A DNA stretch of 64,000 nucleotides from the NCBI RefSeq assembly GCF_009936045.1, contig NZ_QWEQ01000012.1, forward strand, positions 1-64,000. The letters run 5' to 3'. Below are positions 1-64,000 of the stretch, piece by piece. Numbering within the stretch: position 1 is the first letter of the stretch; each line of letters opens with the position of its first letter. The DNA is from Emergencia sp. 1XD21-10. GTDB taxonomy: Bacteria > Bacillota > Clostridia > Peptostreptococcales > Anaerovoracaceae. Made by a program: the position numbers and the translations under genes. The notes beneath the pieces are model-generated. The model made no database searches. It saw only the letters and a program-made list of their open reading frames with translations, and was not told the origin of the DNA.

Positions 1-20
1 CATAGCTTTTTACATCCTCC
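1..20 (-). promoter_or_regulatory. Possible ribosome binding site and start codon of a gene leaving the window on the left
   Basis: Read on the minus strand, GGAGG (16-20) is followed 12 bases later by ATG (3-1). This could be the start of a gene lying to the left of the window. The spacing is long and no coding sequence is visible, so this is tentative. Confidence 0.3.
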
Positions 21-136
21 ACTCTTGCGTACCTGACATTTACTTAGGCAAACTGGAATTCACCTTGGCAATTGACCAAATTGTCTCGTTTTGACCTATT
101 GCCATTTATGTATAGCATATATTTGAAAATATTGTA

Positions 137-165
137 TTGCAAAAAAATAATCACAAGGATATAAT
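137..165 (+). promoter_or_regulatory. Sigma-A-type promoter for the cobalamin riboswitch transcript
   Basis: A TTGCAA -35 box (137-142), a 17-base spacer and a perfect TATAAT -10 box (160-165) lie about 75 bases before the riboswitch fold. The transcript would begin near 172 and read through the riboswitch into the surface protein gene at 537. Bases 21-136 hold no gene that I can see. Confidence 0.6.
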
Positions 166-236
166 GAAATAGGAGTTAGCTTTGCGAAAAGGAAATCCAA
201 AGTCTCTCCAGATTATAATTAAAAACAAAATATAAA

Positions 237-460
237 GAAACCATTTTGTGTTCTTCCTTGTGCGTACCACAGGGGAGCTAAGAGGGAAGCAAGTGAGAGC
301 CTTGCGCGGACCCGCCACTGTAATTGGATTGTTTTTACCACTGGTGAAGAGCCACCCACTGGGGAGACCTGGGAAGGGAAAGAAAAACGATAATCCATGA
401 GCCAGGAGACCTGCATGAGATGAGGATCCCGCGGCGAGGTAACCGTAAGAATCCAGAGTT
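237..460 (+). ncRNA. Cobalamin riboswitch
   Basis: The region carries the family's conserved pieces in order: a G/A-rich 5' part, CCCGCCACTG (311-320), a second GCCACCCACTGG-type segment (351-362), and the B12 box GCCAGGAGACCTGC (401-414). Known members bind adenosyl- or other cobalamins and turn off downstream genes. Here it precedes an intrinsic terminator (479-507) and then the surface protein at 537. The outer ends are approximate. Bases 247-259 can also pair perfectly with 525-537, which would bury the ribosome binding site and start codon of the gene. Confidence 0.85.
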
Positions 461-478
461 TAGATACAGTAAATGCGG

Positions 479-507
479 ACTGTAGGCAAAGAGCCTGCAG
501 TTTTTTT
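479..507 (+). terminator. Riboswitch expression-platform terminator
   Basis: CTGTAGGC (480-487) pairs with GCCTGCAG (493-500) around a five-base loop, followed by seven T residues. Its place between the B12 box and the start codon marks it as the regulated terminator of the cobalamin riboswitch. Confidence 0.75.
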
Positions 508-536
508 GTGGGCAGAAATGTAGAAAGGAAGAACAC

Positions 537-3497
537 ATGAAGAAAAACGAAACAGTAAAGAAATTTTCTGCCATTCTTCTAAGTATCGTCATGGTACTTT
601 GCATGATGCCGTCTATGGCATTTGCTGCGGAAGCAGATGTGCAGACAGGAAATGTACAGATTACTGTGCCGGCGGATGCAAAAGTATTTGTCGGCACGAA
701 GGAAAAACACTTCAAGCCGTTTATAGAGCAGGAGACTATTGGTGAAGTGCCGGCTGCGGAAGGGCTGAAGACGGTATCCTATAATCTGCCGGCAAACAAG
801 GATTACAATTTCAGAATCAGTGGGAAAGGCTATGTGACTTATACCGGAAAATTCAAGTCACCGGCAGCGTCCAAAGATCCGTATATCTTAAATGTTTCTG
901 AAAGCGATTTGAAGCCGGAAGGAAAAAACGCTAAAACCGTCGATAAAGCTTCAACTTCAAATAAGAATTACAACATGGCAGACATTTATCTGAACATCAA
1001 TCCCGCAGGCTATCTGAAGTTGAAGAAAAACGATGAATACCAGATCGTATCTCTGAGAAACTGGGAGGCAGTAGACACCCTTACAAATAATTACTTTATT
1101 GAGCCGGACTATCACTATGAGGCTGTCAACTTTGACGGAACACCAAGTGATGTGGTATCCGTATCAGAAAGTGGAAAAGTGACTGCGCAGAAGGAAGGTA
1201 CTGCAGTGGTACTTGTAACCTATGACGCTTTTAATAATATTTCTGCGGTTGGCGGTCCGTTCTTTGGTGCAATCTGGCCGGAAAATACAGGTGTGTTTGT
1301 AGTATCTGTAGGATCATCTGATAGTACGGTCAGTGTCAACGCTAAGGTAAATACCGAGACGAACGCAACCGTCAGCAATGGAAAACTCGCAGGGGATGAC
1401 TTGGATGCGGAGCTGGATATCATTTACTATCTGACAGAGATGACTGATGCTGCCGGGGAAAAAACAGTTTATGATGATGCCCATGGAAGCTATACATTTA
1501 CACCGACAGGTGAAGTTGCTTCTGTAGAGGTGGCAAATCCTAATTATGCTGGCGGAAAGCTGAACTATGGTGGGTTTGTGCCAGCTGAAAGAAATGCAGA
1601 CGGCAGTTATACTGTAAAGTTGGTCGAAGGCAGAAATATTGTGAAGGTCAGCGACGGAACTGCCTGTGATTATCAGGTGGTTTCTGCGAAAGGTGTCAAA
1701 GCAGCGGTTACCAACAAGACTACGCCGGGCAAGGCGTTAGTGGCAGGCGACCAGTTTGCAATCAGTTTCGATACATTGTATCATCCTGTCAATAAGCTAG
1801 CGGGAATTTATAATATGTCAGCAGCGGTAATCTATCAGACGGTAGAAGGAATGGAAGGTAAAACCGTTGGAGGAACCGCAGCACAGTACAATTTTGCAGC
1901 TAATGCCAAAGCGCAGACTATGGAAAATCAGGTTAGCATTACAAAGACTATGTTCTTTGGCAGCACTAACTATAGCCTGAAAAAGGGTGATGCAGCAGCT
2001 ATTCCGGCGGATTATACAAAAGACACACTGACTGTATCCCAAGGGGGTCTTTTCACTTTTGGATTTGGAAGCAGTTACGGCGCACACAGAGAAATTACCT
2101 ATGAAGTAGGCGCTTCTCCAAACTTTACCGCAGTCAGTCAGACAGCATATTTTGGAATTTTGCCGGATATTACCTTGCAGGTCGAAAAAGCTGACGCTGC
2201 CGGCGACATCGAAATCGTTGAAGTGGTTACGCAGCCGAAAAAAACAGCATACTTTGAGGGCGAGTCCTTTGATGGGGAAGGTATGAGTCTGAAAGTCACT
2301 TATGCAGACGGCACAGAGAGAACTGTAACAGGCGGTTACAGCGTGACGCCTTCTGTTATGGAGAAGGATACACAGAAAGTAATGGTCAGCCTGGGAGGAA
2401 AAATCGCAGAAGTACCGGTAACTGTAACACCTTTGGAAGTGACAAAGATTGAAATTACAAAAGCGCCTTCAAAGACGGCGTATATCGCAGGAGAATATTT
2501 TAACCCGTCTGGTATGGTTGTAAGTGCAGTATATAACAGTGGAAAGAAAGAAGAAATTACAGACTATACTTATGAAGCTGCACCTCTTACAAAAGATGTA
2601 ACCGGTGTGACAATTTCTTATCAGGAAAAGACTGTGGAACAGCAGATTACTGTAGCTGAACAGCAAATTTCTGCGCCTGAGGATAACAAGATAAAAGTCA
2701 CCTTTACTCTGCTCGGTGATGAGAAGCACGGCGAGGACGGCGTTTCACATACTTATAAAAAGGGTACAATCGACCGGGAATGGATTTCTGCTCTGGAAGT
2801 GACTGTGGATAAGGACGCAACGGTTCTGGATGTGATTGAAAAAGCCTTGAGTATCAAGGGAATGGGATTTTCCAACAGCACAGGCAACTACATCAGTGCC
2901 ATCAACGGTCTTGCCGAGTTTGACAACGGACCGAACTCTGGCTGGATGTATACGGTTAATGGTGTATATGTAAAAAACGGTGTTGCAGAGCAGGTCATCA
3001 AAGACGGCGATGTAATCCTATTCCATTATACAGATGACTATACAAAGGAAAGGGCTTCCGCAGGATGGATTGAGCCGCCTGCAGATGATGAGCCGGGAAC
3101 GGATATTGACGATCCGAACACGCCGCTTTCTCCAGGCCCTGAAGCAGTAAAGGGAAAGGTTGGTGCGATGAAACTAACCGCTCGCTCAGAAAGAACCAGC
3201 AAGAAGAATGTGAAAGTCACTGTAAAAGCAGATAAGGCTACGGAGACAGCTGTTAAAGAACTGGAAGAGATGGGCTATACTGTAAAATACAGATATTACC
3301 GTTCTACAAAGAAAGCGTCCGGCTATAAGGCAGCGTTAACAAAGAAAGCAAAAACTTATACCAATACTACCGGAAAGAAAGGGCAGATGTACTACTACAA
3401 AGTCCAGCTCAGAGTCTATGATAAAGATGGGAAGCTGGTTGCAAAGACAGCGCTGAAACAGTGCAGATACGCAAACAGACTTTGGACAAAGAAATAG
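537..3497 (+). CDS. Secreted surface protein with Ig-like and DUF4430 domains, under cobalamin riboswitch control
   Basis: This is a 986-residue exported protein. Residues 1-30 form a signal peptide (Lys-rich start, hydrophobic core, AFA-AEA cleavage site). Two bacterial Ig-like (Big_3-type) repeats lie at about 560-635 and 636-705, each with a K-TAY-GE/AGE-F motif. A DUF4430 domain, related to the C-terminal domain of transcobalamin, lies at about 750-836 and contains NSGWMYTVNG. The last ~110 residues are Lys/Tyr-rich and resemble fibronectin-like repeats of other Firmicutes surface proteins. No LPXTG anchor is present. The ribosome binding site AAGGAAG precedes the ATG. Control by a cobalamin riboswitch together with a transcobalamin-like domain suggests capture of corrinoids at the cell surface. 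That role is inferred; the first ~550 residues are not recognised. Confidence 0.8.
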   Translation: MKKNETVKKFSAILLSIVMVLCMMPSMAFAAEADVQTGNVQITVPADAKVFVGTKEKHFKPFIEQETIGEVPAAEGLKTVSYNLPANKDYNFRISGKGYVTYTGKFKSPAASKDPYILNVSESDLKPEGKNAKTVDKASTSNKNYNMADIYLNINPAGYLKLKKNDEYQIVSLRNWEAVDTLTNNYFIEPDYHYEAVNFDGTPSDVVSVSESGKVTAQKEGTAVVLVTYDAFNNISAVGGPFFGAIWPENTGVFVVSVGSSDSTVSVNAKVNTETNATVSNGKLAGDDLDAELDIIYYLTEMTDAAGEKTVYDDAHGSYTFTPTGEVASVEVANPNYAGGKLNYGGFVPAERNADGSYTVKLVEGRNIVKVSDGTACDYQVVSAKGVKAAVTNKTTPGKALVAGDQFAISFDTLYHPVNKLAGIYNMSAAVIYQTVEGMEGKTVGGTAAQYNFAANAKAQTMENQVSITKTMFFGSTNYSLKKGDAAAIPADYTKDTLTVSQGGLFTFGFGSSYGAHREITYEVGASPNFTAVSQTAYFGILPDITLQVEKADAAGDIEIVEVVTQPKKTAYFEGESFDGEGMSLKVTYADGTERTVTGGYSVTPSVMEKDTQKVMVSLGGKIAEVPVTVTPLEVTKIEITKAPSKTAYIAGEYFNPSGMVVSAVYNSGKKEEITDYTYEAAPLTKDVTGVTISYQEKTVEQQITVAEQQISAPEDNKIKVTFTLLGDEKHGEDGVSHTYKKGTIDREWISALEVTVDKDATVLDVIEKALSIKGMGFSNSTGNYISAINGLAEFDNGPNSGWMYTVNGVYVKNGVAEQVIKDGDVILFHYTDDYTKERASAGWIEPPADDEPGTDIDDPNTPLSPGPEAVKGKVGAMKLTARSERTSKKNVKVTVKADKATETAVKELEEMGYTVKYRYYRSTKKASGYKAALTKKAKTYTNTTGKKGQMYYYKVQLRVYDKDGKLVAKTALKQCRYANRLWTKK

Positions 3498-3505
3498 CTG
3501 AGATG

Positions 3506-3541
3506 AAGAGGATGTCTCAAATAAAATGAGACATCCTCTTT
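3506..3541 (+). terminator. Intrinsic terminator after the surface protein gene
   Basis: GAGGATGTCTCA (3508-3519) pairs perfectly with TGAGACATCCTC (3527-3538), followed by a short T-run. It lies between convergent genes and may serve both. Confidence 0.8.
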
Positions 3542-3593
3542 GCGTATGCACCATTTAAGGCAAAGTTGATTTTGAGACAGACCTGGCTCTTTT

Positions 3594-4757
3594 CTAATAC
3601 CATCTTACCATAGGCAGATCGTTGTTTACGCCTTTAGACATAAGAATCTGGTGAAGATCAGTGATTCCGTTGTGAAATGTGGCTGCACAGGAGGACAGAT
3701 ACATCTCCCACATGCGGACGAACCGTTCTCCGAACATCTTCTGAACTTCTTCTATATGGTCGCGAAAATTCTTTTCCCAGCATAACAGAGTGCGGTTGTA
3801 GTGATTGCGCAGATTTTCTATATCCAGCGTATGAAAATCATCTTCCGCCATACAGGTCAGCATTTCTCGGAGACTTGGCACGACACCGCCGGGAAAGATG
3901 TATTTTTTTATCCACGGATCGCCAGGAAATTCTTTCAGCGCACTGATAAAGTGAAGCAGAAATAATCCGCCTGGTTTCAGCACATGTGCGGCACAATCGA
4001 TAAACTGTTGATAATTACCGCGCCCCACGTGTTCTACCATACCGACGCTGACAATGCGGTCAAACTGCAGATTGGACTTCTCAAGATCCCGATAGTCCAT
4101 CAGTCTGACATCCAGCAGGTCCGAAAGTCCTTCTGCCTCAATTCGCCGCTTAAATTCGTCATACTGTTCCTGACTGAGTGTAATCCCCATGCCGCGTACA
4201 CCGTATTTCTTTGCCGCCCTGATCAAAAGAAATCCCCAGCCGCAGCCGATATCCAGAAGTCGCATGCCTTCCTTCAGGCATAGTTTTTCCAGAATGTAAT
4301 CGACTTTGTTGACCTGTGCCTGATAGAGACTGTCGTTAGCGCATCGAAAATAGCCGCAGGAATAACTCATCGTTTCGTCAAGCCATAATTTATAAAAATC
4401 ATTGCCGATATCGTAATGACTTTTGACCTCTTTTTCCTGATTCTTTTTTGATCTGGATGGGAAGATTAGCTTTTTCAGTGCGTTGTGATCGGTGGAAAAC
4501 TTTCCGATTTGTCCAAGGAAAAGATCAAGCGCTTCATAAAGACTGCCCTCAACTTCCAGATTGCCGTCCATGTATGCTTCACCTAGTGCCAAAGAAGTAC
4601 TGGTGGACAGATCGCCTAATGGAATCATTTTATGGAATTTAACAGCAAAGGCAGGAATCCCATCTCCAATCTGATACTCTTTTTTTCCCATTTTTATGGT
4701 GAAAGGACAAGCATCAAACTTCTTTAAAAACTGTATCATAACATTTTCTTTCAGCAT
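3594..4757 (-). CDS. cfa: Cyclopropane-fatty-acyl-phospholipid synthase
   Basis: The enzyme transfers a methylene group from S-adenosylmethionine onto double bonds of membrane phospholipid acyl chains. The 387-residue length is normal. An N-terminal lipid-binding region is followed by the family motif SHYDIGNDFYKLWLD (about 113-127) and the SAM-binding loop LLDIGCGWG (about 167-175). A VEHVG segment near residue 240 is also typical. The start at 4757 has a ribosome binding site (GGAGG) seven bases upstream. It is a single gene, convergent with the surface protein gene and followed upstream by a 700-base gene-poor stretch. Cfa is often linked to acid or stationary-phase stress, but no regulatory site is clear here. 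Confidence 0.93.
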   Translation of the reverse strand: MLKENVMIQFLKKFDACPFTIKMGKKEYQIGDGIPAFAVKFHKMIPLGDLSTSTSLALGEAYMDGNLEVEGSLYEALDLFLGQIGKFSTDHNALKKLIFPSRSKKNQEKEVKSHYDIGNDFYKLWLDETMSYSCGYFRCANDSLYQAQVNKVDYILEKLCLKEGMRLLDIGCGWGFLLIRAAKKYGVRGMGITLSQEQYDEFKRRIEAEGLSDLLDVRLMDYRDLEKSNLQFDRIVSVGMVEHVGRGNYQQFIDCAAHVLKPGGLFLLHFISALKEFPGDPWIKKYIFPGGVVPSLREMLTCMAEDDFHTLDIENLRNHYNRTLLCWEKNFRDHIEEVQKMFGERFVRMWEMYLSSCAATFHNGITDLHQILMSKGVNNDLPMVRWY

Positions 4758-4877
4758 TTTATACCTCCTGATGTGTTTCGCTTATAACAGTATTCCACCT
4801 GGTTTTAGGGATTATAACATATTTTAGAAAATAGCAGGTGGTTTGCAGGGGGCACGGCAAGGCGCTATCGCCGCAAT

Positions 4878-5163
4878 GATTTAACCTAAAACAGGTGTTT
4901 TTAGAAAAAAGTGTATAAGAAGGAGGTGGGATTCTTAACCGAAAATCAAAAAATGCTAAAAAAATGTATAAACATATTTGAGACGATTTAATTAGCAGTT
5001 GTTCTTGCGAGGATTTATTCTTGCTATATTACTGAAATCTTGCGTTTTTTGTAAGAATTTTATAAAACTATTCCACATCTTGCATAAATTGCAAGGCATA
5101 TAAAATGGCAAGGCGAATCTTTTATACACTTTTTTAAAAAAATGGCAATTTAGGTTAAATCGC
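4878..5163. repeat. Imperfect inverted repeat flanking ~200 bases of AT-rich sequence
   Basis: GATTTAACCTAAA (4878-4890) reappears inverted at 5149-5161. A second block, a T/A-rich run followed by AAAAAAGTGTATAA (4907-4921), reappears inverted at about 5118-5138. The two arms of roughly 45 bases have the same internal order, as in a miniature inverted-repeat element or a duplicated regulatory region. The span between has no credible gene. The rest of 4758-5440 is AT-rich, with several CTTGC/GCAAG motifs between 4996 and 5115. Confidence 0.45.
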
Positions 5164-5275
5164 TCTTTTGCTGCGTCTGTAGGTAAGATAAAATTGAATG
5201 TTGCGTCGAAAAATGGTAAACTATGAATAAATAGTAAGATACCGAAATGAAGCACATTGGATTGGAGGAACTAAG

Positions 5276-5332
5276 ATGGAAGTATTAGGGCTGATTGTGG
5301 ATTATGTGGGTATCGTGCTGGGAATTATATGA
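5276..5332 (+). CDS. Possible 18-residue hydrophobic peptide or gene remnant
   Basis: An ATG with a good GGAGG ribosome binding site (5264-5268) opens an 18-codon frame encoding a hydrophobic peptide, MEVLGLIVDYVGIVLGII. After its TGA stop the same frame continues for 29 more sense codons. It could be a tiny membrane peptide, a leader, or the decayed start of a longer gene. I recognise no family. Confidence 0.2.
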   Translation: MEVLGLIVDYVGIVLGII

Positions 5333-5440
5333 GGAGAGAAAATATCAATTCCTCTTATAGGCGTTAGTAAAGATTTACCCAGCAGTATTACAGGAATTAA
5401 CAAACATAGGCGCAATGACTAATTCTCCTAAAATGCAATA

Positions 5441-5482
5441 AAAAGAGCGAGTCGTCTGGTAACTAGAGGGACTCGCTCTTTT
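5441..5482 (-). terminator. Intrinsic terminator of the lysE gene
   Basis: AAAAGAGCGAGTC (5441-5453) pairs with GACTCGCTCTTTT (5470-5482). On the minus strand it ends in a T-rich run right after the lysE stop codon. A diverged copy of the same hairpin is found at 8383-8428 next to the lysE remnant. Confidence 0.8.
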
Positions 5483-5489
5483 AATGTAA

Positions 5490-6101
5490 TTACACAACCA
5501 TCTGCACAAAATTGATGAATAGTTTTGCACCGTAGAATACGATGATTGCGCCGCAGATGATATTGATAATGCGAAGCACTTTGTCGTTGAATTTGGCGCT
5601 GAACAGAGCTAAGATTGTAGAGATGCCGAAAAACCACACAAAGGATGATAAATTGACACCCAGAATAAACTCCGCTACATGCTCTTTCGGCAGGGTAGTT
5701 CGAAATGCGCCGAGTAGCATGGTGCCGTCGATGATTGCCTGGGGATTGAACCAGGTAACAACGCATGCGCTGGAAATCACCTTCAAAATCGGAATATCGA
5801 CTTTGGTGGAGGTATCCATACTGTCCTTTGCTCGTAGAAGACCGATTCCAATCCACATGACAATTAGACTGCCTGCGCCGAGGACAATCATCTGCAACCA
5901 CTCAAAAGCTGACATAATGGCGCCGATGCCGAAAAAGCAGGCTAATGCCAGCGTAACATCAAAAAACGTGACAATCAGAGCAGTCAGATAGACACGGCTC
6001 TTTTTTTGTGTCAGTGCAGTGTTGATAACAAAGAGATTCTGTAGACCAATGGGTGCTACATAGGCAAGTCCGATGGTAAATCCTTGTAAAAAAAGTGGCA
6101 T
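5490..6101 (-). CDS. LysE/ArgO-family amino acid exporter
   Basis: A 203-residue membrane protein of the LysE/RhtB superfamily, which exports basic or other amino acids by exchange with protons. The N-terminal segment GLAYVAPIGLQNLFVI is the family signature, and the six hydrophobic segments and total length fit. The ribosome binding site (AAGGAG) lies just before the ATG at 6101. It is transcribed divergently from the EamA gene at 6286 and ends in a strong terminator. The substrate cannot be told from sequence; lysine or arginine is likely from the ArgO-like N-terminus. A second copy near 8.4 kb has been almost entirely deleted. Confidence 0.88.
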   Translation of the reverse strand: MPLFLQGFTIGLAYVAPIGLQNLFVINTALTQKKSRVYLTALIVTFFDVTLALACFFGIGAIMSAFEWLQMIVLGAGSLIVMWIGIGLLRAKDSMDTSTKVDIPILKVISSACVVTWFNPQAIIDGTMLLGAFRTTLPKEHVAEFILGVNLSSFVWFFGISTILALFSAKFNDKVLRIINIICGAIIVFYGAKLFINFVQMVV

Positions 6102-6182
6102 AAAAAAACTCCTTCTAAGTTAATATCAATAAAATCATACCACAGAAAACTGCCTTTGTAACCCACCAAGACGGGAAAAAAG

Positions 6183-6220
6183 AGACCAACCAAGTTTCTG
6201 TTTGGTTGGTCTTATTTTTC
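6183..6220 (+). terminator. Hairpin with T-run in the lysE-eamA divergent region
   Basis: AGACCAACCAA (6183-6193) pairs with TTGGTTGGTCT (6202-6212), followed by TATTTTT. It lies between two divergent genes, upstream of eamA, so it is either an attenuator in the eamA leader or an isolated terminator. The A-rich 5' flank would let it work on the other strand as well. Confidence 0.55.
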
Positions 6221-6285
6221 TAACATGGTTGTTTCAGAAAAAACAGGCGGTGTTATAATGATTAAAAACAGGAAAGGATGAGGAC

Positions 6286-7209
6286 ATGAAAAATAGCTTT
6301 AAAAGCAATTTAGTACTGCTTATGACAGCAGTCATTTGGGGCGGCGGACTTGTAGCACAGAAAGCGGGAGCAGTATTACAACCGTTTACATATAATGGAA
6401 TTCGCATGTTTATTGGAGGTCTGGCGCTAATACCGGTAATTTATTTACTTAAGGTAGCAGGAAAAGACAAGAGTGCAGGAAGCTCCAGGGAAGTGAAGCG
6501 AGATGAGAAAGAAGACAAGAAAAACCTGCTGATTGGAGGCATATGCTGCGGATGTTTTTTATGCTTGGCAACATCACTGCAGCAGTTTGGGTTCTATTTT
6601 GAAACAAGTGCTGGGAAGACTGGTTTTATCACCTCTCTGTACATAGTAATCGTTCCGCTGCTTGGGCTTTTTCTTGGCAAGCATGTAAGAACGCTGATAT
6701 GGGTCAGTATATTGTTAGGGGCATTTGGCTTTTACCTGCTTACTATGGCAGGAAAGAGAGAGGGATTTCGACTCAGTACAGGAGAACTGTATATCCTGCT
6801 ATGTGTAGTTGCGTTTTCTGTTCACATTTTGGCAGTAGATTGTTTTTCGCCGAAGTGCGATGGAATCAGACTTTCATGTGTGCAGTTTCTTACAAGCGGT
6901 GTCATAGGAATCGCCTGTATGCTGATTTTTGAAACGCCGGTGCTTTCAGACATTTTGAATTGCTGGCTTCCGATCCTGTACTGCGGTGTGATTTCTACTG
7001 GTGTCGGATATACCGGACAGGTTCTGGGTCAAAAAGATACGGAGCCGGCGGTTGCATCACTGATTTTGAGTTTGGAGGCAGTATTTTCTGTAATATTTGG
7101 AGTGCTGATACTGAAAGAGCACCTTACTATCATAGAGGGGATAGGATGTGCTGTTATCTTTGCGGCAGTGGTGATTGCGCAGATTCCGTCCCAAAATAAA
7201 AGTATATAG
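6286..7209 (+). CDS. EamA/DMT-superfamily transporter
   Basis: A 307-residue protein with two EamA repeats of five membrane segments each, typical of drug/metabolite exporters. The first repeat opens with LMTAVIWGGGLVAQKAG and the second includes GYTGQVLGQKDTEPAVASLILSLE, a hallmark of the family. A hydrophilic, Lys-rich loop lies near residues 60-85. The ATG has an AGGAAAGGATGAG ribosome binding site. It is likely monocistronic. A related paralogue sits at 53166. The substrate is unknown; family members export amino acids, nucleosides or other metabolites. Confidence 0.87.
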   Translation: MKNSFKSNLVLLMTAVIWGGGLVAQKAGAVLQPFTYNGIRMFIGGLALIPVIYLLKVAGKDKSAGSSREVKRDEKEDKKNLLIGGICCGCFLCLATSLQQFGFYFETSAGKTGFITSLYIVIVPLLGLFLGKHVRTLIWVSILLGAFGFYLLTMAGKREGFRLSTGELYILLCVVAFSVHILAVDCFSPKCDGIRLSCVQFLTSGVIGIACMLIFETPVLSDILNCWLPILYCGVISTGVGYTGQVLGQKDTEPAVASLILSLEAVFSVIFGVLILKEHLTIIEGIGCAVIFAAVVIAQIPSQNKSI

Positions 7210-7344
7210 AAAAATGTGCATAGAAGCAGTCTGAAACACAAAATCATTTCATTGATTCGGTAGATAGGTCAAGATATAATTTTTATATCTACGGGTAGTG
7301 GGAATACTATAGGAGAAATGATATGCTGGGAGGTGAAAATATTG

Positions 7345-8310
7345 ATGGATTATTATGAACCGCCGTTCACGATGACAGAAGAAATTACCAATTTAGTGAT
7401 TCAGATTGGCGACTTAGCGGGACAAATTTCCACTGCGAATGGATTATCGAGAAATCCAAAGCTTCGCAGAGAAAACCGAATTCTTTCAATCTATTCATCG
7501 CTGGCAATAGAACAGAATACACTGACGATTGAGCAAGTAAGCGATATCATTGCAGGCAAACGAGTACTGGGACCTCCGAAGGACATTCGCGAAGTAAAGA
7601 ATGCATATGAGGCATACGATTTGCTGACGGAATTGAATCCGTATTCCATAGAAGATTTGCTCAAAGCGCATAAAATTATGATGGCTGATTTAGTGGGGGA
7701 AGCGGGGCGCTTTCGAAGCAAAGGAGTTGGTGTGTACGCAGGCACTGCACTAATTCATGCAGGTAGACCACCTCAATACGTGCCTGAATTAATTGACGAG
7801 CTATTCAGCTGGCTAAGAAATTCAGCGCTGCATCCTTTAATAAAATCGTGCATCTTCCATTATGAGTTTGAATTTATTCATCCCTTTGCTGATGGGAATG
7901 GGAGAACTGGACGCCTGTGGCATACTTTGATATTAGCAAAGTGGAAAGACTTCTTTTTATGGTTGCCCATCGAAATGATGATACATGAAAAGCAGGAAGC
8001 TTATTATAAAGCGTTAAATGATGCAAATGTCAGCGGAGAATCTACAATCTTTGTTTGCTATATCTTAGAAGTCATTCGTGATTTGTTACTGGATTTAGCA
8101 GAAGGGAAAAGATTGGTAGATGACAGAGCTACAATAGAAAGACAGATGCTTAAGCTTCTGCAACAGAGGGGAAAATATTCAGCAAAAGGATTGGCTGAGC
8201 AGCTTAACATTTCTGAACGGCAAGCGCAGCGCATTTTGAAGAAGCTAAAGGATGAAGGTAGTATTACACGTAGTGGTTCCAACAAAAATGGTAGCTGGAT
8301 TGTGCGCTGA
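7345..8310 (+). CDS. Fic-domain protein (probable AMP-transferase) with C-terminal winged helix
   Basis: Fic proteins transfer AMP or another nucleotide part onto hydroxyl groups of target proteins. The full catalytic motif HPFADGNGRTGR is at about residues 179-190, including the catalytic His. An N-terminal Fic region contains SSLAIEQN (~50-58), resembling the inhibitory-helix motif, with Gln where Gly or Asn is usual. The last ~60 residues (KGLAEQLNISERQAQ) form a winged helix-turn-helix, so the protein may bind DNA. The start at 7345 is preferred to 7318 because GGAGGTG lies nine bases before it. No antitoxin gene adjoins. The cellular target is unknown. Confidence 0.87.
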   Translation: MDYYEPPFTMTEEITNLVIQIGDLAGQISTANGLSRNPKLRRENRILSIYSSLAIEQNTLTIEQVSDIIAGKRVLGPPKDIREVKNAYEAYDLLTELNPYSIEDLLKAHKIMMADLVGEAGRFRSKGVGVYAGTALIHAGRPPQYVPELIDELFSWLRNSALHPLIKSCIFHYEFEFIHPFADGNGRTGRLWHTLILAKWKDFFLWLPIEMMIHEKQEAYYKALNDANVSGESTIFVCYILEVIRDLLLDLAEGKRLVDDRATIERQMLKLLQQRGKYSAKGLAEQLNISERQAQRILKKLKDEGSITRSGSNKNGSWIVR

Positions 8311-8334
8311 TGTCGTAATAAATGTCGTAATAAA
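8311..8334 (+). repeat. Tandem 12-base repeat
   Basis: TGTCGTAATAAA occurs twice in perfect tandem right after the fic stop codon. It is probably a short replication-slippage duplication. Confidence 0.6.
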
Positions 8335-8382
8335 TATGCGGATTTTCTGCAGAAAGCCTATAAGATAGTGCATGAAATATAC

Positions 8383-8491
8383 TAAAAAAGAGCGGGTCTT
8401 CCGATAGCCAGCGGGACTCGCTCTTCTTTTATGCAATTACACAATCATCTGCTGTTGAATCCTCGTAAGAAAAGTGGCATAGTAATCCTCC
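8383..8491 (-). pseudogene. Remnant of a second lysE-type exporter gene with a large internal deletion
   Basis: On the minus strand, GGAGG (8491-8487) and ATG (8480) open MPLFLRGFNSR and then stop. The intact exporter at 5490-6101 begins MPLFLQGF. Directly after, the sequence matches the last codons of the intact gene (CAGATGATTGTGTAA against CAGATGGTTGTGTAA). It continues into a copy of its terminator hairpin (8383-8428). So the first eight codons are joined to the last few, with about 570 bases lost. It lies upstream of and divergent to a MocR regulator, a usual setting for such exporters. Confidence 0.8.
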
Positions 8492-8584
8492 AATATTATT
8501 TTATTTTTTGATCAGGTATGGTAAAATAATAGCATAGAGTATCATCTTTGTTGTCGACCAAAGAAAAGGAAAGAAACCAACCAA

Positions 8585-10030
8585 ATGATTACACTGGACT
8601 GGAAACCTGACAAACAGAATAAAACGCCGATTTACAGACAAATTGTGAAATATATCAGTGATAAAATAGCTGCGGGGGACTGGGTAATCGGCAGTCGTTT
8701 GCCCAGCCAAAGAGCTATGGCAAAGGCCTTTGAAGTCAACAGAAGCACTATTGTCAGTGCTATGGAAGAACTGATTTCTTATGGCATTTTAGAAAGTGAT
8801 TTCGGAGGTGGCACGAGAGTTGCCAGCAACACTTGGTCTCTACGTATGAGCCAGCCCCCGGACTGGAACAAATACATTGCAAGCGGACCTTTTGGCGCCA
8901 ATCTATCTACCATTCAGACCATCAACAAGATGGAATTTGAACCAGGATATATTCGTATCGGCACAGGCGAATTATCGCCAGAGCTGTATCCGGGCAAGCT
9001 GATTAGCAAGATTTTTCGCAGAATGCCGGAGCGGATTCCTAATCTGGGCTATTTAGGTACTTTAGGTCTTCCAGAGCTGGGACAGGCGCTTTCTGCATGG
9101 CTAAAAGAAAGTCAGGGAATCGATGCTAAAGCATCTAATATTATGATTGCAAGCGGCTCCCTGCAGGCTCTGCAGCTGGTTTCTGTGTGTATGCTGAAGC
9201 GGGGAAGCGACGTTTATACAGAAGCGCCGTCTTATTTGAAGTCTCTGCAGATTTTTCAGTCGGCAGGGATGAACCTTCATGGTGTACCGCTGGATGAGGA
9301 AGGACTGCAGTACTGGAATATCAAGGATGCTTCTAATGAGTCGCTCCTTTATACGATTCCTACATTCCACAATCCGACAGGCACGGTCATGAGCGAAAAG
9401 CGTCGAAAAGAGGTTATGGCATTTTGCCAGAAACAGCCTATGCCGATTTTGGAGGATGACGCATACGGTCAGCTGTGGTTGGACGAAAAGCCGCCAGCTT
9501 CTCTCAAATCCAGAGATAAAACTGGCTCTGTCATTTACATGGGAACGATTTCAAAGACCATGGCGCCAGGACTTAGAATCGGATGGGTTGTCGGACCCGA
9601 GGCGGTGGTTTATAGACTGGGCGATGTAAAAATGCAGACCGATTACGGCGCTAGTTCTGTTTCACAGTGGATGATGACGGAATTAATCACAAGCGGCGAT
9701 TACGATATCTATCTGGAACAACTTCGCAGGGAACTTCGGGCGCGCAGAGATAATGCGCTGGCAACGCTGGATAAATATTTTAAAGACTTAGCTACATGGA
9801 ACAAACCAAAAGGCGGATTTTATATTTGGCTTCGTTTCGATAAGCGGCTGCCAATGGACAAAATTTTTACAGAGGCTTTGAAGGCTGGTATTTTGCTGAA
9901 TCCCGGCAATGTGTACGACTACGCAGAAAATCACGCCATCAGGCTTTCCTATGCTTATGCAGATCCGGATGACTTGGCACGAGCGTTGACAGTTCTGGCA
10001 GAAATCATAGAGAAACATCAGAAGAAGTAG
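8585..10030 (+). CDS. MocR/PdxR-type GntR regulator with aminotransferase domain
   Basis: A 481-residue transcription factor: a GntR winged helix at residues ~10-80 (GSRLPSQRAMAKAFEVNRST) fused to a class I aminotransferase domain that binds pyridoxal phosphate. The PLP lysine is K324 in GTISKTMAPG. Other fold-type I landmarks are FHNPTGT and LEDDAYGQLW. Relatives sense PLP or amino acids and control vitamin B6 synthesis or transport. Here the divergent neighbour is the deleted lysE (8383-8491), so its original target may be gone. The intact lysE at 5490 could be another target. The ATG has an AAAGGAAAG ribosome binding site. Confidence 0.9.
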   Translation: MITLDWKPDKQNKTPIYRQIVKYISDKIAAGDWVIGSRLPSQRAMAKAFEVNRSTIVSAMEELISYGILESDFGGGTRVASNTWSLRMSQPPDWNKYIASGPFGANLSTIQTINKMEFEPGYIRIGTGELSPELYPGKLISKIFRRMPERIPNLGYLGTLGLPELGQALSAWLKESQGIDAKASNIMIASGSLQALQLVSVCMLKRGSDVYTEAPSYLKSLQIFQSAGMNLHGVPLDEEGLQYWNIKDASNESLLYTIPTFHNPTGTVMSEKRRKEVMAFCQKQPMPILEDDAYGQLWLDEKPPASLKSRDKTGSVIYMGTISKTMAPGLRIGWVVGPEAVVYRLGDVKMQTDYGASSVSQWMMTELITSGDYDIYLEQLRRELRARRDNALATLDKYFKDLATWNKPKGGFYIWLRFDKRLPMDKIFTEALKAGILLNPGNVYDYAENHAIRLSYAYADPDDLARALTVLAEIIEKHQKK

Positions 10031-10143
10031 ATGCAGAAATTTTAGCGGATAAAGGAAAAGTAACTGCATAGAACATACGAAAGCGATTTTGACAGACTCC
10101 TAAAAGAAAGTGAGTCAGCATATATAGTGGAGAGGTAACACAC

Positions 10144-13100
10144 ATGGCATTTACACATTTACATGTTCATACAGAATACAGCCTGCTGGACGGTGCGGCG
10201 AGAATTACCGACGTAGTAGCCCGTGCTAAAGAACTGGGCATGGATTCCCTTGCTATCACCGACCATGGCGTCATGTTCGGCGTCATCGATTTTTACAAAG
10301 AGTGCAAAAAACAGGGCATTAAACCGGTGATCGGCTGTGAGGTCTATACGGCGGCAAGGACCATGTATGACAAAGATGCTGATAAGGACAAGTATCAGGG
10401 ACATCTGGTTCTTTTGGCAAAGACCAACGATGGCTACAAGAACCTGATTAAAATCGTATCTAAAGGCTTTACCGAAGGATACTACTATAAACCGAGAATC
10501 GATAAGGATGTACTGCGCGCTCACAGCGAAGGTATTATCGCATTGTCTGCCTGCCTTGCAGGGAAGGTGCAGAGCTGTCTTTTAAACAGGGACTACGAGG
10601 GAGCAAAGGCAGAAGCGCAGGCGCTGGATGAGATTTTTGGTCACGGAAACTTCTATTTGGAATTGCAGGATCAGGGACTTGATGAAGAGGCTATGATTAA
10701 CCCGCAGCTTGTTAAGCTGTCCAAAGAGTTGGACATTCCACTGGTTGCAACCAACGATGTACATTACGTAAAGCAGGAAGATGCGGAGGCTCATGATGTG
10801 CTGCTGGCCATTCAGACAGCAACTACCATTGACGATGAAAAGCGCATGCGCTTTCCTAACGATCAGTTCTACTTAAAGAGTGAAGATGAGATGAGGAAAA
10901 TCTTCGCTTATGCTCCGGAGGCCATTGAAAATACACATAAAATCGCCATGGAATGCAACGTAGAATTTGTTTTTGGAGATTATCATCTGCCGGAATTTAT
11001 TCCGCCCGCAGGCAAGACCAATCAGCAGTATTTGCGGGAACTTTGCCAGAAGGGACTGGAAGAGCGCTATGATGAAATTACGCCAAAGCTTCAGGAGAGA
11101 CTCGATTATGAACTTGGCGTCATCGAGGACATGGGCTATGTGGAATACTTTTTGATCGTATGGGACTTCATCGATTTTGCCAAGAGAAACGGCATTATGG
11201 TAGGACCGGGAAGAGGCTCCGCTGCAGGAAGTCTGGTTGCGTATACTCTTAGAATTACCGACCTTGATCCCATTAGGTACAGCTTGATTTTCGAGCGTTT
11301 TCTGAACCCAGAGCGTGTCAGTATGCCCGATATCGATATCGACTTCTGCATCGAACGCCGCGGAGAAGTTATTGATTATGTAATCAAGAAATATGGAAAA
11401 GAAAACGTTTCGCAGATTATCACCTTTGGAACCATGAAAGCAAAAGCTGCGGTCAGGGATGTGGGAAGAGCGTTGAATCTCAGTTATGCGGAAGCAGATA
11501 GAGTCGCTAAGGCGATTCCTTTTGATTTGAAAATGACTATCGATAAGGCGCTTTCCATGAATCCGGAGCTGAAAGCCATGTATGAAAGCGACGCCCGGAT
11601 TGCAAAGGTGATTGACATGTCTCGCGCTATTGAGGGCATGCCGCGCCATGCGTCAACCCATGCGGCAGGCGTTGTAATTTCAAAGCTGCCTTTGGACGAA
11701 TACGTGCCGCTTTATATGTCCGATAAAGGTGTTGCTACCCAGTTCAATATGACAACCATCGAGGAACTGGGACTTTTGAAAATGGACTTTCTGGGTCTTC
11801 GGAACCTGACCGTCATTCGGGACGCATTAGAACTTATTGAGAAAAATTATGGCGTGACCATCGACTTTGCCAAAATGGGCTACGATGACAAAGCCGTCTA
11901 CGATATGATCGCCAGCGGCAATACTTTAGGCGTATTTCAGCTGGAAAGTGGCGGCATGACGCAGTTTATGAAAAACCTGAGACCTTCTTGTTTTGAAGAT
12001 GTAGTAGCGGGTATTTCTCTATACCGTCCGGGACCAATGGATTCTATTCCAAAGTACATTGAAAATAAGAAGAATCCGGATCATATCAAATATGTGACGC
12101 CGCAGCTTGCTCCGATTCTGGATGTAACTTATGGCTGCCTTGTTTATCAGGAGCAGGTTATGCAGATTGTGCGGGAGCTTGCAGGCTATAGCTTTGGTCG
12201 CTCTGACATCGTGCGCCGTGCCATGAGTAAAAAGAAGAAAGATGTGATGCTGCAGGAAAAAGAGTACTTCATTCATGGGAAGACGGATGAAAACGGCAAT
12301 ATTGAGATTGAAGGTTGTGTGCGTCACGGTATCAGTGAAGCAGCAGCGGAGTCTATCTTTTCGGACATGGAAACTTTTGCCCAGTATGCGTTCAACAAAT
12401 CTCACGCAGCGGTATATGCGGTAGTAGCTTACGAGACGGGATATTTAAAGAAATACTATCCGGTGGAATTTATGGCAGCGCTGATGACCAGTGTCATGGG
12501 AGATGCCAAGTCCATTGCCAAATATATTAGAAACTGTAAGGAAATGGGTATCGAGGTACTGCCGCCTTGCATCAATGAAAGTCAGAAAAAGTTTTCCGTG
12601 GTAGATGGAAAGATTCGCTTTGGGCTTTTGGGTGTCAAGAACGTTGGTGAAGGTGCCATCGACGCTATCATCAAGGCGAGAGAAGAAAAAGGACGACCGC
12701 AGGATATTTTCCAGTTTATCAATAACGTGGAAATCAGCGAAGTCAACAAGAAAGCGGTAGAGAGTCTGATTAAGGCGGGCGCCCTTGACTGCCTGAACCA
12801 AAACCGGGCGGCGCACCTAGCAGTCTACGAGGGACTAGTCGAATCAGCGCAGAACAGTGCTAAGAAGAATATCGCCGGTCAGCTTTCTCTCTTTGCCATC
12901 AGCAGTGAAGAGATGAACAGCGGCGATACGTCGGGGACGCTGCCTGATGTGAATAATTTCAGCAAGGATATTCTCCTTGCCATGGAAAAAGAAATGCTGG
13001 GCGTATATATTACCGACCATCCACTGAACGAATACGCGGATAAAATACAGAAGTATGCAAGCGTGACCAGTGAGGAACTGGCAGCGGCTTCTGAAGAGGG

Positions 13101-13698
13101 GCATCACGATAGCCGCATTCAGGACGGCATGACCGTAACGCTAGCTGGTATGATTGCCGGCAAGAAAAATCAAATTACAAAGAACAACAAGATGATGGCA
13201 TTTGTCAATCTGGAGGATCTTTTCGGCGAAGTAGAGGTCGTAGTATTTCCGAATGTATACGAACGGTGCAGCGCAGCGATTCTGGAGGATAACGTCGTAG
13301 TCGTGAAAGGTAAACTGAATTTTAAGGAAGATGAGATGCCGAAGCTACTTGCTGATTCTGTCGTAGGCATTCATGATGTGGAGCAGCATCTGCAACACGA
13401 ACAGGCGGCGCCGGAAAGAGGCAGAAACGCGCAAGGTGGCAGAACCCAGGGTGCCGGGACAGGCGCGGAAACTGTCAAGGTACGGATTCCGCAGGAGGCA
13501 GATGAGCAGGAAATCCTTGGGAGACTGCAGGAGATTTTTAAGGAATATCCTGGAAACACGCCGGTGCTGATTTATCTGCAAAATGGAAAAATCGTGAGAA
13601 CCGGCGCTGGCGGCGGTGTTTATCCGTCTATTGCGCTGTTTGATACGGTGGCAGAAATGGTCGGAAGACCGAACATTAAAGGGAGAGTGAGAACATGA
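10144..13698 (+). CDS. dnaE: DNA polymerase III alpha subunit (DnaE)
   Basis: A C-family replicative DNA polymerase of 1184 residues. The N-terminal PHP domain starts HLHVHTEYSLLDGA (residues 5-18) and keeps further His/Asp motifs such as ITDHG. The polymerase catalytic aspartates are in PDIDIDF (395-401), with YRPGPMDSIPKYI downstream (about 626). A helix-hairpin-helix region and an OB-fold (about residues 990-1075) follow. The last ~60 residues are like an extra DnaE C-terminal domain. This is DnaE rather than PolC because PHP is N-terminal and no exonuclease domain is inserted. It overlaps pfkA by four bases, so the two are translationally coupled. Confidence 0.96.
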   Translation: MAFTHLHVHTEYSLLDGAARITDVVARAKELGMDSLAITDHGVMFGVIDFYKECKKQGIKPVIGCEVYTAARTMYDKDADKDKYQGHLVLLAKTNDGYKNLIKIVSKGFTEGYYYKPRIDKDVLRAHSEGIIALSACLAGKVQSCLLNRDYEGAKAEAQALDEIFGHGNFYLELQDQGLDEEAMINPQLVKLSKELDIPLVATNDVHYVKQEDAEAHDVLLAIQTATTIDDEKRMRFPNDQFYLKSEDEMRKIFAYAPEAIENTHKIAMECNVEFVFGDYHLPEFIPPAGKTNQQYLRELCQKGLEERYDEITPKLQERLDYELGVIEDMGYVEYFLIVWDFIDFAKRNGIMVGPGRGSAAGSLVAYTLRITDLDPIRYSLIFERFLNPERVSMPDIDIDFCIERRGEVIDYVIKKYGKENVSQIITFGTMKAKAAVRDVGRALNLSYAEADRVAKAIPFDLKMTIDKALSMNPELKAMYESDARIAKVIDMSRAIEGMPRHASTHAAGVVISKLPLDEYVPLYMSDKGVATQFNMTTIEELGLLKMDFLGLRNLTVIRDALELIEKNYGVTIDFAKMGYDDKAVYDMIASGNTLGVFQLESGGMTQFMKNLRPSCFEDVVAGISLYRPGPMDSIPKYIENKKNPDHIKYVTPQLAPILDVTYGCLVYQEQVMQIVRELAGYSFGRSDIVRRAMSKKKKDVMLQEKEYFIHGKTDENGNIEIEGCVRHGISEAAAESIFSDMETFAQYAFNKSHAAVYAVVAYETGYLKKYYPVEFMAALMTSVMGDAKSIAKYIRNCKEMGIEVLPPCINESQKKFSVVDGKIRFGLLGVKNVGEGAIDAIIKAREEKGRPQDIFQFINNVEISEVNKKAVESLIKAGALDCLNQNRAAHLAVYEGLVESAQNSAKKNIAGQLSLFAISSEEMNSGDTSGTLPDVNNFSKDILLAMEKEMLGVYITDHPLNEYADKIQKYASVTSEELAAASEEGHHDSRIQDGMTVTLAGMIAGKKNQITKNNKMMAFVNLEDLFGEVEVVVFPNVYERCSAAILEDNVVVVKGKLNFKEDEMPKLLADSVVGIHDVEQHLQHEQAAPERGRNAQGGRTQGAGTGAETVKVRIPQEADEQEILGRLQEIFKEYPGNTPVLIYLQNGKIVRTGAGGGVYPSIALFDTVAEMVGRPNIKGRVRT

Positions 13699-14657
13699 AA
13701 CGAATCGGTGTGTTAACCAGTGGCGGAGATTCTCCGGGCATGAACGCGGCCATTCGCGCGGTGGTGCGCTGCGGCATCGAAGCAGGTATGGAAGTATATG
13801 GAATTAAACGCGGCTATGAAGGACTGTTAGATGGCGAAATTTGTCAACTTGATAGGAATTCTGTAGGTGACATTCTTCACCGCGGCGGTACAATTTTGAA
13901 GACTGCCAGGAGTAAACGATTTCGTACTGAGGAGGGGCAGGCTCATGCGGTGAACGTACTGGAAACTTTTGGTATTGAAGGTCTGGTTGTCATCGGCGGC
14001 GATGGATCGCTGCGCGGTGGATGTGACCTCGACAGGCGTGGAATTAAGGTCATGGGACTGCCGGGCACCATCGATAACGATTTAGGCTATACGGATTTTA
14101 CTATTGGTTTTGATACGGCGGTAAGCACCGTGCTGGATGCGATTTCTAAAGTGCGAGATACTTCATCGTCCCATGAGCGGACCACGGTCATCGAAGTGAT
14201 GGGAAGACACTGCGGAGATATCGCCCTTTATGCAGGACTTGCCGGCGGCGCGGAGGCGGTTTTAATTCCTGAGATTGAAACCGATGTAAACGAGCTGTGC
14301 CGGAAAATTCTCATCGGGGCAAACCGCGGAAAGCAGCACAGCATCATTATTAAGGCCGAGGGCGTAGAAATTTCTACTGCGGCGCTGACAAAGACCATCG
14401 AGGAGAGAACCGGCAGAGAGACAAGGCCTGTAGTCCTTTCTTACCTGCAGCGGGGCGGCACGCCTACTTTGCGCGACCGGATGCTGGCGACTCTGACCGG
14501 CGCGAAGGCGGTGGAACTTCTGCAGGAGGATTCTGACAGCAAGGCAATCGGTACGGTAAACGGCGAAATCGTTGCTTACGATTTGCAGCAGGCGCTGGCA
14601 CAGAAGCGGGAAATCGACAGAGAAATGTACGACCTGATCGGGATATTGAGCAAATAA
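13695..14657 (+). CDS. pfkA: ATP-dependent 6-phosphofructokinase
   Basis: The enzyme phosphorylates fructose 6-phosphate with ATP, the committed step of glycolysis. At 320 residues it has the bacterial PfkA length. Landmarks are the ATP loop TSGGDSPGMNAA (8-19), the IGGDGSLRG motif near residue 101 and the catalytic GTIDND near 125. The Gly in GGDGS points to ATP rather than pyrophosphate as donor. The start overlaps the dnaE stop (ATGA), a pairing common in Clostridia. Confidence 0.96.
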   Translation: MKRIGVLTSGGDSPGMNAAIRAVVRCGIEAGMEVYGIKRGYEGLLDGEICQLDRNSVGDILHRGGTILKTARSKRFRTEEGQAHAVNVLETFGIEGLVVIGGDGSLRGGCDLDRRGIKVMGLPGTIDNDLGYTDFTIGFDTAVSTVLDAISKVRDTSSSHERTTVIEVMGRHCGDIALYAGLAGGAEAVLIPEIETDVNELCRKILIGANRGKQHSIIIKAEGVEISTAALTKTIEERTGRETRPVVLSYLQRGGTPTLRDRMLATLTGAKAVELLQEDSDSKAIGTVNGEIVAYDLQQALAQKREIDREMYDLIGILSK

Positions 14658-14671
14658 GAGTGAAGCTAAGA

Positions 14672-14695
14672 ACGCAAACAGAAACGCAAACAGAA
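14672..14695 (+). repeat. Tandem 12-base repeat
   Basis: ACGCAAACAGAA is present twice in perfect tandem in the pfkA-flavodoxin gap, ending just before the flavodoxin ribosome binding site. Confidence 0.6.
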
Positions 14696-14708
14696 ACGGA
14701 GTTTTAAC

Positions 14709-15314
14709 ATGGGAAAAGTCGCAGTCGTTTATGCAGGAAAATACGGAACAACGAAGCAGTACGGGCAGTGGATCTGCGAGGAGACCGGCGGCGCGTTATT
14801 TGCCGCGGATCAATGCAGTGAGAAGCTGCTTGAAGATTATGATGTGATTGTCTTCGGCGGAGCGGTACACGCAGGACGGATTCTGGGAATGGACCGTCTG
14901 CGGAAATGGTATCCGAAACTCTGCCAAAAGAAGATTGCCGTATATGCTGTCGGGCTCAATGTAGAGGACGAAAATGCCAGAGCGGAACTGCGGGAACTGA
15001 ATTTCTTCAAGCAGGAATCCTCTTTTAAAATGATTTTGCGGCAGGCAGGCGCAAAGCGAAAACTATCCGATGAAGAGGAGAGCTTCAGCCAGCTGCCGTG
15101 CTTTTTCCTTAGCGGCGCTTACGACCCTGCGAAAGTCAGCGGCGGCGATAAGATGATGATGGGCATGGTGAAGAAGATGATTGGAGGAAAACCGGCTTCT
15201 CAGATTACAGAATCCGAAAGGAATCTTCTGACCGCCATGGAAGAAGGAGCGGACTATACCGACCGGGCGGCTGCAGCGCCTCTGATTCAGTGGGTGCTGG
15301 AGGCCGGAAAGTAA
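14709..15314 (+). CDS. Flavodoxin-domain protein
   Basis: A 201-residue protein with a flavodoxin fold of the type found in HemG-like menaquinone-dependent protoporphyrinogen oxidase. The FMN phosphate loop is AGKYGTTKQYG (9-19) and the second loop is VFGGAVHAGRI (56-66). It is a single-domain redox protein. With no haem genes nearby, a general electron-transfer or reductase role is more likely than haem synthesis. It follows pfkA by about 50 bases and ends in a terminator. Confidence 0.8.
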   Translation: MGKVAVVYAGKYGTTKQYGQWICEETGGALFAADQCSEKLLEDYDVIVFGGAVHAGRILGMDRLRKWYPKLCQKKIAVYAVGLNVEDENARAELRELNFFKQESSFKMILRQAGAKRKLSDEEESFSQLPCFFLSGAYDPAKVSGGDKMMMGMVKKMIGGKPASQITESERNLLTAMEEGADYTDRAAAAPLIQWVLEAGK

Positions 15315-15361
15315 AACAGCGCAGTATATAACGCACTATATAACATACGATACAGAAGATT

Positions 15362-15400
15362 GTAAAACGAGCTGTCTCAGCCATGAGGGGCTCGTTTTAC
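15362..15400. terminator. Bidirectional terminator
   Basis: GTAAAACGAGC (15362-15372) pairs with GCTCGTTTTAC (15390-15400). The A- and T-rich ends suit termination from both sides, after the flavodoxin gene and the convergent PucR gene. Confidence 0.75.
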
Positions 15401-15494
15401 TATGTAGGAAATATCGATTTTTGATATTTCCGGAATATCAGGAAAGTCTGCATCTGAATAGAATTGGCGCAGCCGACTTTTTCCTTTGCATTTT

Positions 15495-17072
15495 TTACGT
15501 AGTTTCCACGTTATGATATCTCCAGATGGCCAGTGCGGTATAGAAGTCATAGGCTGCAGGCATCAGGTTAAAACTGGTGTTGGTAAGCTGCCGTGCTTTA
15601 TTCAGACGGTAGGTTACAGCGTTTCTGTGAAGGTACAGCATCTGCGCAGCGGCATTCAGTTTTGAATCGCAGTCGATCATATAGATGGCCAGAGTTTTCA
15701 GAAGGTCGTCGCGATCATGACTCAGGGAATCTATGATACTGAAAAGATATTCTGTCCGTTTGTTGCTGGTTTCAGAGAGGGACATAACCTCCTGAGAAAG
15801 CATGATGTCGTGATTATCCCAGTTTCTCCGGTTCAGGAAGATTTTCTGCAGAGCCGGCTCGGTTTTCAGATAATCCCGGTAGGTTTGCTTCAGTGAAGCC
15901 ATATCCTTGTTTCCCCTGTCCATAAAAAAGGTGGCTTTCTCATCATATTTTTCTACAAAACAGTGAAGGTCGTCGTATAGAGCGTAGTCCAGGCTATCGG
16001 AGAGCATGAAAGAGGACAGAATCACCAGATGATTGTCAATCTGATCTGCAAGATAGAATTTGTGATATTCTTTAAAAAGACGACAGATCTCGCCCTGCAG
16101 CGGTTCCATGGATCCATTTCCCGAGGAAATGATAATCAGATTGGAAATGCGCTCGAAGCTGATATTGGAATTCCGAAGGTATTTTTTTGCCGCAGCTTCC
16201 TCGGTTTTAAAGATTAAAGACAGCAGAGCGTGCGGCGACTGAAGGTCTATAGAATATCCCCAGACAGAGGAGAAAAAACCGGTGCAGGCGCACATATCGC
16301 TGATGATTTTTTCGTTCAGTACGGTGTTGTGGCAGGAGGCATACAGAGTCATTCTGGTATCTTTGCCATTTGAAAAGTCCATTTTGTAAATATGAAATTC
16401 TGCGCCATCCTGTTCCACATCTTTTGAAGCATATCCTGAGGATGAGTCGCGAAAGAGATTACAGAAATAATCGGGGTCGTTCAGGGGATAGGATGGACGG
16501 TAGGATGCCTGGAAGTAGACCTGAGAGCTGCTGCTGAGAAGCAGATTGCATTTATAGTGATTGGACATGATACGCAGCAGGTTTTCCATGGTTCTCAGTT
16601 CTGTAGGCATCTGGGCAAGTCTTTTTTCCGTTGAACTGATAAAATCTTTTGAGAGGACCTGATCGCGAACGATTACTCCCATAACATCGGTTATAATATC
16701 GCTGTATTTAATCCGGTAACTGTCGTTTTTCAGTACGATCAGGGGAAAGCCCTGCTTATCCGCTGTCTGGATCAGCTTTTTGTCTACATAGGGTAAGATT
16801 TTTCCGATATAGAACAGGACCAGAGCAATTGAACCGGTATTGGACAGATCCTTGATAGCTTCACACTGCATTTTGACGTCGTTTTTGAAATTATAAAATG
16901 CTGACAGGACCAGTTCATTGGGAGTGAACACATCCAGATCATAACTTTCGTGTTCAAAAAATTCCAGTACAGAAACAGATGATACGATCCTGTCTAAGCC
17001 GGATGCACCGGCAATCACGGTGCCGAAACTCATGGACGGCAGAGCCAGACAGTCCTTCAGGGTAATGCTCAT
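15495..17072 (-). CDS. PucR-family transcriptional regulator (module A)
   Basis: A 525-residue regulator. The N-terminal PucR domain starts SITLKDCLALPSMSFGTVIAG, and a C-terminal PucR-type helix-turn-helix spans about 455-515 (KLNAAAQMLYLHRNAVTYRLNK). The middle ~300 residues are a poorly conserved sensor region. Known relatives control purine, allantoin and amino-acid catabolism in response to intermediates. It is divergent from the NCS1 permease at 17258, with palindromes in the gap, so it probably regulates that operon. A parallel regulator-permease pair occurs at 38683-41637. GGAGGA precedes the ATG. Confidence 0.88.
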   Translation of the reverse strand: MSITLKDCLALPSMSFGTVIAGASGLDRIVSSVSVLEFFEHESYDLDVFTPNELVLSAFYNFKNDVKMQCEAIKDLSNTGSIALVLFYIGKILPYVDKKLIQTADKQGFPLIVLKNDSYRIKYSDIITDVMGVIVRDQVLSKDFISSTEKRLAQMPTELRTMENLLRIMSNHYKCNLLLSSSSQVYFQASYRPSYPLNDPDYFCNLFRDSSSGYASKDVEQDGAEFHIYKMDFSNGKDTRMTLYASCHNTVLNEKIISDMCACTGFFSSVWGYSIDLQSPHALLSLIFKTEEAAAKKYLRNSNISFERISNLIIISSGNGSMEPLQGEICRLFKEYHKFYLADQIDNHLVILSSFMLSDSLDYALYDDLHCFVEKYDEKATFFMDRGNKDMASLKQTYRDYLKTEPALQKIFLNRRNWDNHDIMLSQEVMSLSETSNKRTEYLFSIIDSLSHDRDDLLKTLAIYMIDCDSKLNAAAQMLYLHRNAVTYRLNKARQLTNTSFNLMPAAYDFYTALAIWRYHNVETT

Positions 17073-17144
17073 AACGATTCCTCCTCAATTGGCTAACATG
17101 ATGATTTTTATTATAACAGAATTTTCATGGCATCACAATAAAAA

Positions 17145-17180
17145 TGTGCAGATGCACAAATGAAATGAGAGGTGTTTCAT
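17145..17180. promoter_or_regulatory. Palindromes between pucR and the NCS1 operon (candidate operators)
   Basis: TGTGCAGATGCACA (17145-17158) is a perfect 6-2-6 palindrome. ATGAAA (17160-17165) and TTTCAT (17175-17180) form a second inverted pair. They lie in the divergent gap, where the PucR regulator would be expected to bind. A possible -10 box for the permease operon, TATGAT, is at 17214-17219. Confidence 0.4.
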
Positions 17181-17257
17181 CAACTGCCTAAAGAAAAGGG
17201 CAGAATTTTGTGATATGATGTTTAAAAATTCAGAAAGGAAGTGTAAAAGCACGAAGA

Positions 17258-18538
17258 ATGATGAAAAAAGAACAGAAACAAGTAGAAGCCATGGCATTAA
17301 AGCCTATTGGCGAAGATGAACGAAAGGACTGGGTTTCCCTGGCGTTCGTACAGGCAGGTATCTGTGTCTGCGTACCGGCTTTCCTGCTTGGCGCTTTGCT
17401 TGCGGAAGCAATGCCTATATGGCCTGCGATTATTTCAGGATCTCTCGGGTATCTGGTCGTTGTTATCGGAATGGTAATCACCGGTATGATGGGCTGCGAT
17501 TTGGGCGCGGCATCCTGCACGGCCTGCGAAGCCGGCTTCGGAAGATCCGGAGCCAGATTTATCGTCAGCACTATTTTCGCGGTGAACATGATAGGATGGT
17601 TCGGCATACAGAACGGTGTCTGCGGAGAGGCGTTCAGCAATGCCATGTATGCCATGACGGGAATCGAAATTCCTGTGATCGTATCTAATACGGTCTGGGG
17701 CATCATCATGCTGCTGACCGCTGTATTCGGTGTCAGCGCTTTGGAAAAGCTGGACAAGATATCCATTCCTCTCCTGATGATCATTATGCTCTACGGAACT
17801 TTCCTGGCTTTCAGGACCTACGGCACCGGCGGACTGCATACAGCGACTGCCCAGACCATGAGCTTCATGGGAGGCGTGGCACTGTCCTTCAACTTTACAG
17901 CAGTAGGCACAATCACTGCTGCTGATTACACCAGATTTCAGAAGAGCAGGAAGGATACTGTAAAATCTGTATTCTACGGCGTATTTCCAATGGGTGTTGT
18001 AACGCTGGTCATGGGGATTCTGCTGACCAAAATGTCCGGGGAATACGATGTCAGCATGGTGCTGATCGATGTAGGGCTTCCTCTTCTCGGCATTACGGCG
18101 CTGGTTATCTCGACGTGGACCACTAATTCCACCAATGCCTACAGCGCAGGGCTCAATATCGTTATGGCTCTGAAGCTCAATGACAACAGGAGAAGAGAGG
18201 CAACGCTGATTTCCGGTATTATCGGCATTATTCTGTGCGATCTTGGCATTCTGGGACATATCGAGGGCGTACTGAGTCTGCTGTCTTATGTAGTGTGTCC
18301 GGTCGGCGGCGTCATTATTGCCGACTACTGGATTGTAGGAAGAGGAAAGAAGGAAAACTTCCGGCCGAAAGACGGCGTTAATCTGGCAGGTGTCATCGCA
18401 TGGGCGCTCAGCGCAGTTATCGCATACTTTATCGGTATTGAGTTTACCGGCATTCTGGTTGGCGCGGCTGCCTATCTGGTCTTAGAAAGACTGATCCCGT
18501 CTACTTCAAGAGATGGATCTGATCATACAGCAGTATAA
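17258..18538 (+). CDS. NCS1-family permease (cytosine/allantoin/hydantoin type), module A
   Basis: A 426-residue integral membrane protein of the nucleobase-cation-symport-1 family, normally with 12 membrane helices. CodB-like features include WVSLAFVQAGICVCVPAF near the N-terminus, AADYTRFQKSRKDT near 225, and STWTTNSTNAYSAGLN near 288. The family carries cytosine, uracil, allantoin, hydantoins or thiamin precursors with Na+ or H+. The setting, with DUF917 and M20 hydrolases, suggests a cyclic amide or ureide substrate. The start at 17258 or 17261 is uncertain because the nearest purine-rich site is about 18 bases upstream. It is close in sequence to the permease at 38683. Confidence 0.88.
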   Translation: MMKKEQKQVEAMALKPIGEDERKDWVSLAFVQAGICVCVPAFLLGALLAEAMPIWPAIISGSLGYLVVVIGMVITGMMGCDLGAASCTACEAGFGRSGARFIVSTIFAVNMIGWFGIQNGVCGEAFSNAMYAMTGIEIPVIVSNTVWGIIMLLTAVFGVSALEKLDKISIPLLMIIMLYGTFLAFRTYGTGGLHTATAQTMSFMGGVALSFNFTAVGTITAADYTRFQKSRKDTVKSVFYGVFPMGVVTLVMGILLTKMSGEYDVSMVLIDVGLPLLGITALVISTWTTNSTNAYSAGLNIVMALKLNDNRRREATLISGIIGIILCDLGILGHIEGVLSLLSYVVCPVGGVIIADYWIVGRGKKENFRPKDGVNLAGVIAWALSAVIAYFIGIEFTGILVGAAAYLVLERLIPSTSRDGSDHTAV

Positions 18539-18560
18539 AATTATAACGGAGGAAAATAAA

Positions 18561-19652
18561 ATGAGAGAGTTAAACAAACAGGACATGATCGATGTACTAT
18601 ACGGGTGTGCGGTACTGGGTACCGGCGGCGGAGGACCGCTGGAAGAGGGGCTGTCCCTGATGAAAAAACACTTTGATAAAGGCGAAACTTTGAAACTGAT
18701 CAAACTGGACGAACTGCCTGACGATGAATATGTTGTTACGCCGTATGGCTGCGGCGCGCCGTCTGCCGGCGGAAAAAATCCGAAATTTGCAGATCTGAGT
18801 CTTGCGGAGGAAGCGTCTTCTGTGCTGGCAGTGCAGGCTCTGGAAGGTTTTCTGGGCAAGAAAATTTATGCAGTAGGATCAACAGAATTAGGGGGCAGCA
18901 ATACAGCGGAAGCTCTTCATGCAGCTCTGGAAATGGGCGTACCTCTTCTGGATGCGGACCCGGCAGGAAGATCCGTACCTGAATTGCAGCATTCTACCTA
19001 TTACGTAAAAGATGTGCCAATTTATCCTATGGGTGTTGCCACCAAGTTCGGCGAGAAAATCGTGCTTCAGAATGTACAGGGTGACCTGAGAGCAGAGGAT
19101 ATCGTAAGAGCCATTGCTGTAGCCAGCGACAATATGGTCGGCGTTGCAGACCATGCCAATGTAGGCAGAGTCATCAAAGAAGCACTGATTCCGGATATGA
19201 TTACATACGCTCAGGAAATAGGCGTTACTTTGCGGGAAGCAAAAGAAAAGGGTCTGGATGTGGCAAAAGCTATTGCCGACGCAAAAGAAGGAAAACTGCT
19301 CTTCAAAGGCGTTGTAACGGAATTCCCTTGGGAGACCAGAGATGGTTTCAACTTTGGAGAAATTCATCTGAAGGGCGAAGCGGAATTTACTGGTGAGACC
19401 TATAAGATCTGGCTGAAAAACGAGAATATTATGGCATACAGAAACGGAGAAATCGATGTAATGGCTCCGGATCTGATCTGCATGATTGGAGAAAATGGCG
19501 ATCCGCTGACTACGCCGAACTTTGATCTGGGTCAGAGAATGACTGTCATTGCGCTGCCGTCACCGGAAATCTGGACGACACCGGAAGGACTTGCCTGCTT
19601 TGGACCTAAGCACTTTGGCTTTGATGTAGAGTATAAGCCGTTTGAAAGATAA
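18561..19652 (+). CDS. DUF917 family protein (hydantoinase-related), module A
   Basis: A 363-residue protein of the DUF917 (S-methyl-thiohydantoin-desulfurase-like) family. Conserved stretches are YGCAVLGTGGGGPLEEG near the N-terminus, TPYGCGAPS near 60, and STELGGSNTAEALH near 100. Characterised relatives act on thiohydantoin-type rings, and others are found with hydantoinases. A cytosolic hydrolase opening a five-membered ring compound is a fair guess, not proven. The ATG at 18561 is chosen because GGAGG lies eight bases before it; a longer frame from 18513 would overlap the permease. It is followed 11 bases later by the M20 gene. Confidence 0.8.
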   Translation: MRELNKQDMIDVLYGCAVLGTGGGGPLEEGLSLMKKHFDKGETLKLIKLDELPDDEYVVTPYGCGAPSAGGKNPKFADLSLAEEASSVLAVQALEGFLGKKIYAVGSTELGGSNTAEALHAALEMGVPLLDADPAGRSVPELQHSTYYVKDVPIYPMGVATKFGEKIVLQNVQGDLRAEDIVRAIAVASDNMVGVADHANVGRVIKEALIPDMITYAQEIGVTLREAKEKGLDVAKAIADAKEGKLLFKGVVTEFPWETRDGFNFGEIHLKGEAEFTGETYKIWLKNENIMAYRNGEIDVMAPDLICMIGENGDPLTTPNFDLGQRMTVIALPSPEIWTTPEGLACFGPKHFGFDVEYKPFER

Positions 19653-19663
19653 AGGAACATGGA

Positions 19664-20941
19664 ATGGACAGAATAATAGCTGATTTGCGAAAACTGGTAG
19701 AGATAAACAGTGTTTCAGCAAGGACAGAGCAAAAAGAGTGCCCTTTCGGCGAAGGGGTACGGAAAGTTCTGGATACCGCTCTGGACATCTGCGGTTCTTA
19801 TGGATTCAGGACAAAAAACTGTGACAATATGATAGGATATGCTGAGACCGGTCAGGGCGAGGAACTGATGGGAATCCTGGTTCATCTGGACGTGGTTCCC
19901 GCAGGCGACGGCTGGAACTATGAACCCTTTGCGCTGACTGTTGAAGACGGAAAACTCATAGGCCGCGGCGTTACGGATGACAAAGGACCGGCTGCAGCGG
20001 TGATTCATGCGATCAGGGAACTGCTTGAAGAAGGATGCGTGTTTAATAAGCGGATTCGTATTATATTCGGTATGACTGAGGAAGCAGGCGACTGGATCGA
20101 TATGGAATACTATAAACAGACAGAGGAAAAGATTGATTTCGGCTTTACGCCTGATGCGGATTTTCCGGCGATTTATGCTGAGATGGGTATTGCGAATGTT
20201 CGATTCACCTTTGATCGTACACGAACCTGCTTTGAGGATATCGAAGGAGGTAACGCGGTAAACATGGTCCCGGATATCTGCAGAGCCAGATTCCGCAGCG
20301 AGAGCGGGGAAATTCTTTCCATGACGGAGACAGGAAAGTCAGCTCACGGCAGTACGCCGCAGGACGGGGAAAATGCTATTTCCAAGCTGATGACCTGTTT
20401 TCAGACACGGGAGGACTGTCAGCTGAGCAGCTTTTTCCGGGACTGCATCAAAATGGAATACCATGGAGAAAGCTTGAACGGTTATGCCGCAGACAAAGAA
20501 AGCGGCGAGATTACATATAACTTCGGCATGATCCGTACAGACGGAGACACTATCAGCCTTACGGCGGATATCAGGTATCCGGTGACCTTCCGCATCGAGG
20601 ATATTCTGGAACAGATCAGGAAGCATATGACAAGCAGCGGCTATGGGGACGTAAAGATGGAACTCCTCTATAATGAGCCATATGTTTTTCTCGAAGAAGA
20701 CGGACCGGTGATAACCAAACTGCTGGAAGCCTATCGAGAGCATACCGGAGATATGGGACGCGCCACAGTAATCGGCGGCGGCACTTATGCCCGTGCTATG
20801 GAAAATATCGTTGCCTTTGGACCTATGCTTCCCGGCAGGGAGCTGACGGAACATCAGGCCAACGAGTATATGTTCATCGAGGATCTGAGACTGGCCAAAG
20901 ACATCTACAAAAGCGCCATCAGAAAACTGGCAGCAGAATAA
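19664..20941 (+). CDS. M20 metallopeptidase, PepV/Sapep-like dipeptidase (module A)
   Basis: A 425-residue zinc or manganese hydrolase. Metal ligands and catalytic residues are visible: H74-x-D76 in LVHLDVVPAG, aspartates in GRGVTDDKGP (101-109), E139-E140 in GMTEEAGDW, and TPDADFP (162-168). The W/PF motif after HLDVVPAG marks the PepV/Sapep group, which cleaves dipeptides. Related M20 enzymes remove N-carbamoyl or N-acyl groups. In this operon it follows a DUF917 protein, so it may process the ring-opened product. It is the last gene before a terminator. A paralogue lies at 36303. Confidence 0.88.
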   Translation: MDRIIADLRKLVEINSVSARTEQKECPFGEGVRKVLDTALDICGSYGFRTKNCDNMIGYAETGQGEELMGILVHLDVVPAGDGWNYEPFALTVEDGKLIGRGVTDDKGPAAAVIHAIRELLEEGCVFNKRIRIIFGMTEEAGDWIDMEYYKQTEEKIDFGFTPDADFPAIYAEMGIANVRFTFDRTRTCFEDIEGGNAVNMVPDICRARFRSESGEILSMTETGKSAHGSTPQDGENAISKLMTCFQTREDCQLSSFFRDCIKMEYHGESLNGYAADKESGEITYNFGMIRTDGDTISLTADIRYPVTFRIEDILEQIRKHMTSSGYGDVKMELLYNEPYVFLEEDGPVITKLLEAYREHTGDMGRATVIGGGTYARAMENIVAFGPMLPGRELTEHQANEYMFIEDLRLAKDIYKSAIRKLAAE

Positions 20942-21000
20942 ATAACAGTAATAAAAAGAGGCCCAATATAAAATGTTGGGTTGAAGTAAATAACTGGGTA

Positions 21001-21028
21001 AAAACATTGAGCTTCGGCTCAATGTTTT
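21001..21028 (+). terminator. Terminator ending module A
   Basis: AAAACATTGAGC (21001-21012) pairs perfectly with GCTCAATGTTTT (21017-21028) across a TTCG tetraloop. A weaker hairpin (CCCAA...TTGGG, 20962-20980) precedes it. Confidence 0.85.
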
Positions 21029-21132
21029 ACTTTGCACGGATTTTGCGATAGGCGTGGCGCAGTGCGTGTGTGTGATTGCACGCTGGCAGCAGGAAATGTT
21101 TTCAGAAATTTGTAAATAGGGTGATTTTCTTG

Positions 21133-21182
21133 TTGCATTTTTTGTCGACCTGTGCTTTAATATATGCAAGAGGTCTTACCAC
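21133..21182 (+). promoter_or_regulatory. Promoter and FadR-type operator of the aminotransferase-larA operon
   Basis: TTGCAT (21133-21138) and TTTAAT (21156-21161) are 17 bases apart and form a plausible promoter. AAGAGGTCTTACCAC (21168-21182) follows at once. Its complement, GTGGTAAGACCTCTT, matches 14 of 15 bases of the perfect palindrome at the etfB promoter (27457-27473). Both fit the TGGT-NNN-ACCA form of FadR/GntR operators. Confidence 0.55.
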
Positions 21183-21215
21183 ATAAACTGAAGTATCAGG
21201 AGGTAGCATAGCAAT

Positions 21216-22379
21216 ATGAAGCACAGATTTGTTGCAAAAAGATACTGGAAGGATCAGAGCACGGCCATGGGAAAATCCGATGAAATGGCTAAATCTTTCG
21301 ATGACTGTATTAACCTCAGTCTGGGAGATCCGGATCTGATTACGGACAGATTGATTATTGACAAATCCTATGAAGATGCCAGGATTGGTCATACCAAATA
21401 TACGGATTTCAGAGGTGACCCGGAGCTTCGGGAGGAAATCTGCAAATACTATAAAGAAGAGTACGATATGAATGTTGCAGATGAAGAAGTCTTTGTAACA
21501 GCCTCCGCATGCCTGGGCATGTATCTGGCACTGGAAGCTATCGTAGACGATGGCGATGAAGTAATCCTGCAGGCCCCATTCTTTACGCCGTATCCGCAGC
21601 AGGTGGAACTGGCAAGAGGCATTCCTGTGGAACTTCCCACCTACGAAGAAGAGGATTTTCAGATTAACATAGAGCGTCTGGAATCCCTGATTACAGAGCG
21701 GACGAAAGCGCTGGTCATCAACTCGCCGAGCAACCCGACGGGAAACTGCCTGACTGTGGAAACCATGGAGAAGATCGCTGAAATTGCCGTAAAATACGAT
21801 TTAGTCGTTATCTCAGACGACATCTATACCGCCTTCAGCTATCAGAATCCGTTTGTGCCATTTGCGACAATGCCGGGCATGAGAGAAAGAACCATCATTC
21901 TCAATTCTTTCTCCAAGAATTTCACCATGACCGGCTGGAGAGTGGGCAACATCATCGCGCCGGATTACATCATCAAAGTGATTCAGCAGATTAACGAAAA
22001 CGTGGTATTTACAGCGCCGTCAGTATCACAGAGGGCTGCGCTCCACGCCCTGCGTCACGGAGCAGAAATCCAGCCGCCGATGATAGAGGAATACAGAAAG
22101 AGAATGTTTTATGCGGCGGAGAGAATCAACCAGATTCCAAAGCTTTCTGTGATTTACCCACCAAAGGGCAGCTTCTACTTGTTTATGAATATCAAGGAAA
22201 CAGGATTAAACAGCGATCAGGCGGCGGAACTGATTTTGAGGGAGGCCCACGTGCTGATGCTGCCGGGAAACGCCTTTGGAGCCTGCGGAGAAGGCTACGT
22301 GCGTATCGCCTGCACCGTAAACGTGGATACCCTGAAAGAAGCCTTTGACCGTATTGAAAAGATTGCGTTGTTCCAGTAG
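21216..22379 (+). CDS. Class I/II aminotransferase
   Basis: A 387-residue PLP-dependent aminotransferase of fold type I, AspC-like. Landmarks are NSPSNPTGN near 169, SDDIYTAFSY near 204, and the PLP lysine K234 in NSFSKNFTMTGWRVG. It would swap an amino group between an amino acid and a 2-oxo acid in the cytosol; the substrate is not clear. It heads an operon with a YjiH-type membrane protein, acetamidase/formamidase and LarA homologue. A very similar paralogue with the same lysine position is at 54098. The ATG has an AGGAGG ribosome binding site. Confidence 0.9.
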   Translation: MKHRFVAKRYWKDQSTAMGKSDEMAKSFDDCINLSLGDPDLITDRLIIDKSYEDARIGHTKYTDFRGDPELREEICKYYKEEYDMNVADEEVFVTASACLGMYLALEAIVDDGDEVILQAPFFTPYPQQVELARGIPVELPTYEEEDFQINIERLESLITERTKALVINSPSNPTGNCLTVETMEKIAEIAVKYDLVVISDDIYTAFSYQNPFVPFATMPGMRERTIILNSFSKNFTMTGWRVGNIIAPDYIIKVIQQINENVVFTAPSVSQRAALHALRHGAEIQPPMIEEYRKRMFYAAERINQIPKLSVIYPPKGSFYLFMNIKETGLNSDQAAELILREAHVLMLPGNAFGACGEGYVRIACTVNVDTLKEAFDRIEKIALFQ

Positions 22380-22430
22380 GCGGGAAAAGCACCGTGAACA
22401 CATGGATGGAACAACAGGGAGGAAAGAAAC

Positions 22431-23780
22431 ATGAATAATATGGATTTAACCGTTGATAAAAAAAGCTATCAAAAATTTGTTATATTTTCATTATTGGGCG
22501 TTTTACTATTTTTAACGCCAATTCCAAACAATGGATCCTTTACCGTATTGACAGCGATGCTTTCTGATTTTATCATAGCATCAACGGGAAATTTAATTGT
22601 ATGGTTTACCATGGCGTTACTGGTCGTATGTGCGATTTTACAGCCTGTTGCAAGTATCGCAAAACCTAAATGTATCGTAGAAAACAGGGTACTGAGCAGT
22701 CTGTTTGTGACTACGCCGCTGTACTATATCAGCAGCATTGTGGCTGCAGTGTTTATCGTGATGTGCTATTTTCATGTAGGACCGGAAGCCGTTATTTCCG
22801 ATGCCACCGGTCAGACGATTCTGGGAATCGCAAATCCACTGGTAGGCATTATTCTCGCCATCACGTATTTTATGCCGTTTCTGACGGAGTTCGGACTCAT
22901 GGAATATGTAGGCGTATTTCTGCGGAAAGTAACGAGGCCGCTGTTTAAACTGCCGGGAAAATCTGCCATCAATATCGTGACTTCCTGGCTTGGCGCGGCT
23001 AACATGGCAGTGGTTCTGACCAGAAGCCTTTACAATAAGGGACAGTACACGAAGAGAGAATCGGCAGTCATCATTACGGCTTTTTCCGCAGTAAATGTGC
23101 CGTTTTGTCTGGTTGTCGCGGAAACCTTAGATATTACACAGTACTTCCTGCAGTGCTATTTAGTGGTTTGCTTAGTAGGTGTTGTGCTGGCGATTATTAC
23201 GCCGAGAATTCCGCCCCTTACCAGAATTCCTAATGAATACGCGTCGGGCGTCACGCCGCAGTCCATGGAACTGGTACCGGAGGGTGTAAAGTCCCGCCTT
23301 TGGGCAAGAAAGATTGCTTCACAGCAAGCGGAGCGTTTTGAAATTCGCACGATTTTTAAATCCGGCACGGAAATGCTCTTTGGTGTTCTGATTGGTACTT
23401 TGCCTGTTATCTTTGCATGGGGTACGCTTACCTTGATTTTGGTAGAGTACACGCCGATTTTAGGCTGGATTTCTTATCCGTTTGGACTGTTATTTGACGT
23501 ACTGGGTGTAGAAGAAGCCTTTGCGGCAGCGCCGGCAGCGCTGGCCGGTTTTGCGGATATGTTTATTCCGGCAGTTTTAGGCATCAACATTCAGTCGATT
23601 GCAACCAGATGGATTATCGGAACCCTTTCTCTGGTACAGATTATATTTATGACTGAAGTTGGAATTCTGGCAATTCAGTCCAAGGTTGGACTCAATGTCG
23701 GTAATCTGTTCATTATTTTCCTGGAGAGAACCGTTATCGCAATTCCGCTGATTGTACTGGCGGCAAATATTGTATTTTAG
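22431..23780 (+). CDS. YjiH-family membrane protein with nucleoside-recognition (Gate) domain
   Basis: A 449-residue polytopic membrane protein resembling the YjiH/nucleoside-recognition (Gate) family, named after CNT nucleoside transporters. About ten hydrophobic segments are present. A typical Gate stretch is FLTEFGLMEYVGVFLRKVTR near 150, and a second repeat follows around 290. Its true substrate is unknown for the family; in this operon it may import or export the amino acid or hydroxy acid handled by its neighbours. GGAGGAAAG precedes the ATG, 51 bases after the aminotransferase gene. Confidence 0.75.
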   Translation: MNNMDLTVDKKSYQKFVIFSLLGVLLFLTPIPNNGSFTVLTAMLSDFIIASTGNLIVWFTMALLVVCAILQPVASIAKPKCIVENRVLSSLFVTTPLYYISSIVAAVFIVMCYFHVGPEAVISDATGQTILGIANPLVGIILAITYFMPFLTEFGLMEYVGVFLRKVTRPLFKLPGKSAINIVTSWLGAANMAVVLTRSLYNKGQYTKRESAVIITAFSAVNVPFCLVVAETLDITQYFLQCYLVVCLVGVVLAIITPRIPPLTRIPNEYASGVTPQSMELVPEGVKSRLWARKIASQQAERFEIRTIFKSGTEMLFGVLIGTLPVIFAWGTLTLILVEYTPILGWISYPFGLLFDVLGVEEAFAAAPAALAGFADMFIPAVLGINIQSIATRWIIGTLSLVQIIFMTEVGILAIQSKVGLNVGNLFIIFLERTVIAIPLIVLAANIVF

Positions 23781-23805
23781 CAGCATGATAGAAGGAGACG
23801 GATAT

Positions 23806-24690
23806 ATGAAATTGATAGAACAGTCGACACTGACTTTTTCACCGGACCATAAACCGGCGGGCACATGTAAGCCGGGTGAAATCGTAGCATTTCACTCTAT
23901 GGACGCTTTCAGCAATGTCCTTGTCAGCGAGAAGCAGATGGGTTCAGAAATTCCCCTGGAAGAGTCAAACCCTACGGCGGGACCGCTGTATGTAGAGGGC
24001 GCAATGCCGGGAGATGTTCTTGCCGTAAAAATTCTGGATATCGCCTTGGAGCCTCAGGGCGTCATCGTCACCTGTCCGGATTTTGGACCCCTTTGCGATG
24101 AGATAGAGGAACGGACAGCCTTCGTGAAGGCAGACCGCGGCAACGCCTATTTTAAAGGCGTGTCTTTTCCATTAAATCCTATGGTCGGCACCATCGGGAC
24201 AACCCCTGCGGATGGAGAAATTCCATGCTTTTGTACGGGAAAACATGGCGGCAACATGGACTGCAAGCAGGTAAAACCGGGCAGTACCATCTATCTGCCG
24301 GTCTTTACGGAAGGCGCGCTTCTGCAGATTGGAGATCTTCACGCAGCCATGGGAGACGGAGAACTTTGCGGAGCAGCCGTTGAATCGGCAGGCACGACAA
24401 CGGTAAAAGTAGATGTCATTAAAAATACCCACTTAGAGTGGCCGCTTCTTGAAACCGATGAAAAATGGTATGTCAATGCCTGCGGCAATAACTATTATGA
24501 GGCTCTGACAGAGGCATGCAGGGAAATGCGCAGACATCTGCAGAGAGTGACAGACTGGGATCAAACGGACATTTTTATGTATCTTTCCATGCAGGGAGAT
24601 GCCGAAGTCAATGCGTCCTACTGCAGCTCATCGGATATCCCTACGGCCGTCAGAGTCGGCATTCCAAAGGCGATGAATATCAGATTATAG
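23806..24690 (+). CDS. Acetamidase/formamidase family protein
   Basis: A 294-residue FmdA/AmdA-family amidohydrolase, which splits short amides such as formamide or acetamide into the acid and ammonia. Family features include GPLYVEGAMPGDVLAVKIL near 60, PCFCTGKHGGNMDCK near 140, LPVFTEGALLQIGDLHAAMGDGE near 165, and a Cys-rich C-terminus. The ATG at 23806 is chosen for the AGAAGGAGA ribosome binding site seven bases upstream; the longer frame from 23752 would overlap the YjiH gene. It sits between the YjiH and LarA genes, so the natural substrate may be an amino-acid-derived amide. Confidence 0.85.
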   Translation: MKLIEQSTLTFSPDHKPAGTCKPGEIVAFHSMDAFSNVLVSEKQMGSEIPLEESNPTAGPLYVEGAMPGDVLAVKILDIALEPQGVIVTCPDFGPLCDEIEERTAFVKADRGNAYFKGVSFPLNPMVGTIGTTPADGEIPCFCTGKHGGNMDCKQVKPGSTIYLPVFTEGALLQIGDLHAAMGDGELCGAAVESAGTTTVKVDVIKNTHLEWPLLETDEKWYVNACGNNYYEALTEACREMRRHLQRVTDWDQTDIFMYLSMQGDAEVNASYCSSSDIPTAVRVGIPKAMNIRL

Positions 24691-24702
24691 GAGGAAAGGA
24701 TT

Positions 24703-25950
24703 ATGCAGTATCATTTACCTGCCAATAACATGTATGGCGATAGGCCCATTGTCATTGACTTTCCGGAAAACTGGGAAGTGCATATTTCGGAATTTGCAGG
24801 GTATCGGACCCCAAAGCTTTCGGAGGAGGAAATTGCGGATAAAATTCATGCCTCCATCGGGACGGCGCCGATTTGCGAAGGTGCAAAAGGAAAGAAAAGT
24901 GCGGTGATTATCATAGATGATATGACAAGACCCACGCCCTGTGAAGCCCCTGCAAAGGCGGTCATCAGGGAATTGCTGCAGGCAGGCGTGCCCAAAGAAA
25001 ACATATGGTTTGTAGCGGCACTGGGCACCCACGGCGTCATGTACCGGGAACATTTTGTAAAGAAACTGGGTGAGGAACTGGTAGACGAATTTGAAATTTA
25101 CAATCACAATGTGTTCTTCAATCATGCCTTTATTGGAAATACAAGCAACAATGTACCGGTAGAAATCAATGCGGATGTGATGGCCGCGGAATACAAAGTA
25201 GCCATTGGAACGACCATGGCGCACAGCTTTTTTGGATTCAGCGGCGGCGCGAAGTGTATTTTGCCGGGAGTCGCATCTATGCGCACCATTACGGCAAACC
25301 ACAGTTTTACTACGCTTAATGAGTTTAACATGGGAAATCCGAAGACAAAAATGCGTTCGGACGCCGAAGAAGCGGCAAGAATGATGGGTCTGGATTTTAA
25401 AATTGACGTGGTACTCAATGGAAAGGCGGAGATCTGTGAGCTTTTTGCGGGCGATTTTGAAGAGGAATTCAAGGAGGCCAATGACTATGCGGCAAAGCAC
25501 TATCGGGCTGCTTTTGTCCCGGACTGTGATGTGGTGATTGCCAACAACCATTTTAAACCCGCCGAAGCAAACTGCGCTTATACGCCGGAAACCAAAGCCT
25601 CCCTAAAGGATGGCGGCACCTATATTCTCGCTGCAAATACGCCTTTCGGCCAGTGTGTGCACTTTCTTTACGACAGCTGGGGTCACTCTGAGCCGGGCGG
25701 GATGATGTGGTCCGGATGTTACCCAAAGGAGAAGAACATGGATCAGGCCATCGTGTTTGCAAGCCATACCATAAAGGGCGCAAGAGACGCGTGGTACATC
25801 GATGAACGCTCAGGGGCAGTATATGTAAAAACCTGGGACGAGATTCTTTCTCGTATCGACGATGGAACGCCGAAAAAGGTAGTTGTTTATCCTAACGCGG
25901 AAGCGCATATATTAGACAATTCGAAGGATTTCTATAAAAAAATGGATTGA
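24703..25950 (+). CDS. LarA-family (lactate racemase-like) 2-hydroxyacid racemase or epimerase
   Basis: A 415-residue member of the LarA (DUF2088) superfamily, which uses a nickel-pincer nucleotide (NPN) to racemise 2-hydroxy acids. The cofactor-binding lysine K184 lies in GFSGGAKCILPG, with H174 just before it and H110 in ALGTHG. These match the key positions of Lactobacillus LarA. No larB, larC or larE is in the window, so NPN must be made elsewhere. It ends an operon with an aminotransferase and lies next to the Etf-linked dehydrogenase, consistent with interconversion of hydroxy-acid isomers. The substrate need not be lactate, as the superfamily is diverse. Confidence 0.82.
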   Translation: MQYHLPANNMYGDRPIVIDFPENWEVHISEFAGYRTPKLSEEEIADKIHASIGTAPICEGAKGKKSAVIIIDDMTRPTPCEAPAKAVIRELLQAGVPKENIWFVAALGTHGVMYREHFVKKLGEELVDEFEIYNHNVFFNHAFIGNTSNNVPVEINADVMAAEYKVAIGTTMAHSFFGFSGGAKCILPGVASMRTITANHSFTTLNEFNMGNPKTKMRSDAEEAARMMGLDFKIDVVLNGKAEICELFAGDFEEEFKEANDYAAKHYRAAFVPDCDVVIANNHFKPAEANCAYTPETKASLKDGGTYILAANTPFGQCVHFLYDSWGHSEPGGMMWSGCYPKEKNMDQAIVFASHTIKGARDAWYIDERSGAVYVKTWDEILSRIDDGTPKKVVVYPNAEAHILDNSKDFYKKMD

Positions 25951-26027
25951 ATTTGACAGCTGAAAAGCTAATGCAGATGCTTTTGTATCACTTTATGTGA
26001 TGCAGGAATATCATAAAAAAATGTCAT

Positions 26028-26072
26028 AAAAAACCATTCGTATCTTTCAAAAGAAAGCGGCGGATGGTTTTT
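26028..26072. terminator. Bidirectional terminator between larA and the FadR gene
   Basis: AAAAAACCATTCG (26028-26040) pairs with CGGATGGTTTTT (26061-26072), with one mispair. An inner CTTTC/GAAAG stem (26044-26057) stacks within. It serves convergent genes. Confidence 0.7.
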
Positions 26073-26117
26073 GTTTGTCGATATACTGATATGTTCTGCA
26101 GGGTGCGCCTTCTAAGC

Positions 26118-26843
26118 CTATTTTGCGTTGATTGCATCGTTGATCATAGGCACGTTAATCTTGCCCAAATGCTTCTTCATAGCATCCTCGGCAGTCTGGG
26201 CGCTGCGATGCTCGATGGCGCTGATAATAGCCTCGTGCTCTTTGTAGATGTTCTCGATGGAGTCTCCTTCAAAGTAAGACAGACGGACGCTGCGCTCGAT
26301 GAAACGATCCATGAGATAGGACAGGTTTTCCATAGTATTGTAGAGCAGGGTGTTGCCTGCGATACGCACGATTTCCAGATGAAAGCCGCGGTCAAAGACT
26401 GCCTTTGATGAAGCGTCTTCTGCTGCCATCATCTGTTTCAGATTGCTGCGAAGTGCAAGGATGTCCGTAGGAGAAGCAGTATCAGCTGCTTTGCGGACGG
26501 CAAAAAGTTCCAGGCAGCTGCGCATCTCGTAAAGCTCCTGCTGGGTGCCGTGACTCAGTATGAAGGAAAGAGACAGCGGCTCAAAGTAGCTGGCTTGAAT
26601 GTTGTTGACGATGAAGTTGCCTCTTCCGTGCTGCCGCTCCACCAGACCCAGCATTTCCAGGGACTTCAGCGCCTCCCGCAGGGCAGGGCGTCCAATGCTG
26701 AACCGTTCTGTCATTTCCCGTTCCGGCGGAAGTTTATCACCTTCGGAAAGCTCCCCGTCCAGAATCATCTGCTGAATGTGGCGGATGACCTGATCCGAAA
26801 GCTTTTTGTTTTCGCTTGTTTTTTCATTTATGTATTCTGCCAT
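26118..26843 (-). CDS. FadR-family (GntR) transcriptional regulator
   Basis: A 241-residue regulator with a GntR winged helix (residues ~15-80, LPPEREMTERFSIGRPALREALK) and an all-helical FCD ligand domain. The FCD metal-binding His pattern is present (FHLEIVRIAGN, KEHEAIISAI). Relatives such as LldR sense lactate or other organic acids. It lies between two operons that share a near-identical palindromic operator (21168-21182 and 27457-27473), and is the obvious candidate to bind both. The order regulator, etfB, etfA, FAD dehydrogenase matches the lactate (lct) locus of Acetobacterium woodii. GGAGG precedes the ATG. Confidence 0.88.
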   Translation of the reverse strand: MAEYINEKTSENKKLSDQVIRHIQQMILDGELSEGDKLPPEREMTERFSIGRPALREALKSLEMLGLVERQHGRGNFIVNNIQASYFEPLSLSFILSHGTQQELYEMRSCLELFAVRKAADTASPTDILALRSNLKQMMAAEDASSKAVFDRGFHLEIVRIAGNTLLYNTMENLSYLMDRFIERSVRLSYFEGDSIENIYKEHEAIISAIEHRSAQTAEDAMKKHLGKINVPMINDAINAK

Positions 26844-27009
26844 GGAAGTTTCCTCCTTGTGAAGCTGCAGGAGCGAGGCTCACAGCTGTAATGCTCGTTT
26901 CTTCTATTGTAGCGGAAACAGCAGGAAAAAGCAATGAAAGAAAAGTACACAAATACGGCAAATGCAGGAAGGTGCAGGAAGCGAAACGAATCCCATGAAG
27001 GCTGAAGCT

Positions 27010-27345
27010 GCACCATTTTGAGAAAAAAATGAGGGAATGGTGCGCTTTGCTCTGCTGCAAATCTGAATTCTGCACCAAATGCCCTGAGAATAAGGGGAAT
27101 GGTGCGCGTAGGCGCTGAAAATACAGAAGAATTATCGTAATCTCCTATGACTCTGGAAATTTCTTACATAAGCTGGAAGCCGAGTCTGCCAGGATTATCT
27201 AGTTTATTCCAATAAAGCTATTTATTTCAAAACTTGTACAATAGAATCCGCACCATAGTACCTTATTTTAACGTATATGGTGCGGATATTGCTTATATTC
27301 TTAAAAAAAGTGCACCATTTAGTTCATTTTTGAAGAAAATGGGGC
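27010..27345. repeat. Four 34-base palindromic elements
   Basis: Copies lie at 27010-27043, 27072-27105, 27250-27283 and 27312-27345. Each is exactly 34 bases, starts GCACCA and ends TGGTGC (TGGGGC in the last). The third has 10-base perfect arms, CCGCACCATA and TATGGTGCGG. Copy starts are 62, 178 and 62 bases apart, so they form two like-spaced pairs. They occupy the gap upstream of the etfB promoter. They could be RNA hairpins or protein-binding sites. Apart from a promoter and operator near 27450, the rest of 26844-27588 shows no gene. Confidence 0.75.
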
Positions 27346-27425
27346 GGCAAGAAGATTGGGGCTTATCTCACTTTTTCGCTGGCAAAGGTGCCCGCATATT
27401 TTGTTGTTTTACTGTGAAAAAAGTG

Positions 27426-27454
27426 TTGCAATGAATACAGAATTATTGTACAAT
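27426..27454 (+). promoter_or_regulatory. Promoter of the etfB-etfA-dehydrogenase operon
   Basis: TTGCAA (27426-27431) and TACAAT (27449-27454) are separated by 17 bases. The site is 135 bases upstream of etfB and directly before a perfect palindromic operator. Confidence 0.6.
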
Positions 27455-27456
27455 AC

Positions 27457-27473
27457 AAGTGGTAAGACCACTT
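27457..27473. promoter_or_regulatory. FadR-type operator at the etfB promoter
   Basis: AAGTGGTAAGACCACTT is a perfect palindrome with 7-base arms around AAG. It has the TGGT-NNN-ACCA pattern known for FadR-family sites and starts two bases after the -10 box, where a bound repressor would block transcription. A 14-of-15 match occurs at 21168-21182. Confidence 0.65.
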
Positions 27474-27588
27474 TGAAAAATATGAAAAATAAACCTATGA
27501 AAAGCAGCGCTGACCGCGAGGCACGCAGAAGAAAAGCGATAAGACCCCGGCCGGATGCTGTGAAAAGACCAAATGAGGAGAGAGATAC

Positions 27589-28386
27589 ATGAATATTCTC
27601 GTTTTGATAAAGGAAGTACCTGACATGGAGAAGGTCAGGTTTGACAGCGAGCGGGGTGTAGTGGACAGATCCTCTGCACCTGCGGAAATCAATCCCTTTG
27701 ATGAGAGTGCGCTGCAGGCGGCTCTGGAGCTGAAACGAAAGTACGGCGCCCATGTGACGGCTATGACGATGGGGCCTCCGCGTGCAGAAAAGACACTGCA
27801 GGACGCTTATGCAAGAGGCGCTGATGCAGGCATTCTTCTTACTGACAGGGCTTTTGGCGGTTCAGATACCATTGCTACTTCCAGCGCACTGTCCGCAGCC
27901 ATTGCTGCAGGAGATTATGATCTCATTCTGTGCGGTGAAAAATCTGTAGACGGCGATACCGCCCAGGTAGGAGCTGAGACTGCAGAACTTCTCGGTATTC
28001 CCCATGCCTATTATGTGGACTCTATTGAACTGGATGATGAGAGGACTGTGCGGGTGTCCATAGAAAATCTGTGCGGCAGCCGTCAGATTCGTACCATGTC
28101 CCTGCCGGCTTTAATCGGCGTGACGAAAAACATCGGAAGGCTGCAGCTGCCGACGGTGGACAGGAAGCTGGAATCCCTCACTGCAGATGTACGTAAAATC
28201 GGTCTTTCCGACCTTCCGTCTCTGTCGAAAGAGGACACAGGCTTTGCAGGTTCTCCAACTAAGGTTGCCGGCATTGAAGTGCCGAAGGCAGCGGAGAGAG
28301 AAAGCCGGGTATTCAGAGAAAATCTTCCGGATTTTATCGATTTGCTGAAGGAGGAACTGACGGAAAGGGGTGTCAGAGTTGGATAA
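27589..28386 (+). CDS. etfB: Electron transfer flavoprotein beta subunit
   Basis: A 265-residue EtfB. It starts MNILVLIKEVPDMEKVRFD and carries the conserved NPFDESALQAALELK and LCGEKSVDGDTAQVGAETAELLG stretches. With EtfA it forms a flavin heterodimer that takes electrons from the adjacent FAD dehydrogenase. In clostridial lactate oxidation the Etf bifurcates electrons between NAD+ and ferredoxin; whether this one does cannot be settled from sequence alone. It is first of three tightly packed genes and overlaps etfA by 17 bases. GGAGAGAG precedes the ATG. Confidence 0.93.
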   Translation: MNILVLIKEVPDMEKVRFDSERGVVDRSSAPAEINPFDESALQAALELKRKYGAHVTAMTMGPPRAEKTLQDAYARGADAGILLTDRAFGGSDTIATSSALSAAIAAGDYDLILCGEKSVDGDTAQVGAETAELLGIPHAYYVDSIELDDERTVRVSIENLCGSRQIRTMSLPALIGVTKNIGRLQLPTVDRKLESLTADVRKIGLSDLPSLSKEDTGFAGSPTKVAGIEVPKAAERESRVFRENLPDFIDLLKEELTERGVRVG

Positions 28387-29389
28387 GATGCTATGTGCAA
28401 ACGAATACAAGGGTATACTGATTATCGCGGAAATGGAAGGGGACCATATTCACAGAGTTGCCTTTGAACTGTTATACAAAGGACGCCAGCTGGCGGAGGC
28501 CGCAGGGGAAAGCCTCTCCTGCCTGCTTTTGACAGGCTGCGAAACCGATGCCGCTGAACTGTGTCTCAGAGGGGTAGATCAGGTCTATGTGATGGAGGAT
28601 GAATGCTTTGCGCAGCCGGAGGAAAGACTCTTTGCGGAGAACATCGTCAGCTTTATCAGGGAGCGCAGGCCGGCTACGGTTTTAATTGGAGCGACCCATC
28701 TGGGAAGATCTCTGGCGCCGAGAATGGCAGCGGCTCTTAGAACTGGTCTTACCGCAGACTGTACAGAACTGAAAATCGCTGACGACGGCGCCCTGGAACA
28801 AATCAGACCGGCATTCAGCGACAACATTCTGGCGCACATCAAGACGATGGGAAGACCTCAGATGGCTACGGTCAGATATAAGGAATTTCAGGAGGCGGCA
28901 CTTTGCGGAGTCGCGGAAGTCCGTATTGAAAAGGTAAAGCCATATGTGAAAGCGCATAAAGGCGTGAAGATTGAAGAAATCATTTCTATCTGCGATGTGG
29001 ATATCACTGACGCAGAGGTGGTCGTGGCAGGCGGCCGCGGCATCCGAAAGGAAGAGGATTTGCAGCTGCTGCGGGAACTGGCGGATGTGCTGGGCGGCAA
29101 GCTTGGCGTATCCCGGGCCCTGGTAGATGCAGGCATGGCGGCCAGCAGCATTCAGGTTGGCTACAGCGGAAACAGAGTAAAACCAAAGGTATATATTGCC
29201 TGCGGTATCTCCGGTGCGCCTCAGCATATTGCCGGCATGAAGGACGCGGATCTGATTATCGCAGTCAATAACGACCCGTCCGCGCCGATTTTCAATATTT
29301 CCGATTACGGTTTTGTGGGGGATCTCTATGAAATCGTGCCGAAGCTGACGGAGGCATTTGCAGCCGAAGCTGACAGAAAGGACAGGTGA
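28370..29389 (+). CDS. etfA: Electron transfer flavoprotein alpha subunit
   Basis: A 339-residue EtfA with GTG as start, overlapping the end of etfB. The C-terminal FAD-binding domain is well conserved: SRALVDAGM, IQVGYSGNRVKPKVYIACG, ISGAPQHIAGM and AVNNDPSAPIF (about 245-310). No CxxCxxC iron-sulfur motif is present at the N-terminus, unlike the ferredoxin-domain EtfA that I recall in the Acetobacterium lactate complex. It partners EtfB and the FAD dehydrogenase that follows six bases later. Confidence 0.93.
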   Translation: MSELDKMLCANEYKGILIIAEMEGDHIHRVAFELLYKGRQLAEAAGESLSCLLLTGCETDAAELCLRGVDQVYVMEDECFAQPEERLFAENIVSFIRERRPATVLIGATHLGRSLAPRMAAALRTGLTADCTELKIADDGALEQIRPAFSDNILAHIKTMGRPQMATVRYKEFQEAALCGVAEVRIEKVKPYVKAHKGVKIEEIISICDVDITDAEVVVAGGRGIRKEEDLQLLRELADVLGGKLGVSRALVDAGMAASSIQVGYSGNRVKPKVYIACGISGAPQHIAGMKDADLIIAVNNDPSAPIFNISDYGFVGDLYEIVPKLTEAFAAEADRKDR

Positions 29390-29395
29390 TGCAGT

Positions 29396-30805
29396 ATGAA
29401 ATATAATCCAATCACAAAAGAAGTGACAGAACGTCTGGTTCAGGCAGTAGGTGAGGATTTTGTCATCACCGGGAGAGAGCGGACGAAGGCTTTCCTGTAC
29501 GACGAAGTGGAAATCACTTACCGACCGGCTGCAGCGGCAGACTCAGTGGTGGTCAAACCGGCAAATACAGAAGAGGCTGCAGCTGTGATGAAGATTGCAG
29601 ATACTATGACCGTGCCTGTGGTAGTGCGGGGCGGCGCTACAGGCCTTGCCGGAGGGTGCACGCCGGTAGTCGACAGCATCATCATCTCTACAGAGAGGAT
29701 GAACCATATTTTGGAAATCGATGAGGAAAATATGGTTGCCGTGCTGGAAGCCGGCGTTACCTTGATGGATCTGCTGGAAGAGCTGGAACACCATGACGGT
29801 CTCAGTTTTCCGGTCCATCCGGGAGATGAGGGAGCCCAGATGGGCGGCATGGCTGTGACCAATGCCGGCGGAGCCAGAGCTGTGCGTCATGGCGTTATGC
29901 GCAAGCACATCCTGGGTGTTACCGCGGTGCTTCCAAATGGAGAAATCCTGGAGCTTGGCGGCAAACTGATTAAAAACAATGCCGGCTATAACTTAACCCA
30001 GCTGCTCTTGGGAAGCGAAGGCACTCTGGCTATGGTAACGAAGGTGATTTTAAAGATTTTTCCAAAGGACAAGGCGACTGCTACCATCGTAGCGCCTTTT
30101 GAGAAAATTCAGGATGCCTGCCATGCGGTAACGGACATTTTAAAGAGCGGCTATACGCCTCTGGCTGTAGAATATATGGATAAGCGTCTTTTTGTGGACA
30201 CCGCAAAGATGCTGGGTCTTACGTGGCAGGCAAAGGACGGCAGCGCTGACCTTCTGATTATCCTGTCGGAGCGGACAGAGCAGCAGCTGTACGATGCTGT
30301 AAAAGCGATTAATGAGATTTGTAAGGCGAACAAAGCGCTTCCGTGCCTCTTTGCGGGCAAGGACAAGGAGCAGGAGGAACTGCTGCTTGTCAGAAGCCAG
30401 CACTATGAGCTGATTAAGGACGAAATCTGCGATTCCTTCGACATGGCGGTGCCTGTATCTCACGTATCCGATTTCATTCTGCGGCTGAAAGAGCTGGTGG
30501 CTGAATACCATACGGGAACCAATGTCATCGCTCATATCGCCGACGGCAACGTGCATAACGATATTCTGTATCTGCCGGACGGATCTATTCCGGACTATGC
30601 CGACGAGCTGAAACACAAGATGTATGATATCTGCTACAGCTATGGCGGCACGGTGACCGGCGAGCACGGCATCGGAAAAATCCGTGTGGAAGAGCTGAAA
30701 GCACAGAAGCCGGCAGCGGAACTGGCACTGATGAAGGGCATCAAAGATGTCTTCGATCCGAAGGGAATCATGAACCCGGGGGCGCTGTTTGCTGCGGAAG
30801 CATAA
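29396..30805 (+). CDS. FAD-linked 2-hydroxyacid dehydrogenase (LctD/GlcD type)
   Basis: A 469-residue flavoprotein of the glycolate oxidase GlcD / D-lactate dehydrogenase group. The FAD-binding (PCMH) domain has VVVRGGATGLAGGCTP (75-90) and VHPGDEGAQMGGMAVTNAGG (140-159). The C-terminal catalytic domain has HIADGNVHND (about 380-389) and GEHGIGKI (about 422-429), which include substrate and metal ligands. It would oxidise a 2-hydroxy acid to the 2-oxo acid and pass electrons to EtfBA encoded just upstream. Lactate is the leading candidate from the lct-like gene order. Hydroxy acids made from amino acids are an alternative, given the aminotransferase and LarA genes nearby. Confidence 0.88.
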   Translation: MKYNPITKEVTERLVQAVGEDFVITGRERTKAFLYDEVEITYRPAAAADSVVVKPANTEEAAAVMKIADTMTVPVVVRGGATGLAGGCTPVVDSIIISTERMNHILEIDEENMVAVLEAGVTLMDLLEELEHHDGLSFPVHPGDEGAQMGGMAVTNAGGARAVRHGVMRKHILGVTAVLPNGEILELGGKLIKNNAGYNLTQLLLGSEGTLAMVTKVILKIFPKDKATATIVAPFEKIQDACHAVTDILKSGYTPLAVEYMDKRLFVDTAKMLGLTWQAKDGSADLLIILSERTEQQLYDAVKAINEICKANKALPCLFAGKDKEQEELLLVRSQHYELIKDEICDSFDMAVPVSHVSDFILRLKELVAEYHTGTNVIAHIADGNVHNDILYLPDGSIPDYADELKHKMYDICYSYGGTVTGEHGIGKIRVEELKAQKPAAELALMKGIKDVFDPKGIMNPGALFAAEA

Positions 30806-30834
30806 GGGCATAGATGACAGAAATATACAAATGC

Positions 30835-30883
30835 GGGGAAAGGACCGAAACACTGTAAAGCAGGTGATTTCGGTCCTTTCCCC
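30835..30883 (+). terminator. Terminator of the etf operon
   Basis: GGGGAAAGGACCGAAA (30835-30850) pairs perfectly with TTTCGGTCCTTTCCCC (30868-30883), followed by GTATTTAT. The stem is very stable, although the T-run is weak. Confidence 0.8.
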
Positions 30884-30968
30884 GTATTTATGAATACGAA
30901 ACGTTTTGTTAGAAGAAAAGGGGATATTCATTTACAATTTGAAAAAAACAGATAGATGCTGCGTTTTT

Positions 30969-31595
30969 CTATTTTATCGATTTGATTTTTATATCACTAA
31001 ATCGATCAGCGGCTTTGCCGATTTTGTTGGCAAGCTTGTTTAAATCTTTGGCGAATTCCCGCTGCATGATGATGTCTTTCAGGGAGATTTCCTGAAATTC
31101 CAAATCTGCGATTCCTTCCCAGTATAAACGCTTTACCTGATTTTCATTTTTCTTTGCTTTAACCAGATCGTCCCAGAAATGCTCGATCCGGTCGTGTGCC
31201 CATTCGTTCATGGCGCAGGTCAGATCGTAGATAGATGCGTCAATTAAACGAATGATTTCCAGATTTTTGTCTGTCGGCTGATATTGGAAGAATATCAGAA
31301 AGTCCTTTAAATCCTTGATTTTATCTGTAATATCGTCGATGGAACGGGACAGGGCGAACAGATCGTGTCTGTCAAGGGGCGTGATGAAGGAATTTTCTAC
31401 GTAGTCGATGAGATTACGGCGCACTTTGTCGGCGTCTTTTTCACAGTGTTCAATCTGCTCGGCCAAATCTTCATCCTGTGTGTCTATGTATTTTAGCAGC
31501 AGCGAAATACTTCTGGATGTGATTTCGCACTGGCGTGACAGCATGTAATAAAAGTTTGGCTGTTCCTTTTTCTTAAAAAAGCTTTTTTTTGGCAT
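30969..31595 (-). CDS. DUF47/PhoU-like phosphate transport accessory protein
   Basis: A 208-residue, mostly helical protein of the DUF47 (TIGR00153, PhoU-like) family, which partners Pit phosphate transporters and probably adjusts their activity. PhoU-like E/D-rich metal-binding helices are seen, such as CEKDADKVRRNLIDYVENSF and LSRSIDDITDKIKDLKDF. It follows pitA by 30 bases on the same strand, so the two form an operon. A good GGAG site precedes the ATG at 31595. Confidence 0.88.
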   Translation of the reverse strand: MPKKSFFKKKEQPNFYYMLSRQCEITSRSISLLLKYIDTQDEDLAEQIEHCEKDADKVRRNLIDYVENSFITPLDRHDLFALSRSIDDITDKIKDLKDFLIFFQYQPTDKNLEIIRLIDASIYDLTCAMNEWAHDRIEHFWDDLVKAKKNENQVKRLYWEGIADLEFQEISLKDIIMQREFAKDLNKLANKIGKAADRFSDIKIKSIK

Positions 31596-31625
31596 GGGGT
31601 TCTCCTTTCTTGATGTTCGTCTATA

Positions 31626-32618
31626 TTATATGAGCTGCAGCAGGAAGCATATGAGTCCGCCGATGAGAGCGGAAACAGGTATGGTAATGAGCCAGGCAAG
31701 CAGGATTTTCTTTGTCACGGTCCAGTTGACAGACTTTGGCGTGTTGCTGGCGCCTACACCCATCACCGATGAAGTGACTACCTGGGTTGCGCTGATGGGA
31801 AGACCGGTTACGTTGGCAAGCATGACTACGAAGATGGTGGACAGCTGAGATGCAAAGGAATTCTGGATGTCAATTTTACAGATGTCCATGCCTACGGTTT
31901 TTATCATATTGTAGCCTCCGGTCATGGTGCCTATAGCAAGGGCGCAGGAGGCGGAGAGAATCAGCCACAGAGGAATAGTCACAGCAGCGTGATGGAAAGC
32001 GGCAAGCCCGATGGCAATCAGTCCCATGACCTTTTGGGCATCGTTGCTGCCGTAGCAGAAGGCCAGAAGGAAGCTGCTGGCTTTATGAAGCACCTGAATG
32101 CGCTTGTTCCAGACAATGGTGCCGTTTTTGAGAAGCAGAGCGAGTAGTCTCAGGAACAGATAGCCTGCGGCAAATCCCAAAAGGGGAGAAAGCAGCATGG
32201 CACCGATGACTTTAATCATAATGGAATTCCACTGTATGTAAGGAAGACCGTAAGCACAGATACCGCTGCCAATCATAGCGCCAATCATGGAGTGAGAAGC
32301 GCTTGAGGGCAGCTTCAGAATCCAGGTCAGCACGTTCCAGATGAGACTGCCGGTAAAGGCTGCCGCCACGAAAGCGTAGCTGAGAGGCTTTGGACCGGAA
32401 AGGACAGGCCTAATATCGATGATGTTTTCTGAAATGGTATAGGCGACGGCTGTTCCCAGAGCAACAGCGCCCAGAAAGTTGGCAATACCTGCGATGAAGA
32501 CCGCCTTATTGGGCGGCAGAAGGCGAGATGAAATAGTGGTGGCAACTACAGTGCCGCCGTCATGCATACCGTTGATATAGCCGAAGGCAAGACCGATGAA
32601 AATCATATAGTAAAACAT
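31626..32618 (-). CDS. pit: Inorganic phosphate transporter, PiT family
   Basis: A 330-residue membrane transporter that imports phosphate or metal-phosphate with H+ or Na+. The duplicated PiT signature is visible: GYINGMHDGGTVVATTISSR near the N-terminus and CYGSNDAQKVMGLIA near 190. SSASHSMIGAMIGSG near 105 and GLPISATQVVTSSVMGVG near 272 are the second pair of conserved repeats. The N-terminal repeat has GMHDGG where GANDVA is more usual. It is first in an operon with the DUF47 protein. Confidence 0.9.
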   Translation of the reverse strand: MFYYMIFIGLAFGYINGMHDGGTVVATTISSRLLPPNKAVFIAGIANFLGAVALGTAVAYTISENIIDIRPVLSGPKPLSYAFVAAAFTGSLIWNVLTWILKLPSSASHSMIGAMIGSGICAYGLPYIQWNSIMIKVIGAMLLSPLLGFAAGYLFLRLLALLLKNGTIVWNKRIQVLHKASSFLLAFCYGSNDAQKVMGLIAIGLAAFHHAAVTIPLWLILSASCALAIGTMTGGYNMIKTVGMDICKIDIQNSFASQLSTIFVVMLANVTGLPISATQVVTSSVMGVGASNTPKSVNWTVTKKILLAWLITIPVSALIGGLICFLLQLI

Positions 32619-32938
32619 TTCTGTACTCCTGTAATTTTGTTTCCTTTCATTATATAAAATAAAAACCGGTGAGTAATATAGAATTTTAACAAAATATGTC
32701 GGATTTTATAGGAATTATAACGAAATTAGAAATATAATAAACTTTATCGATTTTTTTTAGATATATACCTAGTTTTTCTCCTTCTCAGCAAACTATAATA
32801 ATTGGAAAAAGAACAAAGAAGGTGATAAAAAAGCAAAGGAAACAACGAAAGAGTTAAATTAGCAAAAGCGTGGTTTTGGGAAATCAAGAATAAGTTACAA
32901 ATGATAGGTATGATTTTGTGACAGAAACGGAGAAGAAG
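32619..32938. other. AT-rich intergenic region between pit and nhaC
   Basis: This 320-base divergent gap is very AT-rich and should hold promoters for both genes. I see no credible open reading frame, repeat or stable hairpin in it. Confidence 0.5.
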
Positions 32939-33015
32939 ATGAAAAAAGACGAACAAAAACCTAAAAACAACGTGAAAAAAGAAAAGCCAAATTATGGGAA
33001 GCAATCAGCGCCGTT

Positions 33016-34401
33016 TTGGTGCTGCTGGTTATTTTTTTCTTTGGATCTCTTGCTGATTTGTCAGCGCCGCCGCTTATGGCCATCGCAATCGGATACGTAG
33101 TATTCATCGGATGGCGCTGCGGTTACACATGGAAGGATTTGGAAGAGTTCTCGGCTGAAAAAGTAAAAGCAGCTGCCTCTGCCAACTCCGTACTGATTGT
33201 AGTAGGATTCCTGCTGGGTGCATGGATGTTCTCGGGAACGATTCCAATGTTTATTTACTACGGCGTGCAGCTTGTCAGTGCGAAGTGGATTTTGGTATCT
33301 GCATTTATTTTATGCGCAATTTTTTCTACCTGTACAGGAACCTCATGGGGTTCTGCCGCAACAGCCGGCATTACCATGATGGGTATCGCGATGGCTATGC
33401 CGGAAGTAAATACGGCGGCAGTTGCTGCAGCTTGCTATACAGGTGCTATTTTTGGAGATAAGCTGTCTCCGCTTTCAGATACTACCATCCTTGCGTCTCT
33501 GGCGACAAAGAATGACATTTTTGACCATATCAAGCATATGAGCAAAACGGTAGTTCCGGCTGGGCTCATTGGTCTGGTGATTTACGGTATCATGGGATTT
33601 TCAAACAATGCAGCAGATTCTGGTCTTCCGGAAAATACAGTAAAGCTGCTGGAATCTCTGGATGCGGCTTACAATTGGAACATCATCGTACTGATTCCGC
33701 TGTTAATCGTTGTATATGGCGCGATTGCCAAGAAACCGTCGACAGTGGTAATGATGATATCTGCAGTTGTCGCAGTATTAATCGGCGTATTCTATCAGGG
33801 ATTCAGCCTGGAAGACGGTATTACTGCCCTTTACGGTGGATTTAACCTGGAAATGGTGGAAGGTGTAAGAGACGGATTCGTTGCAGCAGACGCAGGAGAA
33901 GACGCGATGAAGCTTCTCAACCGCGGCGGACTTTCTTCCATGATGAAGAGCTTTATTACAGTCTATATCTGTCTGTACTACGCCGCGATTATGGAACATA
34001 TCGGCGCAATCGAAGCACTGCTTGGAAAGCTGCTGCTGTCTGTAAAGACAAGATTCAGTCTGGTATTTGTAACTTCCATTTCCTGCGTGGTTCTGACCGC
34101 AATCGGCGGAAGCTCTACCCTGGCGCTGATTCTGACAGGCGAAATGTACTCCGAGAAGTACAAAGAAATGGGACTTTCCACTTTGAACCTGTCCAGAACC
34201 ATGGAAGACTTCTGTACCGGTACAGCCGGATTCATTCCTTGGTCGGCATCGGGTATTTACTATCCATCCGTTCTGGGCGTATCCATCGGACAGTACTTCC
34301 CGTACTGCTTCATGAGCTATACAATTTGGATTCTGGCTTACGTTTACAGCATTACAGGAATTTGCATGAAACCGCTTGAGGAAGAGGCGAAGGAAGCATG
34401 A
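33016..34401 (+). CDS. NhaC-family Na+/H+ antiporter with a frameshifted 5' end
   Basis: A 461-residue NhaC-type antiporter. Family motifs include CTGTSWGSAATAGITMMGI and FGDKLSPLSDTTILASL in the first half, and TAGFIPWSASGIYYPSVLGV near the C-terminus. In this frame the first usable start is TTG at 33016, which has no ribosome binding site and falls inside the first membrane helix. A better start, ATG at 32939 with GGAGAAG, is in another frame and encodes a charged Lys-rich leader. One extra A in the run at 32975-32980 would join the two into a normal N-terminus. This is either a sequencing or mutational frameshift or a slippage site. It overlaps the PHP gene by four bases. Confidence 0.8.
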   Translation: MVLLVIFFFGSLADLSAPPLMAIAIGYVVFIGWRCGYTWKDLEEFSAEKVKAAASANSVLIVVGFLLGAWMFSGTIPMFIYYGVQLVSAKWILVSAFILCAIFSTCTGTSWGSAATAGITMMGIAMAMPEVNTAAVAAACYTGAIFGDKLSPLSDTTILASLATKNDIFDHIKHMSKTVVPAGLIGLVIYGIMGFSNNAADSGLPENTVKLLESLDAAYNWNIIVLIPLLIVVYGAIAKKPSTVVMMISAVVAVLIGVFYQGFSLEDGITALYGGFNLEMVEGVRDGFVAADAGEDAMKLLNRGGLSSMMKSFITVYICLYYAAIMEHIGAIEALLGKLLLSVKTRFSLVFVTSISCVVLTAIGGSSTLALILTGEMYSEKYKEMGLSTLNLSRTMEDFCTGTAGFIPWSASGIYYPSVLGVSIGQYFPYCFMSYTIWILAYVYSITGICMKPLEEEAKEA

Positions 34402-35216
34402 TTAGCGATATGCACATACATACGGTGTGGAGCAGTGATGCCAAAACACCTGTGGAAGAACAGATAGACAAGGCCATACAGCTGGGGATGAAAAGCATCT
34501 GTATTACAGACCATCAGGACTACGACCAGCCGATTTTTCCGCCGGATAATTACTCTTTTCTCATCGGGGATACCGATGAAACAGAAAAGTATCTGGAAGA
34601 CCTTTTCCTCCTGAAGGAAAAGTATGCCGGCACGATTGAGGTGCTGGCCGGGGTTGAGCTGGGGCTTCAGCCTCACATCGCAGAGAAGCTGAATACATAT
34701 GCCAGAGAATTTCCCTTTGATTTTGTCATCGGTTCTACACACAACTTTAGAGGAAGAGGCGCAGATGACCTGCGTACCTATGAAGGAAAGAGCACGGAAG
34801 AAATCTGCAAGCTATACTTTCAGGAGGAATATGAAAACGTCCGGAAGATACAGGATTTCGACGTGACGGGCCATTTAGATTTTATCTTTCGATATGCGCC
34901 GAAGGCAATCGAGACTTTTTCTTATGGAAAATATGCAGATGAGCTTGACGCAATCCTGAAGGAACTGATTGAAACAGGACGAGGCATAGAGGTGAACACG
35001 TCCAGAATGAAACGTCTTGGACTGACCAATCCAAAGGAGGAAATCATACGCCGTTATAAAGAGCTGGGCGGTGAAATTATAACCTTTGGTTCGGATGCGC
35101 ATACGCCTGATTGCCTTGGCTCCTGCTTTAAAGAAACGGGAGAGATGGTAAAAAGCTGCGGACTTGATTACTTCGCGGTATACAGGAAGAGAAAGCCGAG
35201 CTTTTATCCGATATAA
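34398..35216 (+). CDS. PHP-domain phosphoesterase, histidinol-phosphatase-like
   Basis: A 272-residue HisK-type PHP-domain protein. Metal-binding motifs are DMHIHTVWSSDA (4-15), CITDHQDY near 35, GSTHNF near 114, TGHLDFIFRY near 155 and FGSDAHTP near 232. Relatives hydrolyse histidinol phosphate or other phosphomonoesters with a trinuclear metal site. No his genes are nearby, so histidine synthesis may not be its job. It starts within the nhaC stop codon (ATGA overlap). Confidence 0.8.
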   Translation: MISDMHIHTVWSSDAKTPVEEQIDKAIQLGMKSICITDHQDYDQPIFPPDNYSFLIGDTDETEKYLEDLFLLKEKYAGTIEVLAGVELGLQPHIAEKLNTYAREFPFDFVIGSTHNFRGRGADDLRTYEGKSTEEICKLYFQEEYENVRKIQDFDVTGHLDFIFRYAPKAIETFSYGKYADELDAILKELIETGRGIEVNTSRMKRLGLTNPKEEIIRRYKELGGEIITFGSDAHTPDCLGSCFKETGEMVKSCGLDYFAVYRKRKPSFYPI

Positions 35217-35268
35217 CCGAATATAAAATAAAGAGACTTAACAATAATCAAAAAGGAGAAAGACAGAA

Positions 35269-36213
35269 ATGGCAGAAAAAATTGTAATTGCCTTAGGAGG
35301 AAATGCGCTGCAGTCCGGAAAAAGCGAAGCGACTGCGGAAGCACAGCTTGCAGTGGTAAAGAAAACCTGCGAATATATCGCGGACATCAGCTGCAAAGGG
35401 TATGAAATCGGATTGGTACACGGAAACGGCCCACAGGTAGGCAGAATTCTTCTGGCTTCTGAAACCGCCAAAGACGTGACACCGTCAATGCCTTTTGATG
35501 TATGCGGCGCAATGTCTCAGGGCTACATCGGATATCACCTGCAGCAGGCGCTGAAATATGCCCTGAGCAAAAGAGGCAAGAACATTCCGGTTCTGACTGT
35601 AGCTACCCAGATGATTGTGGAAAAGAGCGACAAGGCGTTTCAGAATCCGACCAAACCGATTGGTCCGTTCTATCAGGAAGCGGAAGCCAAAGCACTGGAA
35701 GAAGAAAAGGGATACACCATGAAGGAAGACGCCGGAAGAGGCTTTAGACGGGTGGTGGCATCTCCCCTTCCGAGAAAGATTGTTGAAATCGACGCAGTTA
35801 AAAAACTGTGGGATTCGTCCATTGTGATTTCCTGCGGGGGCGGCGGCATTCCTGTAGTAGAAAACGCTGACGGTTCCATGGAAGGCGTTGCGGCAGTGAT
35901 CGATAAGGATTTTGCAGCAGAACTTCTGGCTGAACAGGTGGATGCGGATGTGCTGATGATTCTGACTGAGGTGGAAAAGGTTGCGATTAACTTCAACAAA
36001 CCGAATCAGAAGAATCTGGACAATCTGAACCTGGAAGAAGCGGTGAAGTACATCGAGGAAGGACAGTTCGCGCCGGGCAGCATGCTGCCGAAGGTAGAAG
36101 CGGCGATGAAGTTTGTCAGAGCAAATCCAAACAAAAAAGCCATTATCACGTCTTTAGATAAAGCCATCGAAGCATTAGAAGGAAAAACCGGAACAGCTAT
36201 CTCCTTTGCATAA
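35269..36213 (+). CDS. arcC: Carbamate kinase
   Basis: A 314-residue carbamate kinase of normal length. It makes ATP from carbamoyl phosphate and ADP, releasing CO2 and ammonia. Motifs include IVIALGGNALQSGKSEA near the N-terminus, VHGNGPQVGR near 47, VVASPLPRKIVE near 160 and SCGGGGIPV near 186. It is the ATP-yielding step expected with the deiminase and carbamoyltransferase encoded at 45-48 kb, but it sits 10 kb away, next to module B. There it could equally take carbamoyl groups from ureide breakdown. AAGGAGAAAG precedes the ATG. Confidence 0.94.
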   Translation: MAEKIVIALGGNALQSGKSEATAEAQLAVVKKTCEYIADISCKGYEIGLVHGNGPQVGRILLASETAKDVTPSMPFDVCGAMSQGYIGYHLQQALKYALSKRGKNIPVLTVATQMIVEKSDKAFQNPTKPIGPFYQEAEAKALEEEKGYTMKEDAGRGFRRVVASPLPRKIVEIDAVKKLWDSSIVISCGGGGIPVVENADGSMEGVAAVIDKDFAAELLAEQVDADVLMILTEVEKVAINFNKPNQKNLDNLNLEEAVKYIEEGQFAPGSMLPKVEAAMKFVRANPNKKAIITSLDKAIEALEGKTGTAISFA

Positions 36214-36230
36214 AGATTTGTATAGTATTG

Positions 36231-36270
36231 AAAAAGCCCCACGCTTGATATAAGTCACGTGGGGTTTTTT
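36231..36270. terminator. Bidirectional terminator after arcC
   Basis: AAAAAGCCCCACG (36231-36243) pairs with CGTGGGGTTTTTT (36258-36270). It separates the convergent arcC and M20 genes. Confidence 0.85.
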
Positions 36271-36302
36271 CGTTGGACTGTTTATAGGAGTTTCAAACTA
36301 GT

Positions 36303-37562
36303 TTATAGTTTCAGAAGCTTTTCAAAGGCCAGTCTGTAGATGCGGCGAGCTGTTGTAAGATCTTCAATGGCAACACATTCGCCGTTGCCGTGCTCTGTAA
36401 TAGGTCTGGCGGGAAGCAGCGGGCCGAAAGCAGCAATGTTTTCCATGGCTCTTGCGTAAGTTCCGCCGCCGATAGCAATAGGCGCTCCCTGAAAATCACC
36501 GGTAATGGTTCGGTAAGCGGACAAAAGCTGTGTCAGCACAGGATTGTCTTTTTTCAGCAGAACCGGCTGATTTTCAAAGAGAAGTTCAGCCTTTGCGCCA
36601 TACGGTGCGATTTGCCCGGTGATACCATCCATGACCTGACAGGAAAGGATAGAAGCAGGACAGCGGATGTCCAGATCGATGATAATGTCTGTTTCATCGC
36701 TGGAGATGACGCCTGCACTGCATGTGAGAGGACCGGTGTCCTCATCTGAAAAATTGCAGCCCAGGTTTTCACCGAAAACAGTAAAACCGATTTTATCCAT
36801 GTAAAATGAGGCAAAGGCGTCGGACTTTTGAATTTTAGAGAGCATATCCGCGATAGCGTTTTTTCCCTCTTCAGGGATGCTGCCGTGAACTGAGACTCCT
36901 TCGCCGTAAACCTTTTGACCGTTGGAAAGGGTCAGCTGCGCCGTATCGGGCACTGCGTTAATGGCGATGCCGCCTTCAATCTGTATAATTTTTGTGGCAG
37001 ATTTCGGATAACGCAGCCGTACTTCCAGAATGCGTTTTTCGGCATAAATTACAGGAAAATCCGCATCCGGTGTGAATCCGCAGTCAGGGATATCCTCATG
37101 CGCTTTGTAATACGCGATATCTTCCCAGCTGCCGGATTCCTCCTGACAGCCGAAGATAATGAGGATTCGCTTATTCAGTTTGACGCCTGTATCCAGCAAA
37201 TCTTTCATGGCGTAAATCGCAGCGATTGCAGGTCCCTTATCGTCAATGACGCCGCGTCCGTACAGTTTCCCATCTTTGACTACGGCGGAAAAGGGAGTGG
37301 TTTCCCAGCCGCTCCCTGGTGGAACAACGTCCAGATGAACGAGGATTCCGATGAGAGAATCCCCTTCTCCGATCTGTGCCCAGCCGATTCTGTTATCGCG
37401 GTTTTTCGTTTCAAAACCCAATGTATCGCAGAGCTTGAGTACATACTGCAGCGCGGAGAATACAGGCTTTCCGTAAGGAAGAAAGCCGTAATCCGGATCC
37501 TGCACCGGCGCTGCTCCTGTAATACTGGGTATTTCAACTAATTCCAATAAACTTTTCAGCAT
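36303..37562 (-). CDS. M20 metallopeptidase, PepV/Sapep-like dipeptidase (module B)
   Basis: A 419-residue paralogue of the hydrolase at 19664, with the same metal and catalytic motifs: GILVHLDVVPPG near 71-82, YGRGVIDDKGPA near 100, FGCQEESGSWEDI near 136 and TPDADFPVIYAE near 162. The C-terminal IGGGTYARAMENIAAFGPLLPAR is shared almost word for word. Like its partner it should cleave a dipeptide, N-carbamoyl or N-acyl amino acid in the cytosol. It lies downstream of DUF917 and NCS1 genes on the same strand. GGAAAGGAG precedes the ATG. Confidence 0.87.
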   Translation of the reverse strand: MLKSLLELVEIPSITGAAPVQDPDYGFLPYGKPVFSALQYVLKLCDTLGFETKNRDNRIGWAQIGEGDSLIGILVHLDVVPPGSGWETTPFSAVVKDGKLYGRGVIDDKGPAIAAIYAMKDLLDTGVKLNKRILIIFGCQEESGSWEDIAYYKAHEDIPDCGFTPDADFPVIYAEKRILEVRLRYPKSATKIIQIEGGIAINAVPDTAQLTLSNGQKVYGEGVSVHGSIPEEGKNAIADMLSKIQKSDAFASFYMDKIGFTVFGENLGCNFSDEDTGPLTCSAGVISSDETDIIIDLDIRCPASILSCQVMDGITGQIAPYGAKAELLFENQPVLLKKDNPVLTQLLSAYRTITGDFQGAPIAIGGGTYARAMENIAAFGPLLPARPITEHGNGECVAIEDLTTARRIYRLAFEKLLKL

Positions 37563-37583
37563 GGAGACAAACTCCTTTCCCGT

Positions 37584-38678
37584 TTATTTAAATGGCTTAT
37601 AATCGAAATCGAAGTTGAAGCTTCTCGGACCGAAGACTTCAAGCCCCTTTGGCGTCTTCCAGATTTCCGGCGCAGGAAGGGCGAATACGGTAACCTCCAT
37701 ATCCTTGACCCAGTTAGGGTTCGTAACAGGCTCTCCATTTTTATCCACCATGCAGATCAGGTCAGGGACGCTGACGTCGACAGCCTCATTTCTGTATGAC
37801 ACGATATTTTCGTTTTTAATCCAGATGCGATAGGTTTCACCCTGGAAGCTTCCAATTCCGTTGATATGGATGTTGCCGAAGTTGAATCCGTCCCGGCTCT
37901 CCCAAGGCGTTTCCCCGATTGTGCCTTTGAAAAGTATTTTTCCATCGAAGCTGTCTGCAAGAGCGGCAGCCACATCTCCGCCCGCGGATTTGGTTTCGCG
38001 CAGTGTTTTGCCGATATTCATAGCATAGGTAAGCGCATCAGGAATGACGCTTTTCTTGTAGACTTCACAGCGCATCGGATGGTCTACGCCGCCCAGCTCG
38101 TTGCCGCTTGCCACGACGACCGCTCTGACGATGTCTTCGGCACGGAAATCATCGATGACGTTTTTGATGATCATGGTTTCGCCGAAATTTGTCGCCAGTG
38201 CAAGAGGATAAATTGGAAGGTCGTGTACGTAGTAAGTGGTGTGCTGCAGATCCGGTACAGATCTCCCGGTAGGGTCGCTGTCTACGATAGGAAGACCAAG
38301 CTGACAGGCGATGTGCAGCGCTTCGGCAGTGTTTTCGCCGCCTAGCTCCGTAGAGGAAACGGCGCAGCATTTTTCACCCAGGTATTCTTCCAGCGTTCTG
38401 AAAGCCAGTACAGCCGGAGAATCATCGAGTCTTGGAAGTCTGTCAAATTTCGGGTCCAGACCTTCACCTTCCTTAATCGGCGCGCCGCAGCCATAAGGGG
38501 TCGCGATCATGCCGTCGTCAGGCAGCTCATCCAGCGAAATCATGTTTAGCTCTTTTCCTTCGGCAAAATCCTTTTCCAGCATTTCCAGTCCGCGAAGAAG
38601 GCTTCCGCCACCGCCAGTACCGAGAATGGTGCAGCCGTATATCATATCGAATACTTCCTGTTTTGTTAATGTTTTCAT
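37584..38678 (-). CDS. DUF917 family protein (hydantoinase-related), module B
   Basis: A 364-residue paralogue of the DUF917 protein at 18561. Shared motifs are YGCTILGTGGGGSLLRGLE, ATPYGCGAP and STELGGENTAEALH, with SDPTGRSVPDLQHTTYYV after them. Function is as uncertain as for the other copy; ring hydrolysis of a hydantoin- or ureide-like compound is suggested by family and neighbours. It lies four bases after the permease gene and 21 bases before the M20 gene, so all three are one operon. AAAGGAG precedes the ATG at 38678. Confidence 0.8.
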   Translation of the reverse strand: MKTLTKQEVFDMIYGCTILGTGGGGSLLRGLEMLEKDFAEGKELNMISLDELPDDGMIATPYGCGAPIKEGEGLDPKFDRLPRLDDSPAVLAFRTLEEYLGEKCCAVSSTELGGENTAEALHIACQLGLPIVDSDPTGRSVPDLQHTTYYVHDLPIYPLALATNFGETMIIKNVIDDFRAEDIVRAVVVASGNELGGVDHPMRCEVYKKSVIPDALTYAMNIGKTLRETKSAGGDVAAALADSFDGKILFKGTIGETPWESRDGFNFGNIHINGIGSFQGETYRIWIKNENIVSYRNEAVDVSVPDLICMVDKNGEPVTNPNWVKDMEVTVFALPAPEIWKTPKGLEVFGPRSFNFDFDYKPFK

Positions 38679-38682
38679 GTTT

Positions 38683-39951
38683 TTACTCCTTTTCTACTTT
38701 TTGTTTATCCCTCGCCAGTGCCGGTATGTATCGTTCGATGACGATAAAGATGACTGCCGCGAACAGAATTGACGAAAAATCAATTTTAATGATGTACGAC
38801 AGGACGGCTGATACCGCCCAGGCAATGATGGCTGAGATGCAGAATCCGTCTCTGGAACGCCAGTTTTCTGACTTTCCTTTTCCAAGAATAAAATAATCTG
38901 CCAGCATGATGCCGCCAATCGGGCAAACAAGATAGGCAAGAAAACCTATGAAAGTGGACAGATTATCGACAATGCCGGTAACTCCCAGCAGTGTGCCCAC
39001 AAAGCCTACTGCCAGTGTAACCTCGCGCCGTCTGTTGTCGGGAACATTAAACGTTTTTACTGCGTTGAGCGCGCCGGTGTAGGCGTTGGTTGAGTTAGTT
39101 GTCCAGGTGGAAAGAATCAGGGAAATGACGCCCAGCAGCGGAATGCCAACTTTAATCAAGACCATGCTGATATCATATTCGTTCGCGATTTTGGTCAGCA
39201 TAGCGCCGATGACAAGGGTGATGATGGTTAACGGGAATACGCCGATGGTAACGGATAAGACTGTATCCTTTCTTGATTTTTGAAATCTGGTGAAATCGGA
39301 ACTGGTAATAATGCCGACCGCAAAGAAATCAAAAGATAAAATGACGCCTTCCATAAATGTCATCGTCGGTTCAATGGGTGTGTTTACAGTTTGCAAACCG
39401 TTGAGGTTGACAGCCATGGCTGTGCCGACAATCATGACAATCAGAAGCACCGGGATAGACACATAGTCCAGCTTTTCTACCGCTTTGATGCCGAAGACGG
39501 CGGTAACGGTCATGACGATGCCCCAGAGAATACAGGATGCGGTATAGGGGAAATGAATTCCGTAGCATTCGCTCATGAAGTTGGTAAAAGACATGGCGCA
39601 CTCCCCGTTGTTGATACCGAACCAGCCGATTAGGTTAATCATAAAGATAGTACTGGCGATGTACCTGGAACCTTTTTTGCCAAAAGTGGATTCTGTAATG
39701 GTACAGGTTGCCAGTCCGAGATCACAGCCGATAAAACCGATGATAATCATTGCCGCTACAACGAGGACGGCACCCGCGGTACCTGCCCAGATTGCCGGCC
39801 CAAAATTCATTTCTTCGACGAGGAGCGCGCCCATGAGAAATGCGGGTACACAGACACAGATACCGGCCTGCACAAGGGCAAGGGAAACCCAGCTTTCTCT
39901 TTGATCTTTGGAAATAGGCGCAAGTGCGTTTACTTCTTTGTTGTTACTCAT
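38683..39951 (-). CDS. NCS1-family permease (cytosine/allantoin/hydantoin type), module B
   Basis: A 422-residue paralogue of the permease at 17258, with WVSLALVQAGICVCVPAFLMG, SSDFTRFQKSRKDT and STWTTNSTNAYTGALN. Twelve membrane helices are expected. The start at 39951 (MSNNKEVN) is preferred over 40026 because GGAGG lies eight bases before it. It is divergent from the PucR gene at 40132 and followed by DUF917 and M20, exactly as in module A but on the other strand. The differing helix residues between the two permeases could reflect different substrates. Confidence 0.88.
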   Translation of the reverse strand: MSNNKEVNALAPISKDQRESWVSLALVQAGICVCVPAFLMGALLVEEMNFGPAIWAGTAGAVLVVAAMIIIGFIGCDLGLATCTITESTFGKKGSRYIASTIFMINLIGWFGINNGECAMSFTNFMSECYGIHFPYTASCILWGIVMTVTAVFGIKAVEKLDYVSIPVLLIVMIVGTAMAVNLNGLQTVNTPIEPTMTFMEGVILSFDFFAVGIITSSDFTRFQKSRKDTVLSVTIGVFPLTIITLVIGAMLTKIANEYDISMVLIKVGIPLLGVISLILSTWTTNSTNAYTGALNAVKTFNVPDNRRREVTLAVGFVGTLLGVTGIVDNLSTFIGFLAYLVCPIGGIMLADYFILGKGKSENWRSRDGFCISAIIAWAVSAVLSYIIKIDFSSILFAAVIFIVIERYIPALARDKQKVEKE

Positions 39952-40042
39952 AAATAACCTCCTTTCAGGTTGCCTTTTTCGACATTTTAGCAAAAGGAGG
40001 AATTTTCTGAAATGTAAATATGCCAAAGATTATACGAATTTT

Positions 40043-40058
40043 TTGGGCAATTGCTCAA
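40043..40058. promoter_or_regulatory. Near-perfect palindrome in the module B divergent gap (candidate operator)
   Basis: TTGGGCAATTGCTCAA is a 16-base palindrome with one mispair. It lies between the divergent NCS1 and PucR genes. A TATAAT box (40080-40085) lies just downstream toward pucR. Binding by the adjacent PucR is inferred from position only. Confidence 0.4.
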
Positions 40059-40131
40059 TCCGGATAGATAGCCAGAAGATATAATATAAGGATAAGCAGA
40101 AAGTGTACAGGAAAGTCAACAGGAGAGTGAG

Positions 40132-41637
40132 ATGTATTTAACAGTCAGAGAATGCCTTACATTGCCTTCTCTTCGACTCGGAAAGGTGGCGGCGGGAGAG
40201 AAGGGGCTTGACGCCATCGTTAATACGGTGTCCGTATTAGAATTCGATGATAGAAATGATGAGATTTTTGTACCTAATGATTTGTGTATTACAGCATTTT
40301 ACAGTGTGCGAAAGGATGTAGAGGCGCAGTGTAGGCTTCTGAAAAGATTTAAGCGAATGGGTTGTGCCGGCGTGATACTTTTTTACACGGATGTAATTTT
40401 ACAGAGGATAGATCAGAAGGTAATTGAGGTTGGGAATCAGCTGAATCTTCCAATCATCGTGTTGCCTGGCGGGGATATGGGACTGAAGTACAGTGATGTT
40501 ATTACAGATGTGATGAATGCGGTCTTTCTGAAAAGGACAAATCAGCAGTTCTTCGCGGAACAGATGATGCAGAGGATTGCGGCTCTTTCAGCAGAACATA
40601 GAAATATCGAATGTGTTTTGAGCTTGCTCAGTGATTACGCGAGAGCGGCGTTCATTCTATGCGATGGGAAGCTGGGCGTGATTGCATCCTCCTTTTGGCC
40701 GCAGGGAAATGTGTTTCCGCTTAATCAGATCATCGCGGAGTATTGCATGAGAAAGGATAAACTGTCTTTTCAGGGAAGCAGGGGAATTTATTATCGGCAG
40801 AGTTTTACGGGAAATAATGGAAATGAGTTGATTTTGTTGGCAGTCAGTCAATATGATTCATTGTCAATACAGGTTTTGAGCGACGCAATTTCGGTGATTC
40901 GGCTTTTTTCCGCAACCTGGAATTACAATCTGGATACCTATAGTCGGGAGTTTCTGATTCCCGCTGTGCTGAAAGGGGATAGGAGGCTGGCTGCCCAGAT
41001 TGCGGAAAAACAAAGGCTTGCTTTGGAAAAATACCGAACGGTACTATTTATAACGCATTCAGATAGAACTGCGCTGTCTCTTTTGCGGAAAAAGTTTGAG
41101 TCTTTTGACCAGGATGTGATTATCGATGTACTCGGAGAGCATACAGTTTCCTTTTTTACGGTGGAGGAAGAATACTTGCTGGAATACTTTTCCTGTGAGG
41201 ATATTCTGTCTGCAGAGTCTGGGGCGGCGATTTTTTCTGTATCGCTGTATGATGATATTCGGGCTGAGTATGAATTGTTTTGCAATTATTTTGCCTGTGC
41301 GGAAAAGATTTATCCACAGGAAAAGCTTTTGAACGCAGAGCAGCTTGCCTTCGCAAAACGCGCGGCAGATATGCAGTATACGGAAGCAGGATCACATTAT
41401 TTGCGCTTGATTTCGCCGGTTCTGGACAGTCCAGAGGAAAATCTGGTGCTGACGCTTTCAGTACATTTGCTCGATGCAGGCGGACAGATTAAAAAAACGG
41501 CAGAACTGCTTCATACTCACAGAAATACCGTTTTATATCGTTTGAATAAAATGAAAAAGTTGCTTGGAAAGGACTTTGAGACGATGCCTTTCTTGTTTGA
41601 AATCTATCAGGCAGCGGCGCTGCTGCGGCTTTCGTAA
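40132..41637 (+). CDS. PucR-family transcriptional regulator (module B)
   Basis: A 501-residue regulator with the same layout as the one at 15495. The N-terminal PucR domain reads YLTVRECLTLPSLRLGKVAAG, and the C-terminal helix-turn-helix lies at about 450-490 (KKTAELLHTHRNTVLYRLNK). The N-terminal 150 residues align closely with the other copy, while the central sensor region diverges, so each may respond to its own inducer. It is divergent from the module B operon and ends in an imperfect hairpin (41661-41703). Confidence 0.88.
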   Translation: MYLTVRECLTLPSLRLGKVAAGEKGLDAIVNTVSVLEFDDRNDEIFVPNDLCITAFYSVRKDVEAQCRLLKRFKRMGCAGVILFYTDVILQRIDQKVIEVGNQLNLPIIVLPGGDMGLKYSDVITDVMNAVFLKRTNQQFFAEQMMQRIAALSAEHRNIECVLSLLSDYARAAFILCDGKLGVIASSFWPQGNVFPLNQIIAEYCMRKDKLSFQGSRGIYYRQSFTGNNGNELILLAVSQYDSLSIQVLSDAISVIRLFSATWNYNLDTYSREFLIPAVLKGDRRLAAQIAEKQRLALEKYRTVLFITHSDRTALSLLRKKFESFDQDVIIDVLGEHTVSFFTVEEEYLLEYFSCEDILSAESGAAIFSVSLYDDIRAEYELFCNYFACAEKIYPQEKLLNAEQLAFAKRAADMQYTEAGSHYLRLISPVLDSPEENLVLTLSVHLLDAGGQIKKTAELLHTHRNTVLYRLNKMKKLLGKDFETMPFLFEIYQAAALLRLS

Positions 41638-41660
41638 TGTTGTGCGTTAAAAATTAATAA

Positions 41661-41703
41661 AAAATGAAATAAAGGCGAGGAAACCTCACTTCTATTTTAT
41701 TTT
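41661..41703 (+). terminator. Imperfect terminator after module B pucR
   Basis: AAAATGAAATAAAGGCGAGG (41661-41680) pairs with several mismatches with CCTCACTTCTATTTTATTTT (41684-41703). The long T-rich 3' arm suits termination. Confidence 0.5.
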
Positions 41704-41712
41704 GAACAAATT

Positions 41713-41861
41713 CTAGAATTGCTTCAATATGTCTTGGTGTCCTACATCTAGCAAAATAATCATTCTGTCTCCAATTTATCAAAGAGGGCATCTACGGTAT
41801 CAAATACCGGTTGTTTTCCGGATGCGAGCTTTACAATGATTTCTTTAGGAATTGTTATCTG
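41713..41861 (-). pseudogene. Possible remnant of a two-gene (toxin-antitoxin-like) unit
   Basis: A 33-codon open stretch (41861-41760) lacks any start codon and encodes ITIPKEIIVKLASGKQPV and then an acidic end, FDKLETE. Its stop overlaps by ATGA with an ATG that opens 16 further codons (MIILLDVGHQDILKQF) to 41713. The overlap and the short acidic C-terminus recall type II antitoxin-toxin pairs, but both parts are truncated and I cannot assign a family. Confidence 0.25.
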
Positions 41862-41906
41862 CTATGCTATACTCAATTTGACAAATCTACGCAAGGAAAA
41901 AATTCA

Positions 41907-43061
41907 CTATTCCTGCAGCATATAAAGCCGCACAGCAAGAGAAATATCCGCATAAAATTCCTGGTCGCTCATTTCTGCGCTGAAGAGGAACTGCTTGATT
42001 TTGCTAAGACGGTAGCGGACGGTGTTGTGATGGCAATTTAAGAGACTGGCTGTTTTGAAAATATCGCCGCGGCAGAGCGTCAGCGCCCGCAGAGTATCAT
42101 AAAAATCCTGCTTTTCTAAAATCGGCTGAATGCGGGAATTCATATAATCCTTCATCACATCAGACTGGGCGTATGGAATGAGAAGCTGCCATGGACCGAT
42201 TTGAGAAAAGCTGTGAAAGTGTTTTCCTTCCGCAAGGGAGGCCAGATGAGTGTAATAGCTTTCTCTGATACATTGATCCAAATCCTTGAACGGATTGTGA
42301 ATTCCACTGCAGCTGATATATAAATTCTCTGTGGGAATAGACAGAAATTCGATTAATTCCTGCAAAATGATGGAAAAGTGCTTTTCGTTATTTTGGCGAG
42401 CCGTCAAAACTGCGAAAAGACCGTTTTTGTATTTACATAAAAGCGCCTTCTGCACCAGAGCACGATTGAGAGAAAATTTGCGGTGGTAGCGATCCAGTTC
42501 CAGCTGAAACTCGTGGCAGCTGCTCTTTAGATAGATTGCCATGATATGCTCTTTGAATTTAAGAGAAACGTTTTTGCTGAGTGCGTAGACTTGGGCTTTT
42601 GTCATGCCGTCAGAAATCATTTTGTCTATATTTTCTTCCGAGAAAAAATCATCATTGTCCTTTCTTACCGCATCCATGATGTCAAAGATAATTTCATCAA
42701 TAAACTGGTTTGTAGAAAATTCTATGATTGGAAAGTCCATTTGATTTGCGAAATCAATAACCTCCGGTGGAAGAAACTCGAAAATGGAAGGCTTGTATGC
42801 AAAGGCTGAAATACCTAAATCATAGAAACTCTTCACAGCAGACAAAATAAGAGAAGGGTTTCCCTTTGCGAAAAGCATCGTGCTGAGTACTAGAGAGTCA
42901 CGTTGAAATACGTCTTTTTCGTGTGGATCTGCGAAATCTGCAAATTCAAAGTCTGCGATGCCGGCAGATATGATTGGTTTTGAAAGTCCGTTTTCTCCGG
43001 CAATGAGCCGGCAGCCTTTCAAAGAGTTCAATTCTAAAAGGTCTTTTACTGTTAGTGCCAT
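41907..43061 (-). CDS. PucR/CdaR-type transcriptional regulator
   Basis: A 384-residue regulator, shorter than the other two PucR proteins. The N-terminal PucR domain starts LTVKDLLELNSLKGCRLIAGE, and the C-terminal helix-turn-helix is KTASLLNCHHNTVRYRLSKIK (about 338-358). The central part is reduced to about 150 residues. It is divergent from the cyclodeaminase-led operon at 43261 and is its likely regulator. The ribosome binding site is AAGGAGGGG. Confidence 0.85.
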   Translation of the reverse strand: MALTVKDLLELNSLKGCRLIAGENGLSKPIISAGIADFEFADFADPHEKDVFQRDSLVLSTMLFAKGNPSLILSAVKSFYDLGISAFAYKPSIFEFLPPEVIDFANQMDFPIIEFSTNQFIDEIIFDIMDAVRKDNDDFFSEENIDKMISDGMTKAQVYALSKNVSLKFKEHIMAIYLKSSCHEFQLELDRYHRKFSLNRALVQKALLCKYKNGLFAVLTARQNNEKHFSIILQELIEFLSIPTENLYISCSGIHNPFKDLDQCIRESYYTHLASLAEGKHFHSFSQIGPWQLLIPYAQSDVMKDYMNSRIQPILEKQDFYDTLRALTLCRGDIFKTASLLNCHHNTVRYRLSKIKQFLFSAEMSDQEFYADISLAVRLYMLQE

Positions 43062-43260
43062 ATTCCGTGCCCCTCCTTCATTTTACAATGTATTTCATAT
43101 TATTATACAAATATTTTCGGGGAAATTGATTGGAAAAATACCAAAAGAATCGGAAATAAATCATATATATACTTAAAAATTGATATTTTTTTCACGATAC
43201 AATGAAAGCATACAAAGTAAAGTGTTTACAAATTGTGCAGAAAGGAGATGCGAAATAAAA

Positions 43261-44277
43261 GTGATTCACATGAAAGTTTTGAAGATGGAGGAGACGAAGC
43301 AGGTGCTGAACATGCAGGACGTGATTTCCGCCATTGAAGAAGTATACCGGGCACAATCGGCTGATGACGCAGTGATTTGGCCGCTGATTACTGAAATTTT
43401 TGAGGAAGAGAAGGCCGAAATGGATATCAAGTCGGGCTGGCTGAAGTCCGCTGGCATTTACGGTCTGAAGTCTGTATCCTGGTTTGAGGATAACGATAAA
43501 GTAGGTCTTCCGGCTCTATTGGGAACGATTTTAATTTTCGACGCAAGGAACGGTGCGCCGCTGGGTATCGTAGACGGATCCCATATTACAGGCATCAGAA
43601 CCGGCGCGGCAGGCGCAATCGGCGCAAAACTATTGGCAAGAAAGGATGCGAAGAATCTTTTGATTGTAGGAGCGGGTCATGTGGCGACATTCCAGGCGGC
43701 AGCCACCCTGCTTAGCTTCCCACAGCTTGAGAAAGTTATGATTTACGATGGGCTGGATTTTGGAAACGCGCAGCGTTTTGCAGGCGGCCTTAGAGATACG
43801 TTGAAAACAGATTTTGGGATGGAGGATGTGAACGCGTCCTTTGAAGCGGTCGAGGATATCGCAAAGGCAACTGCAGAAAGCGACATTATCATTACCGTGA
43901 CACCGTCCAGAGAGCCGATTATTAAGAAGGAATGGGTAAAACCCGGAACACATTTCTCCTGCATCGGTTCCGATATGAGCGGAAAAGAGGAAATCGATCC
44001 GGAAATCTTTGCGGATGCGAAGGTATTTGTCGATGACATTAAGCAGTGTGTGGAAGTTGGAGAAATTGAAATTCCAATTAAAAAGGGAATCCTGAAGGAA
44101 GCAGATATTGCAGGCTTAATCGGCGATGTGATTACGAAAAAGGCTTCCGGCAGAGAAAGTGAAGACCAGATTACCGTCTTCGATGCGACAGGCACAGCCC
44201 TTTTGGACCTTCTGACCGGTATGCTGGCGCTGAAAGAAGCAGAAAAAGCAGGACTGGGGCAGACGATTGAATTATAG
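43261..44277 (+). CDS. Ornithine cyclodeaminase / mu-crystallin family protein
   Basis: A roughly 338-residue NAD(P)-dependent enzyme. Classic members turn ornithine into proline and ammonia; others are ketimine or opine-type reductases. Motifs are DIKSGWL and GLKSVSWFEDN (substrate side), GTILIFDARNGAPLG, SHITGIRTGAAGAIGAKLL, and the Rossmann loop LLIVGAGHVATFQA near 136. GTG at 43261 is taken as start because an AAAGGAG site lies upstream; ATG at 43270 is possible. It opens an operon with an aminotransferase, a deiminase-family protein and a carbamoyltransferase, which points to ornithine or a close analogue. Confidence 0.85.
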   Translation: MIHMKVLKMEETKQVLNMQDVISAIEEVYRAQSADDAVIWPLITEIFEEEKAEMDIKSGWLKSAGIYGLKSVSWFEDNDKVGLPALLGTILIFDARNGAPLGIVDGSHITGIRTGAAGAIGAKLLARKDAKNLLIVGAGHVATFQAAATLLSFPQLEKVMIYDGLDFGNAQRFAGGLRDTLKTDFGMEDVNASFEAVEDIAKATAESDIIITVTPSREPIIKKEWVKPGTHFSCIGSDMSGKEEIDPEIFADAKVFVDDIKQCVEVGEIEIPIKKGILKEADIAGLIGDVITKKASGRESEDQITVFDATGTALLDLLTGMLALKEAEKAGLGQTIEL

Positions 44278-44314
44278 TCAGTTCATGTAAAAACATAAAT
44301 GAAGGAGAAAAAAG

Positions 44315-45436
44315 ATGAAATTAGAAAGATTTAAAGTGGAACGCTGGATGGATGAGTATGAAGGCTTCTTGACTTACGACCTCGGGGAGACCTGCGTCGA
44401 TTCTCTGGAAGTGGGAGAGCTTCTGGAGTTGTGTGGAAAAGACCCGGCAGAATTTATGGAAGAACTAAAAGGGGAGAGACTGGTGTACGGCCACATTCAC
44501 GGTTCCCCTGAGCTGAAAAATGGCATCGCGTCACTTTATCGCAATTTAACAGCAGACGATGTAGTGCCAACCCATGGCGGCATTAGCGCTAACCACATGG
44601 TCATCGCGTGCTTGGTTGAGCCTACAGACAATGTAGTGACCGTACTGCCGACCTATCAGCAGCACTACTCCATTCCGGAGTCCATCGGCGCGGAAGTAAG
44701 AATGTCTTGGCTGAAGAAAGAAAATAATTTCCTGCCGGATTTGCAGGAGCTGGAGCAGCTGATTGATGAAAACACAAAACTGATTTCCATCTGCAATCCA
44801 GACAATCCAACAGGTGCGTTTGTTCCGGAAGATATGATGAAGGAAATCGTAAAGATGGCGGAAAAGGTCGGCGCATACATCCTCTGCGATGAAGCGTATA
44901 GAGGCGTACCAGCTGACGGCAGCTATATGTACTCCATCGCTGATCTGTATGACAAAGGTGTTGCCACCTCCAGCATGTCTAAGATTTTCGGTCTTGCAGG
45001 ACTGAGAATGGGATGGATTGCGACTAAGGATAAGGATTTGATGGCGCAGTGCCATGGCAGAAGAGACTACGATACCATCAGCTGCGGCTATATCGATGAT
45101 ATTCTAGCAAGCATGGCTCTTGCGAACAAGGACAAAATCTTTGCAAGAAGTGCGAAGATTTTGGAACAGGGCAGAGAAATCCTGGACAAATGGGTCAGCG
45201 AAACAGAAGGCGTCAGCTATGTGAAGCCGGCAACTGGAACCACCGCATTGATATTCTACGATAAGGATGTTCCTTCCTTTGATTTCTGTGTCAAACTGGT
45301 CAAGGAAAGAGGCGTACTGACTACACCGGGTTCCGCTTTTGAAATGGAACACTGTTTCAGAATCGGATATGCGTTTAGTCCGGATGTGCTGCAGAAGGGT
45401 CTTTCCATCATCGCTGATTTATTAAAGGAGTATTAA
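44315..45436 (+). CDS. Class I/II aminotransferase, capreomycidine synthase-like
   Basis: A 373-residue PLP enzyme of fold type I. NPDNPTGAFVPEDMM (about 152-166), CDEAYRGV near 190 and the PLP lysine K223 in SSMSKIFGLAGLRMGW are clear. The N-terminus (ERWMDEYEGFLTYDLGETC) resembles the group that includes capreomycidine synthase, which acts on a hydroxyarginine, though that is a distant resemblance. Between a cyclodeaminase and an arginine deiminase relative, an arginine- or ornithine-like substrate is plausible. It follows the cyclodeaminase by 37 bases with AAGGAG before the ATG. Confidence 0.85.
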   Translation: MKLERFKVERWMDEYEGFLTYDLGETCVDSLEVGELLELCGKDPAEFMEELKGERLVYGHIHGSPELKNGIASLYRNLTADDVVPTHGGISANHMVIACLVEPTDNVVTVLPTYQQHYSIPESIGAEVRMSWLKKENNFLPDLQELEQLIDENTKLISICNPDNPTGAFVPEDMMKEIVKMAEKVGAYILCDEAYRGVPADGSYMYSIADLYDKGVATSSMSKIFGLAGLRMGWIATKDKDLMAQCHGRRDYDTISCGYIDDILASMALANKDKIFARSAKILEQGREILDKWVSETEGVSYVKPATGTTALIFYDKDVPSFDFCVKLVKERGVLTTPGSAFEMEHCFRIGYAFSPDVLQKGLSIIADLLKEY

Positions 45437-45455
45437 ACACAAAGGAGAAAAGGTC

Positions 45456-46679
45456 ATGAGCAAAATTCATGTATATTCCGAAATCGGAAAACTGAAAAAA
45501 GTGTTGCTGCACCGCCCGGGGGATGAAATCGACGGCGTAATTCCGCAGACGATGCCGCGTCATCTGTTTGACGACATTCCGTGGAAAAAGGGAGCGCAGT
45601 ATGAACACGATTGCTTTGCCGATATCTTAAAAAGTGAGGGTACGGAAGTTGTCTACATAGAAGATTTGTTCCGCGCCTCCTTTACAAAAGAAGGAAGCAG
45701 AGAGACGTTTGTCGAAAAGTTCTTAAATAAACACGGAATCTATAGTGCGCATCTTCGCGGACAGATCTTTGAATATCTGATGAGCCTGGAACCAGAGGCT
45801 ATGGCTGACAGAATTATGGCAGGTATCAGAAAATCTGACATCGGCGAAAAGAAGACGGAGGACTTCTCACGCTTCTTCCCGGACGAAGAATACGAGCTGT
45901 ATTACACAGAACCACTGGCAAACCTGTATTACGCAAGAGACCCGGGTTCTTCCATCGGACGTGGTATGAGTTTTCACAATATGGAGAAGCTGGGAAGAGA
46001 TCTGGAAACCGTAGTATGGCAGCATATCTTTGAAAACAATCCTGATTTCGCGGACGAGGATACGCCGATGTGGCTTTCCAACGAGAGCCCATTTGGCATT
46101 GAAGGCGGCGATATTGCCATTCTGTCCAAAGAAGTCATCGGTATTGGCTGCAGTCTGAGAACCCAGCCGGAAGCCATCGAGCAGCTTGCAAGAAAAGTTC
46201 TGCCAAATGACAGCTTCAAAAAAGTCCTGGCATTTACCATTCCAAAGGACAGAAAGTTTATGCACTTGGATACTGTTTTGACGATGATTGATTACGATAA
46301 ATTTACCGTACATCCTGGCATCGAATCCACGCTGAACGTATTTGAAATCAGCCTTGGAAAGAACGGAGAACTGGTATATAAGGACAGATCCGATACCATT
46401 GAAAAGGTTCTGAGTCAGGCGCTGGGATTGGACAGCATAAAGGTGCTGCGCTGCGCGGGCGGTTCCTTCATAGACTCTGAGAGGGAACAGTGGAACGACG
46501 GCACCAACACGCTGGCCATCGCGCCGGGCACTGTGGTGACCTACAGCAGAAATGAAATCACCAACGAGCTGCTCAGACAAAACGGCATCAAGGTGCTTGA
46601 AATGCCATGCGGCGAACTGTCCAGAGGCAGAGGCGGTCCAAGATGTATGAGTATGCCGCTGGTTCGTGAAGATATTTAA
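45456..46679 (+). CDS. arcA: Arginine deiminase family protein
   Basis: A 407-residue amidinotransferase-superfamily enzyme of the ArcA type, which hydrolyses arginine to citrulline and ammonia. The catalytic Cys is C397 in GPRCMSMPLVRE; the catalytic His is in MHLDTVLTMID (about 270), and the Glu and Asp are in IEGGDIAI (about 212) and YYARDPGSS. Two familiar motifs differ from the usual form: NLYFTRDP reads NLYYARDP, and the ISERTS region reads CSLRTQ. The residues that carry out chemistry remain, so it is active, but the guanidino substrate may not be plain arginine. It is followed by a carbamoyltransferase. Confidence 0.88.
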   Translation: MSKIHVYSEIGKLKKVLLHRPGDEIDGVIPQTMPRHLFDDIPWKKGAQYEHDCFADILKSEGTEVVYIEDLFRASFTKEGSRETFVEKFLNKHGIYSAHLRGQIFEYLMSLEPEAMADRIMAGIRKSDIGEKKTEDFSRFFPDEEYELYYTEPLANLYYARDPGSSIGRGMSFHNMEKLGRDLETVVWQHIFENNPDFADEDTPMWLSNESPFGIEGGDIAILSKEVIGIGCSLRTQPEAIEQLARKVLPNDSFKKVLAFTIPKDRKFMHLDTVLTMIDYDKFTVHPGIESTLNVFEISLGKNGELVYKDRSDTIEKVLSQALGLDSIKVLRCAGGSFIDSEREQWNDGTNTLAIAPGTVVTYSRNEITNELLRQNGIKVLEMPCGELSRGRGGPRCMSMPLVREDI

Positions 46680-46702
46680 GATAAAAAATGGAGGAAAAAT
46701 AA

Positions 46703-47749
46703 ATGAACGTAAGACATTTTATTGAAACAGATGATTTTACTAAAGAAGAATATCTTGAGATGCTCAAGGTAATCAAAACGTTAAAAGATGCAGAGAGAAA
46801 AGGAATCAGACTCCCGCTCTTGAAGGATCAATCTTTGGCAATGATGTTTGACCAGCCGTCAACCAGAACCAGAGTTTCCTTTGAGGCAGCTATGACACAG
46901 CTTGGAGGACATGCACTGTATCTGGAAACCAAGACGCTCCACTGCGGTGAAGACAGAGAAACCATCAAGGATACCGCGCAGGTACTGTCCGGTATGTGCG
47001 ATGCCATCGAAATTCGTACAGAATCTCAGGATACCATCATTGAGCTTGCAAAGTACTCTGACGTACCTGTATTCAGCGGTATGAGCTCCAAATGCATGCA
47101 TCCAACTCAGGCGCTGTGCGACCTGTTCACGATGACAGAATATATGCCGGAAGGCAAGAAAATCGAAGATCTGGTTTATATGTTCATCGGCGATAATTCC
47201 GTACTGGGCGATAACATCGGCGGCGTATGCAGAACTGAAGCAAGACTTCTGTCCAAGATGGGCGTAACCTTTATCTCCTGCGCACCGAAGGAAGCAGAAA
47301 TGGCACCGGAAGACGTAGCGTACTGCAAGGCAGAAATGGAAAAATCCGGCGGTAAATTCATTCAGACAGATGATCCGTATGAATACATCGACCAGGTTGA
47401 CTTTATCGCCACAGACGCATGGTGGTATCACGGCAGTGACCATCTGAAGGATAAGAAGATTGCGACCTTCTTCCCTAAGTATTCTGTAAATAAGGAATTA
47501 CTGTCCAAGGCAAAACCTTCCATTAAGGTAATGCACAATCTGCCTGGAAACAGAGGCTATGAGATTTCTGACGAAGTATGGGATAGCGATCAGTCCGTTT
47601 TGATTCCGCAGGCAGAAAACAGATTACATACTGAAAAAGGCTTGCTGGTATACTTCATGTATCCGCTGCTGAAAGAAAAAGAAGCACTCCACACAGAAGC
47701 AGACGTTGACTACTACAAGAAAGCTGTCGACGAACTGGTTCTAAAATAA
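46703..47749 (+). CDS. Ornithine/putrescine-type carbamoyltransferase with altered substrate site
   Basis: A 348-residue transcarbamylase. The carbamoyl phosphate site is intact: STRTR (53-57) and HPTQ (133-136). The amine side is unusual. The HCLP motif reads HNLP (278-281), so the Cys that contacts ornithine in OTCase is Asn. The SMG ornithine motif is replaced by TDAWWYHG (237-244). The C-terminal region (NRGYEISDEV, AENRL-GLLVYFM) is closest to putrescine carbamoyltransferase as I recall it. In the catabolic direction it would split a carbamoylated amine to carbamoyl phosphate for carbamate kinase. The true substrate is open. It lies 23 bases after the deiminase gene. Confidence 0.82.
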   Translation: MNVRHFIETDDFTKEEYLEMLKVIKTLKDAERKGIRLPLLKDQSLAMMFDQPSTRTRVSFEAAMTQLGGHALYLETKTLHCGEDRETIKDTAQVLSGMCDAIEIRTESQDTIIELAKYSDVPVFSGMSSKCMHPTQALCDLFTMTEYMPEGKKIEDLVYMFIGDNSVLGDNIGGVCRTEARLLSKMGVTFISCAPKEAEMAPEDVAYCKAEMEKSGGKFIQTDDPYEYIDQVDFIATDAWWYHGSDHLKDKKIATFFPKYSVNKELLSKAKPSIKVMHNLPGNRGYEISDEVWDSDQSVLIPQAENRLHTEKGLLVYFMYPLLKEKEALHTEADVDYYKKAVDELVLK

Positions 47750-47756
47750 GAAATAA

Positions 47757-47804
47757 TTTCCGGATGGGGAATGCCGGAAAAGCATTCCCCAATCTGTTTG
47801 GGAA
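47757..47804 (+). promoter_or_regulatory. Overlapping hairpins in the homoserine dehydrogenase leader
   Basis: Three stems compete: TTTCCGG/CCGGAAA (47757-47763 with 47774-47780), GGGGAATGC/GCATTCCCC (47766-47774 with 47782-47790), and TTCCC/GGGAA (47785-47789 with 47800-47804). The last contains part of the ribosome binding site. No strong T-run follows, so control of translation or mRNA processing is more likely than termination. Confidence 0.45.
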
Positions 47805-47815
47805 AGGATAACACC

Positions 47816-48829
47816 ATGAGAGATATAAAATTAGCTTTAATCGGATATGGAAACGTGGGAAAGGCATTTACGAAGATGCTGCAGAAAAGGCGTAGCTATA
47901 TAGAAGAACACTATGACTGCAATGTGCAGGTTACAGTAGTCTGCACAAGAAGCTTGGGTGCGCTGATCGATCCTTGCGGTATCGATACGGATCAAATGGA
48001 GGCGGGAATTTTCGCGCAGAATGTGCCTGCACTTTCTGTGATTGATGAGGCGGACTATGATATTATGGTGGAATTGACACCAATCAATATTATGACCGGT
48101 ATGCCCGCAATCGATCATATTAAACATGCCATGAACAGAGGAAAGCACGTAATTACAGCCAACAAAGGTCCAATCGCATGGGCGTACAGAGACCTTGTGG
48201 AACTGGCTGCGAAAAATCACGTGCTTTTTTGTCATGAAGCGACCGTGATGGACGGCGTACCTGTATTTAATCTGGCGAAGGAAACGCTGAAAGCGTGCAG
48301 GATTACAGAAGTAAAGGGCATTCTCAACGCTACAACTAATTATGTACTAGATCAGATGGAAAAAGGGGTTTCTTATGAAGAAGCAGTGAAAGAAGGGCAG
48401 AGGAGAGGATTTGTCGAGGCCGATCCGACAATGGATTTGGAAGGCTGGGACGCGGCTGCTAAACTGACTGCTTTGATGAATGTTTTGATGGATGTGAAGA
48501 TTACACCGACGGAAATCAAACGAACTGGGATTAGTGCGATTACAAAAGAACAGCTTGCAGATGCAGCAAGGAATCATCAGAAAATTAAACTGGTATGTCA
48601 TGGATGGATTGAGGATGGAAAACCAGTCGGCGTTGTAGCGCCGCAGACGGTAAACGGTGATGAACTTCTCGCAAGCATCAACGGAACGGCGGCTGCGGTA
48701 ACCGTTAATACGGATTTAATGGGAGAGGTGTCTATCATTGAGCATGTTTATGAACCGGAAATTGATCAGACTGCTTACGGCGTGCTCAGTGATTTGCTGA
48801 GAATTTTAACAGACGCAAAGAACTTATAA
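47816..48829 (+). CDS. hom: Homoserine dehydrogenase (no ACT domain)
   Basis: A 337-residue NAD(P)-dependent enzyme that reduces aspartate semialdehyde to homoserine or runs in reverse. The Rossmann loop is IGYGNVG (9-15), followed by TANKGPIAW near 118. The family signature GILNATTNYVLDQM continues to EADPTMDLEGWDAAAK near 206-221. It lacks the C-terminal ACT domain that gives threonine feedback, in line with a catabolic or specialised role. No thrB, thrC or lysC is nearby. The start at 47816 is chosen for the GGGAAAGG site; the longer frame from 47771 would pass through the hairpins. Confidence 0.88.
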   Translation: MRDIKLALIGYGNVGKAFTKMLQKRRSYIEEHYDCNVQVTVVCTRSLGALIDPCGIDTDQMEAGIFAQNVPALSVIDEADYDIMVELTPINIMTGMPAIDHIKHAMNRGKHVITANKGPIAWAYRDLVELAAKNHVLFCHEATVMDGVPVFNLAKETLKACRITEVKGILNATTNYVLDQMEKGVSYEEAVKEGQRRGFVEADPTMDLEGWDAAAKLTALMNVLMDVKITPTEIKRTGISAITKEQLADAARNHQKIKLVCHGWIEDGKPVGVVAPQTVNGDELLASINGTAAAVTVNTDLMGEVSIIEHVYEPEIDQTAYGVLSDLLRILTDAKNL

Positions 48830-48859
48830 CTTTATATTTTAACAAGAAAGGACAAAATT

Positions 48860-50350
48860 ATGGGTAAGAAAATTCCAATTTGGCAGTCGCTTTTGGTTCT
48901 TTTATTTGCGGCATTTTCAATTTGCTATTGTCTGGGCGTATGGGAAAGCCTCTTTGGCAGCGCCTTCGCCTGCAGCTACGGCGATATTCATGTAGGCTTG
49001 ATTTTATCTGCTATTTTCGCGGCGGTTGTCGCAGCACTCAACGGCTGGAAATGGTCATATGTTGAAAAAGGTATGATTAAAACAGTCAACAGTATGATGC
49101 AGTCCCTTTTAATCATCATAGCAACTGGCGCTTTAGTTGGTTCCTGGATTCAGGCCGGCGTTGTACCTGCCATGGTTTACTATGGGCTTGGGATTCTGAC
49201 GCCGGGACTGTTTCTGGTAGCAACTATGATTATCTGCGCGATTGTATCTTTGTCCACAGGAACCTCCTGGGGTACAGCGGGTACAGTGGGTATCGCACTA
49301 ATCGGTATCGGTGGAGGTCTAGGCATTCCGACCGGAATTGCGGCAGGCGCAGTTATTTCCGGCGCATATTTTGGAGACAAAATGTCGCCGCTCTCAGATA
49401 CTACCAATATGGCGTCGGCGGTAGCGGGCGTAAATCTCTTTGAACATATTCGCCATATGATGTATACCGTGATTCCGACCAGCGTCATTGCGATGATTTT
49501 GTATGCGATTATCGGTCTGCGCTATTCGGGCAGCACTGACATGTCACAGGTAGACGCGCTAAGAAACGGTATTTTGGAGTCATTTAACATTAATCCGGTG
49601 CTGGTTTTGCCGCCGTTTCTGGTAATTCTCATGATTGCGTTTAAAATGCCGGCGCTGCCGGGCATGATTTTTGGCGCAGTGCTGGGCAGTATTTTCGCAG
49701 TGATTTTCCAGGACGTCAATATTGGAGATACGCTGGGCGTATGGCACTACGGATTTGAATTCGCAGATCCTGACAGTGTGATGCCTGAGCTTGTGGAACT
49801 GCTCACAAGAGGCGGTATGGATTCCATGATGTGGACGGTTCTTCTGATGCTCTGTGCCATGGCTCTTGGCGGCGTGATGGAATGCACAGGTATGCTGACC
49901 TCCATCACAGAAGGTCTGATGCATATTGTAAAGGGCAGAGGACCGGTTGTTCTGACGACCCTTCTGACCGCAATTTTTATCAACATCATTCCGGGAGATT
50001 TATATCTTTCTATCGCCATGACAGGCAAGATGTACAAGGAAGTTTTCGAGGATATGCGTCTAAAGAGAAAAAATCTTTCCAGATGTCTGGAAGACTCATC
50101 GACCCTTACTTCAAATTTGGTGCCTTGGAATGCCTGTGGCGCTTACATGCAGGGTGTCTTCGGGATTCCGCAGTGGGGCGCTGGAGGCTATGCGCCATAT
50201 GCGTTCCTTAATCTGATTTGTCCGCTGGTATCAGCGTTCTATGGATTTACCGGTATCACTATGGAAAAGATGACCGAAGAAGAATATCAGCAAATTTTGG
50301 TTGAGCGCGAGAAAGAGAAGCAGGAAGCGCTAGCTGCTTTAGAAGCGTAA
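48860..50350 (+). CDS. NhaC-family Na+/H+ antiporter
   Basis: A 496-residue membrane antiporter, full length. Family motifs are STGTSWGTAGTVGIALIGIG, SGAYFGDKMSPLSDTTNMAS and the C-terminal SSTLTSNLVPWNACGAYMQG. Some members exchange organic acids or amino acids rather than H+, for example malate/lactate antiporters. As the last gene of the cyclodeaminase-deiminase operon it may energise or carry out exchange of the substrate or product. It is related to the protein at 33016. A strong terminator follows. Confidence 0.88.
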   Translation: MGKKIPIWQSLLVLLFAAFSICYCLGVWESLFGSAFACSYGDIHVGLILSAIFAAVVAALNGWKWSYVEKGMIKTVNSMMQSLLIIIATGALVGSWIQAGVVPAMVYYGLGILTPGLFLVATMIICAIVSLSTGTSWGTAGTVGIALIGIGGGLGIPTGIAAGAVISGAYFGDKMSPLSDTTNMASAVAGVNLFEHIRHMMYTVIPTSVIAMILYAIIGLRYSGSTDMSQVDALRNGILESFNINPVLVLPPFLVILMIAFKMPALPGMIFGAVLGSIFAVIFQDVNIGDTLGVWHYGFEFADPDSVMPELVELLTRGGMDSMMWTVLLMLCAMALGGVMECTGMLTSITEGLMHIVKGRGPVVLTTLLTAIFINIIPGDLYLSIAMTGKMYKEVFEDMRLKRKNLSRCLEDSSTLTSNLVPWNACGAYMQGVFGIPQWGAGGYAPYAFLNLICPLVSAFYGFTGITMEKMTEEEYQQILVEREKEKQEALAALEA

Positions 50351-50384
50351 GTTTCCTTTCTTTGAAAGTCATATAAATGCATTT

Positions 50385-50443
50385 GCCGGCAGCGGCGCAT
50401 ATCTTTAGCAGATTGCTGCGGGATGCGCCGCTGCCGGCTTTTT
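50385..50443 (+). terminator. Strong terminator after the second nhaC
   Basis: GCCGGCAGCGGCGCAT (50385-50400) pairs perfectly with ATGCGCCGCTGCCGGC (50423-50438), followed by TTTTT. It separates the deiminase operon from yfcC. Confidence 0.88.
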
Positions 50444-50473
50444 CCATAAAGATTTACAAATAAGGAGAGAACA

Positions 50474-51892
50474 ATGGATGAGAAAAAGAAAAGAAAATTA
50501 GCTGTTCCTCACGTGTATATTTTGCTTTTGGCAATTATGCTGATTTGCGCGGTACTGACCTATCTGGTACCGGCAGGCGCTTATGATATGCACACCATTA
50601 CCGTTCCGGAAACGGGAGCGGTACGAGAAGTTGTTGACGCACAGACTTATCATCAGGTGGAATCTACGCCTGTTTCCCTGCTTCAGTTTCTGACAGCAGT
50701 GCCGCGCGGCATGCAGGAAGCAGCGCAGATTATCTTCTTTCTGTTTGTTATAGGCGGCGCCATGAATATACTGACGGAAACCAGAGCCATCGATGCAGGC
50801 GTCGGAAGATTGGTTAAAAAACTATCCAGCCGGTCGATTGTGCTGGTGCCGGTTTTTGTAATCCTGTTTTCCATCTGCGGAGCGACTTTTGGTATGTGTG
50901 AAGAAACCATCGCATTTGTACCAATCTTCATTCCTATCTTGCTGGCGATGGGCTTTGACTCTATCACCGGTGCGGCTGTTGTTCTGTGCGGCTGCGGCGC
51001 TGGCTATGCAGCAGCGTTTCTGAACCCGTTCAACGTGCAGATTTCACAGGGAATTGCGGAATTACCTTTAGGATCTGCTATGGGATTTCGTATTGTCATG
51101 TTTTGCTGCATGACACTGCTTGTTACAGTATTTTTAACCTGGTACGCATTAAAGATACGTAAAAATCCTGAGAAGTCTCTGATGTATGAAGCTGATCAGC
51201 ATCGTCAGGATTCTATTAATCTGGAAAGTCTTCCTGATTTCGGAGGAAGAGAGAAAGCAATCCTGCTGGTATTTGCGGCATCCATCGCACTGCTCGTTTA
51301 TGGTGTAGTTAAACTTGGATGGTATATGGACGAGCTGGCTGCTATTTTTCTGGGGATGTCGATGATTGTTGCTTTTATCGCAAAAGACATGGGATTTAAC
51401 CGGTATGCGGAACTTTTTGGACAGGGCATGGCAGGTATTGCCGGCGGTGCGCTGGTAGTTGGTTTTGCCCGGGGTATTCTGGTAGTTCTTACGGATGGTC
51501 AGATTGTGCATACCATTCTTCACAGCGCGGCAGGTCTTCTCGGTGGTTTGCCATCGACAGTTTCTGCGGTAGGTATGTATATTTTCCAGTGTCTGCTCAA
51601 TTTTGTAATTCCTTCTGCATCAGGACAGGCAGCGGTATCCGTGCCTATTATGGCGCCATTGGGTGACTTAGTGGGTGTAACCAGACAGACAACCTGTATT
51701 GCATTCCAGCTGGGTGACGGAATTTCCAATATTTTGACACCGACTTCCGGTTATTTTATGGCGGCGCTGGCTGCAGGCAAAGTTCCTTGGAATAAGTGGG
51801 CGAAATGGATTCTTCCTTTAATTGGACTGGAATTCTTGCTGGGGGCTGTTTTTGTAATTGCGGCACACTCCATGAACTTAGGACCATTCTAA
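50474..51892 (+). CDS. YfcC-family (basic amino acid antiporter-like) transporter
   Basis: A 472-residue polytopic membrane protein of the YfcC / C4-dicarboxylate-like ion transporter superfamily. Members near deiminase genes are often called arginine/ornithine antiporters. Landmarks are TYLVPAGAYDM near the N-terminus, CGATFGMCEETIAFVPIFIPI near 137, and NFVIPSASGQAAVSVPIMAPLG near 376. Position downstream of the deiminase, carbamoyltransferase and cyclodeaminase genes suggests exchange of the guanidino substrate for its amine product. A ribosome binding site (AAGGAGAG) precedes the ATG. Confidence 0.85.
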   Translation: MDEKKKRKLAVPHVYILLLAIMLICAVLTYLVPAGAYDMHTITVPETGAVREVVDAQTYHQVESTPVSLLQFLTAVPRGMQEAAQIIFFLFVIGGAMNILTETRAIDAGVGRLVKKLSSRSIVLVPVFVILFSICGATFGMCEETIAFVPIFIPILLAMGFDSITGAAVVLCGCGAGYAAAFLNPFNVQISQGIAELPLGSAMGFRIVMFCCMTLLVTVFLTWYALKIRKNPEKSLMYEADQHRQDSINLESLPDFGGREKAILLVFAASIALLVYGVVKLGWYMDELAAIFLGMSMIVAFIAKDMGFNRYAELFGQGMAGIAGGALVVGFARGILVVLTDGQIVHTILHSAAGLLGGLPSTVSAVGMYIFQCLLNFVIPSASGQAAVSVPIMAPLGDLVGVTRQTTCIAFQLGDGISNILTPTSGYFMAALAAGKVPWNKWAKWILPLIGLEFLLGAVFVIAAHSMNLGPF

Positions 51893-51924
51893 AATACAGG
51901 ATAGTGAGAATATACTGATTAGGA

Positions 51925-51972
51925 AAAGCGGGCAGTCTCGGGGCAGAAAATTTTGTCCAGACGGCCCGCTTT
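51925..51972 (+). terminator. Hairpin between yfcC and the M20 amidohydrolase
   Basis: AAAGCGGGC (51925-51933) pairs with GCCCGCTTT (51964-51972). The 3' arm ends in TTT and runs straight into the next ribosome binding site, so it may be a weak terminator allowing readthrough. Confidence 0.5.
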
Positions 51973-51987
51973 AAGGAGGAATACGTG

Positions 51988-53160
51988 ATGATGTATGAAC
52001 AATTGATTTCAAAGATTGCAGGAGTAGTGGAAAAAAATTTACCGGAGATGATTTCCTATAATGATGAGACTGCAGAACATCCGGAAGTATCAGGGCATGA
52101 ATATGAAACTGCAAAGCGGATTGCCAGCTTGCTTTCCGGACACGGATATACCCTGGAATATCCTTTTGCCGGCATTGATACAGCATTTCGCGCGGTTTAC
52201 GGCGAAAATAATCACAAATATAAAGTGGGTTTTCTTGTGGAGTATGACGCTCTGCCTGAAATAGGACACGCTTGCGGACATTGCCTCAGCGGCGCAATCA
52301 GCATTTTAGCAGGCCTGTCTGTGAAGGATCTGCAGGATCAGCTCGATACGGACTTTCATATAATAGGTACGCCTGATGAGGAAGACGAGGGACAGAAATG
52401 TCATATGGCGGAGGATGGCGTCTTTGATGATTACGATATGGTTTTGATGATCCATCTGTATAATCGAAATATCGTGGAGCCAACATTACAGTGCTGTTTG
52501 ATTCGCGACTATCATTTTTACGGGAAAGCGTCTCATGCGTCGGCGGCGCCTTGGGAGGGTAGGAACGCGCTTAACGCAGCGCAGCTTTTCCTGCATGCCA
52601 TCGATATGCTCAGGCAGCATACTACTGTGGACGCTCAATTTCATGGGGTCATCAGTCATGGCGGTGATTTTCCCAATACTGTGCCGGATCATGTGGTTGT
52701 CAAACAGATGATTCGCGCTTTGGACAAAACATATGTGCAGCAGCTGGACGGCTTTGTCGATGATTGCGCGGACGGCGCGGCCATGGCGACACAGACTACA
52801 TGGAAGAAGGAAAAATGCGGTGAAGATTATTATAACCTGAAGATAAATGAAACGGGCGCTGAGGCAATAGGTGAAGTGTTTGCAGAGTTTGGGCTGAAAG
52901 CAGAGGATGATCAGGTAGGAATTTTTGGATCCTCTGATATCGGTAATGTAAGCTTTCATTGTCCGTCGTTTCAGCCTTGCCTTAAGATTGCAGATGAGAA
53001 TGTAGTCTTGCACAGCCGAGAATTTGCACAATTGATGACCACAGAAACAGCTCATCAGACCCTTGCCCTTGGAGCAAAGGTTCTGGCAAACACAGCAGTA
53101 AAAATTTTCAGTGATGAAGAAAAAGTTGCGGCAATGGAACGGGATTTTCTGGAAGGATAA
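51988..53160 (+). CDS. M20 family amidohydrolase (M20D, aminoacylase/AbgB-like)
   Basis: A roughly 390-residue zinc amidohydrolase that releases an amino acid from an N-acyl or peptide-like bond. Motifs are HPEVSGHEYETAK near 32, EYDALPEIGHACGHCLSG near 89-106 (with the metal-binding Cys/His pair), IGTPDEEDEGQKCHM near 127, and FYGKASHASAAPWEGRNALNA near 175. These put it in the M20D group with p-aminobenzoyl-glutamate hydrolase and indole-acetyl-amino-acid hydrolases, distinct from the PepV-like M20 proteins in modules A and B. ATG 51988 is eight bases from GGAGG; ATG 51991 and GTG 51985 are alternatives. It lies five bases before the EamA gene. Confidence 0.85.
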   Translation: MMYEQLISKIAGVVEKNLPEMISYNDETAEHPEVSGHEYETAKRIASLLSGHGYTLEYPFAGIDTAFRAVYGENNHKYKVGFLVEYDALPEIGHACGHCLSGAISILAGLSVKDLQDQLDTDFHIIGTPDEEDEGQKCHMAEDGVFDDYDMVLMIHLYNRNIVEPTLQCCLIRDYHFYGKASHASAAPWEGRNALNAAQLFLHAIDMLRQHTTVDAQFHGVISHGGDFPNTVPDHVVVKQMIRALDKTYVQQLDGFVDDCADGAAMATQTTWKKEKCGEDYYNLKINETGAEAIGEVFAEFGLKAEDDQVGIFGSSDIGNVSFHCPSFQPCLKIADENVVLHSREFAQLMTTETAHQTLALGAKVLANTAVKIFSDEEKVAAMERDFLEG

Positions 53161-53165
53161 GATAT

Positions 53166-54101
53166 ATGCAAAAGAGTCAAATGCAAAGTGTTCTGGCGCT
53201 CATGGTGACGGCGTTTATCTGGGGCGCGGCCTTTGTAGCGCAGAGTACCGGCGGTGATATGCTGGGACCGTTTACCTTCAGCTGCCTTCGGTTTTCGGTA
53301 GGCGCGCTGGCGCTGCTGCCTGTCATAAAGCTATTTGACCGGATTGGAATTACTGCAGGTAAGCCGAAAACGCGGCAGGAAAGGAAAGACCTTTGGAAAT
53401 GCGGTATTTGCTGCGGGTTCTTTCTCAGTATGGTGTCGCTTTCTCAGCAGCTGGGATTGTATTATGGCACGCCTGCCGGAAAAGCGGGATTTTTGTCAGC
53501 CTGCTATATCGTAATTGTGCCGATTTTAGGCTTGTTTCTGAAGCGGACCTGTGGCTGGAATGTGTGGGCAGCTGTGGCAATCACACTGGCGGGGTTATAT
53601 CTGCTGTGCATCCATGGAGATTTTTCGGTACAGACGTCGGATTTGCTGGTGCTGTGCAGCTCGCTGATGAGTGCGTTTCAGCTGATGACGGTAGACCATT
53701 ATGCGGGACGGGTAGACGTAGCCAGAATGCCGCTCATTCAGTTTGTGACAGCAGCTTGTATTGCTTTTTTTCCTATGTTTTTCTCGGACATGTCGGGCAA
53801 TGTGTCTGGGATTTTACGATGTATGGAAACGCTGGCAAAGCCGCAGGCGCTGGGGTCGATTCTGTACGCCGGTGTTTTGTCGGGCAGTGTAGCTTATACA
53901 CTGCAGAATATCGGACAGCGTCATGTCCATCCGGCGGTGGCGTCGCTAATTCTCAGTCTGGAGTCAGTTTTTGCAGTACTGGCGGGCTGGGTTGTCTTGG
54001 GGCAGAGCCTGTCCCTCCGTGAATTGGCAGGTTGCGGTCTTGTATTTGCTGCTATTATTTTGGCACAGATTCCGATGAAAAAGAAAGAGAGGTTATCATG
54101 A
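53166..54101 (+). CDS. EamA/DMT-superfamily transporter
   Basis: A 311-residue exporter-type membrane protein with two five-helix repeats. VTAFIWGAAFVAQSTGGDM opens the first and SVAYTLQNIGQRHVHPAVAS marks the second. It resembles the protein at 6286 in length, order of motifs and C-terminal QIPMKKK. It lies between an amidohydrolase and an aminotransferase and overlaps the latter by four bases, so it may export their amino-acid product. The substrate is not known. Confidence 0.87.
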   Translation: MQKSQMQSVLALMVTAFIWGAAFVAQSTGGDMLGPFTFSCLRFSVGALALLPVIKLFDRIGITAGKPKTRQERKDLWKCGICCGFFLSMVSLSQQLGLYYGTPAGKAGFLSACYIVIVPILGLFLKRTCGWNVWAAVAITLAGLYLLCIHGDFSVQTSDLLVLCSSLMSAFQLMTVDHYAGRVDVARMPLIQFVTAACIAFFPMFFSDMSGNVSGILRCMETLAKPQALGSILYAGVLSGSVAYTLQNIGQRHVHPAVASLILSLESVFAVLAGWVVLGQSLSLRELAGCGLVFAAIILAQIPMKKKERLS

Positions 54102-55255
54102 AACACAAGTTTATCGCGAAACGTTACTGGAAGGATCAGCAGACTGCCATGGGCAAGTCTGACGAGATGGCGAAGACCTTTGACGATGTGATCAATCTGA
54201 GCCTCGGAGATCCGGATCTGATTACGGACGACATCATTATAGACGGCGCTTTTGCGGATGCCAAGGCAGGACATACTAAATATACGGATTTTCGGGGCGA
54301 TTCGGAGCTGCGGACGGAAATCTGCAGATTTTATCAGGAAGAATACGGTATGGAGGTACGGGACGAGGAGGTCTTTGTCTGTGCCTCCGCTAGTCTTGGC
54401 ATGTATCTTAGCTTGGAAGCTATCGTGGACGACGGGGATGAGGTGATTTTGCAGGCGCCGTTTTTCACGCCGTATCCGCAGCAGGTGGAGCTTGCGAGAG
54501 GGATTCCGGTGGAACTTGCGACCTATGAGGACGAAGATTTCCAAATCAATATAGAGCGCCTTGAAAGTCTGATTACAGAGCGAACCAAAGCGCTGGTCAT
54601 CAATTCACCGTCCAATCCGACGGGAAACTGTCTGAACATGGAAACCATGGAGCAGCTTGCGGAGATTGCGGTAAAACATGATCTCCTTGTGATTTCCGAC
54701 GACATTTATACGGCGTTCAACTATCAGAATCCCTTTGTGCCGTTTGCATCCCTTCCGGGAATGCGGGAGCGAACGATCATACTGAACTCTTTTTCCAAAA
54801 ACTTCACCATGACAGGCTGGCGTGTCGGCAATATCATCGCGCCGGATTACATCATCAAAACCATACAGCAGGTCAACGAAAACGTAGTCTTTACGACGCC
54901 GTCTATTTCTCAGAGAGCGGCGATTCACGCACTCCGCCATCGGCATGAAATTCAGCCTGCTATGGTTAGCGAATATCGCCGGCGGATGTTTTATGCGGCG
55001 GAGCGGGTCAACGGGATTCGTGGACTTTCGGTGCTTTACCCGCCAAAGGGAAGCTTTTATCTGTTTGTGAATATCAAAGAAACTGGCCTTTCCAGCGCGG
55101 CGGCTGCAGAGAAAATTCTGCAGGATGCGCACGTGCTGACATTGCCGGGTCCTGCCTTCGGCGCATGCGGCGAAGGCTATGTGCGAATTGCTTGCACGGT
55201 TGGTGTGGACCTGCTTTGCGAGGCGTTTGACCGAATCGAGAAGGTGCAGTGGTAA
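54098..55255 (+). CDS. Class I/II aminotransferase (paralogue of the one at 21216)
   Basis: A 385-residue PLP aminotransferase. It aligns end to end, almost without gaps, with the protein at 21216: both start MKH-F-AKRYWKDQ-TAMGKSDEMAK, and both have the PLP lysine at K234 in NSFSKNFTMTGWRVG. Most differences are conservative. The start at 54098 (ATGA overlap with the EamA stop) is preferred to an upstream frame inside the EamA gene. The copies probably share chemistry but answer to different control, since only the 21-kb copy has the FadR-type operator. Confidence 0.9.
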   Translation: MKHKFIAKRYWKDQQTAMGKSDEMAKTFDDVINLSLGDPDLITDDIIIDGAFADAKAGHTKYTDFRGDSELRTEICRFYQEEYGMEVRDEEVFVCASASLGMYLSLEAIVDDGDEVILQAPFFTPYPQQVELARGIPVELATYEDEDFQINIERLESLITERTKALVINSPSNPTGNCLNMETMEQLAEIAVKHDLLVISDDIYTAFNYQNPFVPFASLPGMRERTIILNSFSKNFTMTGWRVGNIIAPDYIIKTIQQVNENVVFTTPSISQRAAIHALRHRHEIQPAMVSEYRRRMFYAAERVNGIRGLSVLYPPKGSFYLFVNIKETGLSSAAAAEKILQDAHVLTLPGPAFGACGEGYVRIACTVGVDLLCEAFDRIEKVQW

Positions 55256-55416
55256 GCGATTCGCCCGCGTTCTTTCCTGCTCGAGTGTTCCAGATCTGAG
55301 GGGCTTCCTGCAAAATTCCTTCCGGCGCAACCCAAATGTTACATTTAGAAACGAATCTGCCATTGCATAATCCTTGCGTTTGGAGTAAGATAAACCCATG
55401 AAAACAGGAGGTATTT

Positions 55417-55878
55417 ATGGAAATTGGAAGTAAAATTGCACAGGCGCGAAAAGAAAAGAATTTGACCCAGGAGCAGCTGGCGGAGCTGATGAACGTGACG
55501 AGGCAGACGGTATCCAGATGGGAGCTGCAGACAGCATATCCGGAAATGGAAAAAATTGTGATGCTTTCTGAGATTTTGGGTGTAAGCTGTGACTATCTTT
55601 TGCATGATAATATGGAGGCAGATGCCGGGCGCGGCAGCAGAAAAACTGTGTCGAAGCCTGTGGTGACCAGACTTCTTCGGGAAGCGGCAGGGAAACCTAT
55701 AAAAATCACGTTTACAGACGAAGACGTAGATTTTGATATAAATAGTAAGACGTGCAGGATTTTAGACTTTGACGGAAGCTGGGCATATGTAGAATATCAG
55801 AATGGAAAGAAAACAGAGACGAAACTGATACAGATTGCTTCCATCGCTTCGATTAAATTTGAAAGGGAGGACAAGTGA
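55417..55878 (+). CDS. XRE-family transcriptional regulator
   Basis: A 153-residue protein. Residues ~5-60 form an XRE/Cro helix-turn-helix (ARKEKNLTQEQLAELMNVTR). The last ~60 residues form a small beta-rich domain (KITFTDEDVDFDINSKTCRI then DFDGSWAYVEYQ). The same domain ends the protein encoded next, whose start codon overlaps this stop. The pair looks like a regulator and a membrane partner. AGGAGG precedes the ATG. Confidence 0.85.
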   Translation: MEIGSKIAQARKEKNLTQEQLAELMNVTRQTVSRWELQTAYPEMEKIVMLSEILGVSCDYLLHDNMEADAGRGSRKTVSKPVVTRLLREAAGKPIKITFTDEDVDFDINSKTCRILDFDGSWAYVEYQNGKKTETKLIQIASIASIKFEREDK

Positions 55879-56219
55879 TGGAATATTTTGGCGTTTTCGG
55901 CTTTATCTTTGGGCTGCTTTGCTGGTTTAAGATTTCCTCTCTCTCGAGCCGGGTCAAAAAACTGGAAGGCATTTTGAAAGAGGAGGGCTACGTTGATGCG
56001 GAAAAAGAATCACTGCGGGAGATTCTTGCGAAGAATATTGGAAAACATATCAAGCTGGAACTTTCTGCGGAGGCGATGGACTATGCGGTGGAGAAAAAAG
56101 ACTGCATCCTTTTGGATGCAGATGAGGACTGGGTTAAACTCAGAATGAATCATAAAAAGCAGGAGGAGTACCTCCTGCGTATCGACACGATTGAAAGCGT
56201 GCAGTTCATAGAATCATAA
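55878..56219 (+). CDS. Small membrane protein sharing the C-terminal domain of the adjacent XRE regulator
   Basis: A 113-residue protein with one N-terminal membrane segment (YFGVFGFIFGLLCWF), then a basic/coiled segment (SRVKKLEGILKEEG), then a ~55-residue domain. This ends KKDCILLDADEDWVKLRM and then YLLRIDTIESVQF. The last domain matches that of the XRE protein: both have a C-x-IL-D-x-D-x-x-W core and end in an I-x-SI/SV-x-F strand. ATG 55878 is chosen for the GGGAGG site seven bases upstream. It ends a few bases inside the convergent dinB gene. I do not recognise a named family. Confidence 0.75.
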   Translation: MEYFGVFGFIFGLLCWFKISSLSSRVKKLEGILKEEGYVDAEKESLREILAKNIGKHIKLELSAEAMDYAVEKKDCILLDADEDWVKLRMNHKKQEEYLLRIDTIESVQFIES

Positions 56220-57416
56220 GTCGATGCCGATGTCGTTGTCAAGAATTTGACCGAAGGTGATGGAACTGTTTCCGAATTTTTTTCGGATATCGTCCATAGT
56301 CCGCTCGATGGATTCACCTTTTTCGCGGGATTCTGCAGGCGCATCAAAGAGAGAAAGCTGCTCTTCGCAGGTTTCATCGGTCAGATTGATTGCTGTCAGA
56401 GTCAGAAGTCTGATAGGGTCTGTTAGCCGCCAGGAGGATTTGATAATCTCCAGAGCGGCTTTTTTTAAATCTGCGGCAAGGTTAGTGGAGACCGGAAGCT
56501 GCTTCTGTCGGGAAATCGTTTTGAAGTTAGGATCTTTGATATCCACTTTGACGCCAAAGCATTTCATCTGGTACTTGCGAAGACGGCTGGCAACGGTATC
56601 GGAAAGGCTGGTCAGGGCAGTGGTGATATCTTCTAGTCCTGTTAGATTTCTGCGAAAGGTAATGCCGTTTCCCACAGACTTGATTTTCTCTCGCTGGTTA
56701 AACAGGCAGACTGGGCTGTCATCCTTGCCGCATGCATAGCTGTGAAGAAGCGGTCCCTGTTTTCCTAGCAGCGCTTCCAGCGCCTTTGGATTTGCGCAGG
56801 CAAGATCTCCGATGGTGTGAATGTTGAGGTTCTTTAATTTTTCTGCGGTGGCAAACCCGACAAAAAACAGTTCGCCTACTGGCTTATTCCAGAGCAGTTC
56901 TTTGAAATTTTCTTGTGTAATCTCTGTGGTAGCATCGGGCTTTCTATATTCACTGCCCATCTTGGCGAAGATTTTGTTGTAAGAAACGCCTACTGACAAG
57001 GTTAATCCGAGTTCTGACTTGATCCGCCGGCGAATGGCGTCGCCAATCTGCTTACCACTGCCAAAGAGTTTCTGGCTGGCTGTGACATCAAGCCAGGATT
57101 CATCAATGCTGAAAGGCTCTACCATATCGGTGTATTCCAGATAAATTTTATTGATGCGATCGCTGTATTCCTTGTATCTATCGTGGTGAGGTCGCACAAA
57201 TTGAAGACCCGGGCATTTTTTCTTTGCCTGCCAGACGGTTTCTGCTGTAATAACGCCGGCATCTTTAGCTAATTGATTTTTGGCGAGGACAATACCGTGT
57301 CTGCCTTCAGGGTCGCCGCAGACAGCAACGGGCATGCCTTTTAGGTCGGGTCTTGACAGAAGCTCTACTGAAGCATAAAAATTATTCATATCACAATGTA
57401 AAATAACTCTTTCCAT
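56214..57416 (-). CDS. dinB: DNA polymerase IV (Y-family translesion polymerase)
   Basis: A 400-residue error-prone polymerase that copies past damaged bases. Catalytic acidic residues are D9 in HCDMNNFYASVE, and D105-E106 in FSIDESWLDV. The steric-gate region and little-finger domain follow. A beta-clamp-binding motif, QLSLF, is at 353-357, unusually followed by ~43 further residues rather than ending the protein. Its 3' end overlaps the convergent small membrane gene by six bases. A promoter is expected in 57417-57500; no LexA box is evident to me. Confidence 0.92.
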   Translation of the reverse strand: MERVILHCDMNNFYASVELLSRPDLKGMPVAVCGDPEGRHGIVLAKNQLAKDAGVITAETVWQAKKKCPGLQFVRPHHDRYKEYSDRINKIYLEYTDMVEPFSIDESWLDVTASQKLFGSGKQIGDAIRRRIKSELGLTLSVGVSYNKIFAKMGSEYRKPDATTEITQENFKELLWNKPVGELFFVGFATAEKLKNLNIHTIGDLACANPKALEALLGKQGPLLHSYACGKDDSPVCLFNQREKIKSVGNGITFRRNLTGLEDITTALTSLSDTVASRLRKYQMKCFGVKVDIKDPNFKTISRQKQLPVSTNLAADLKKAALEIIKSSWRLTDPIRLLTLTAINLTDETCEEQLSLFDAPAESREKGESIERTMDDIRKKFGNSSITFGQILDNDIGIDL

Positions 57417-57509
57417 ATTTTTATTTTATCATACTTCTTTCAAATAACAATCACAATTGTGGGGGAAAATATGCTATACTAAAATCAATAGATTTTATTG
57501 GAGGACTTT

Positions 57510-57896
57510 ATGGGAAATATTATGGTTTGTGTAACCAAACAGAAAACCTGCCAGCGGCTCATCGATTATGGAAAGGCATTGCAGCATGCAGGGGAGGAAC
57601 AGATTTTTGTAATACATATTGCGCCAGAAAACGAGAACTTTCTGAACAACAGCGAGGAAGGCGAGGCTCTGGAATTTCTCTATGAAAAAGCGAAGGAAGC
57701 AGGCGCACAGCTAACCGTGGAGCGATCGCAGGATGCTATCGGCACTTTAGCAAAACTTGCGGAAAAGAATTACGCTGACCGAGTGATTGTAGGGGAGGCA
57801 CCGGAGGGACAGTGCGCCGGAGGTTTTCTTGAAAAGCTTGCAGCACGCCTTGGAAAAGGTGTTTCTTTGGAAGTGGTGCCAGCAGCGAAAGTGTGA
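57510..57896 (+). CDS. Universal stress protein-like protein
   Basis: A 128-residue protein with a UspA-like alpha/beta fold: NIMVCVTKQKTCQRLIDYG at the N-terminus, IFVIHIAPENENF, and a late ADRVIVGEAP strand-loop. The usual ATP-binding G-2x-G-9x-G signature is not obvious, so it may belong to the non-ATP-binding group. The start at 57510 has GGAGG five bases before it; a TTG at 57498 would overlap that site. Single gene; function unknown. Confidence 0.7.
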   Translation: MGNIMVCVTKQKTCQRLIDYGKALQHAGEEQIFVIHIAPENENFLNNSEEGEALEFLYEKAKEAGAQLTVERSQDAIGTLAKLAEKNYADRVIVGEAPEGQCAGGFLEKLAARLGKGVSLEVVPAAKV

Positions 57897-57944
57897 ATGG
57901 CTTCTTTGGCGTAGTAGAAAACAACTGGAGTCGGAATCGCAGTG

Positions 57945-58366
57945 TGACAAAATTGACTTTTTTAGAAATTCATCTAATTTGTCAATGTCTGTGCTATGAT
58001 CTGCAGTTTCGATATATAGCTTGCGGTCTGTTGGGTTTTGCGCACCTATAATGCCCACGGCAAACGCACGAAAACGTTCTATACCAGCTAACATTGACAA
58101 ATTTCTTCCATCCCGCGTATTTTTGTCAATAAACCACCAGTGCAGCAGGTGAAAAGCGCTCTTAAATCCCCTCAATCTTGCTAAAATGGACAAAAATCAG
58201 GAAATCTGTCAATTTTTGCAAGGGTTTAGGGCAAAAACATTGACCAAATTGACAAAAAATCGAGAGTTTGTCAATATTGTCAATATTAGAACGTAAAATA
58301 TGAAAAAATCGGTATTTTAACGCGCATTTATTGACAAAAATACAAAATATCCAGGAATTTGTCAAT
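57945..58366. repeat. Non-coding cluster of TTGTCAAT motifs
   Basis: The 590-base gap between the Usp-like and DUF308 genes has no convincing gene. TTGTCAAT occurs exactly eight times on one strand or the other: 57979, 58093, 58123, 58248, 58268, 58277, 58330 and 58359 (first base of each). Near-copies are at 57950 and 58206. Three share the longer form AATTTGTCAATGT. Spacing is irregular and both orientations occur, as in a dense binding-site array. Confidence 0.6.
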
Positions 58367-58488
58367 GTTCAACTTCTGAAAGTTTTTTCATGCGTTTGCC
58401 GCACTATAATATCGGCTGTTTCTTGACTTTATTTCCGGCAGCCAGTATAATGTTACAGAACAAAAGCTGGACAAGGAGGTCTTCTTAA

Positions 58489-59211
58489 TTGAGAATTATT
58501 ACTGTGATTGCGGGCATTCTGCTTACTTTCTTAGGGGTATTTTCCATTGCAAATGCCGGGTTATCATTTCTATCACTGGCATTTCCGATTGGAAGCATTC
58601 TAATGTTTGTTGGACTTGTAGAATGTTTTGTATATAAGAGAATTAGAAACGATGTAGATGCGGGCCACTGGGTGCTTATCGATGGACTTACCACATTTAT
58701 TTTAGGTATCGTAGTTTTAACCGGACGGCTGGCAGCAGATATTGCAGTTCCTGTCGTATTTGGTATGTGGAGCATGATTTCGGGAATCAGAGGATTTTCC
58801 GTGCTTGCCTTTGAGACAGATACTAAGGAGAAGAATATCGATTTTTATTGGGCATTTAGTGTGAGCCTTTTAAATTTGGCGATTGGTATCTACGCATTCT
58901 TCAATTCGTCTATGTTGCATTTATCCGTACTGATGATTTTGGGTATCTGCTTTGTTGTGCAGGGCGCTAATGTGATTAAAATTGGCTTTGATATCGTATA
59001 CAACAAGCCGGATTTGATCAAGACTAAGGATGAGAAGATCGCAGAGGCGGAAGAGGCAGCCAAGGAAGCCAAGAGAGAAATGAAAAAGGCGATTAAAAAA
59101 GCTAGAAAAGCGCGTAACGCTGTGAAAGAAGCAGAAGAAGCGAAAGAATTTCATGAGATAATTAGTGAACCGATTGGGGAGACTAATACACCAGAGGATA
59201 AAACACTGTAG
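58489..59211 (+). CDS. DUF308 (HdeD-like) membrane protein with charged C-terminal tail
   Basis: A 240-residue protein starting with TTG nine bases after an AAGGAGG site. About six membrane helices in a DUF308/HdeD pattern occupy residues 1-175, including TTFILGIVVLTGRLAAD and FGMWSMISGIRGF. From ~185 a highly charged Lys/Glu/Ala helix (AEEAAKEAKREMKKAIKKAR) reaches to ~222, likely a coiled coil in the cytosol. HdeD members are tied to acid resistance in enterobacteria; no such role is shown here. A terminator follows at once. Confidence 0.78.
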   Translation: MRIITVIAGILLTFLGVFSIANAGLSFLSLAFPIGSILMFVGLVECFVYKRIRNDVDAGHWVLIDGLTTFILGIVVLTGRLAADIAVPVVFGMWSMISGIRGFSVLAFETDTKEKNIDFYWAFSVSLLNLAIGIYAFFNSSMLHLSVLMILGICFVVQGANVIKIGFDIVYNKPDLIKTKDEKIAEAEEAAKEAKREMKKAIKKARKARNAVKEAEEAKEFHEIISEPIGETNTPEDKTL

Positions 59212-59221
59212 TATGCGGACG

Positions 59222-59257
59222 GGGTTTCTCAAAAGATGAGAAATCCTGTTGTTTTTT
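59222..59257 (+). terminator. Terminator after the DUF308 gene
   Basis: GGGTTTCTC (59222-59230) pairs with GAGAAATCC (59238-59246), one G-T pair included, followed by TGTTGTTTTTT. Confidence 0.75.
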
Positions 59258-59261
59258 ATGA

Positions 59262-59610
59262 CCTAACCCGCAGAAAACGAGTGTAGCGAAGGTTTCTGCG
59301 CAGGTAGGTCAAACGCGAGGCTTTCCCAAGAGAACGAACTGAAGGTGAAGTTCGATTGGAAGAAAGCTACGGCGAGCCTAACCCGCAGAAAACGAGTGTA
59401 GCGAAGGTTTATGCGCAGGTAGGTCAACTGAAGAATTGCAGACCAGCTTGCGCTGGGCAATTCCTGTATAGCACCTTCCAGCAATTCTTAGACGAATTGG
59501 GATAGGTGCGTAAACGCGAGGCTTTCCCAAGAGAACGAACTGAAGGTGAAGTTCGATTGGAAGAAAGCTACGGCGAGCCTAACCCGCAGAAAACGAGTGC
59601 AACGAAGATT
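59262..59610 (+). repeat. Modular mosaic of stem-loop repeats
   Basis: Unit A, 47 bases, is at 59262-59308 and 59377-59423, and in truncated form at 59578-59610. Unit B, 64 bases, is at 59313-59376 and 59514-59577 with near-identical sequence. Each folds by itself: A by CGCAGAAA/TTTCTGCG with outer ACC/GGT and CCT/AGG pairs, B by CGAACT/AGTTCG, CCAA/TTGG and GCTTTC/GAAAGC. The 90-base spacer between A2 and B2 also holds two hairpins (GAATTGC/GCAATTC and GCACCT/AGGTGC). The order A-B-A-spacer-B-A' recalls BOX-type composite repeats. Confidence 0.8.
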
Positions 59611-59644
59611 TTCCAAAAGGATAAATGAAAGGAAGCAGCTAAAA

Positions 59645-60775
59645 ATGTTAGATATATGTATAATTGGCGGCGGCGCTGCAGGAATGACCGCGGCGATTTG
59701 TGCAAAGGAGGAGAACCCCGCTCGCAGGATTCTGATTTTAGAGAAAAAGAATCAGCTTGGGAGAAAGATTTCTGCGACTGGAAATGGAAAATGCAATCTT
59801 TCCAATGTAGCCTGCCCCAATGTGGATCAGACCTTGGCTTTTTTTGAAGGATTGGGAATTTTAACGAGAACCGATTCTGCAGGAAGAGTTTACCCATATA
59901 TAGAAGACGCAGCGGCGGTGCGAGAGGCGCTGGAGCAAAAAATACGGGAGCTTGGCATTGAAGTTATGACATCTTCAGAGGTCCAGTCCATCGAAAAACA
60001 GGATTGTTTTGTTGTTGAACTGAAGAACAAAACAATCCAATCGCAGAAGCTTCTCATCTCTTGCGGCGGTAAGGCAGGTGCGGCTTTTGGCAGCACGGGA
60101 GACGGATTTCGGTTTGCAAAGAGTCTGGGGCATCAGATTCGAAAACCGGTTCCAGTTCTTACGGCAGTTGAAGTGAAGGAGAATCTGGAAAAACTTGCCG
60201 GGATTCGCGCAAAGGCACAGGTGAAGCTGCTTTATCAGAATGAGCTTATTTTTTCTGAAAATGGTGAGGTTCAGTTTACTAAGACAGGCGTTTCTGGAAT
60301 CTGTGTTTTCAATCTGTCTAGGTTTCTGTTGATTCCTCCGGGGGCTTCTTTTGCAGATGGCTTTGATGACTATAAAATTGAAATTGATTTCTTTCCGGAC
60401 AGGGAGGATATGGTCAGTGTTTTGGAATTACGCAAGGCGCAAGGCATTGCAGCATCGAGATTGCTGCAGTTTCTCGTAAAAAGGCCTGTTGCAGAGATGA
60501 TTGAACGTCTTGCCAAGGGGGATACAGCGGAGAGCGGACGGCTCTTAAAGGCGTTTCCTCTTTCGCCGAAAGGTGTGAAGGGATGGGATTTTGCGCAGGT
60601 GACAAAAGGCGGCGTAGAACTTAGCGAAGTGTTGGCGCAGACAATGGAGTCACGCCTTGTAAAAAACTTGCATTTTGCTGGCGAGGTACTGGATTATGAT
60701 GGTCCATGCGGCGGATTTAATCTCCAGTACGCATGGGAGACAGGCATGCTGGCTGGAAAGGGGATGGCAAAATGA
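59645..60775 (+). CDS. HI0933/BaiN-family flavoprotein
   Basis: A 376-residue NAD(P)/FAD-dependent oxidoreductase of the HI0933 family, which includes the bile-acid flavoprotein BaiN. The FAD dinucleotide loop is CIIGGGAAGMTAAI (5-18); the family motif GRKISATGNGKCNLSN is at about 40-55. SCGGKAGAAFGSTGDG near 140 and GVELSEVLAQTM plus GEVLDYDGPCGGFNLQYAW near the C-terminus confirm it. Substrate unknown. The start at 59645 follows a GAAAGGAAG site; a longer frame would run through the stem-loop repeats. It overlaps the next flavoprotein gene by four bases. Confidence 0.88.
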   Translation: MLDICIIGGGAAGMTAAICAKEENPARRILILEKKNQLGRKISATGNGKCNLSNVACPNVDQTLAFFEGLGILTRTDSAGRVYPYIEDAAAVREALEQKIRELGIEVMTSSEVQSIEKQDCFVVELKNKTIQSQKLLISCGGKAGAAFGSTGDGFRFAKSLGHQIRKPVPVLTAVEVKENLEKLAGIRAKAQVKLLYQNELIFSENGEVQFTKTGVSGICVFNLSRFLLIPPGASFADGFDDYKIEIDFFPDREDMVSVLELRKAQGIAASRLLQFLVKRPVAEMIERLAKGDTAESGRLLKAFPLSPKGVKGWDFAQVTKGGVELSEVLAQTMESRLVKNLHFAGEVLDYDGPCGGFNLQYAWETGMLAGKGMAK

Positions 60776-62343
60776 CGCCCAGATATAGAATTCATCAGGT
60801 GAAACTTAGCCTGCAGGAATCTACAGCGGATTTACCGAAAAAAATATTAAAGAAACTGGGAAATAGAGACTATATTCTGACAGATGTAGAAATTGTTAAA
60901 GAGTCCATTGATGCCAGAGACAAAAAAGATATAAAGAAAGTCTACTCTGTAGACTTTTCTGTGGTGACAAGACAGCGTCCCAGAGACTATATCTACATTC
61001 GCTGCGGCGGAAAGACAGGCGTGGAGGAAGCGCCGGATATGACCTATATAGAAGTGCCTTGCGGCGATCGGGAACTGAATCACAGACCGGTTATCATAGG
61101 GTTTGGACCTTGTGGTATGTTTGCAGGTTTGACTTTGGCAAGATGCGGGCTGAAACCTCTGATTATCGAGCGAGGTGCAGAAATTGAACAGAGGGTGCAG
61201 GATGTAGAAAAGTTTTGGGAAGAAGGGATTTTGAATCCGGAGTCCAATGTTCAGTTTGGAGAAGGAGGCGCAGGCACCTTTTCCGATGGAAAGCTGACAA
61301 CAGGCATTAAAGATCCTCGAATCCGGCGGGTTCTTTCTGATTTTGTCAGAGCGGGGGCAGACCCGGACATTCTCTATAAACAGAGGGCGCATATCGGTAC
61401 AGATGTTCTTAGAACCGTTGTAAAAAACATTCGCGAAGAAATCATTCGCCTTGGCGGTGAGGTTCGCTTTAATACTCGTTTTGTGGAAGTGAAGACGAAA
61501 AATAAGTGTGTAAAATCCGTCGTGGTGGTGAAGGACGGCAAGGAGGAAGAAATTTTTACAGAAGATGTAGTGCTTGCCATTGGACACAGCGCTAGAGATA
61601 CTTTTCGCTATCTTGCCGGTCGTGGAATTAAAATGCAGCAGAAGCCATTTTCTATTGGGGTGCGGATTGAACATCCTCAGAGGCTCATTGACAGAGCACA
61701 GTATGGTGACGGAGCATCGCAGCTTCCGCCGGCAGACTATAAACTTTCTCATCACTGTGCAAACGGTCGTGGTGTATATACGTTCTGTATGTGTCCAGGT
61801 GGACAGGTAGTAGTTGCGTCTTCTCAGGAAGGCGGTGTGGTGACCAACGGGATGAGCAATCGAGCAAGAGACAGCGGTACTGCCAACAGCGGTCTTTTGG
61901 TCGACGTGCGCTGTGAAGACTTCGGATCACCGAGTCCACTGGCAGGAATCGAATTCCAGGAAAAATATGAGAAACTGGCATTTGCGCTGGGTGGAGGAAC
62001 TTATCGGGCACCGAAGACGACTTGGGCGGAATTTAGAGACGATGAAGATACTGCTGCTGCGGTAATTGGATCGCTTCCTGATTTTGCGGTGGAATCTATC
62101 AGAGAGGCAATGCCGCATTTGGGCAGAAAACTTGCCGGTTTTGATGATGACAGCGCAGTACTTACCGCAGTGGAGACAAGAAGCTCTTCGCCGGTTCGTT
62201 TTGCGAGAAACGAAAACATGGAGGGAACCTTTGGAGGCTTTTATCCGGCAGGAGAGGGAACCGGCTATGCAGGCGGCATTATGAGCGCGGCTTGCGACGG
62301 GATTAAGGTAGCGGAAAAGATTATTGGAAAGTATCAAGTGTAA
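60772..62343 (+). CDS. FAD-dependent oxidoreductase (COG2509-like, uncharacterised)
   Basis: A 523-residue flavoprotein. An N-terminal ~100-residue domain rich in Lys and Asp is followed by the FAD loop PVIIGFGPCGMFAGLTLA (about 104-121). NVQFGEGGAGTFSDGKLTTG (about 159-178) is a hallmark of the family, as is HSARDTFRYLAGRGI near 271. The start (ATGA overlap with the preceding gene) ties the two flavoproteins into one operon. The family is widespread in anaerobes but its reaction is not established to my knowledge. Confidence 0.83.
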   Translation: MTPRYRIHQVKLSLQESTADLPKKILKKLGNRDYILTDVEIVKESIDARDKKDIKKVYSVDFSVVTRQRPRDYIYIRCGGKTGVEEAPDMTYIEVPCGDRELNHRPVIIGFGPCGMFAGLTLARCGLKPLIIERGAEIEQRVQDVEKFWEEGILNPESNVQFGEGGAGTFSDGKLTTGIKDPRIRRVLSDFVRAGADPDILYKQRAHIGTDVLRTVVKNIREEIIRLGGEVRFNTRFVEVKTKNKCVKSVVVVKDGKEEEIFTEDVVLAIGHSARDTFRYLAGRGIKMQQKPFSIGVRIEHPQRLIDRAQYGDGASQLPPADYKLSHHCANGRGVYTFCMCPGGQVVVASSQEGGVVTNGMSNRARDSGTANSGLLVDVRCEDFGSPSPLAGIEFQEKYEKLAFALGGGTYRAPKTTWAEFRDDEDTAAAVIGSLPDFAVESIREAMPHLGRKLAGFDDDSAVLTAVETRSSSPVRFARNENMEGTFGGFYPAGEGTGYAGGIMSAACDGIKVAEKIIGKYQV

Positions 62344-62443
62344 ATAATTATGAGAAAATTCCGCCTCCACATTTACATTACTACTTAGACATGATATAAT
62401 GTATAAAATAAAGGAACTTGTCATGATAGTAGGAGGTGGAAGT

Positions 62444-62743
62444 ATGAATCCGGCAACAAGAATAATTCCGAAGTTGATACTTCTAATCGTGATACTGGTG
62501 CTTGGTTTAATCTTACACTTTGCGACTGAATGGATGAAGAAGAAAAGACAGCCTGAGTGGGATGAATTTCAGGAAAAAGTGGCAGATTTTAACGAAAGGC
62601 ATGGCAAAGATTTAAGTGATAATACCAAGGCTTTTTTAGAAAAACATGTCAACGATTCCCAGACTGCCCGTATCAAAGCTATGGTAAAGCGAGAGGAACT
62701 TGAGCGGGAAGAAATGGAAAAGGAATACCAACAGGAAGAATAA
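62444..62743 (+). CDS. Small single-pass membrane protein with charged coiled tail
   Basis: A 99-residue protein: one membrane helix at about 9-27 (KLILLIVILVLGLILHFATE), then a hydrophilic, largely helical region ending in repeated Glu/Lys (KREELEREEMEKEYQQEE). The ATG at 62444 follows AGGAGGTGG, preferred over an upstream frame from 62399. No family recognised. A terminator follows. Confidence 0.65.
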   Translation: MNPATRIIPKLILLIVILVLGLILHFATEWMKKKRQPEWDEFQEKVADFNERHGKDLSDNTKAFLEKHVNDSQTARIKAMVKREELEREEMEKEYQQEE

Positions 62744-62757
62744 AAATTCAAGATGCA

Positions 62758-62793
62758 GCCTCGTCAAATTTTTCTTGACGAGGCGATTTTTTT
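62758..62793 (+). terminator. Intrinsic terminator
   Basis: GCCTCGTCAA (62758-62767) pairs perfectly with TTGACGAGGC (62775-62784), followed by GATTTTTTT. Confidence 0.88.
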
Positions 62794-62824
62794 GTATTAA
62801 ACTCTAGTTAGAAACTGAATGAAT

Positions 62825-62896
62825 TACCGCCGGGTAACGCTTTTTATTCACGCCGTTAGGCCTTAGAAGGAGTGAATGGGAGGCGGTATTTTTTTT
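62825..62896 (+). promoter_or_regulatory. Structured leader ending in a terminator, upstream of the PPOX gene (possible riboswitch)
   Basis: TACCGCC (62825-62831) closes with GGCGGTA (62882-62888), which is followed by eight T residues, so the outer stem can act as a terminator. Nested within are ATTCAC/GTGAAT (62846-62851 with 62872-62877) and two small hairpins, GCC-GTTA-GGC (62852-62861) and CCTT-AG-AAGG. The start codon of the next gene is 21 bases beyond. I could not match it to a known riboswitch class. Confidence 0.5.
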
Positions 62897-62917
62897 AAGA
62901 AAGGAAAGGTTATTAGT

Positions 62918-63412
62918 ATGTTTAGAGTAATGAGAAGAACGAAGCAGGCTATGTCCTTTGAGGACAGTGCAGCAGTTTTAGAGCGGAATACTGCAGGCGT
63001 TTTAGCTGCAGCAGGCGACGATGGTTATCCTTATGCAGTGCCGCTCAGCTATGTGTACACAGACGGCAAGATTTATTTCCATTGCGCAAAGGAAGGACAT
63101 AAGCTGGACGCAATCGCTCGCTGTGAGAAAGTGTCTTTTTGCGTTATCGATACGGATCAGGTGGTGCCGGAGGAGTTCACTACTTATTTCCGTAGTGTTA
63201 TAGCCTTTGGAAAAGCGAGAGTTCTGGACGACCCTGCTGAAAAGAGAGCAGCGCTGGAGGCTCTGGGGAAGAGATATTCTCCCGATGAAACACCGGAGGC
63301 TATGGCAAAGGAAATTGATGGATCCTTTAAACAAGTCACCATGGTTGAAATTGCTATCGACCATCTGTCTGGCAAAGAGGCAATTGAGTTTGTGAAACAG
63401 AGACAAGCGTAA
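62918..63412 (+). CDS. Pyridoxamine 5'-phosphate oxidase-family (FMN-binding) protein
   Basis: A 164-residue split-barrel flavin-binding protein of the PPOX/NimA-like group. It begins MFRVMRRTKQAMSFEDSAAV; the FMN-contact stretch GYPYAVPLSYVYTDGKIYFH is at about 36-55, with HKLDAIARCEKVSFCVID after it. Members reduce nitroimidazoles or other small molecules, or simply bind flavin or haem. The start at 62918 has an AAAGGAAAGG site; a longer frame from 62876 would begin inside the leader hairpin. It is preceded by an unusual structured leader and ends in a bidirectional terminator. Confidence 0.83.
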   Translation: MFRVMRRTKQAMSFEDSAAVLERNTAGVLAAAGDDGYPYAVPLSYVYTDGKIYFHCAKEGHKLDAIARCEKVSFCVIDTDQVVPEEFTTYFRSVIAFGKARVLDDPAEKRAALEALGKRYSPDETPEAMAKEIDGSFKQVTMVEIAIDHLSGKEAIEFVKQRQA

Positions 63413-63414
63413 GT

Positions 63415-63453
63415 AAAAAACGAGGTATCGCCCAAGAGGACGACCTCGTTTTT
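63415..63453. terminator. Bidirectional terminator between PPOX and gpmI
   Basis: AAAAAACGAGGT (63415-63426) pairs with ACCTCGTTTTT (63443-63453), serving the two convergent genes. Confidence 0.8.
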
Positions 63454-63463
63454 CATAAAGGAA

Positions 63464-64000
63464 TTATTTTATTAGGCTCTTTCCGGTCATTTCTTCCGGA
63501 ATGGAAAGTCCCATCAGACGCAGCATAGTCGGTGCGATATCGCACAGTTTGCCGCCGTCAGCAAGATTAACCGGATTTTTCGCAATATGTACAAGCGGAA
63601 CGGGATTCAGAGAGTGGGCAGTGACCACATTACCTGCTTTGTCGACCATACAGTCGGCGTTGCCGTGGTCTGCAGTCAGAAGAATCTGACCGTCTTTGGC
63701 AAGTACAGCATCGACAATTTTTGGCACGCATATATCTAAGGTTTCGATTGCTTTGACGGCAGCGTTCATGATACCGGTATGTCCTACCATATCTGCATTT
63801 GCGAAGTTCAGGATGATACAGTCGTACTTGTCTGCTTCAATCTGTTCCAGTACCCGTTCTGTTACCGCAAGGGCGCTCATCTCAGGCTGAAGATCATAGG
63901 TGGCAACCTTCGGAGAAGGTACCAGAATCCGATCTTCGCCGTCTGCAGGCGCTTCGATGCCGCCGTTAAAGAAAAAGGTTACATGGGCGTATTTTTCGGT
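63464..64000 (-). CDS. gpmI: 2,3-bisphosphoglycerate-independent phosphoglycerate mutase, C-terminal part
   Basis: This glycolytic enzyme interconverts 3- and 2-phosphoglycerate with Mn2+. The visible 178 residues are the C-terminal end of a ~510-residue protein; the 5' part lies beyond the window. The fragment starts [16 protein letters not shown]. Metal and active-site motifs seen are [24 protein letters not shown] and HSLNPVPLV. The frame is open to the window edge, so the internal ATG at 63880 is not the start. Confidence 0.95.

Follow-up and report, generated by a model that had tools for sequence, protein, structure and literature searches.

Two mirror-image PucR/NCS1/DUF917/M20 modules in Emergencia sp. 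1XD21-10, candidate operons for the use of cyclic dipeptides or related ring-shaped amides

The DNA analysed here (the window, 64,000 nts of contig NZ_QWEQ01000012.1 from Emergencia sp. 1XD21-10) carries the gene set PucR / NCS1 / DUF917 / M20 twice, in mirror image, at 15495-20941 and 36303-41637. This layout, described in an earlier note made from the sequence alone, is confirmed by ORFs and Pfam, since all eight module genes are ORFs at the positions listed below with Pfam matches above the gathering scores. The modules appear to represent an old and widespread kind of nutrient pathway, which is probably used for eating small ring-shaped protein fragments. Judged from sequence, it is close to an even call whether they serve to take up and hydrolyse, on induction, cyclic dipeptides or compounds close to them, with two members of this class being used. 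The more specific proposal, that the DUF917 proteins of this clade would be diketopiperazine hydrolases and the modules operons by which gut Clostridia feed specifically on cyclic dipeptides, present in several copies to cover different side chains, is put forward more tentatively.

15495..17072, minus strand: PucR-family regulator, module 1 (525 aa; PF07905 E 2e-23, HTH_30 E 6e-13)
17144..17159, plus strand: candidate operator ATGTGC-AGAT-GCACAA in the module 1 divergent promoter (11/12 positions of TTGTGC-N4-GCACAA)
17258..18538, plus strand: NCS1 permease, module 1 (426 aa; PF02133 E 2e-32)
18561..19652, plus strand: DUF917 / S-Me-THD-like enzyme, module 1 (363 aa; PF20906 E 6e-57, PF06032 E 7e-41)
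19664..20941, plus strand: M20 Sapep/PepV-type dipeptidase with short lid, module 1 (425 aa; TIGR01887 417 bits)
36303..37562, minus strand: M20 Sapep/PepV-type dipeptidase with short lid, module 2 (419 aa; TIGR01887 360 bits)
37584..38678, minus strand: DUF917 / S-Me-THD-like enzyme, module 2 (364 aa; PF20906 E 2e-57, PF06032 E 6e-40)
38683..39951, minus strand: NCS1 permease, module 2 (PF02133 E 3e-24; start taken from the AAAGGAGG site)
40043..40058, plus strand: weaker candidate operator TTGGGC-AATT-GCTCAA in the module 2 divergent promoter (10/12 positions)
40132..41637, plus strand: PucR-family regulator, module 2 (501 aa; PF07905 E 7e-22, HTH_30 E 9e-14)

The module 1 DUF917 gene starts at 18513 in the ORF list and at 18561 by alignment, behind a GGAGG site. 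The module 2 NCS1 gene is listed with a TTG start at 40026; its true start is probably further downstream, since an ATG behind AAAGGAGG lies at 39951.

Paralogy and recurrence of the modules

All four gene pairs proved to be paralogous, as had been claimed, with protein identities of 53% (NCS1), 57% (DUF917), 45% (M20) and 26% (PucR) and a worst E of 2e-63. At the DNA level, the modules share two long stretches that are 62.5% and 63.2% identical and a 68-base match of 78%. Module 1 is kept in a sister species, and at the matching site of Emergencia timonensis both the carbamate kinase gene and module 2 are absent. In a quick DUF917 tree with SH-aLRT support only, from which one gene of the genus (L126) was left out as too short, the modules fall in different subclades and the module 2 protein groups with copies of another genus. 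A recent local inverted duplication is ruled out by the DNA identity of the long matches, the different subclades and the E. timonensis site.

Genomes of other Clostridia carry this four-gene set as well, and the present genome has it a third time, with a racemase added (locus L007), which places it beyond chance. This genome holds six DUF917 genes, three of them with a PepV-type M20, and E. timonensis holds nine, spread over seven loci. DUF917 occurs in 31 of the 119 genomes sampled from the window's family at E 1e-3 (27 above the family cut-off) and in 27 of 391 genomes sampled from its class at E 1e-15. The neighbourhood survey bears out the expectation that the four families are linked elsewhere, and this linkage fits the idea of one pathway with two related substrates.

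In the pathway that we infer, the variable middle region of PucR would read an inducer, and the regulator would act at a TTGTGC-N4-GCACAA-type palindrome in the divergent promoter to turn on the three-gene operon. The NCS1 carrier would then import a small cyclic amide, whose ring would be attacked by the DUF917 protein (S-Me-THD fold) to give a linear dipeptide or a dipeptide-like N-acyl amino acid with a free alpha-carboxylate. This product would be split by the Sapep/PepV-type M20 into amino acids for fermentation. The substrate class would most likely be that of the cyclic dipeptides (2,5-diketopiperazines) or of closely related compounds, one member per module.

Module proteins and divergent promoters

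Both M20 proteins belong to the Sapep family of Mn-dependent dipeptidases (TIGR01887, 417 and 360 bits against a cut-off of 207.95). The best NCBIfam match of each is a dipeptidase model, while the PepV equivalog NF005591 is not reached (415 and 361 bits against 435) and the HyuC/AllC model TIGR01879 is absent from the best 25 of 46 and of 45 NCBIfam families, respectively. Every metal, catalytic and carboxylate-site residue checked is kept. This dipeptidase assignment with its intact active site favours cyclic dipeptides as substrates. The lid segment measures 28 aa in the module 1 enzyme and 24 aa in the module 2 enzyme, compared with 48-57 residues in six further PepV-like enzymes that the genome encodes. 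A 21-row tree had suggested that short-lid M20s are exclusive to DUF917 modules, which wider sampling did not uphold: 8 of 9 extra relatives encoded on stretches lacking DUF917 also have short lids (23-29 residues). In a 30-row tree, the module M20s do not form one clade (two changes); despite this tree, they may have a single origin.

DUF917 is now named S-Me-THD and comprises PF06032 and PF20906, both of which match nearly full length and above the gathering score in the two copies. The scores against the NCBIfam equivalogs NF058532 (91.6 and 74.9 bits against 450) and NF058529 (79.0 and 74.4 bits against 440) exclude an ergothioneine or thiohydantoin desulfurase proper. Among the 15 of 72 papers listed by a literature search on these desulfurases, no title concerns the enzyme, and the literature searched held no assay of a DUF917 protein from the module clade. 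The AlphaFold2 model of the module 1 protein has a pLDDT of 92.6, and its only clear relative in the PDB is 2o3i, itself uncharacterised, so that no mechanism can be read from the fold. Position 198 is H in 38/38 M20- and ABC-linked sequences, Y in 17/21 sequences of the clade that pairs with HyuA (an ATP-dependent hydantoinase or lactamase type of subunit), W in 18/18 hand-picked members of the M29/PepD clade and N in 18/18 of the DUF1177 clade. Partners also differ greatly by clade and include HyuA, a creatininase-family gene, DUF1177/AroM and other ABC transporters. Given these clade-specific residues and partners, substrates probably vary from clade to clade.

The NCS1 carriers match PF02133 at 113 and 86 bits (gathering score 23.5); their nearest solved relative is the cytosine permease 7qoa (E 5e-30), followed by Mhp1 (2jln, E 4e-7). 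Neither reaches the cytosine, allantoin or ncs1 cut-offs of NCBIfam (PRK11017, 153.7 and 168.3 against 326 bits; PRK11375, 33 and 29.6 against 620 bits). Both keep the residues aligned with W117 and N318 of Mhp1 and have Q or N at Q121, which counts in favour of a cyclic dipeptide, and these residues are common to most NCS1 proteins aligned. To our knowledge, carriers of this family are known for nucleobases and hydantoins and not for diketopiperazines.

Within the PucR pair, identity reaches 42% over the N-domain and 33% over the HTH region and falls to 18% in the middle region, in agreement with the diverged sensor domains noted earlier. The module 1 candidate operator is the only site of the window with at most one mismatch to TTGTGC-N4-GCACAA, a pattern derived from the same promoters on which it was scored; none of 500 shuffles was as good, and one of 200 in a second test. 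The module 2 candidate gave the same results on promoter shuffles (0/500 and 1/200), and sites of its grade occur at chance level over the whole window, as do sites with 2-3 mismatches generally. Counted de novo, 7 of the 18 module promoters with sequence have exact TGTGC-N4-GCACA arms; for a 19th, at L022, no sequence was obtained. The longer pattern is absent at L007, L031, L057 and L060 and matches at 11/12 positions outside the M20 clade at L115, L116 and L118. Five further sites of this pattern were seen in the genome.

Gene neighbourhoods and rival substrates

The survey started from 121 DUF917 genes, of which five were duplicates (leaving 116) and 37 had short flanks, leaving 79 genes at 73 loci with 4.5 kb or more of sequence to either side (the window being counted as full). 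Neighbours were counted to 8 kb, and the counts are not independent, since a good part of the rows are closely related to one another. Genes for PepV- or PepD-type dipeptidases accompany 19 of the 79 (13 + 6), or 45 if the less certain M29-like genes are counted; two M29-like genes scanned with Pfam matched PF02073 only partly, and two scanned against NCBIfam matched no model. In other DUF917 clades, PepD (TIGR01893) was above cut-off in the three proteins scanned (L119, L066 and L059). Of the 20 full-flank DUF917 genes in the M20 clade, 11 have an M20 nearby, which for two of them (L055 and L056) is of the long-lid type and stands away from the operon. The other nine lack a nearby M20, and six of these form tandem pairs at three loci.

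In a ten-row sister clade of the M20-linked DUF917 proteins, gene order and lengths indicate that ABC-transporter operons replace NCS1. The SBP5 profile is present in 6/6 of its full-flank members, and Pfam, run on three of the ten operons, found oligo_HPY in the ATPases of L032, L082 and L084 and SBP_bac_5 in L084. Members of this binding-protein family are also part of nickel and glutathione systems, and the one scanned against NCBIfam, from L076 (the same locus as L032), has GsiB, NikA and DppA models among its best matches, all below cut-off. Counts from a generic ABC-ATPase profile (ABCopp) were dropped, as it matches any ABC ATPase. OPT transporters accompany 9 of 15 full-flank genes of the DUF1177 clade. 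Both cyclodipeptide-oxidase parts were found at three DUF917 loci, which is not a systematic count: L033, where they are fused and which is placed just outside the M20+ABC clade; L053, from the window's family, together with PucR and NCS1; and L095, from the same order. The modules themselves hold no cyclodipeptide-oxidase genes (CDOA and CDOB, PF19585); a CDOB search of the whole genome gave no match and was silent in its controls too. Racemase-family genes stand between DUF917 and M20 at L007 (by Pfam) and at L031 and L057 (by a home profile). A cyclic dipeptide is favoured by the different dipeptidase (PepD) of other clades, by the peptide-type transporters and oxidase loci of related clades and by these racemases.

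The earlier note had guessed a hydantoin, a ureide or a cyclic dipeptide; the wider evidence favours the last and does not support a hydantoin or ureide as the likelier. In a hydantoin or ureide pathway, NCS1 would import the ring, DUF917 would open or convert it and M20 would free the amino acid from an N-carbamoyl intermediate. We regard this as somewhat unlikely. In its favour are the thiohydantoin-acting DUF917 models named in NCBIfam, the hydantoin-racemase-family genes of some clusters, the likeness of the carriers to Mhp1 with its ring-site residues, and the HyuA-linked clade, where NCS1 and PucR lie near 8/12 and 4/12 full-flank genes. It is also favoured by CN_hydrolase genes, a family that includes D-carbamoylases, which lie near 5/79 DUF917 genes. 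These genes, and a strong AllB-type match near one DUF917 gene (L069), speak against a cyclic dipeptide. So do the M20-less loci, the short-lid M20s away from DUF917, the nucleobase and hydantoin NCS1s and the HyuA-paired clade. The thiohydantoin names of the DUF917 models, which are model names only, count against it too, as they suggest an attack at C2 that leaves a five-membered ring unopened.

The hydantoin guess is weakened, however, by the dipeptidase type of the M20s and by the absence of a HyuC-type carbamoylase (profile from a single protein) near any of the 79 genes, although HyuC is found elsewhere in 10 of the 13 genomes of the genus. Each also occurs without the other in this genus, DUF917 in G503, G508 and G511 and HyuC in G502, G505, G506 and G507. 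It is further weakened by an AllB + HyuC-type + NCS1 cluster of the genome itself (L129), which includes a racemase-like gene and lacks DUF917. Neither module holds the hydantoinase and carbamoylase of a classical hydantoin utilisation cluster. The carbamate kinase gene at 35269-36213 (AA_kinase match) is set aside as support because of the nearby genes at 45456-47749, which we take to be arginine deiminase and ornithine carbamoyltransferase.

The clade-dependent partners and residue 198 would suit a different ring derived from peptides, or a modified amide (an imidazolone, a lactam, a cyclic imide or a compound like creatinine), from which DUF917 would make a dipeptidase substrate without being a diketopiperazine hydrolase. 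This is rather unlikely, as by itself it does not account for the peptide-type transporters and cyclodipeptide-oxidase genes of nearby clades. The family names PucR (PF07905) and Transp_cyt_pur (PF02133) and the proximity to cytosine permease recall the use of purine or pyrimidine bases, which is highly improbable: the carriers miss the cut-offs given above, the operons hold no purine-pathway enzyme and a dipeptidase would have no evident role.

Significance and comparison with known systems

Fermented and heated foods commonly contain cyclic dipeptides, which also serve as signals. If the modules do degrade them, a testable reaction would be at hand for the largely uncharacterised DUF917 family, and a nutrient could be predicted for gut bacteria, among them E. 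timonensis and Dorea phocaeensis. The modules would then constitute a microbial sink for cyclic dipeptides that come from food or have signalling activity, and oxidase clusters linked to DUF917 would be catabolic rather than biosynthetic.

In the literature searched, hardly any genes of bacterial enzymes that open cyclic dipeptides came up, a single paper offering no more than a suggestion, and the earlier statement that no described pathway has exactly this gene set holds, with near-relatives in print. With the S-Me-THD family, the window proteins share both Pfam domains and the 2o3i fold, at only 74-92 bits against equivalog cut-offs of 440-450. The module M20s are above the TIGR01887 cut-off and keep the active-site residues of the Sapep and PepV dipeptidases (3khx and 1lfw), but have a shorter lid of 24-28 residues and stay below the PepV equivalog. 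The L129 cluster shares an NCS1 carrier and an M20-superfamily amidase with the modules, whereas its ring enzyme is the cyclic amidohydrolase AllB, its amidase is a HyuC-type carbamoylase and DUF917 is missing.

Sets of permease, DUF917 and hydantoinase (HyuA) appear, in the parts of the reports available, in C. difficile (CDR20291_1615-1617; PMC12915319) and in L. rhamnosus, where adjacency is inferred from consecutive accessions (PMC7513527). They share a permease and DUF917 with the modules, but HyuA takes the place of M20 and their DUF917 belongs to a separate clade. Cyclodipeptide-oxidase clusters without a CDPS have been described, in the accessible part of the source, with DUF917, a PF01177 racemase, AroM, dipeptide ABC/OPT transporters and peptidases (PMC11055893), so that the association of DUF917 with the oxidase is seen from the oxidase side too. 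As far as that part goes, the shared neighbours sit in related DUF917 clades, whereas the modules of the window lack the oxidase and combine NCS1 with a PepV-type M20.

Two copies of a recurring gene set

ORFs and Pfam matches bear out the mirror-image duplicated four-gene module described in the earlier note: in both stretches of the window (module 1, 15495-20941; module 2, 36303-41637), a PucR gene is divergent from an NCS1-DUF917-M20 operon, the four families lying in mirror image. With starts set by ribosome sites, the gaps within the operons are 22 and 11 bases in module 1 and 4 and 21 bases in module 2. The paired proteins are 53% (NCS1), 57% (DUF917), 45% (M20) and 26% (PucR) identical. 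The proposed divergence of the PucR sensor domains was likewise confirmed, the middle region being the most divergent (18% identity, against 42% for the N-domain and 33% for the HTH).

PF06032 was detected in 9 of 13 genomes of the genus, in 31/119 of the family sample at E 1e-3 (27 above cut-off) and in 27/391 of the class sample at E 1e-15. The DUF917 collection comprises 121 genes, or 116 once duplicates are removed. The linkage of the four families, which the earlier note had proposed to check in other genomes, recurs at further collected loci (L numbers): seven have the order PucR / NCS1 / DUF917 / M20 (L021, L025, L026, L027, L030, L054, L061) and three add one or two racemase-type genes (L007, which lies in the window's own genome, L031, L057). 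L022 and L028 are cut off by a contig end. DUF917 genes with 4.5 kb or more of sequence to either side, hereafter full-flank, number 79 (73 loci). Of these, 54 have PucR and 48 have NCS1 no more than 8 kb away, and 12 have PucR, NCS1 and a PepV-type M20 together. The window's own genome (3.39 Mb, 116 contigs) has nine full PepV-like genes, which by our arithmetic gives a random gene a chance of about 4% of having one within 8 kb, versus 3 of its 6 DUF917 genes with a PepV-type M20 nearby.

In the M20-linked clade, L107, L109, L110 and L111 (the last ending with its contig) carry a tandem DUF917 pair behind NCS1 without M20, perhaps a two-subunit or two-substrate form, and L023, L024 and L029 hold PucR, NCS1 and DUF917 with no M20 on the fetched stretch. 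Because these loci (three of the tandem pairs counted) leave 9 of the 20 full-flank genes of the clade without M20, the dipeptidase may come from outside the locus. In L024 (4929-8000), PucR and NCS1 are each split into two matching ORFs, reflecting broken genes or a sequencing error.

Copy 1 proteins are 91-97% identical to those of L021 in the genus genome G503, a site which, with local rearrangement, matches the surroundings of copy 1 (AT1, Gate permease, GntR, EtfBA, GlcD). For copy 2, none of the 35 DUF917 places in the 13 genus genomes is a close relative. In the tree collection, which took in 34 of these places, its DUF917 has a best identity of 60%, with L054 from another genus, and it groups with L055/L056, which come from yet another genus in the family (SH-aLRT 95, quick tree). 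This grouping and the DNA-level matches between the two modules (two long ones at 62.5% and 63.2%, one of 68 bases at 78%) exclude a fresh duplication as their origin. At the matching site of Emergencia timonensis (L157), a member of the same genus, the order NhaC-PHP-PucR3-OCD-AT-ADI-OTC-HSDH is kept with one additional aminotransferase, and carbamate kinase and module 2 are absent, so copy 2 would have been either gained in the window's genome or lost in E. timonensis.

Several neighbouring features were recorded. On E. timonensis contig NZ_FLKM01000008 (~1.614-1.633 Mb), a span of ~19 kb holds two different DUF917 modules (L031 and L118). It lies upstream of the PucR3-OCD-ADI block, which in the window is the neighbour of module 2, and is perhaps a hot spot for DUF917 modules. 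The window also holds two aminotransferases, very similar by eye and ~33 kb apart (21216-22379, directly behind module 1, and 54032-55255), and, at 23752-25950 behind a Gate-domain permease, a short acetamidase/formamidase (PF03069) with a LarA-like protein (PF09861) immediately after it.

A candidate operator

Of 26 modules in or near the M20 clade, 22 have the palindrome TTGTGC-N4-GCACAA, at 10 or more of 12 positions, between PucR and the operon; allowing for two double entries (L106 = L021, L058 = L026), this is 20 of 24 distinct modules. Exact TGTGC-N4-GCACA arms were found de novo in 7/18 module promoters, and the palindrome is also present in three M29-type promoters (L115, L116, L118). 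PucR may bind the palindrome, for which the window has two candidate sites:

17144-17159, module 1 candidate operator, a good copy and the window's only site with at most one mismatch
40043-40058, module 2 candidate operator, a weaker copy

Sites of module 1 quality are found at six places in the genome, versus one for the reversed control.

Enzymes and substrate

DUF917 is currently named S-Me-THD (PF06032 and PF20906). Two equivalogs named thiohydantoin desulfurases have cut-offs of 440 and 450 bits; since the window proteins reach 74-92 bits, they are assigned to this fold family and not to the named desulfurases. AlphaFold2 gives a confident model (pLDDT 92.6, pTM 0.92), for which 2o3i, an entry from structural genomics that is itself uncharacterised, is the only clear relative in the PDB. 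Across five groups compared (the M29/PepD group as 18 hand-picked members), R137, R183 and N287 never vary, while E109 and E288 are almost invariant. All 38 M20- and ABC-linked sequences have D197 and H198; in the other three groups H198 is absent, and D197 is present in 3/21 of the HyuA group. In a DUF917 clade with another kind of ABC transporter, a 639-aa protein resembles aldehyde:ferredoxin oxidoreductase by look (L081:10058-11977, L089:12727-14646).

The window M20 proteins are of the Sapep/PepV type by NCBIfam models. H74, D76, D105, E139, E140, D164, N200, H228, R304 and H397, whose roles we take to be those in PepV/Sapep structures, are kept in 21/21 proteins compared. The 12 module proteins have a lid segment of 24-28 residues, whereas in six further PepV-like enzymes from the window's genome it is 48-57 residues long; wider sampling of relatives showed that the short lid is not exclusive to DUF917 modules. 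Short-lid PepV-type genes with no DUF917 on the fetched stretch (L140-L145, L147, L148), a number of them next to genes for other apparent transporters (NCS1 in L147, elsewhere MFS- or YfcC-like in appearance), would form a wider short-lid subfamily. In L130 (G000:C104:86000-102000, the window's genome), which has no DUF917, a PepV-type M20 adjoins NCS1, with M29-like and PucR genes.

Four lines of evidence, namely dipeptidases, absence of HyuC, transporters and oxidase genes, point to dipeptide-like products of DUF917. Different DUF917 clades carry different dipeptidases: PepV-type here, PepD in L119, L066 and L059 (TIGR01893 above cut-off, 3/3 scanned) and, by profile, in L117, L120, L090 and L103. 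PepV or PepD genes lie near 19/79 full-flank DUF917 genes, or 45/79 with M29-like genes included; since the latter match Pfam only partially, 19/79 is the safe number. In the sister clade of the M20-linked DUF917s the genes belong to ABC operons, with the SBP5 profile in 6/6 full-flank members. In the three of its ten members scanned with Pfam (L032, L082, L084) the ATPases carry oligo_HPY, and the L084 binding protein is SBP_bac_5. Nickel and glutathione systems use these transporter families as well, and the one binding protein compared with NCBIfam models fell below every cut-off. Another clade has OPT transporters. Finally, cyclodipeptide-oxidase genes accompany DUF917 at three loci, an association noted outside any systematic CDOB count: fused in L033 (AlbA E 7e-23, AlbB E 8.5e-4, PF19585 E 8e-14), and as overlapping CDOA/CDOB in L053 and L095 (PF19585 E 1e-13 and 2e-14). 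In the PucR-DUF917-NCS1 operon of L053 (3478-6473), an IS1595-type transposase piece (PF12762) separates NCS1 from the CDOA/CDOB pair.

Hydantoin-like substrates may nevertheless apply, at least in other DUF917 clades, as suggested by the HyuA-linked clade, the desulfurase names of the S-Me-THD models, CN_hydrolase near 5/79 full-flank genes, a strong AllB-type match near one of the 79, and the fact that no NCS1 carrier is known to transport diketopiperazines. However, the HyuC-type carbamoylase expected after hydantoin opening was found near 0/79 full-flank DUF917 genes, though at least one is present in 10/13 genus genomes. The profile, built from one protein, does find the HyuC of L129. Among the 13 genomes searched, G503, G508 and G511 have DUF917 with no HyuC found, and G502, G505, G506 and G507 have HyuC with no DUF917 found. 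The NCS1 residues aligned with Mhp1 W117, Q121 and N318 (W114, Q118, which is N in copy 2, and N293) are widespread among the 67 NCS1 proteins aligned and weigh little. L129 itself (G000:C82:32000-48000) has no DUF917; its AllB-type gene (above the TIGR03178 cut-off), HyuC-type carbamoylase, NCS1, nitroreductase and racemase-like gene (home profile only) perhaps make up the real pathway of this genome for allantoin or hydantoin.

Relation to published gene sets

A literature search by the family's desulfurase name found nothing, and DUF917 and PF06032 are rarely mentioned. On diketopiperazine hydrolases hardly anything was found beyond a suggestion, in passages of PMC6061476, that some annotated oxoprolinases are possible cyclic dipeptide hydrolases. 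In passages of PMC11055893, DUF917, PF01177, AroM, dipeptide ABC and OPT genes are enriched near cyclodipeptide oxidases; DUF917 is taken there as a putative hydantoinase, and purine metabolism or new secondary metabolites are suggested. Unlike that suggestion, we would read the neighbourhoods of DUF917 and oxidase as catabolic, because many hold importers and dipeptidases. In E. limosum, PucR adjoins DUF917 (a table in PMC9503626). Permease, DUF917 and hydantoinase already appear together in gene lists seen in parts of PMC12915319 and PMC7513527, so the window module would be a variation on a kind that is known but little characterised; relative to these lists, what appears new is a dipeptidase in place of the hydantoinase.
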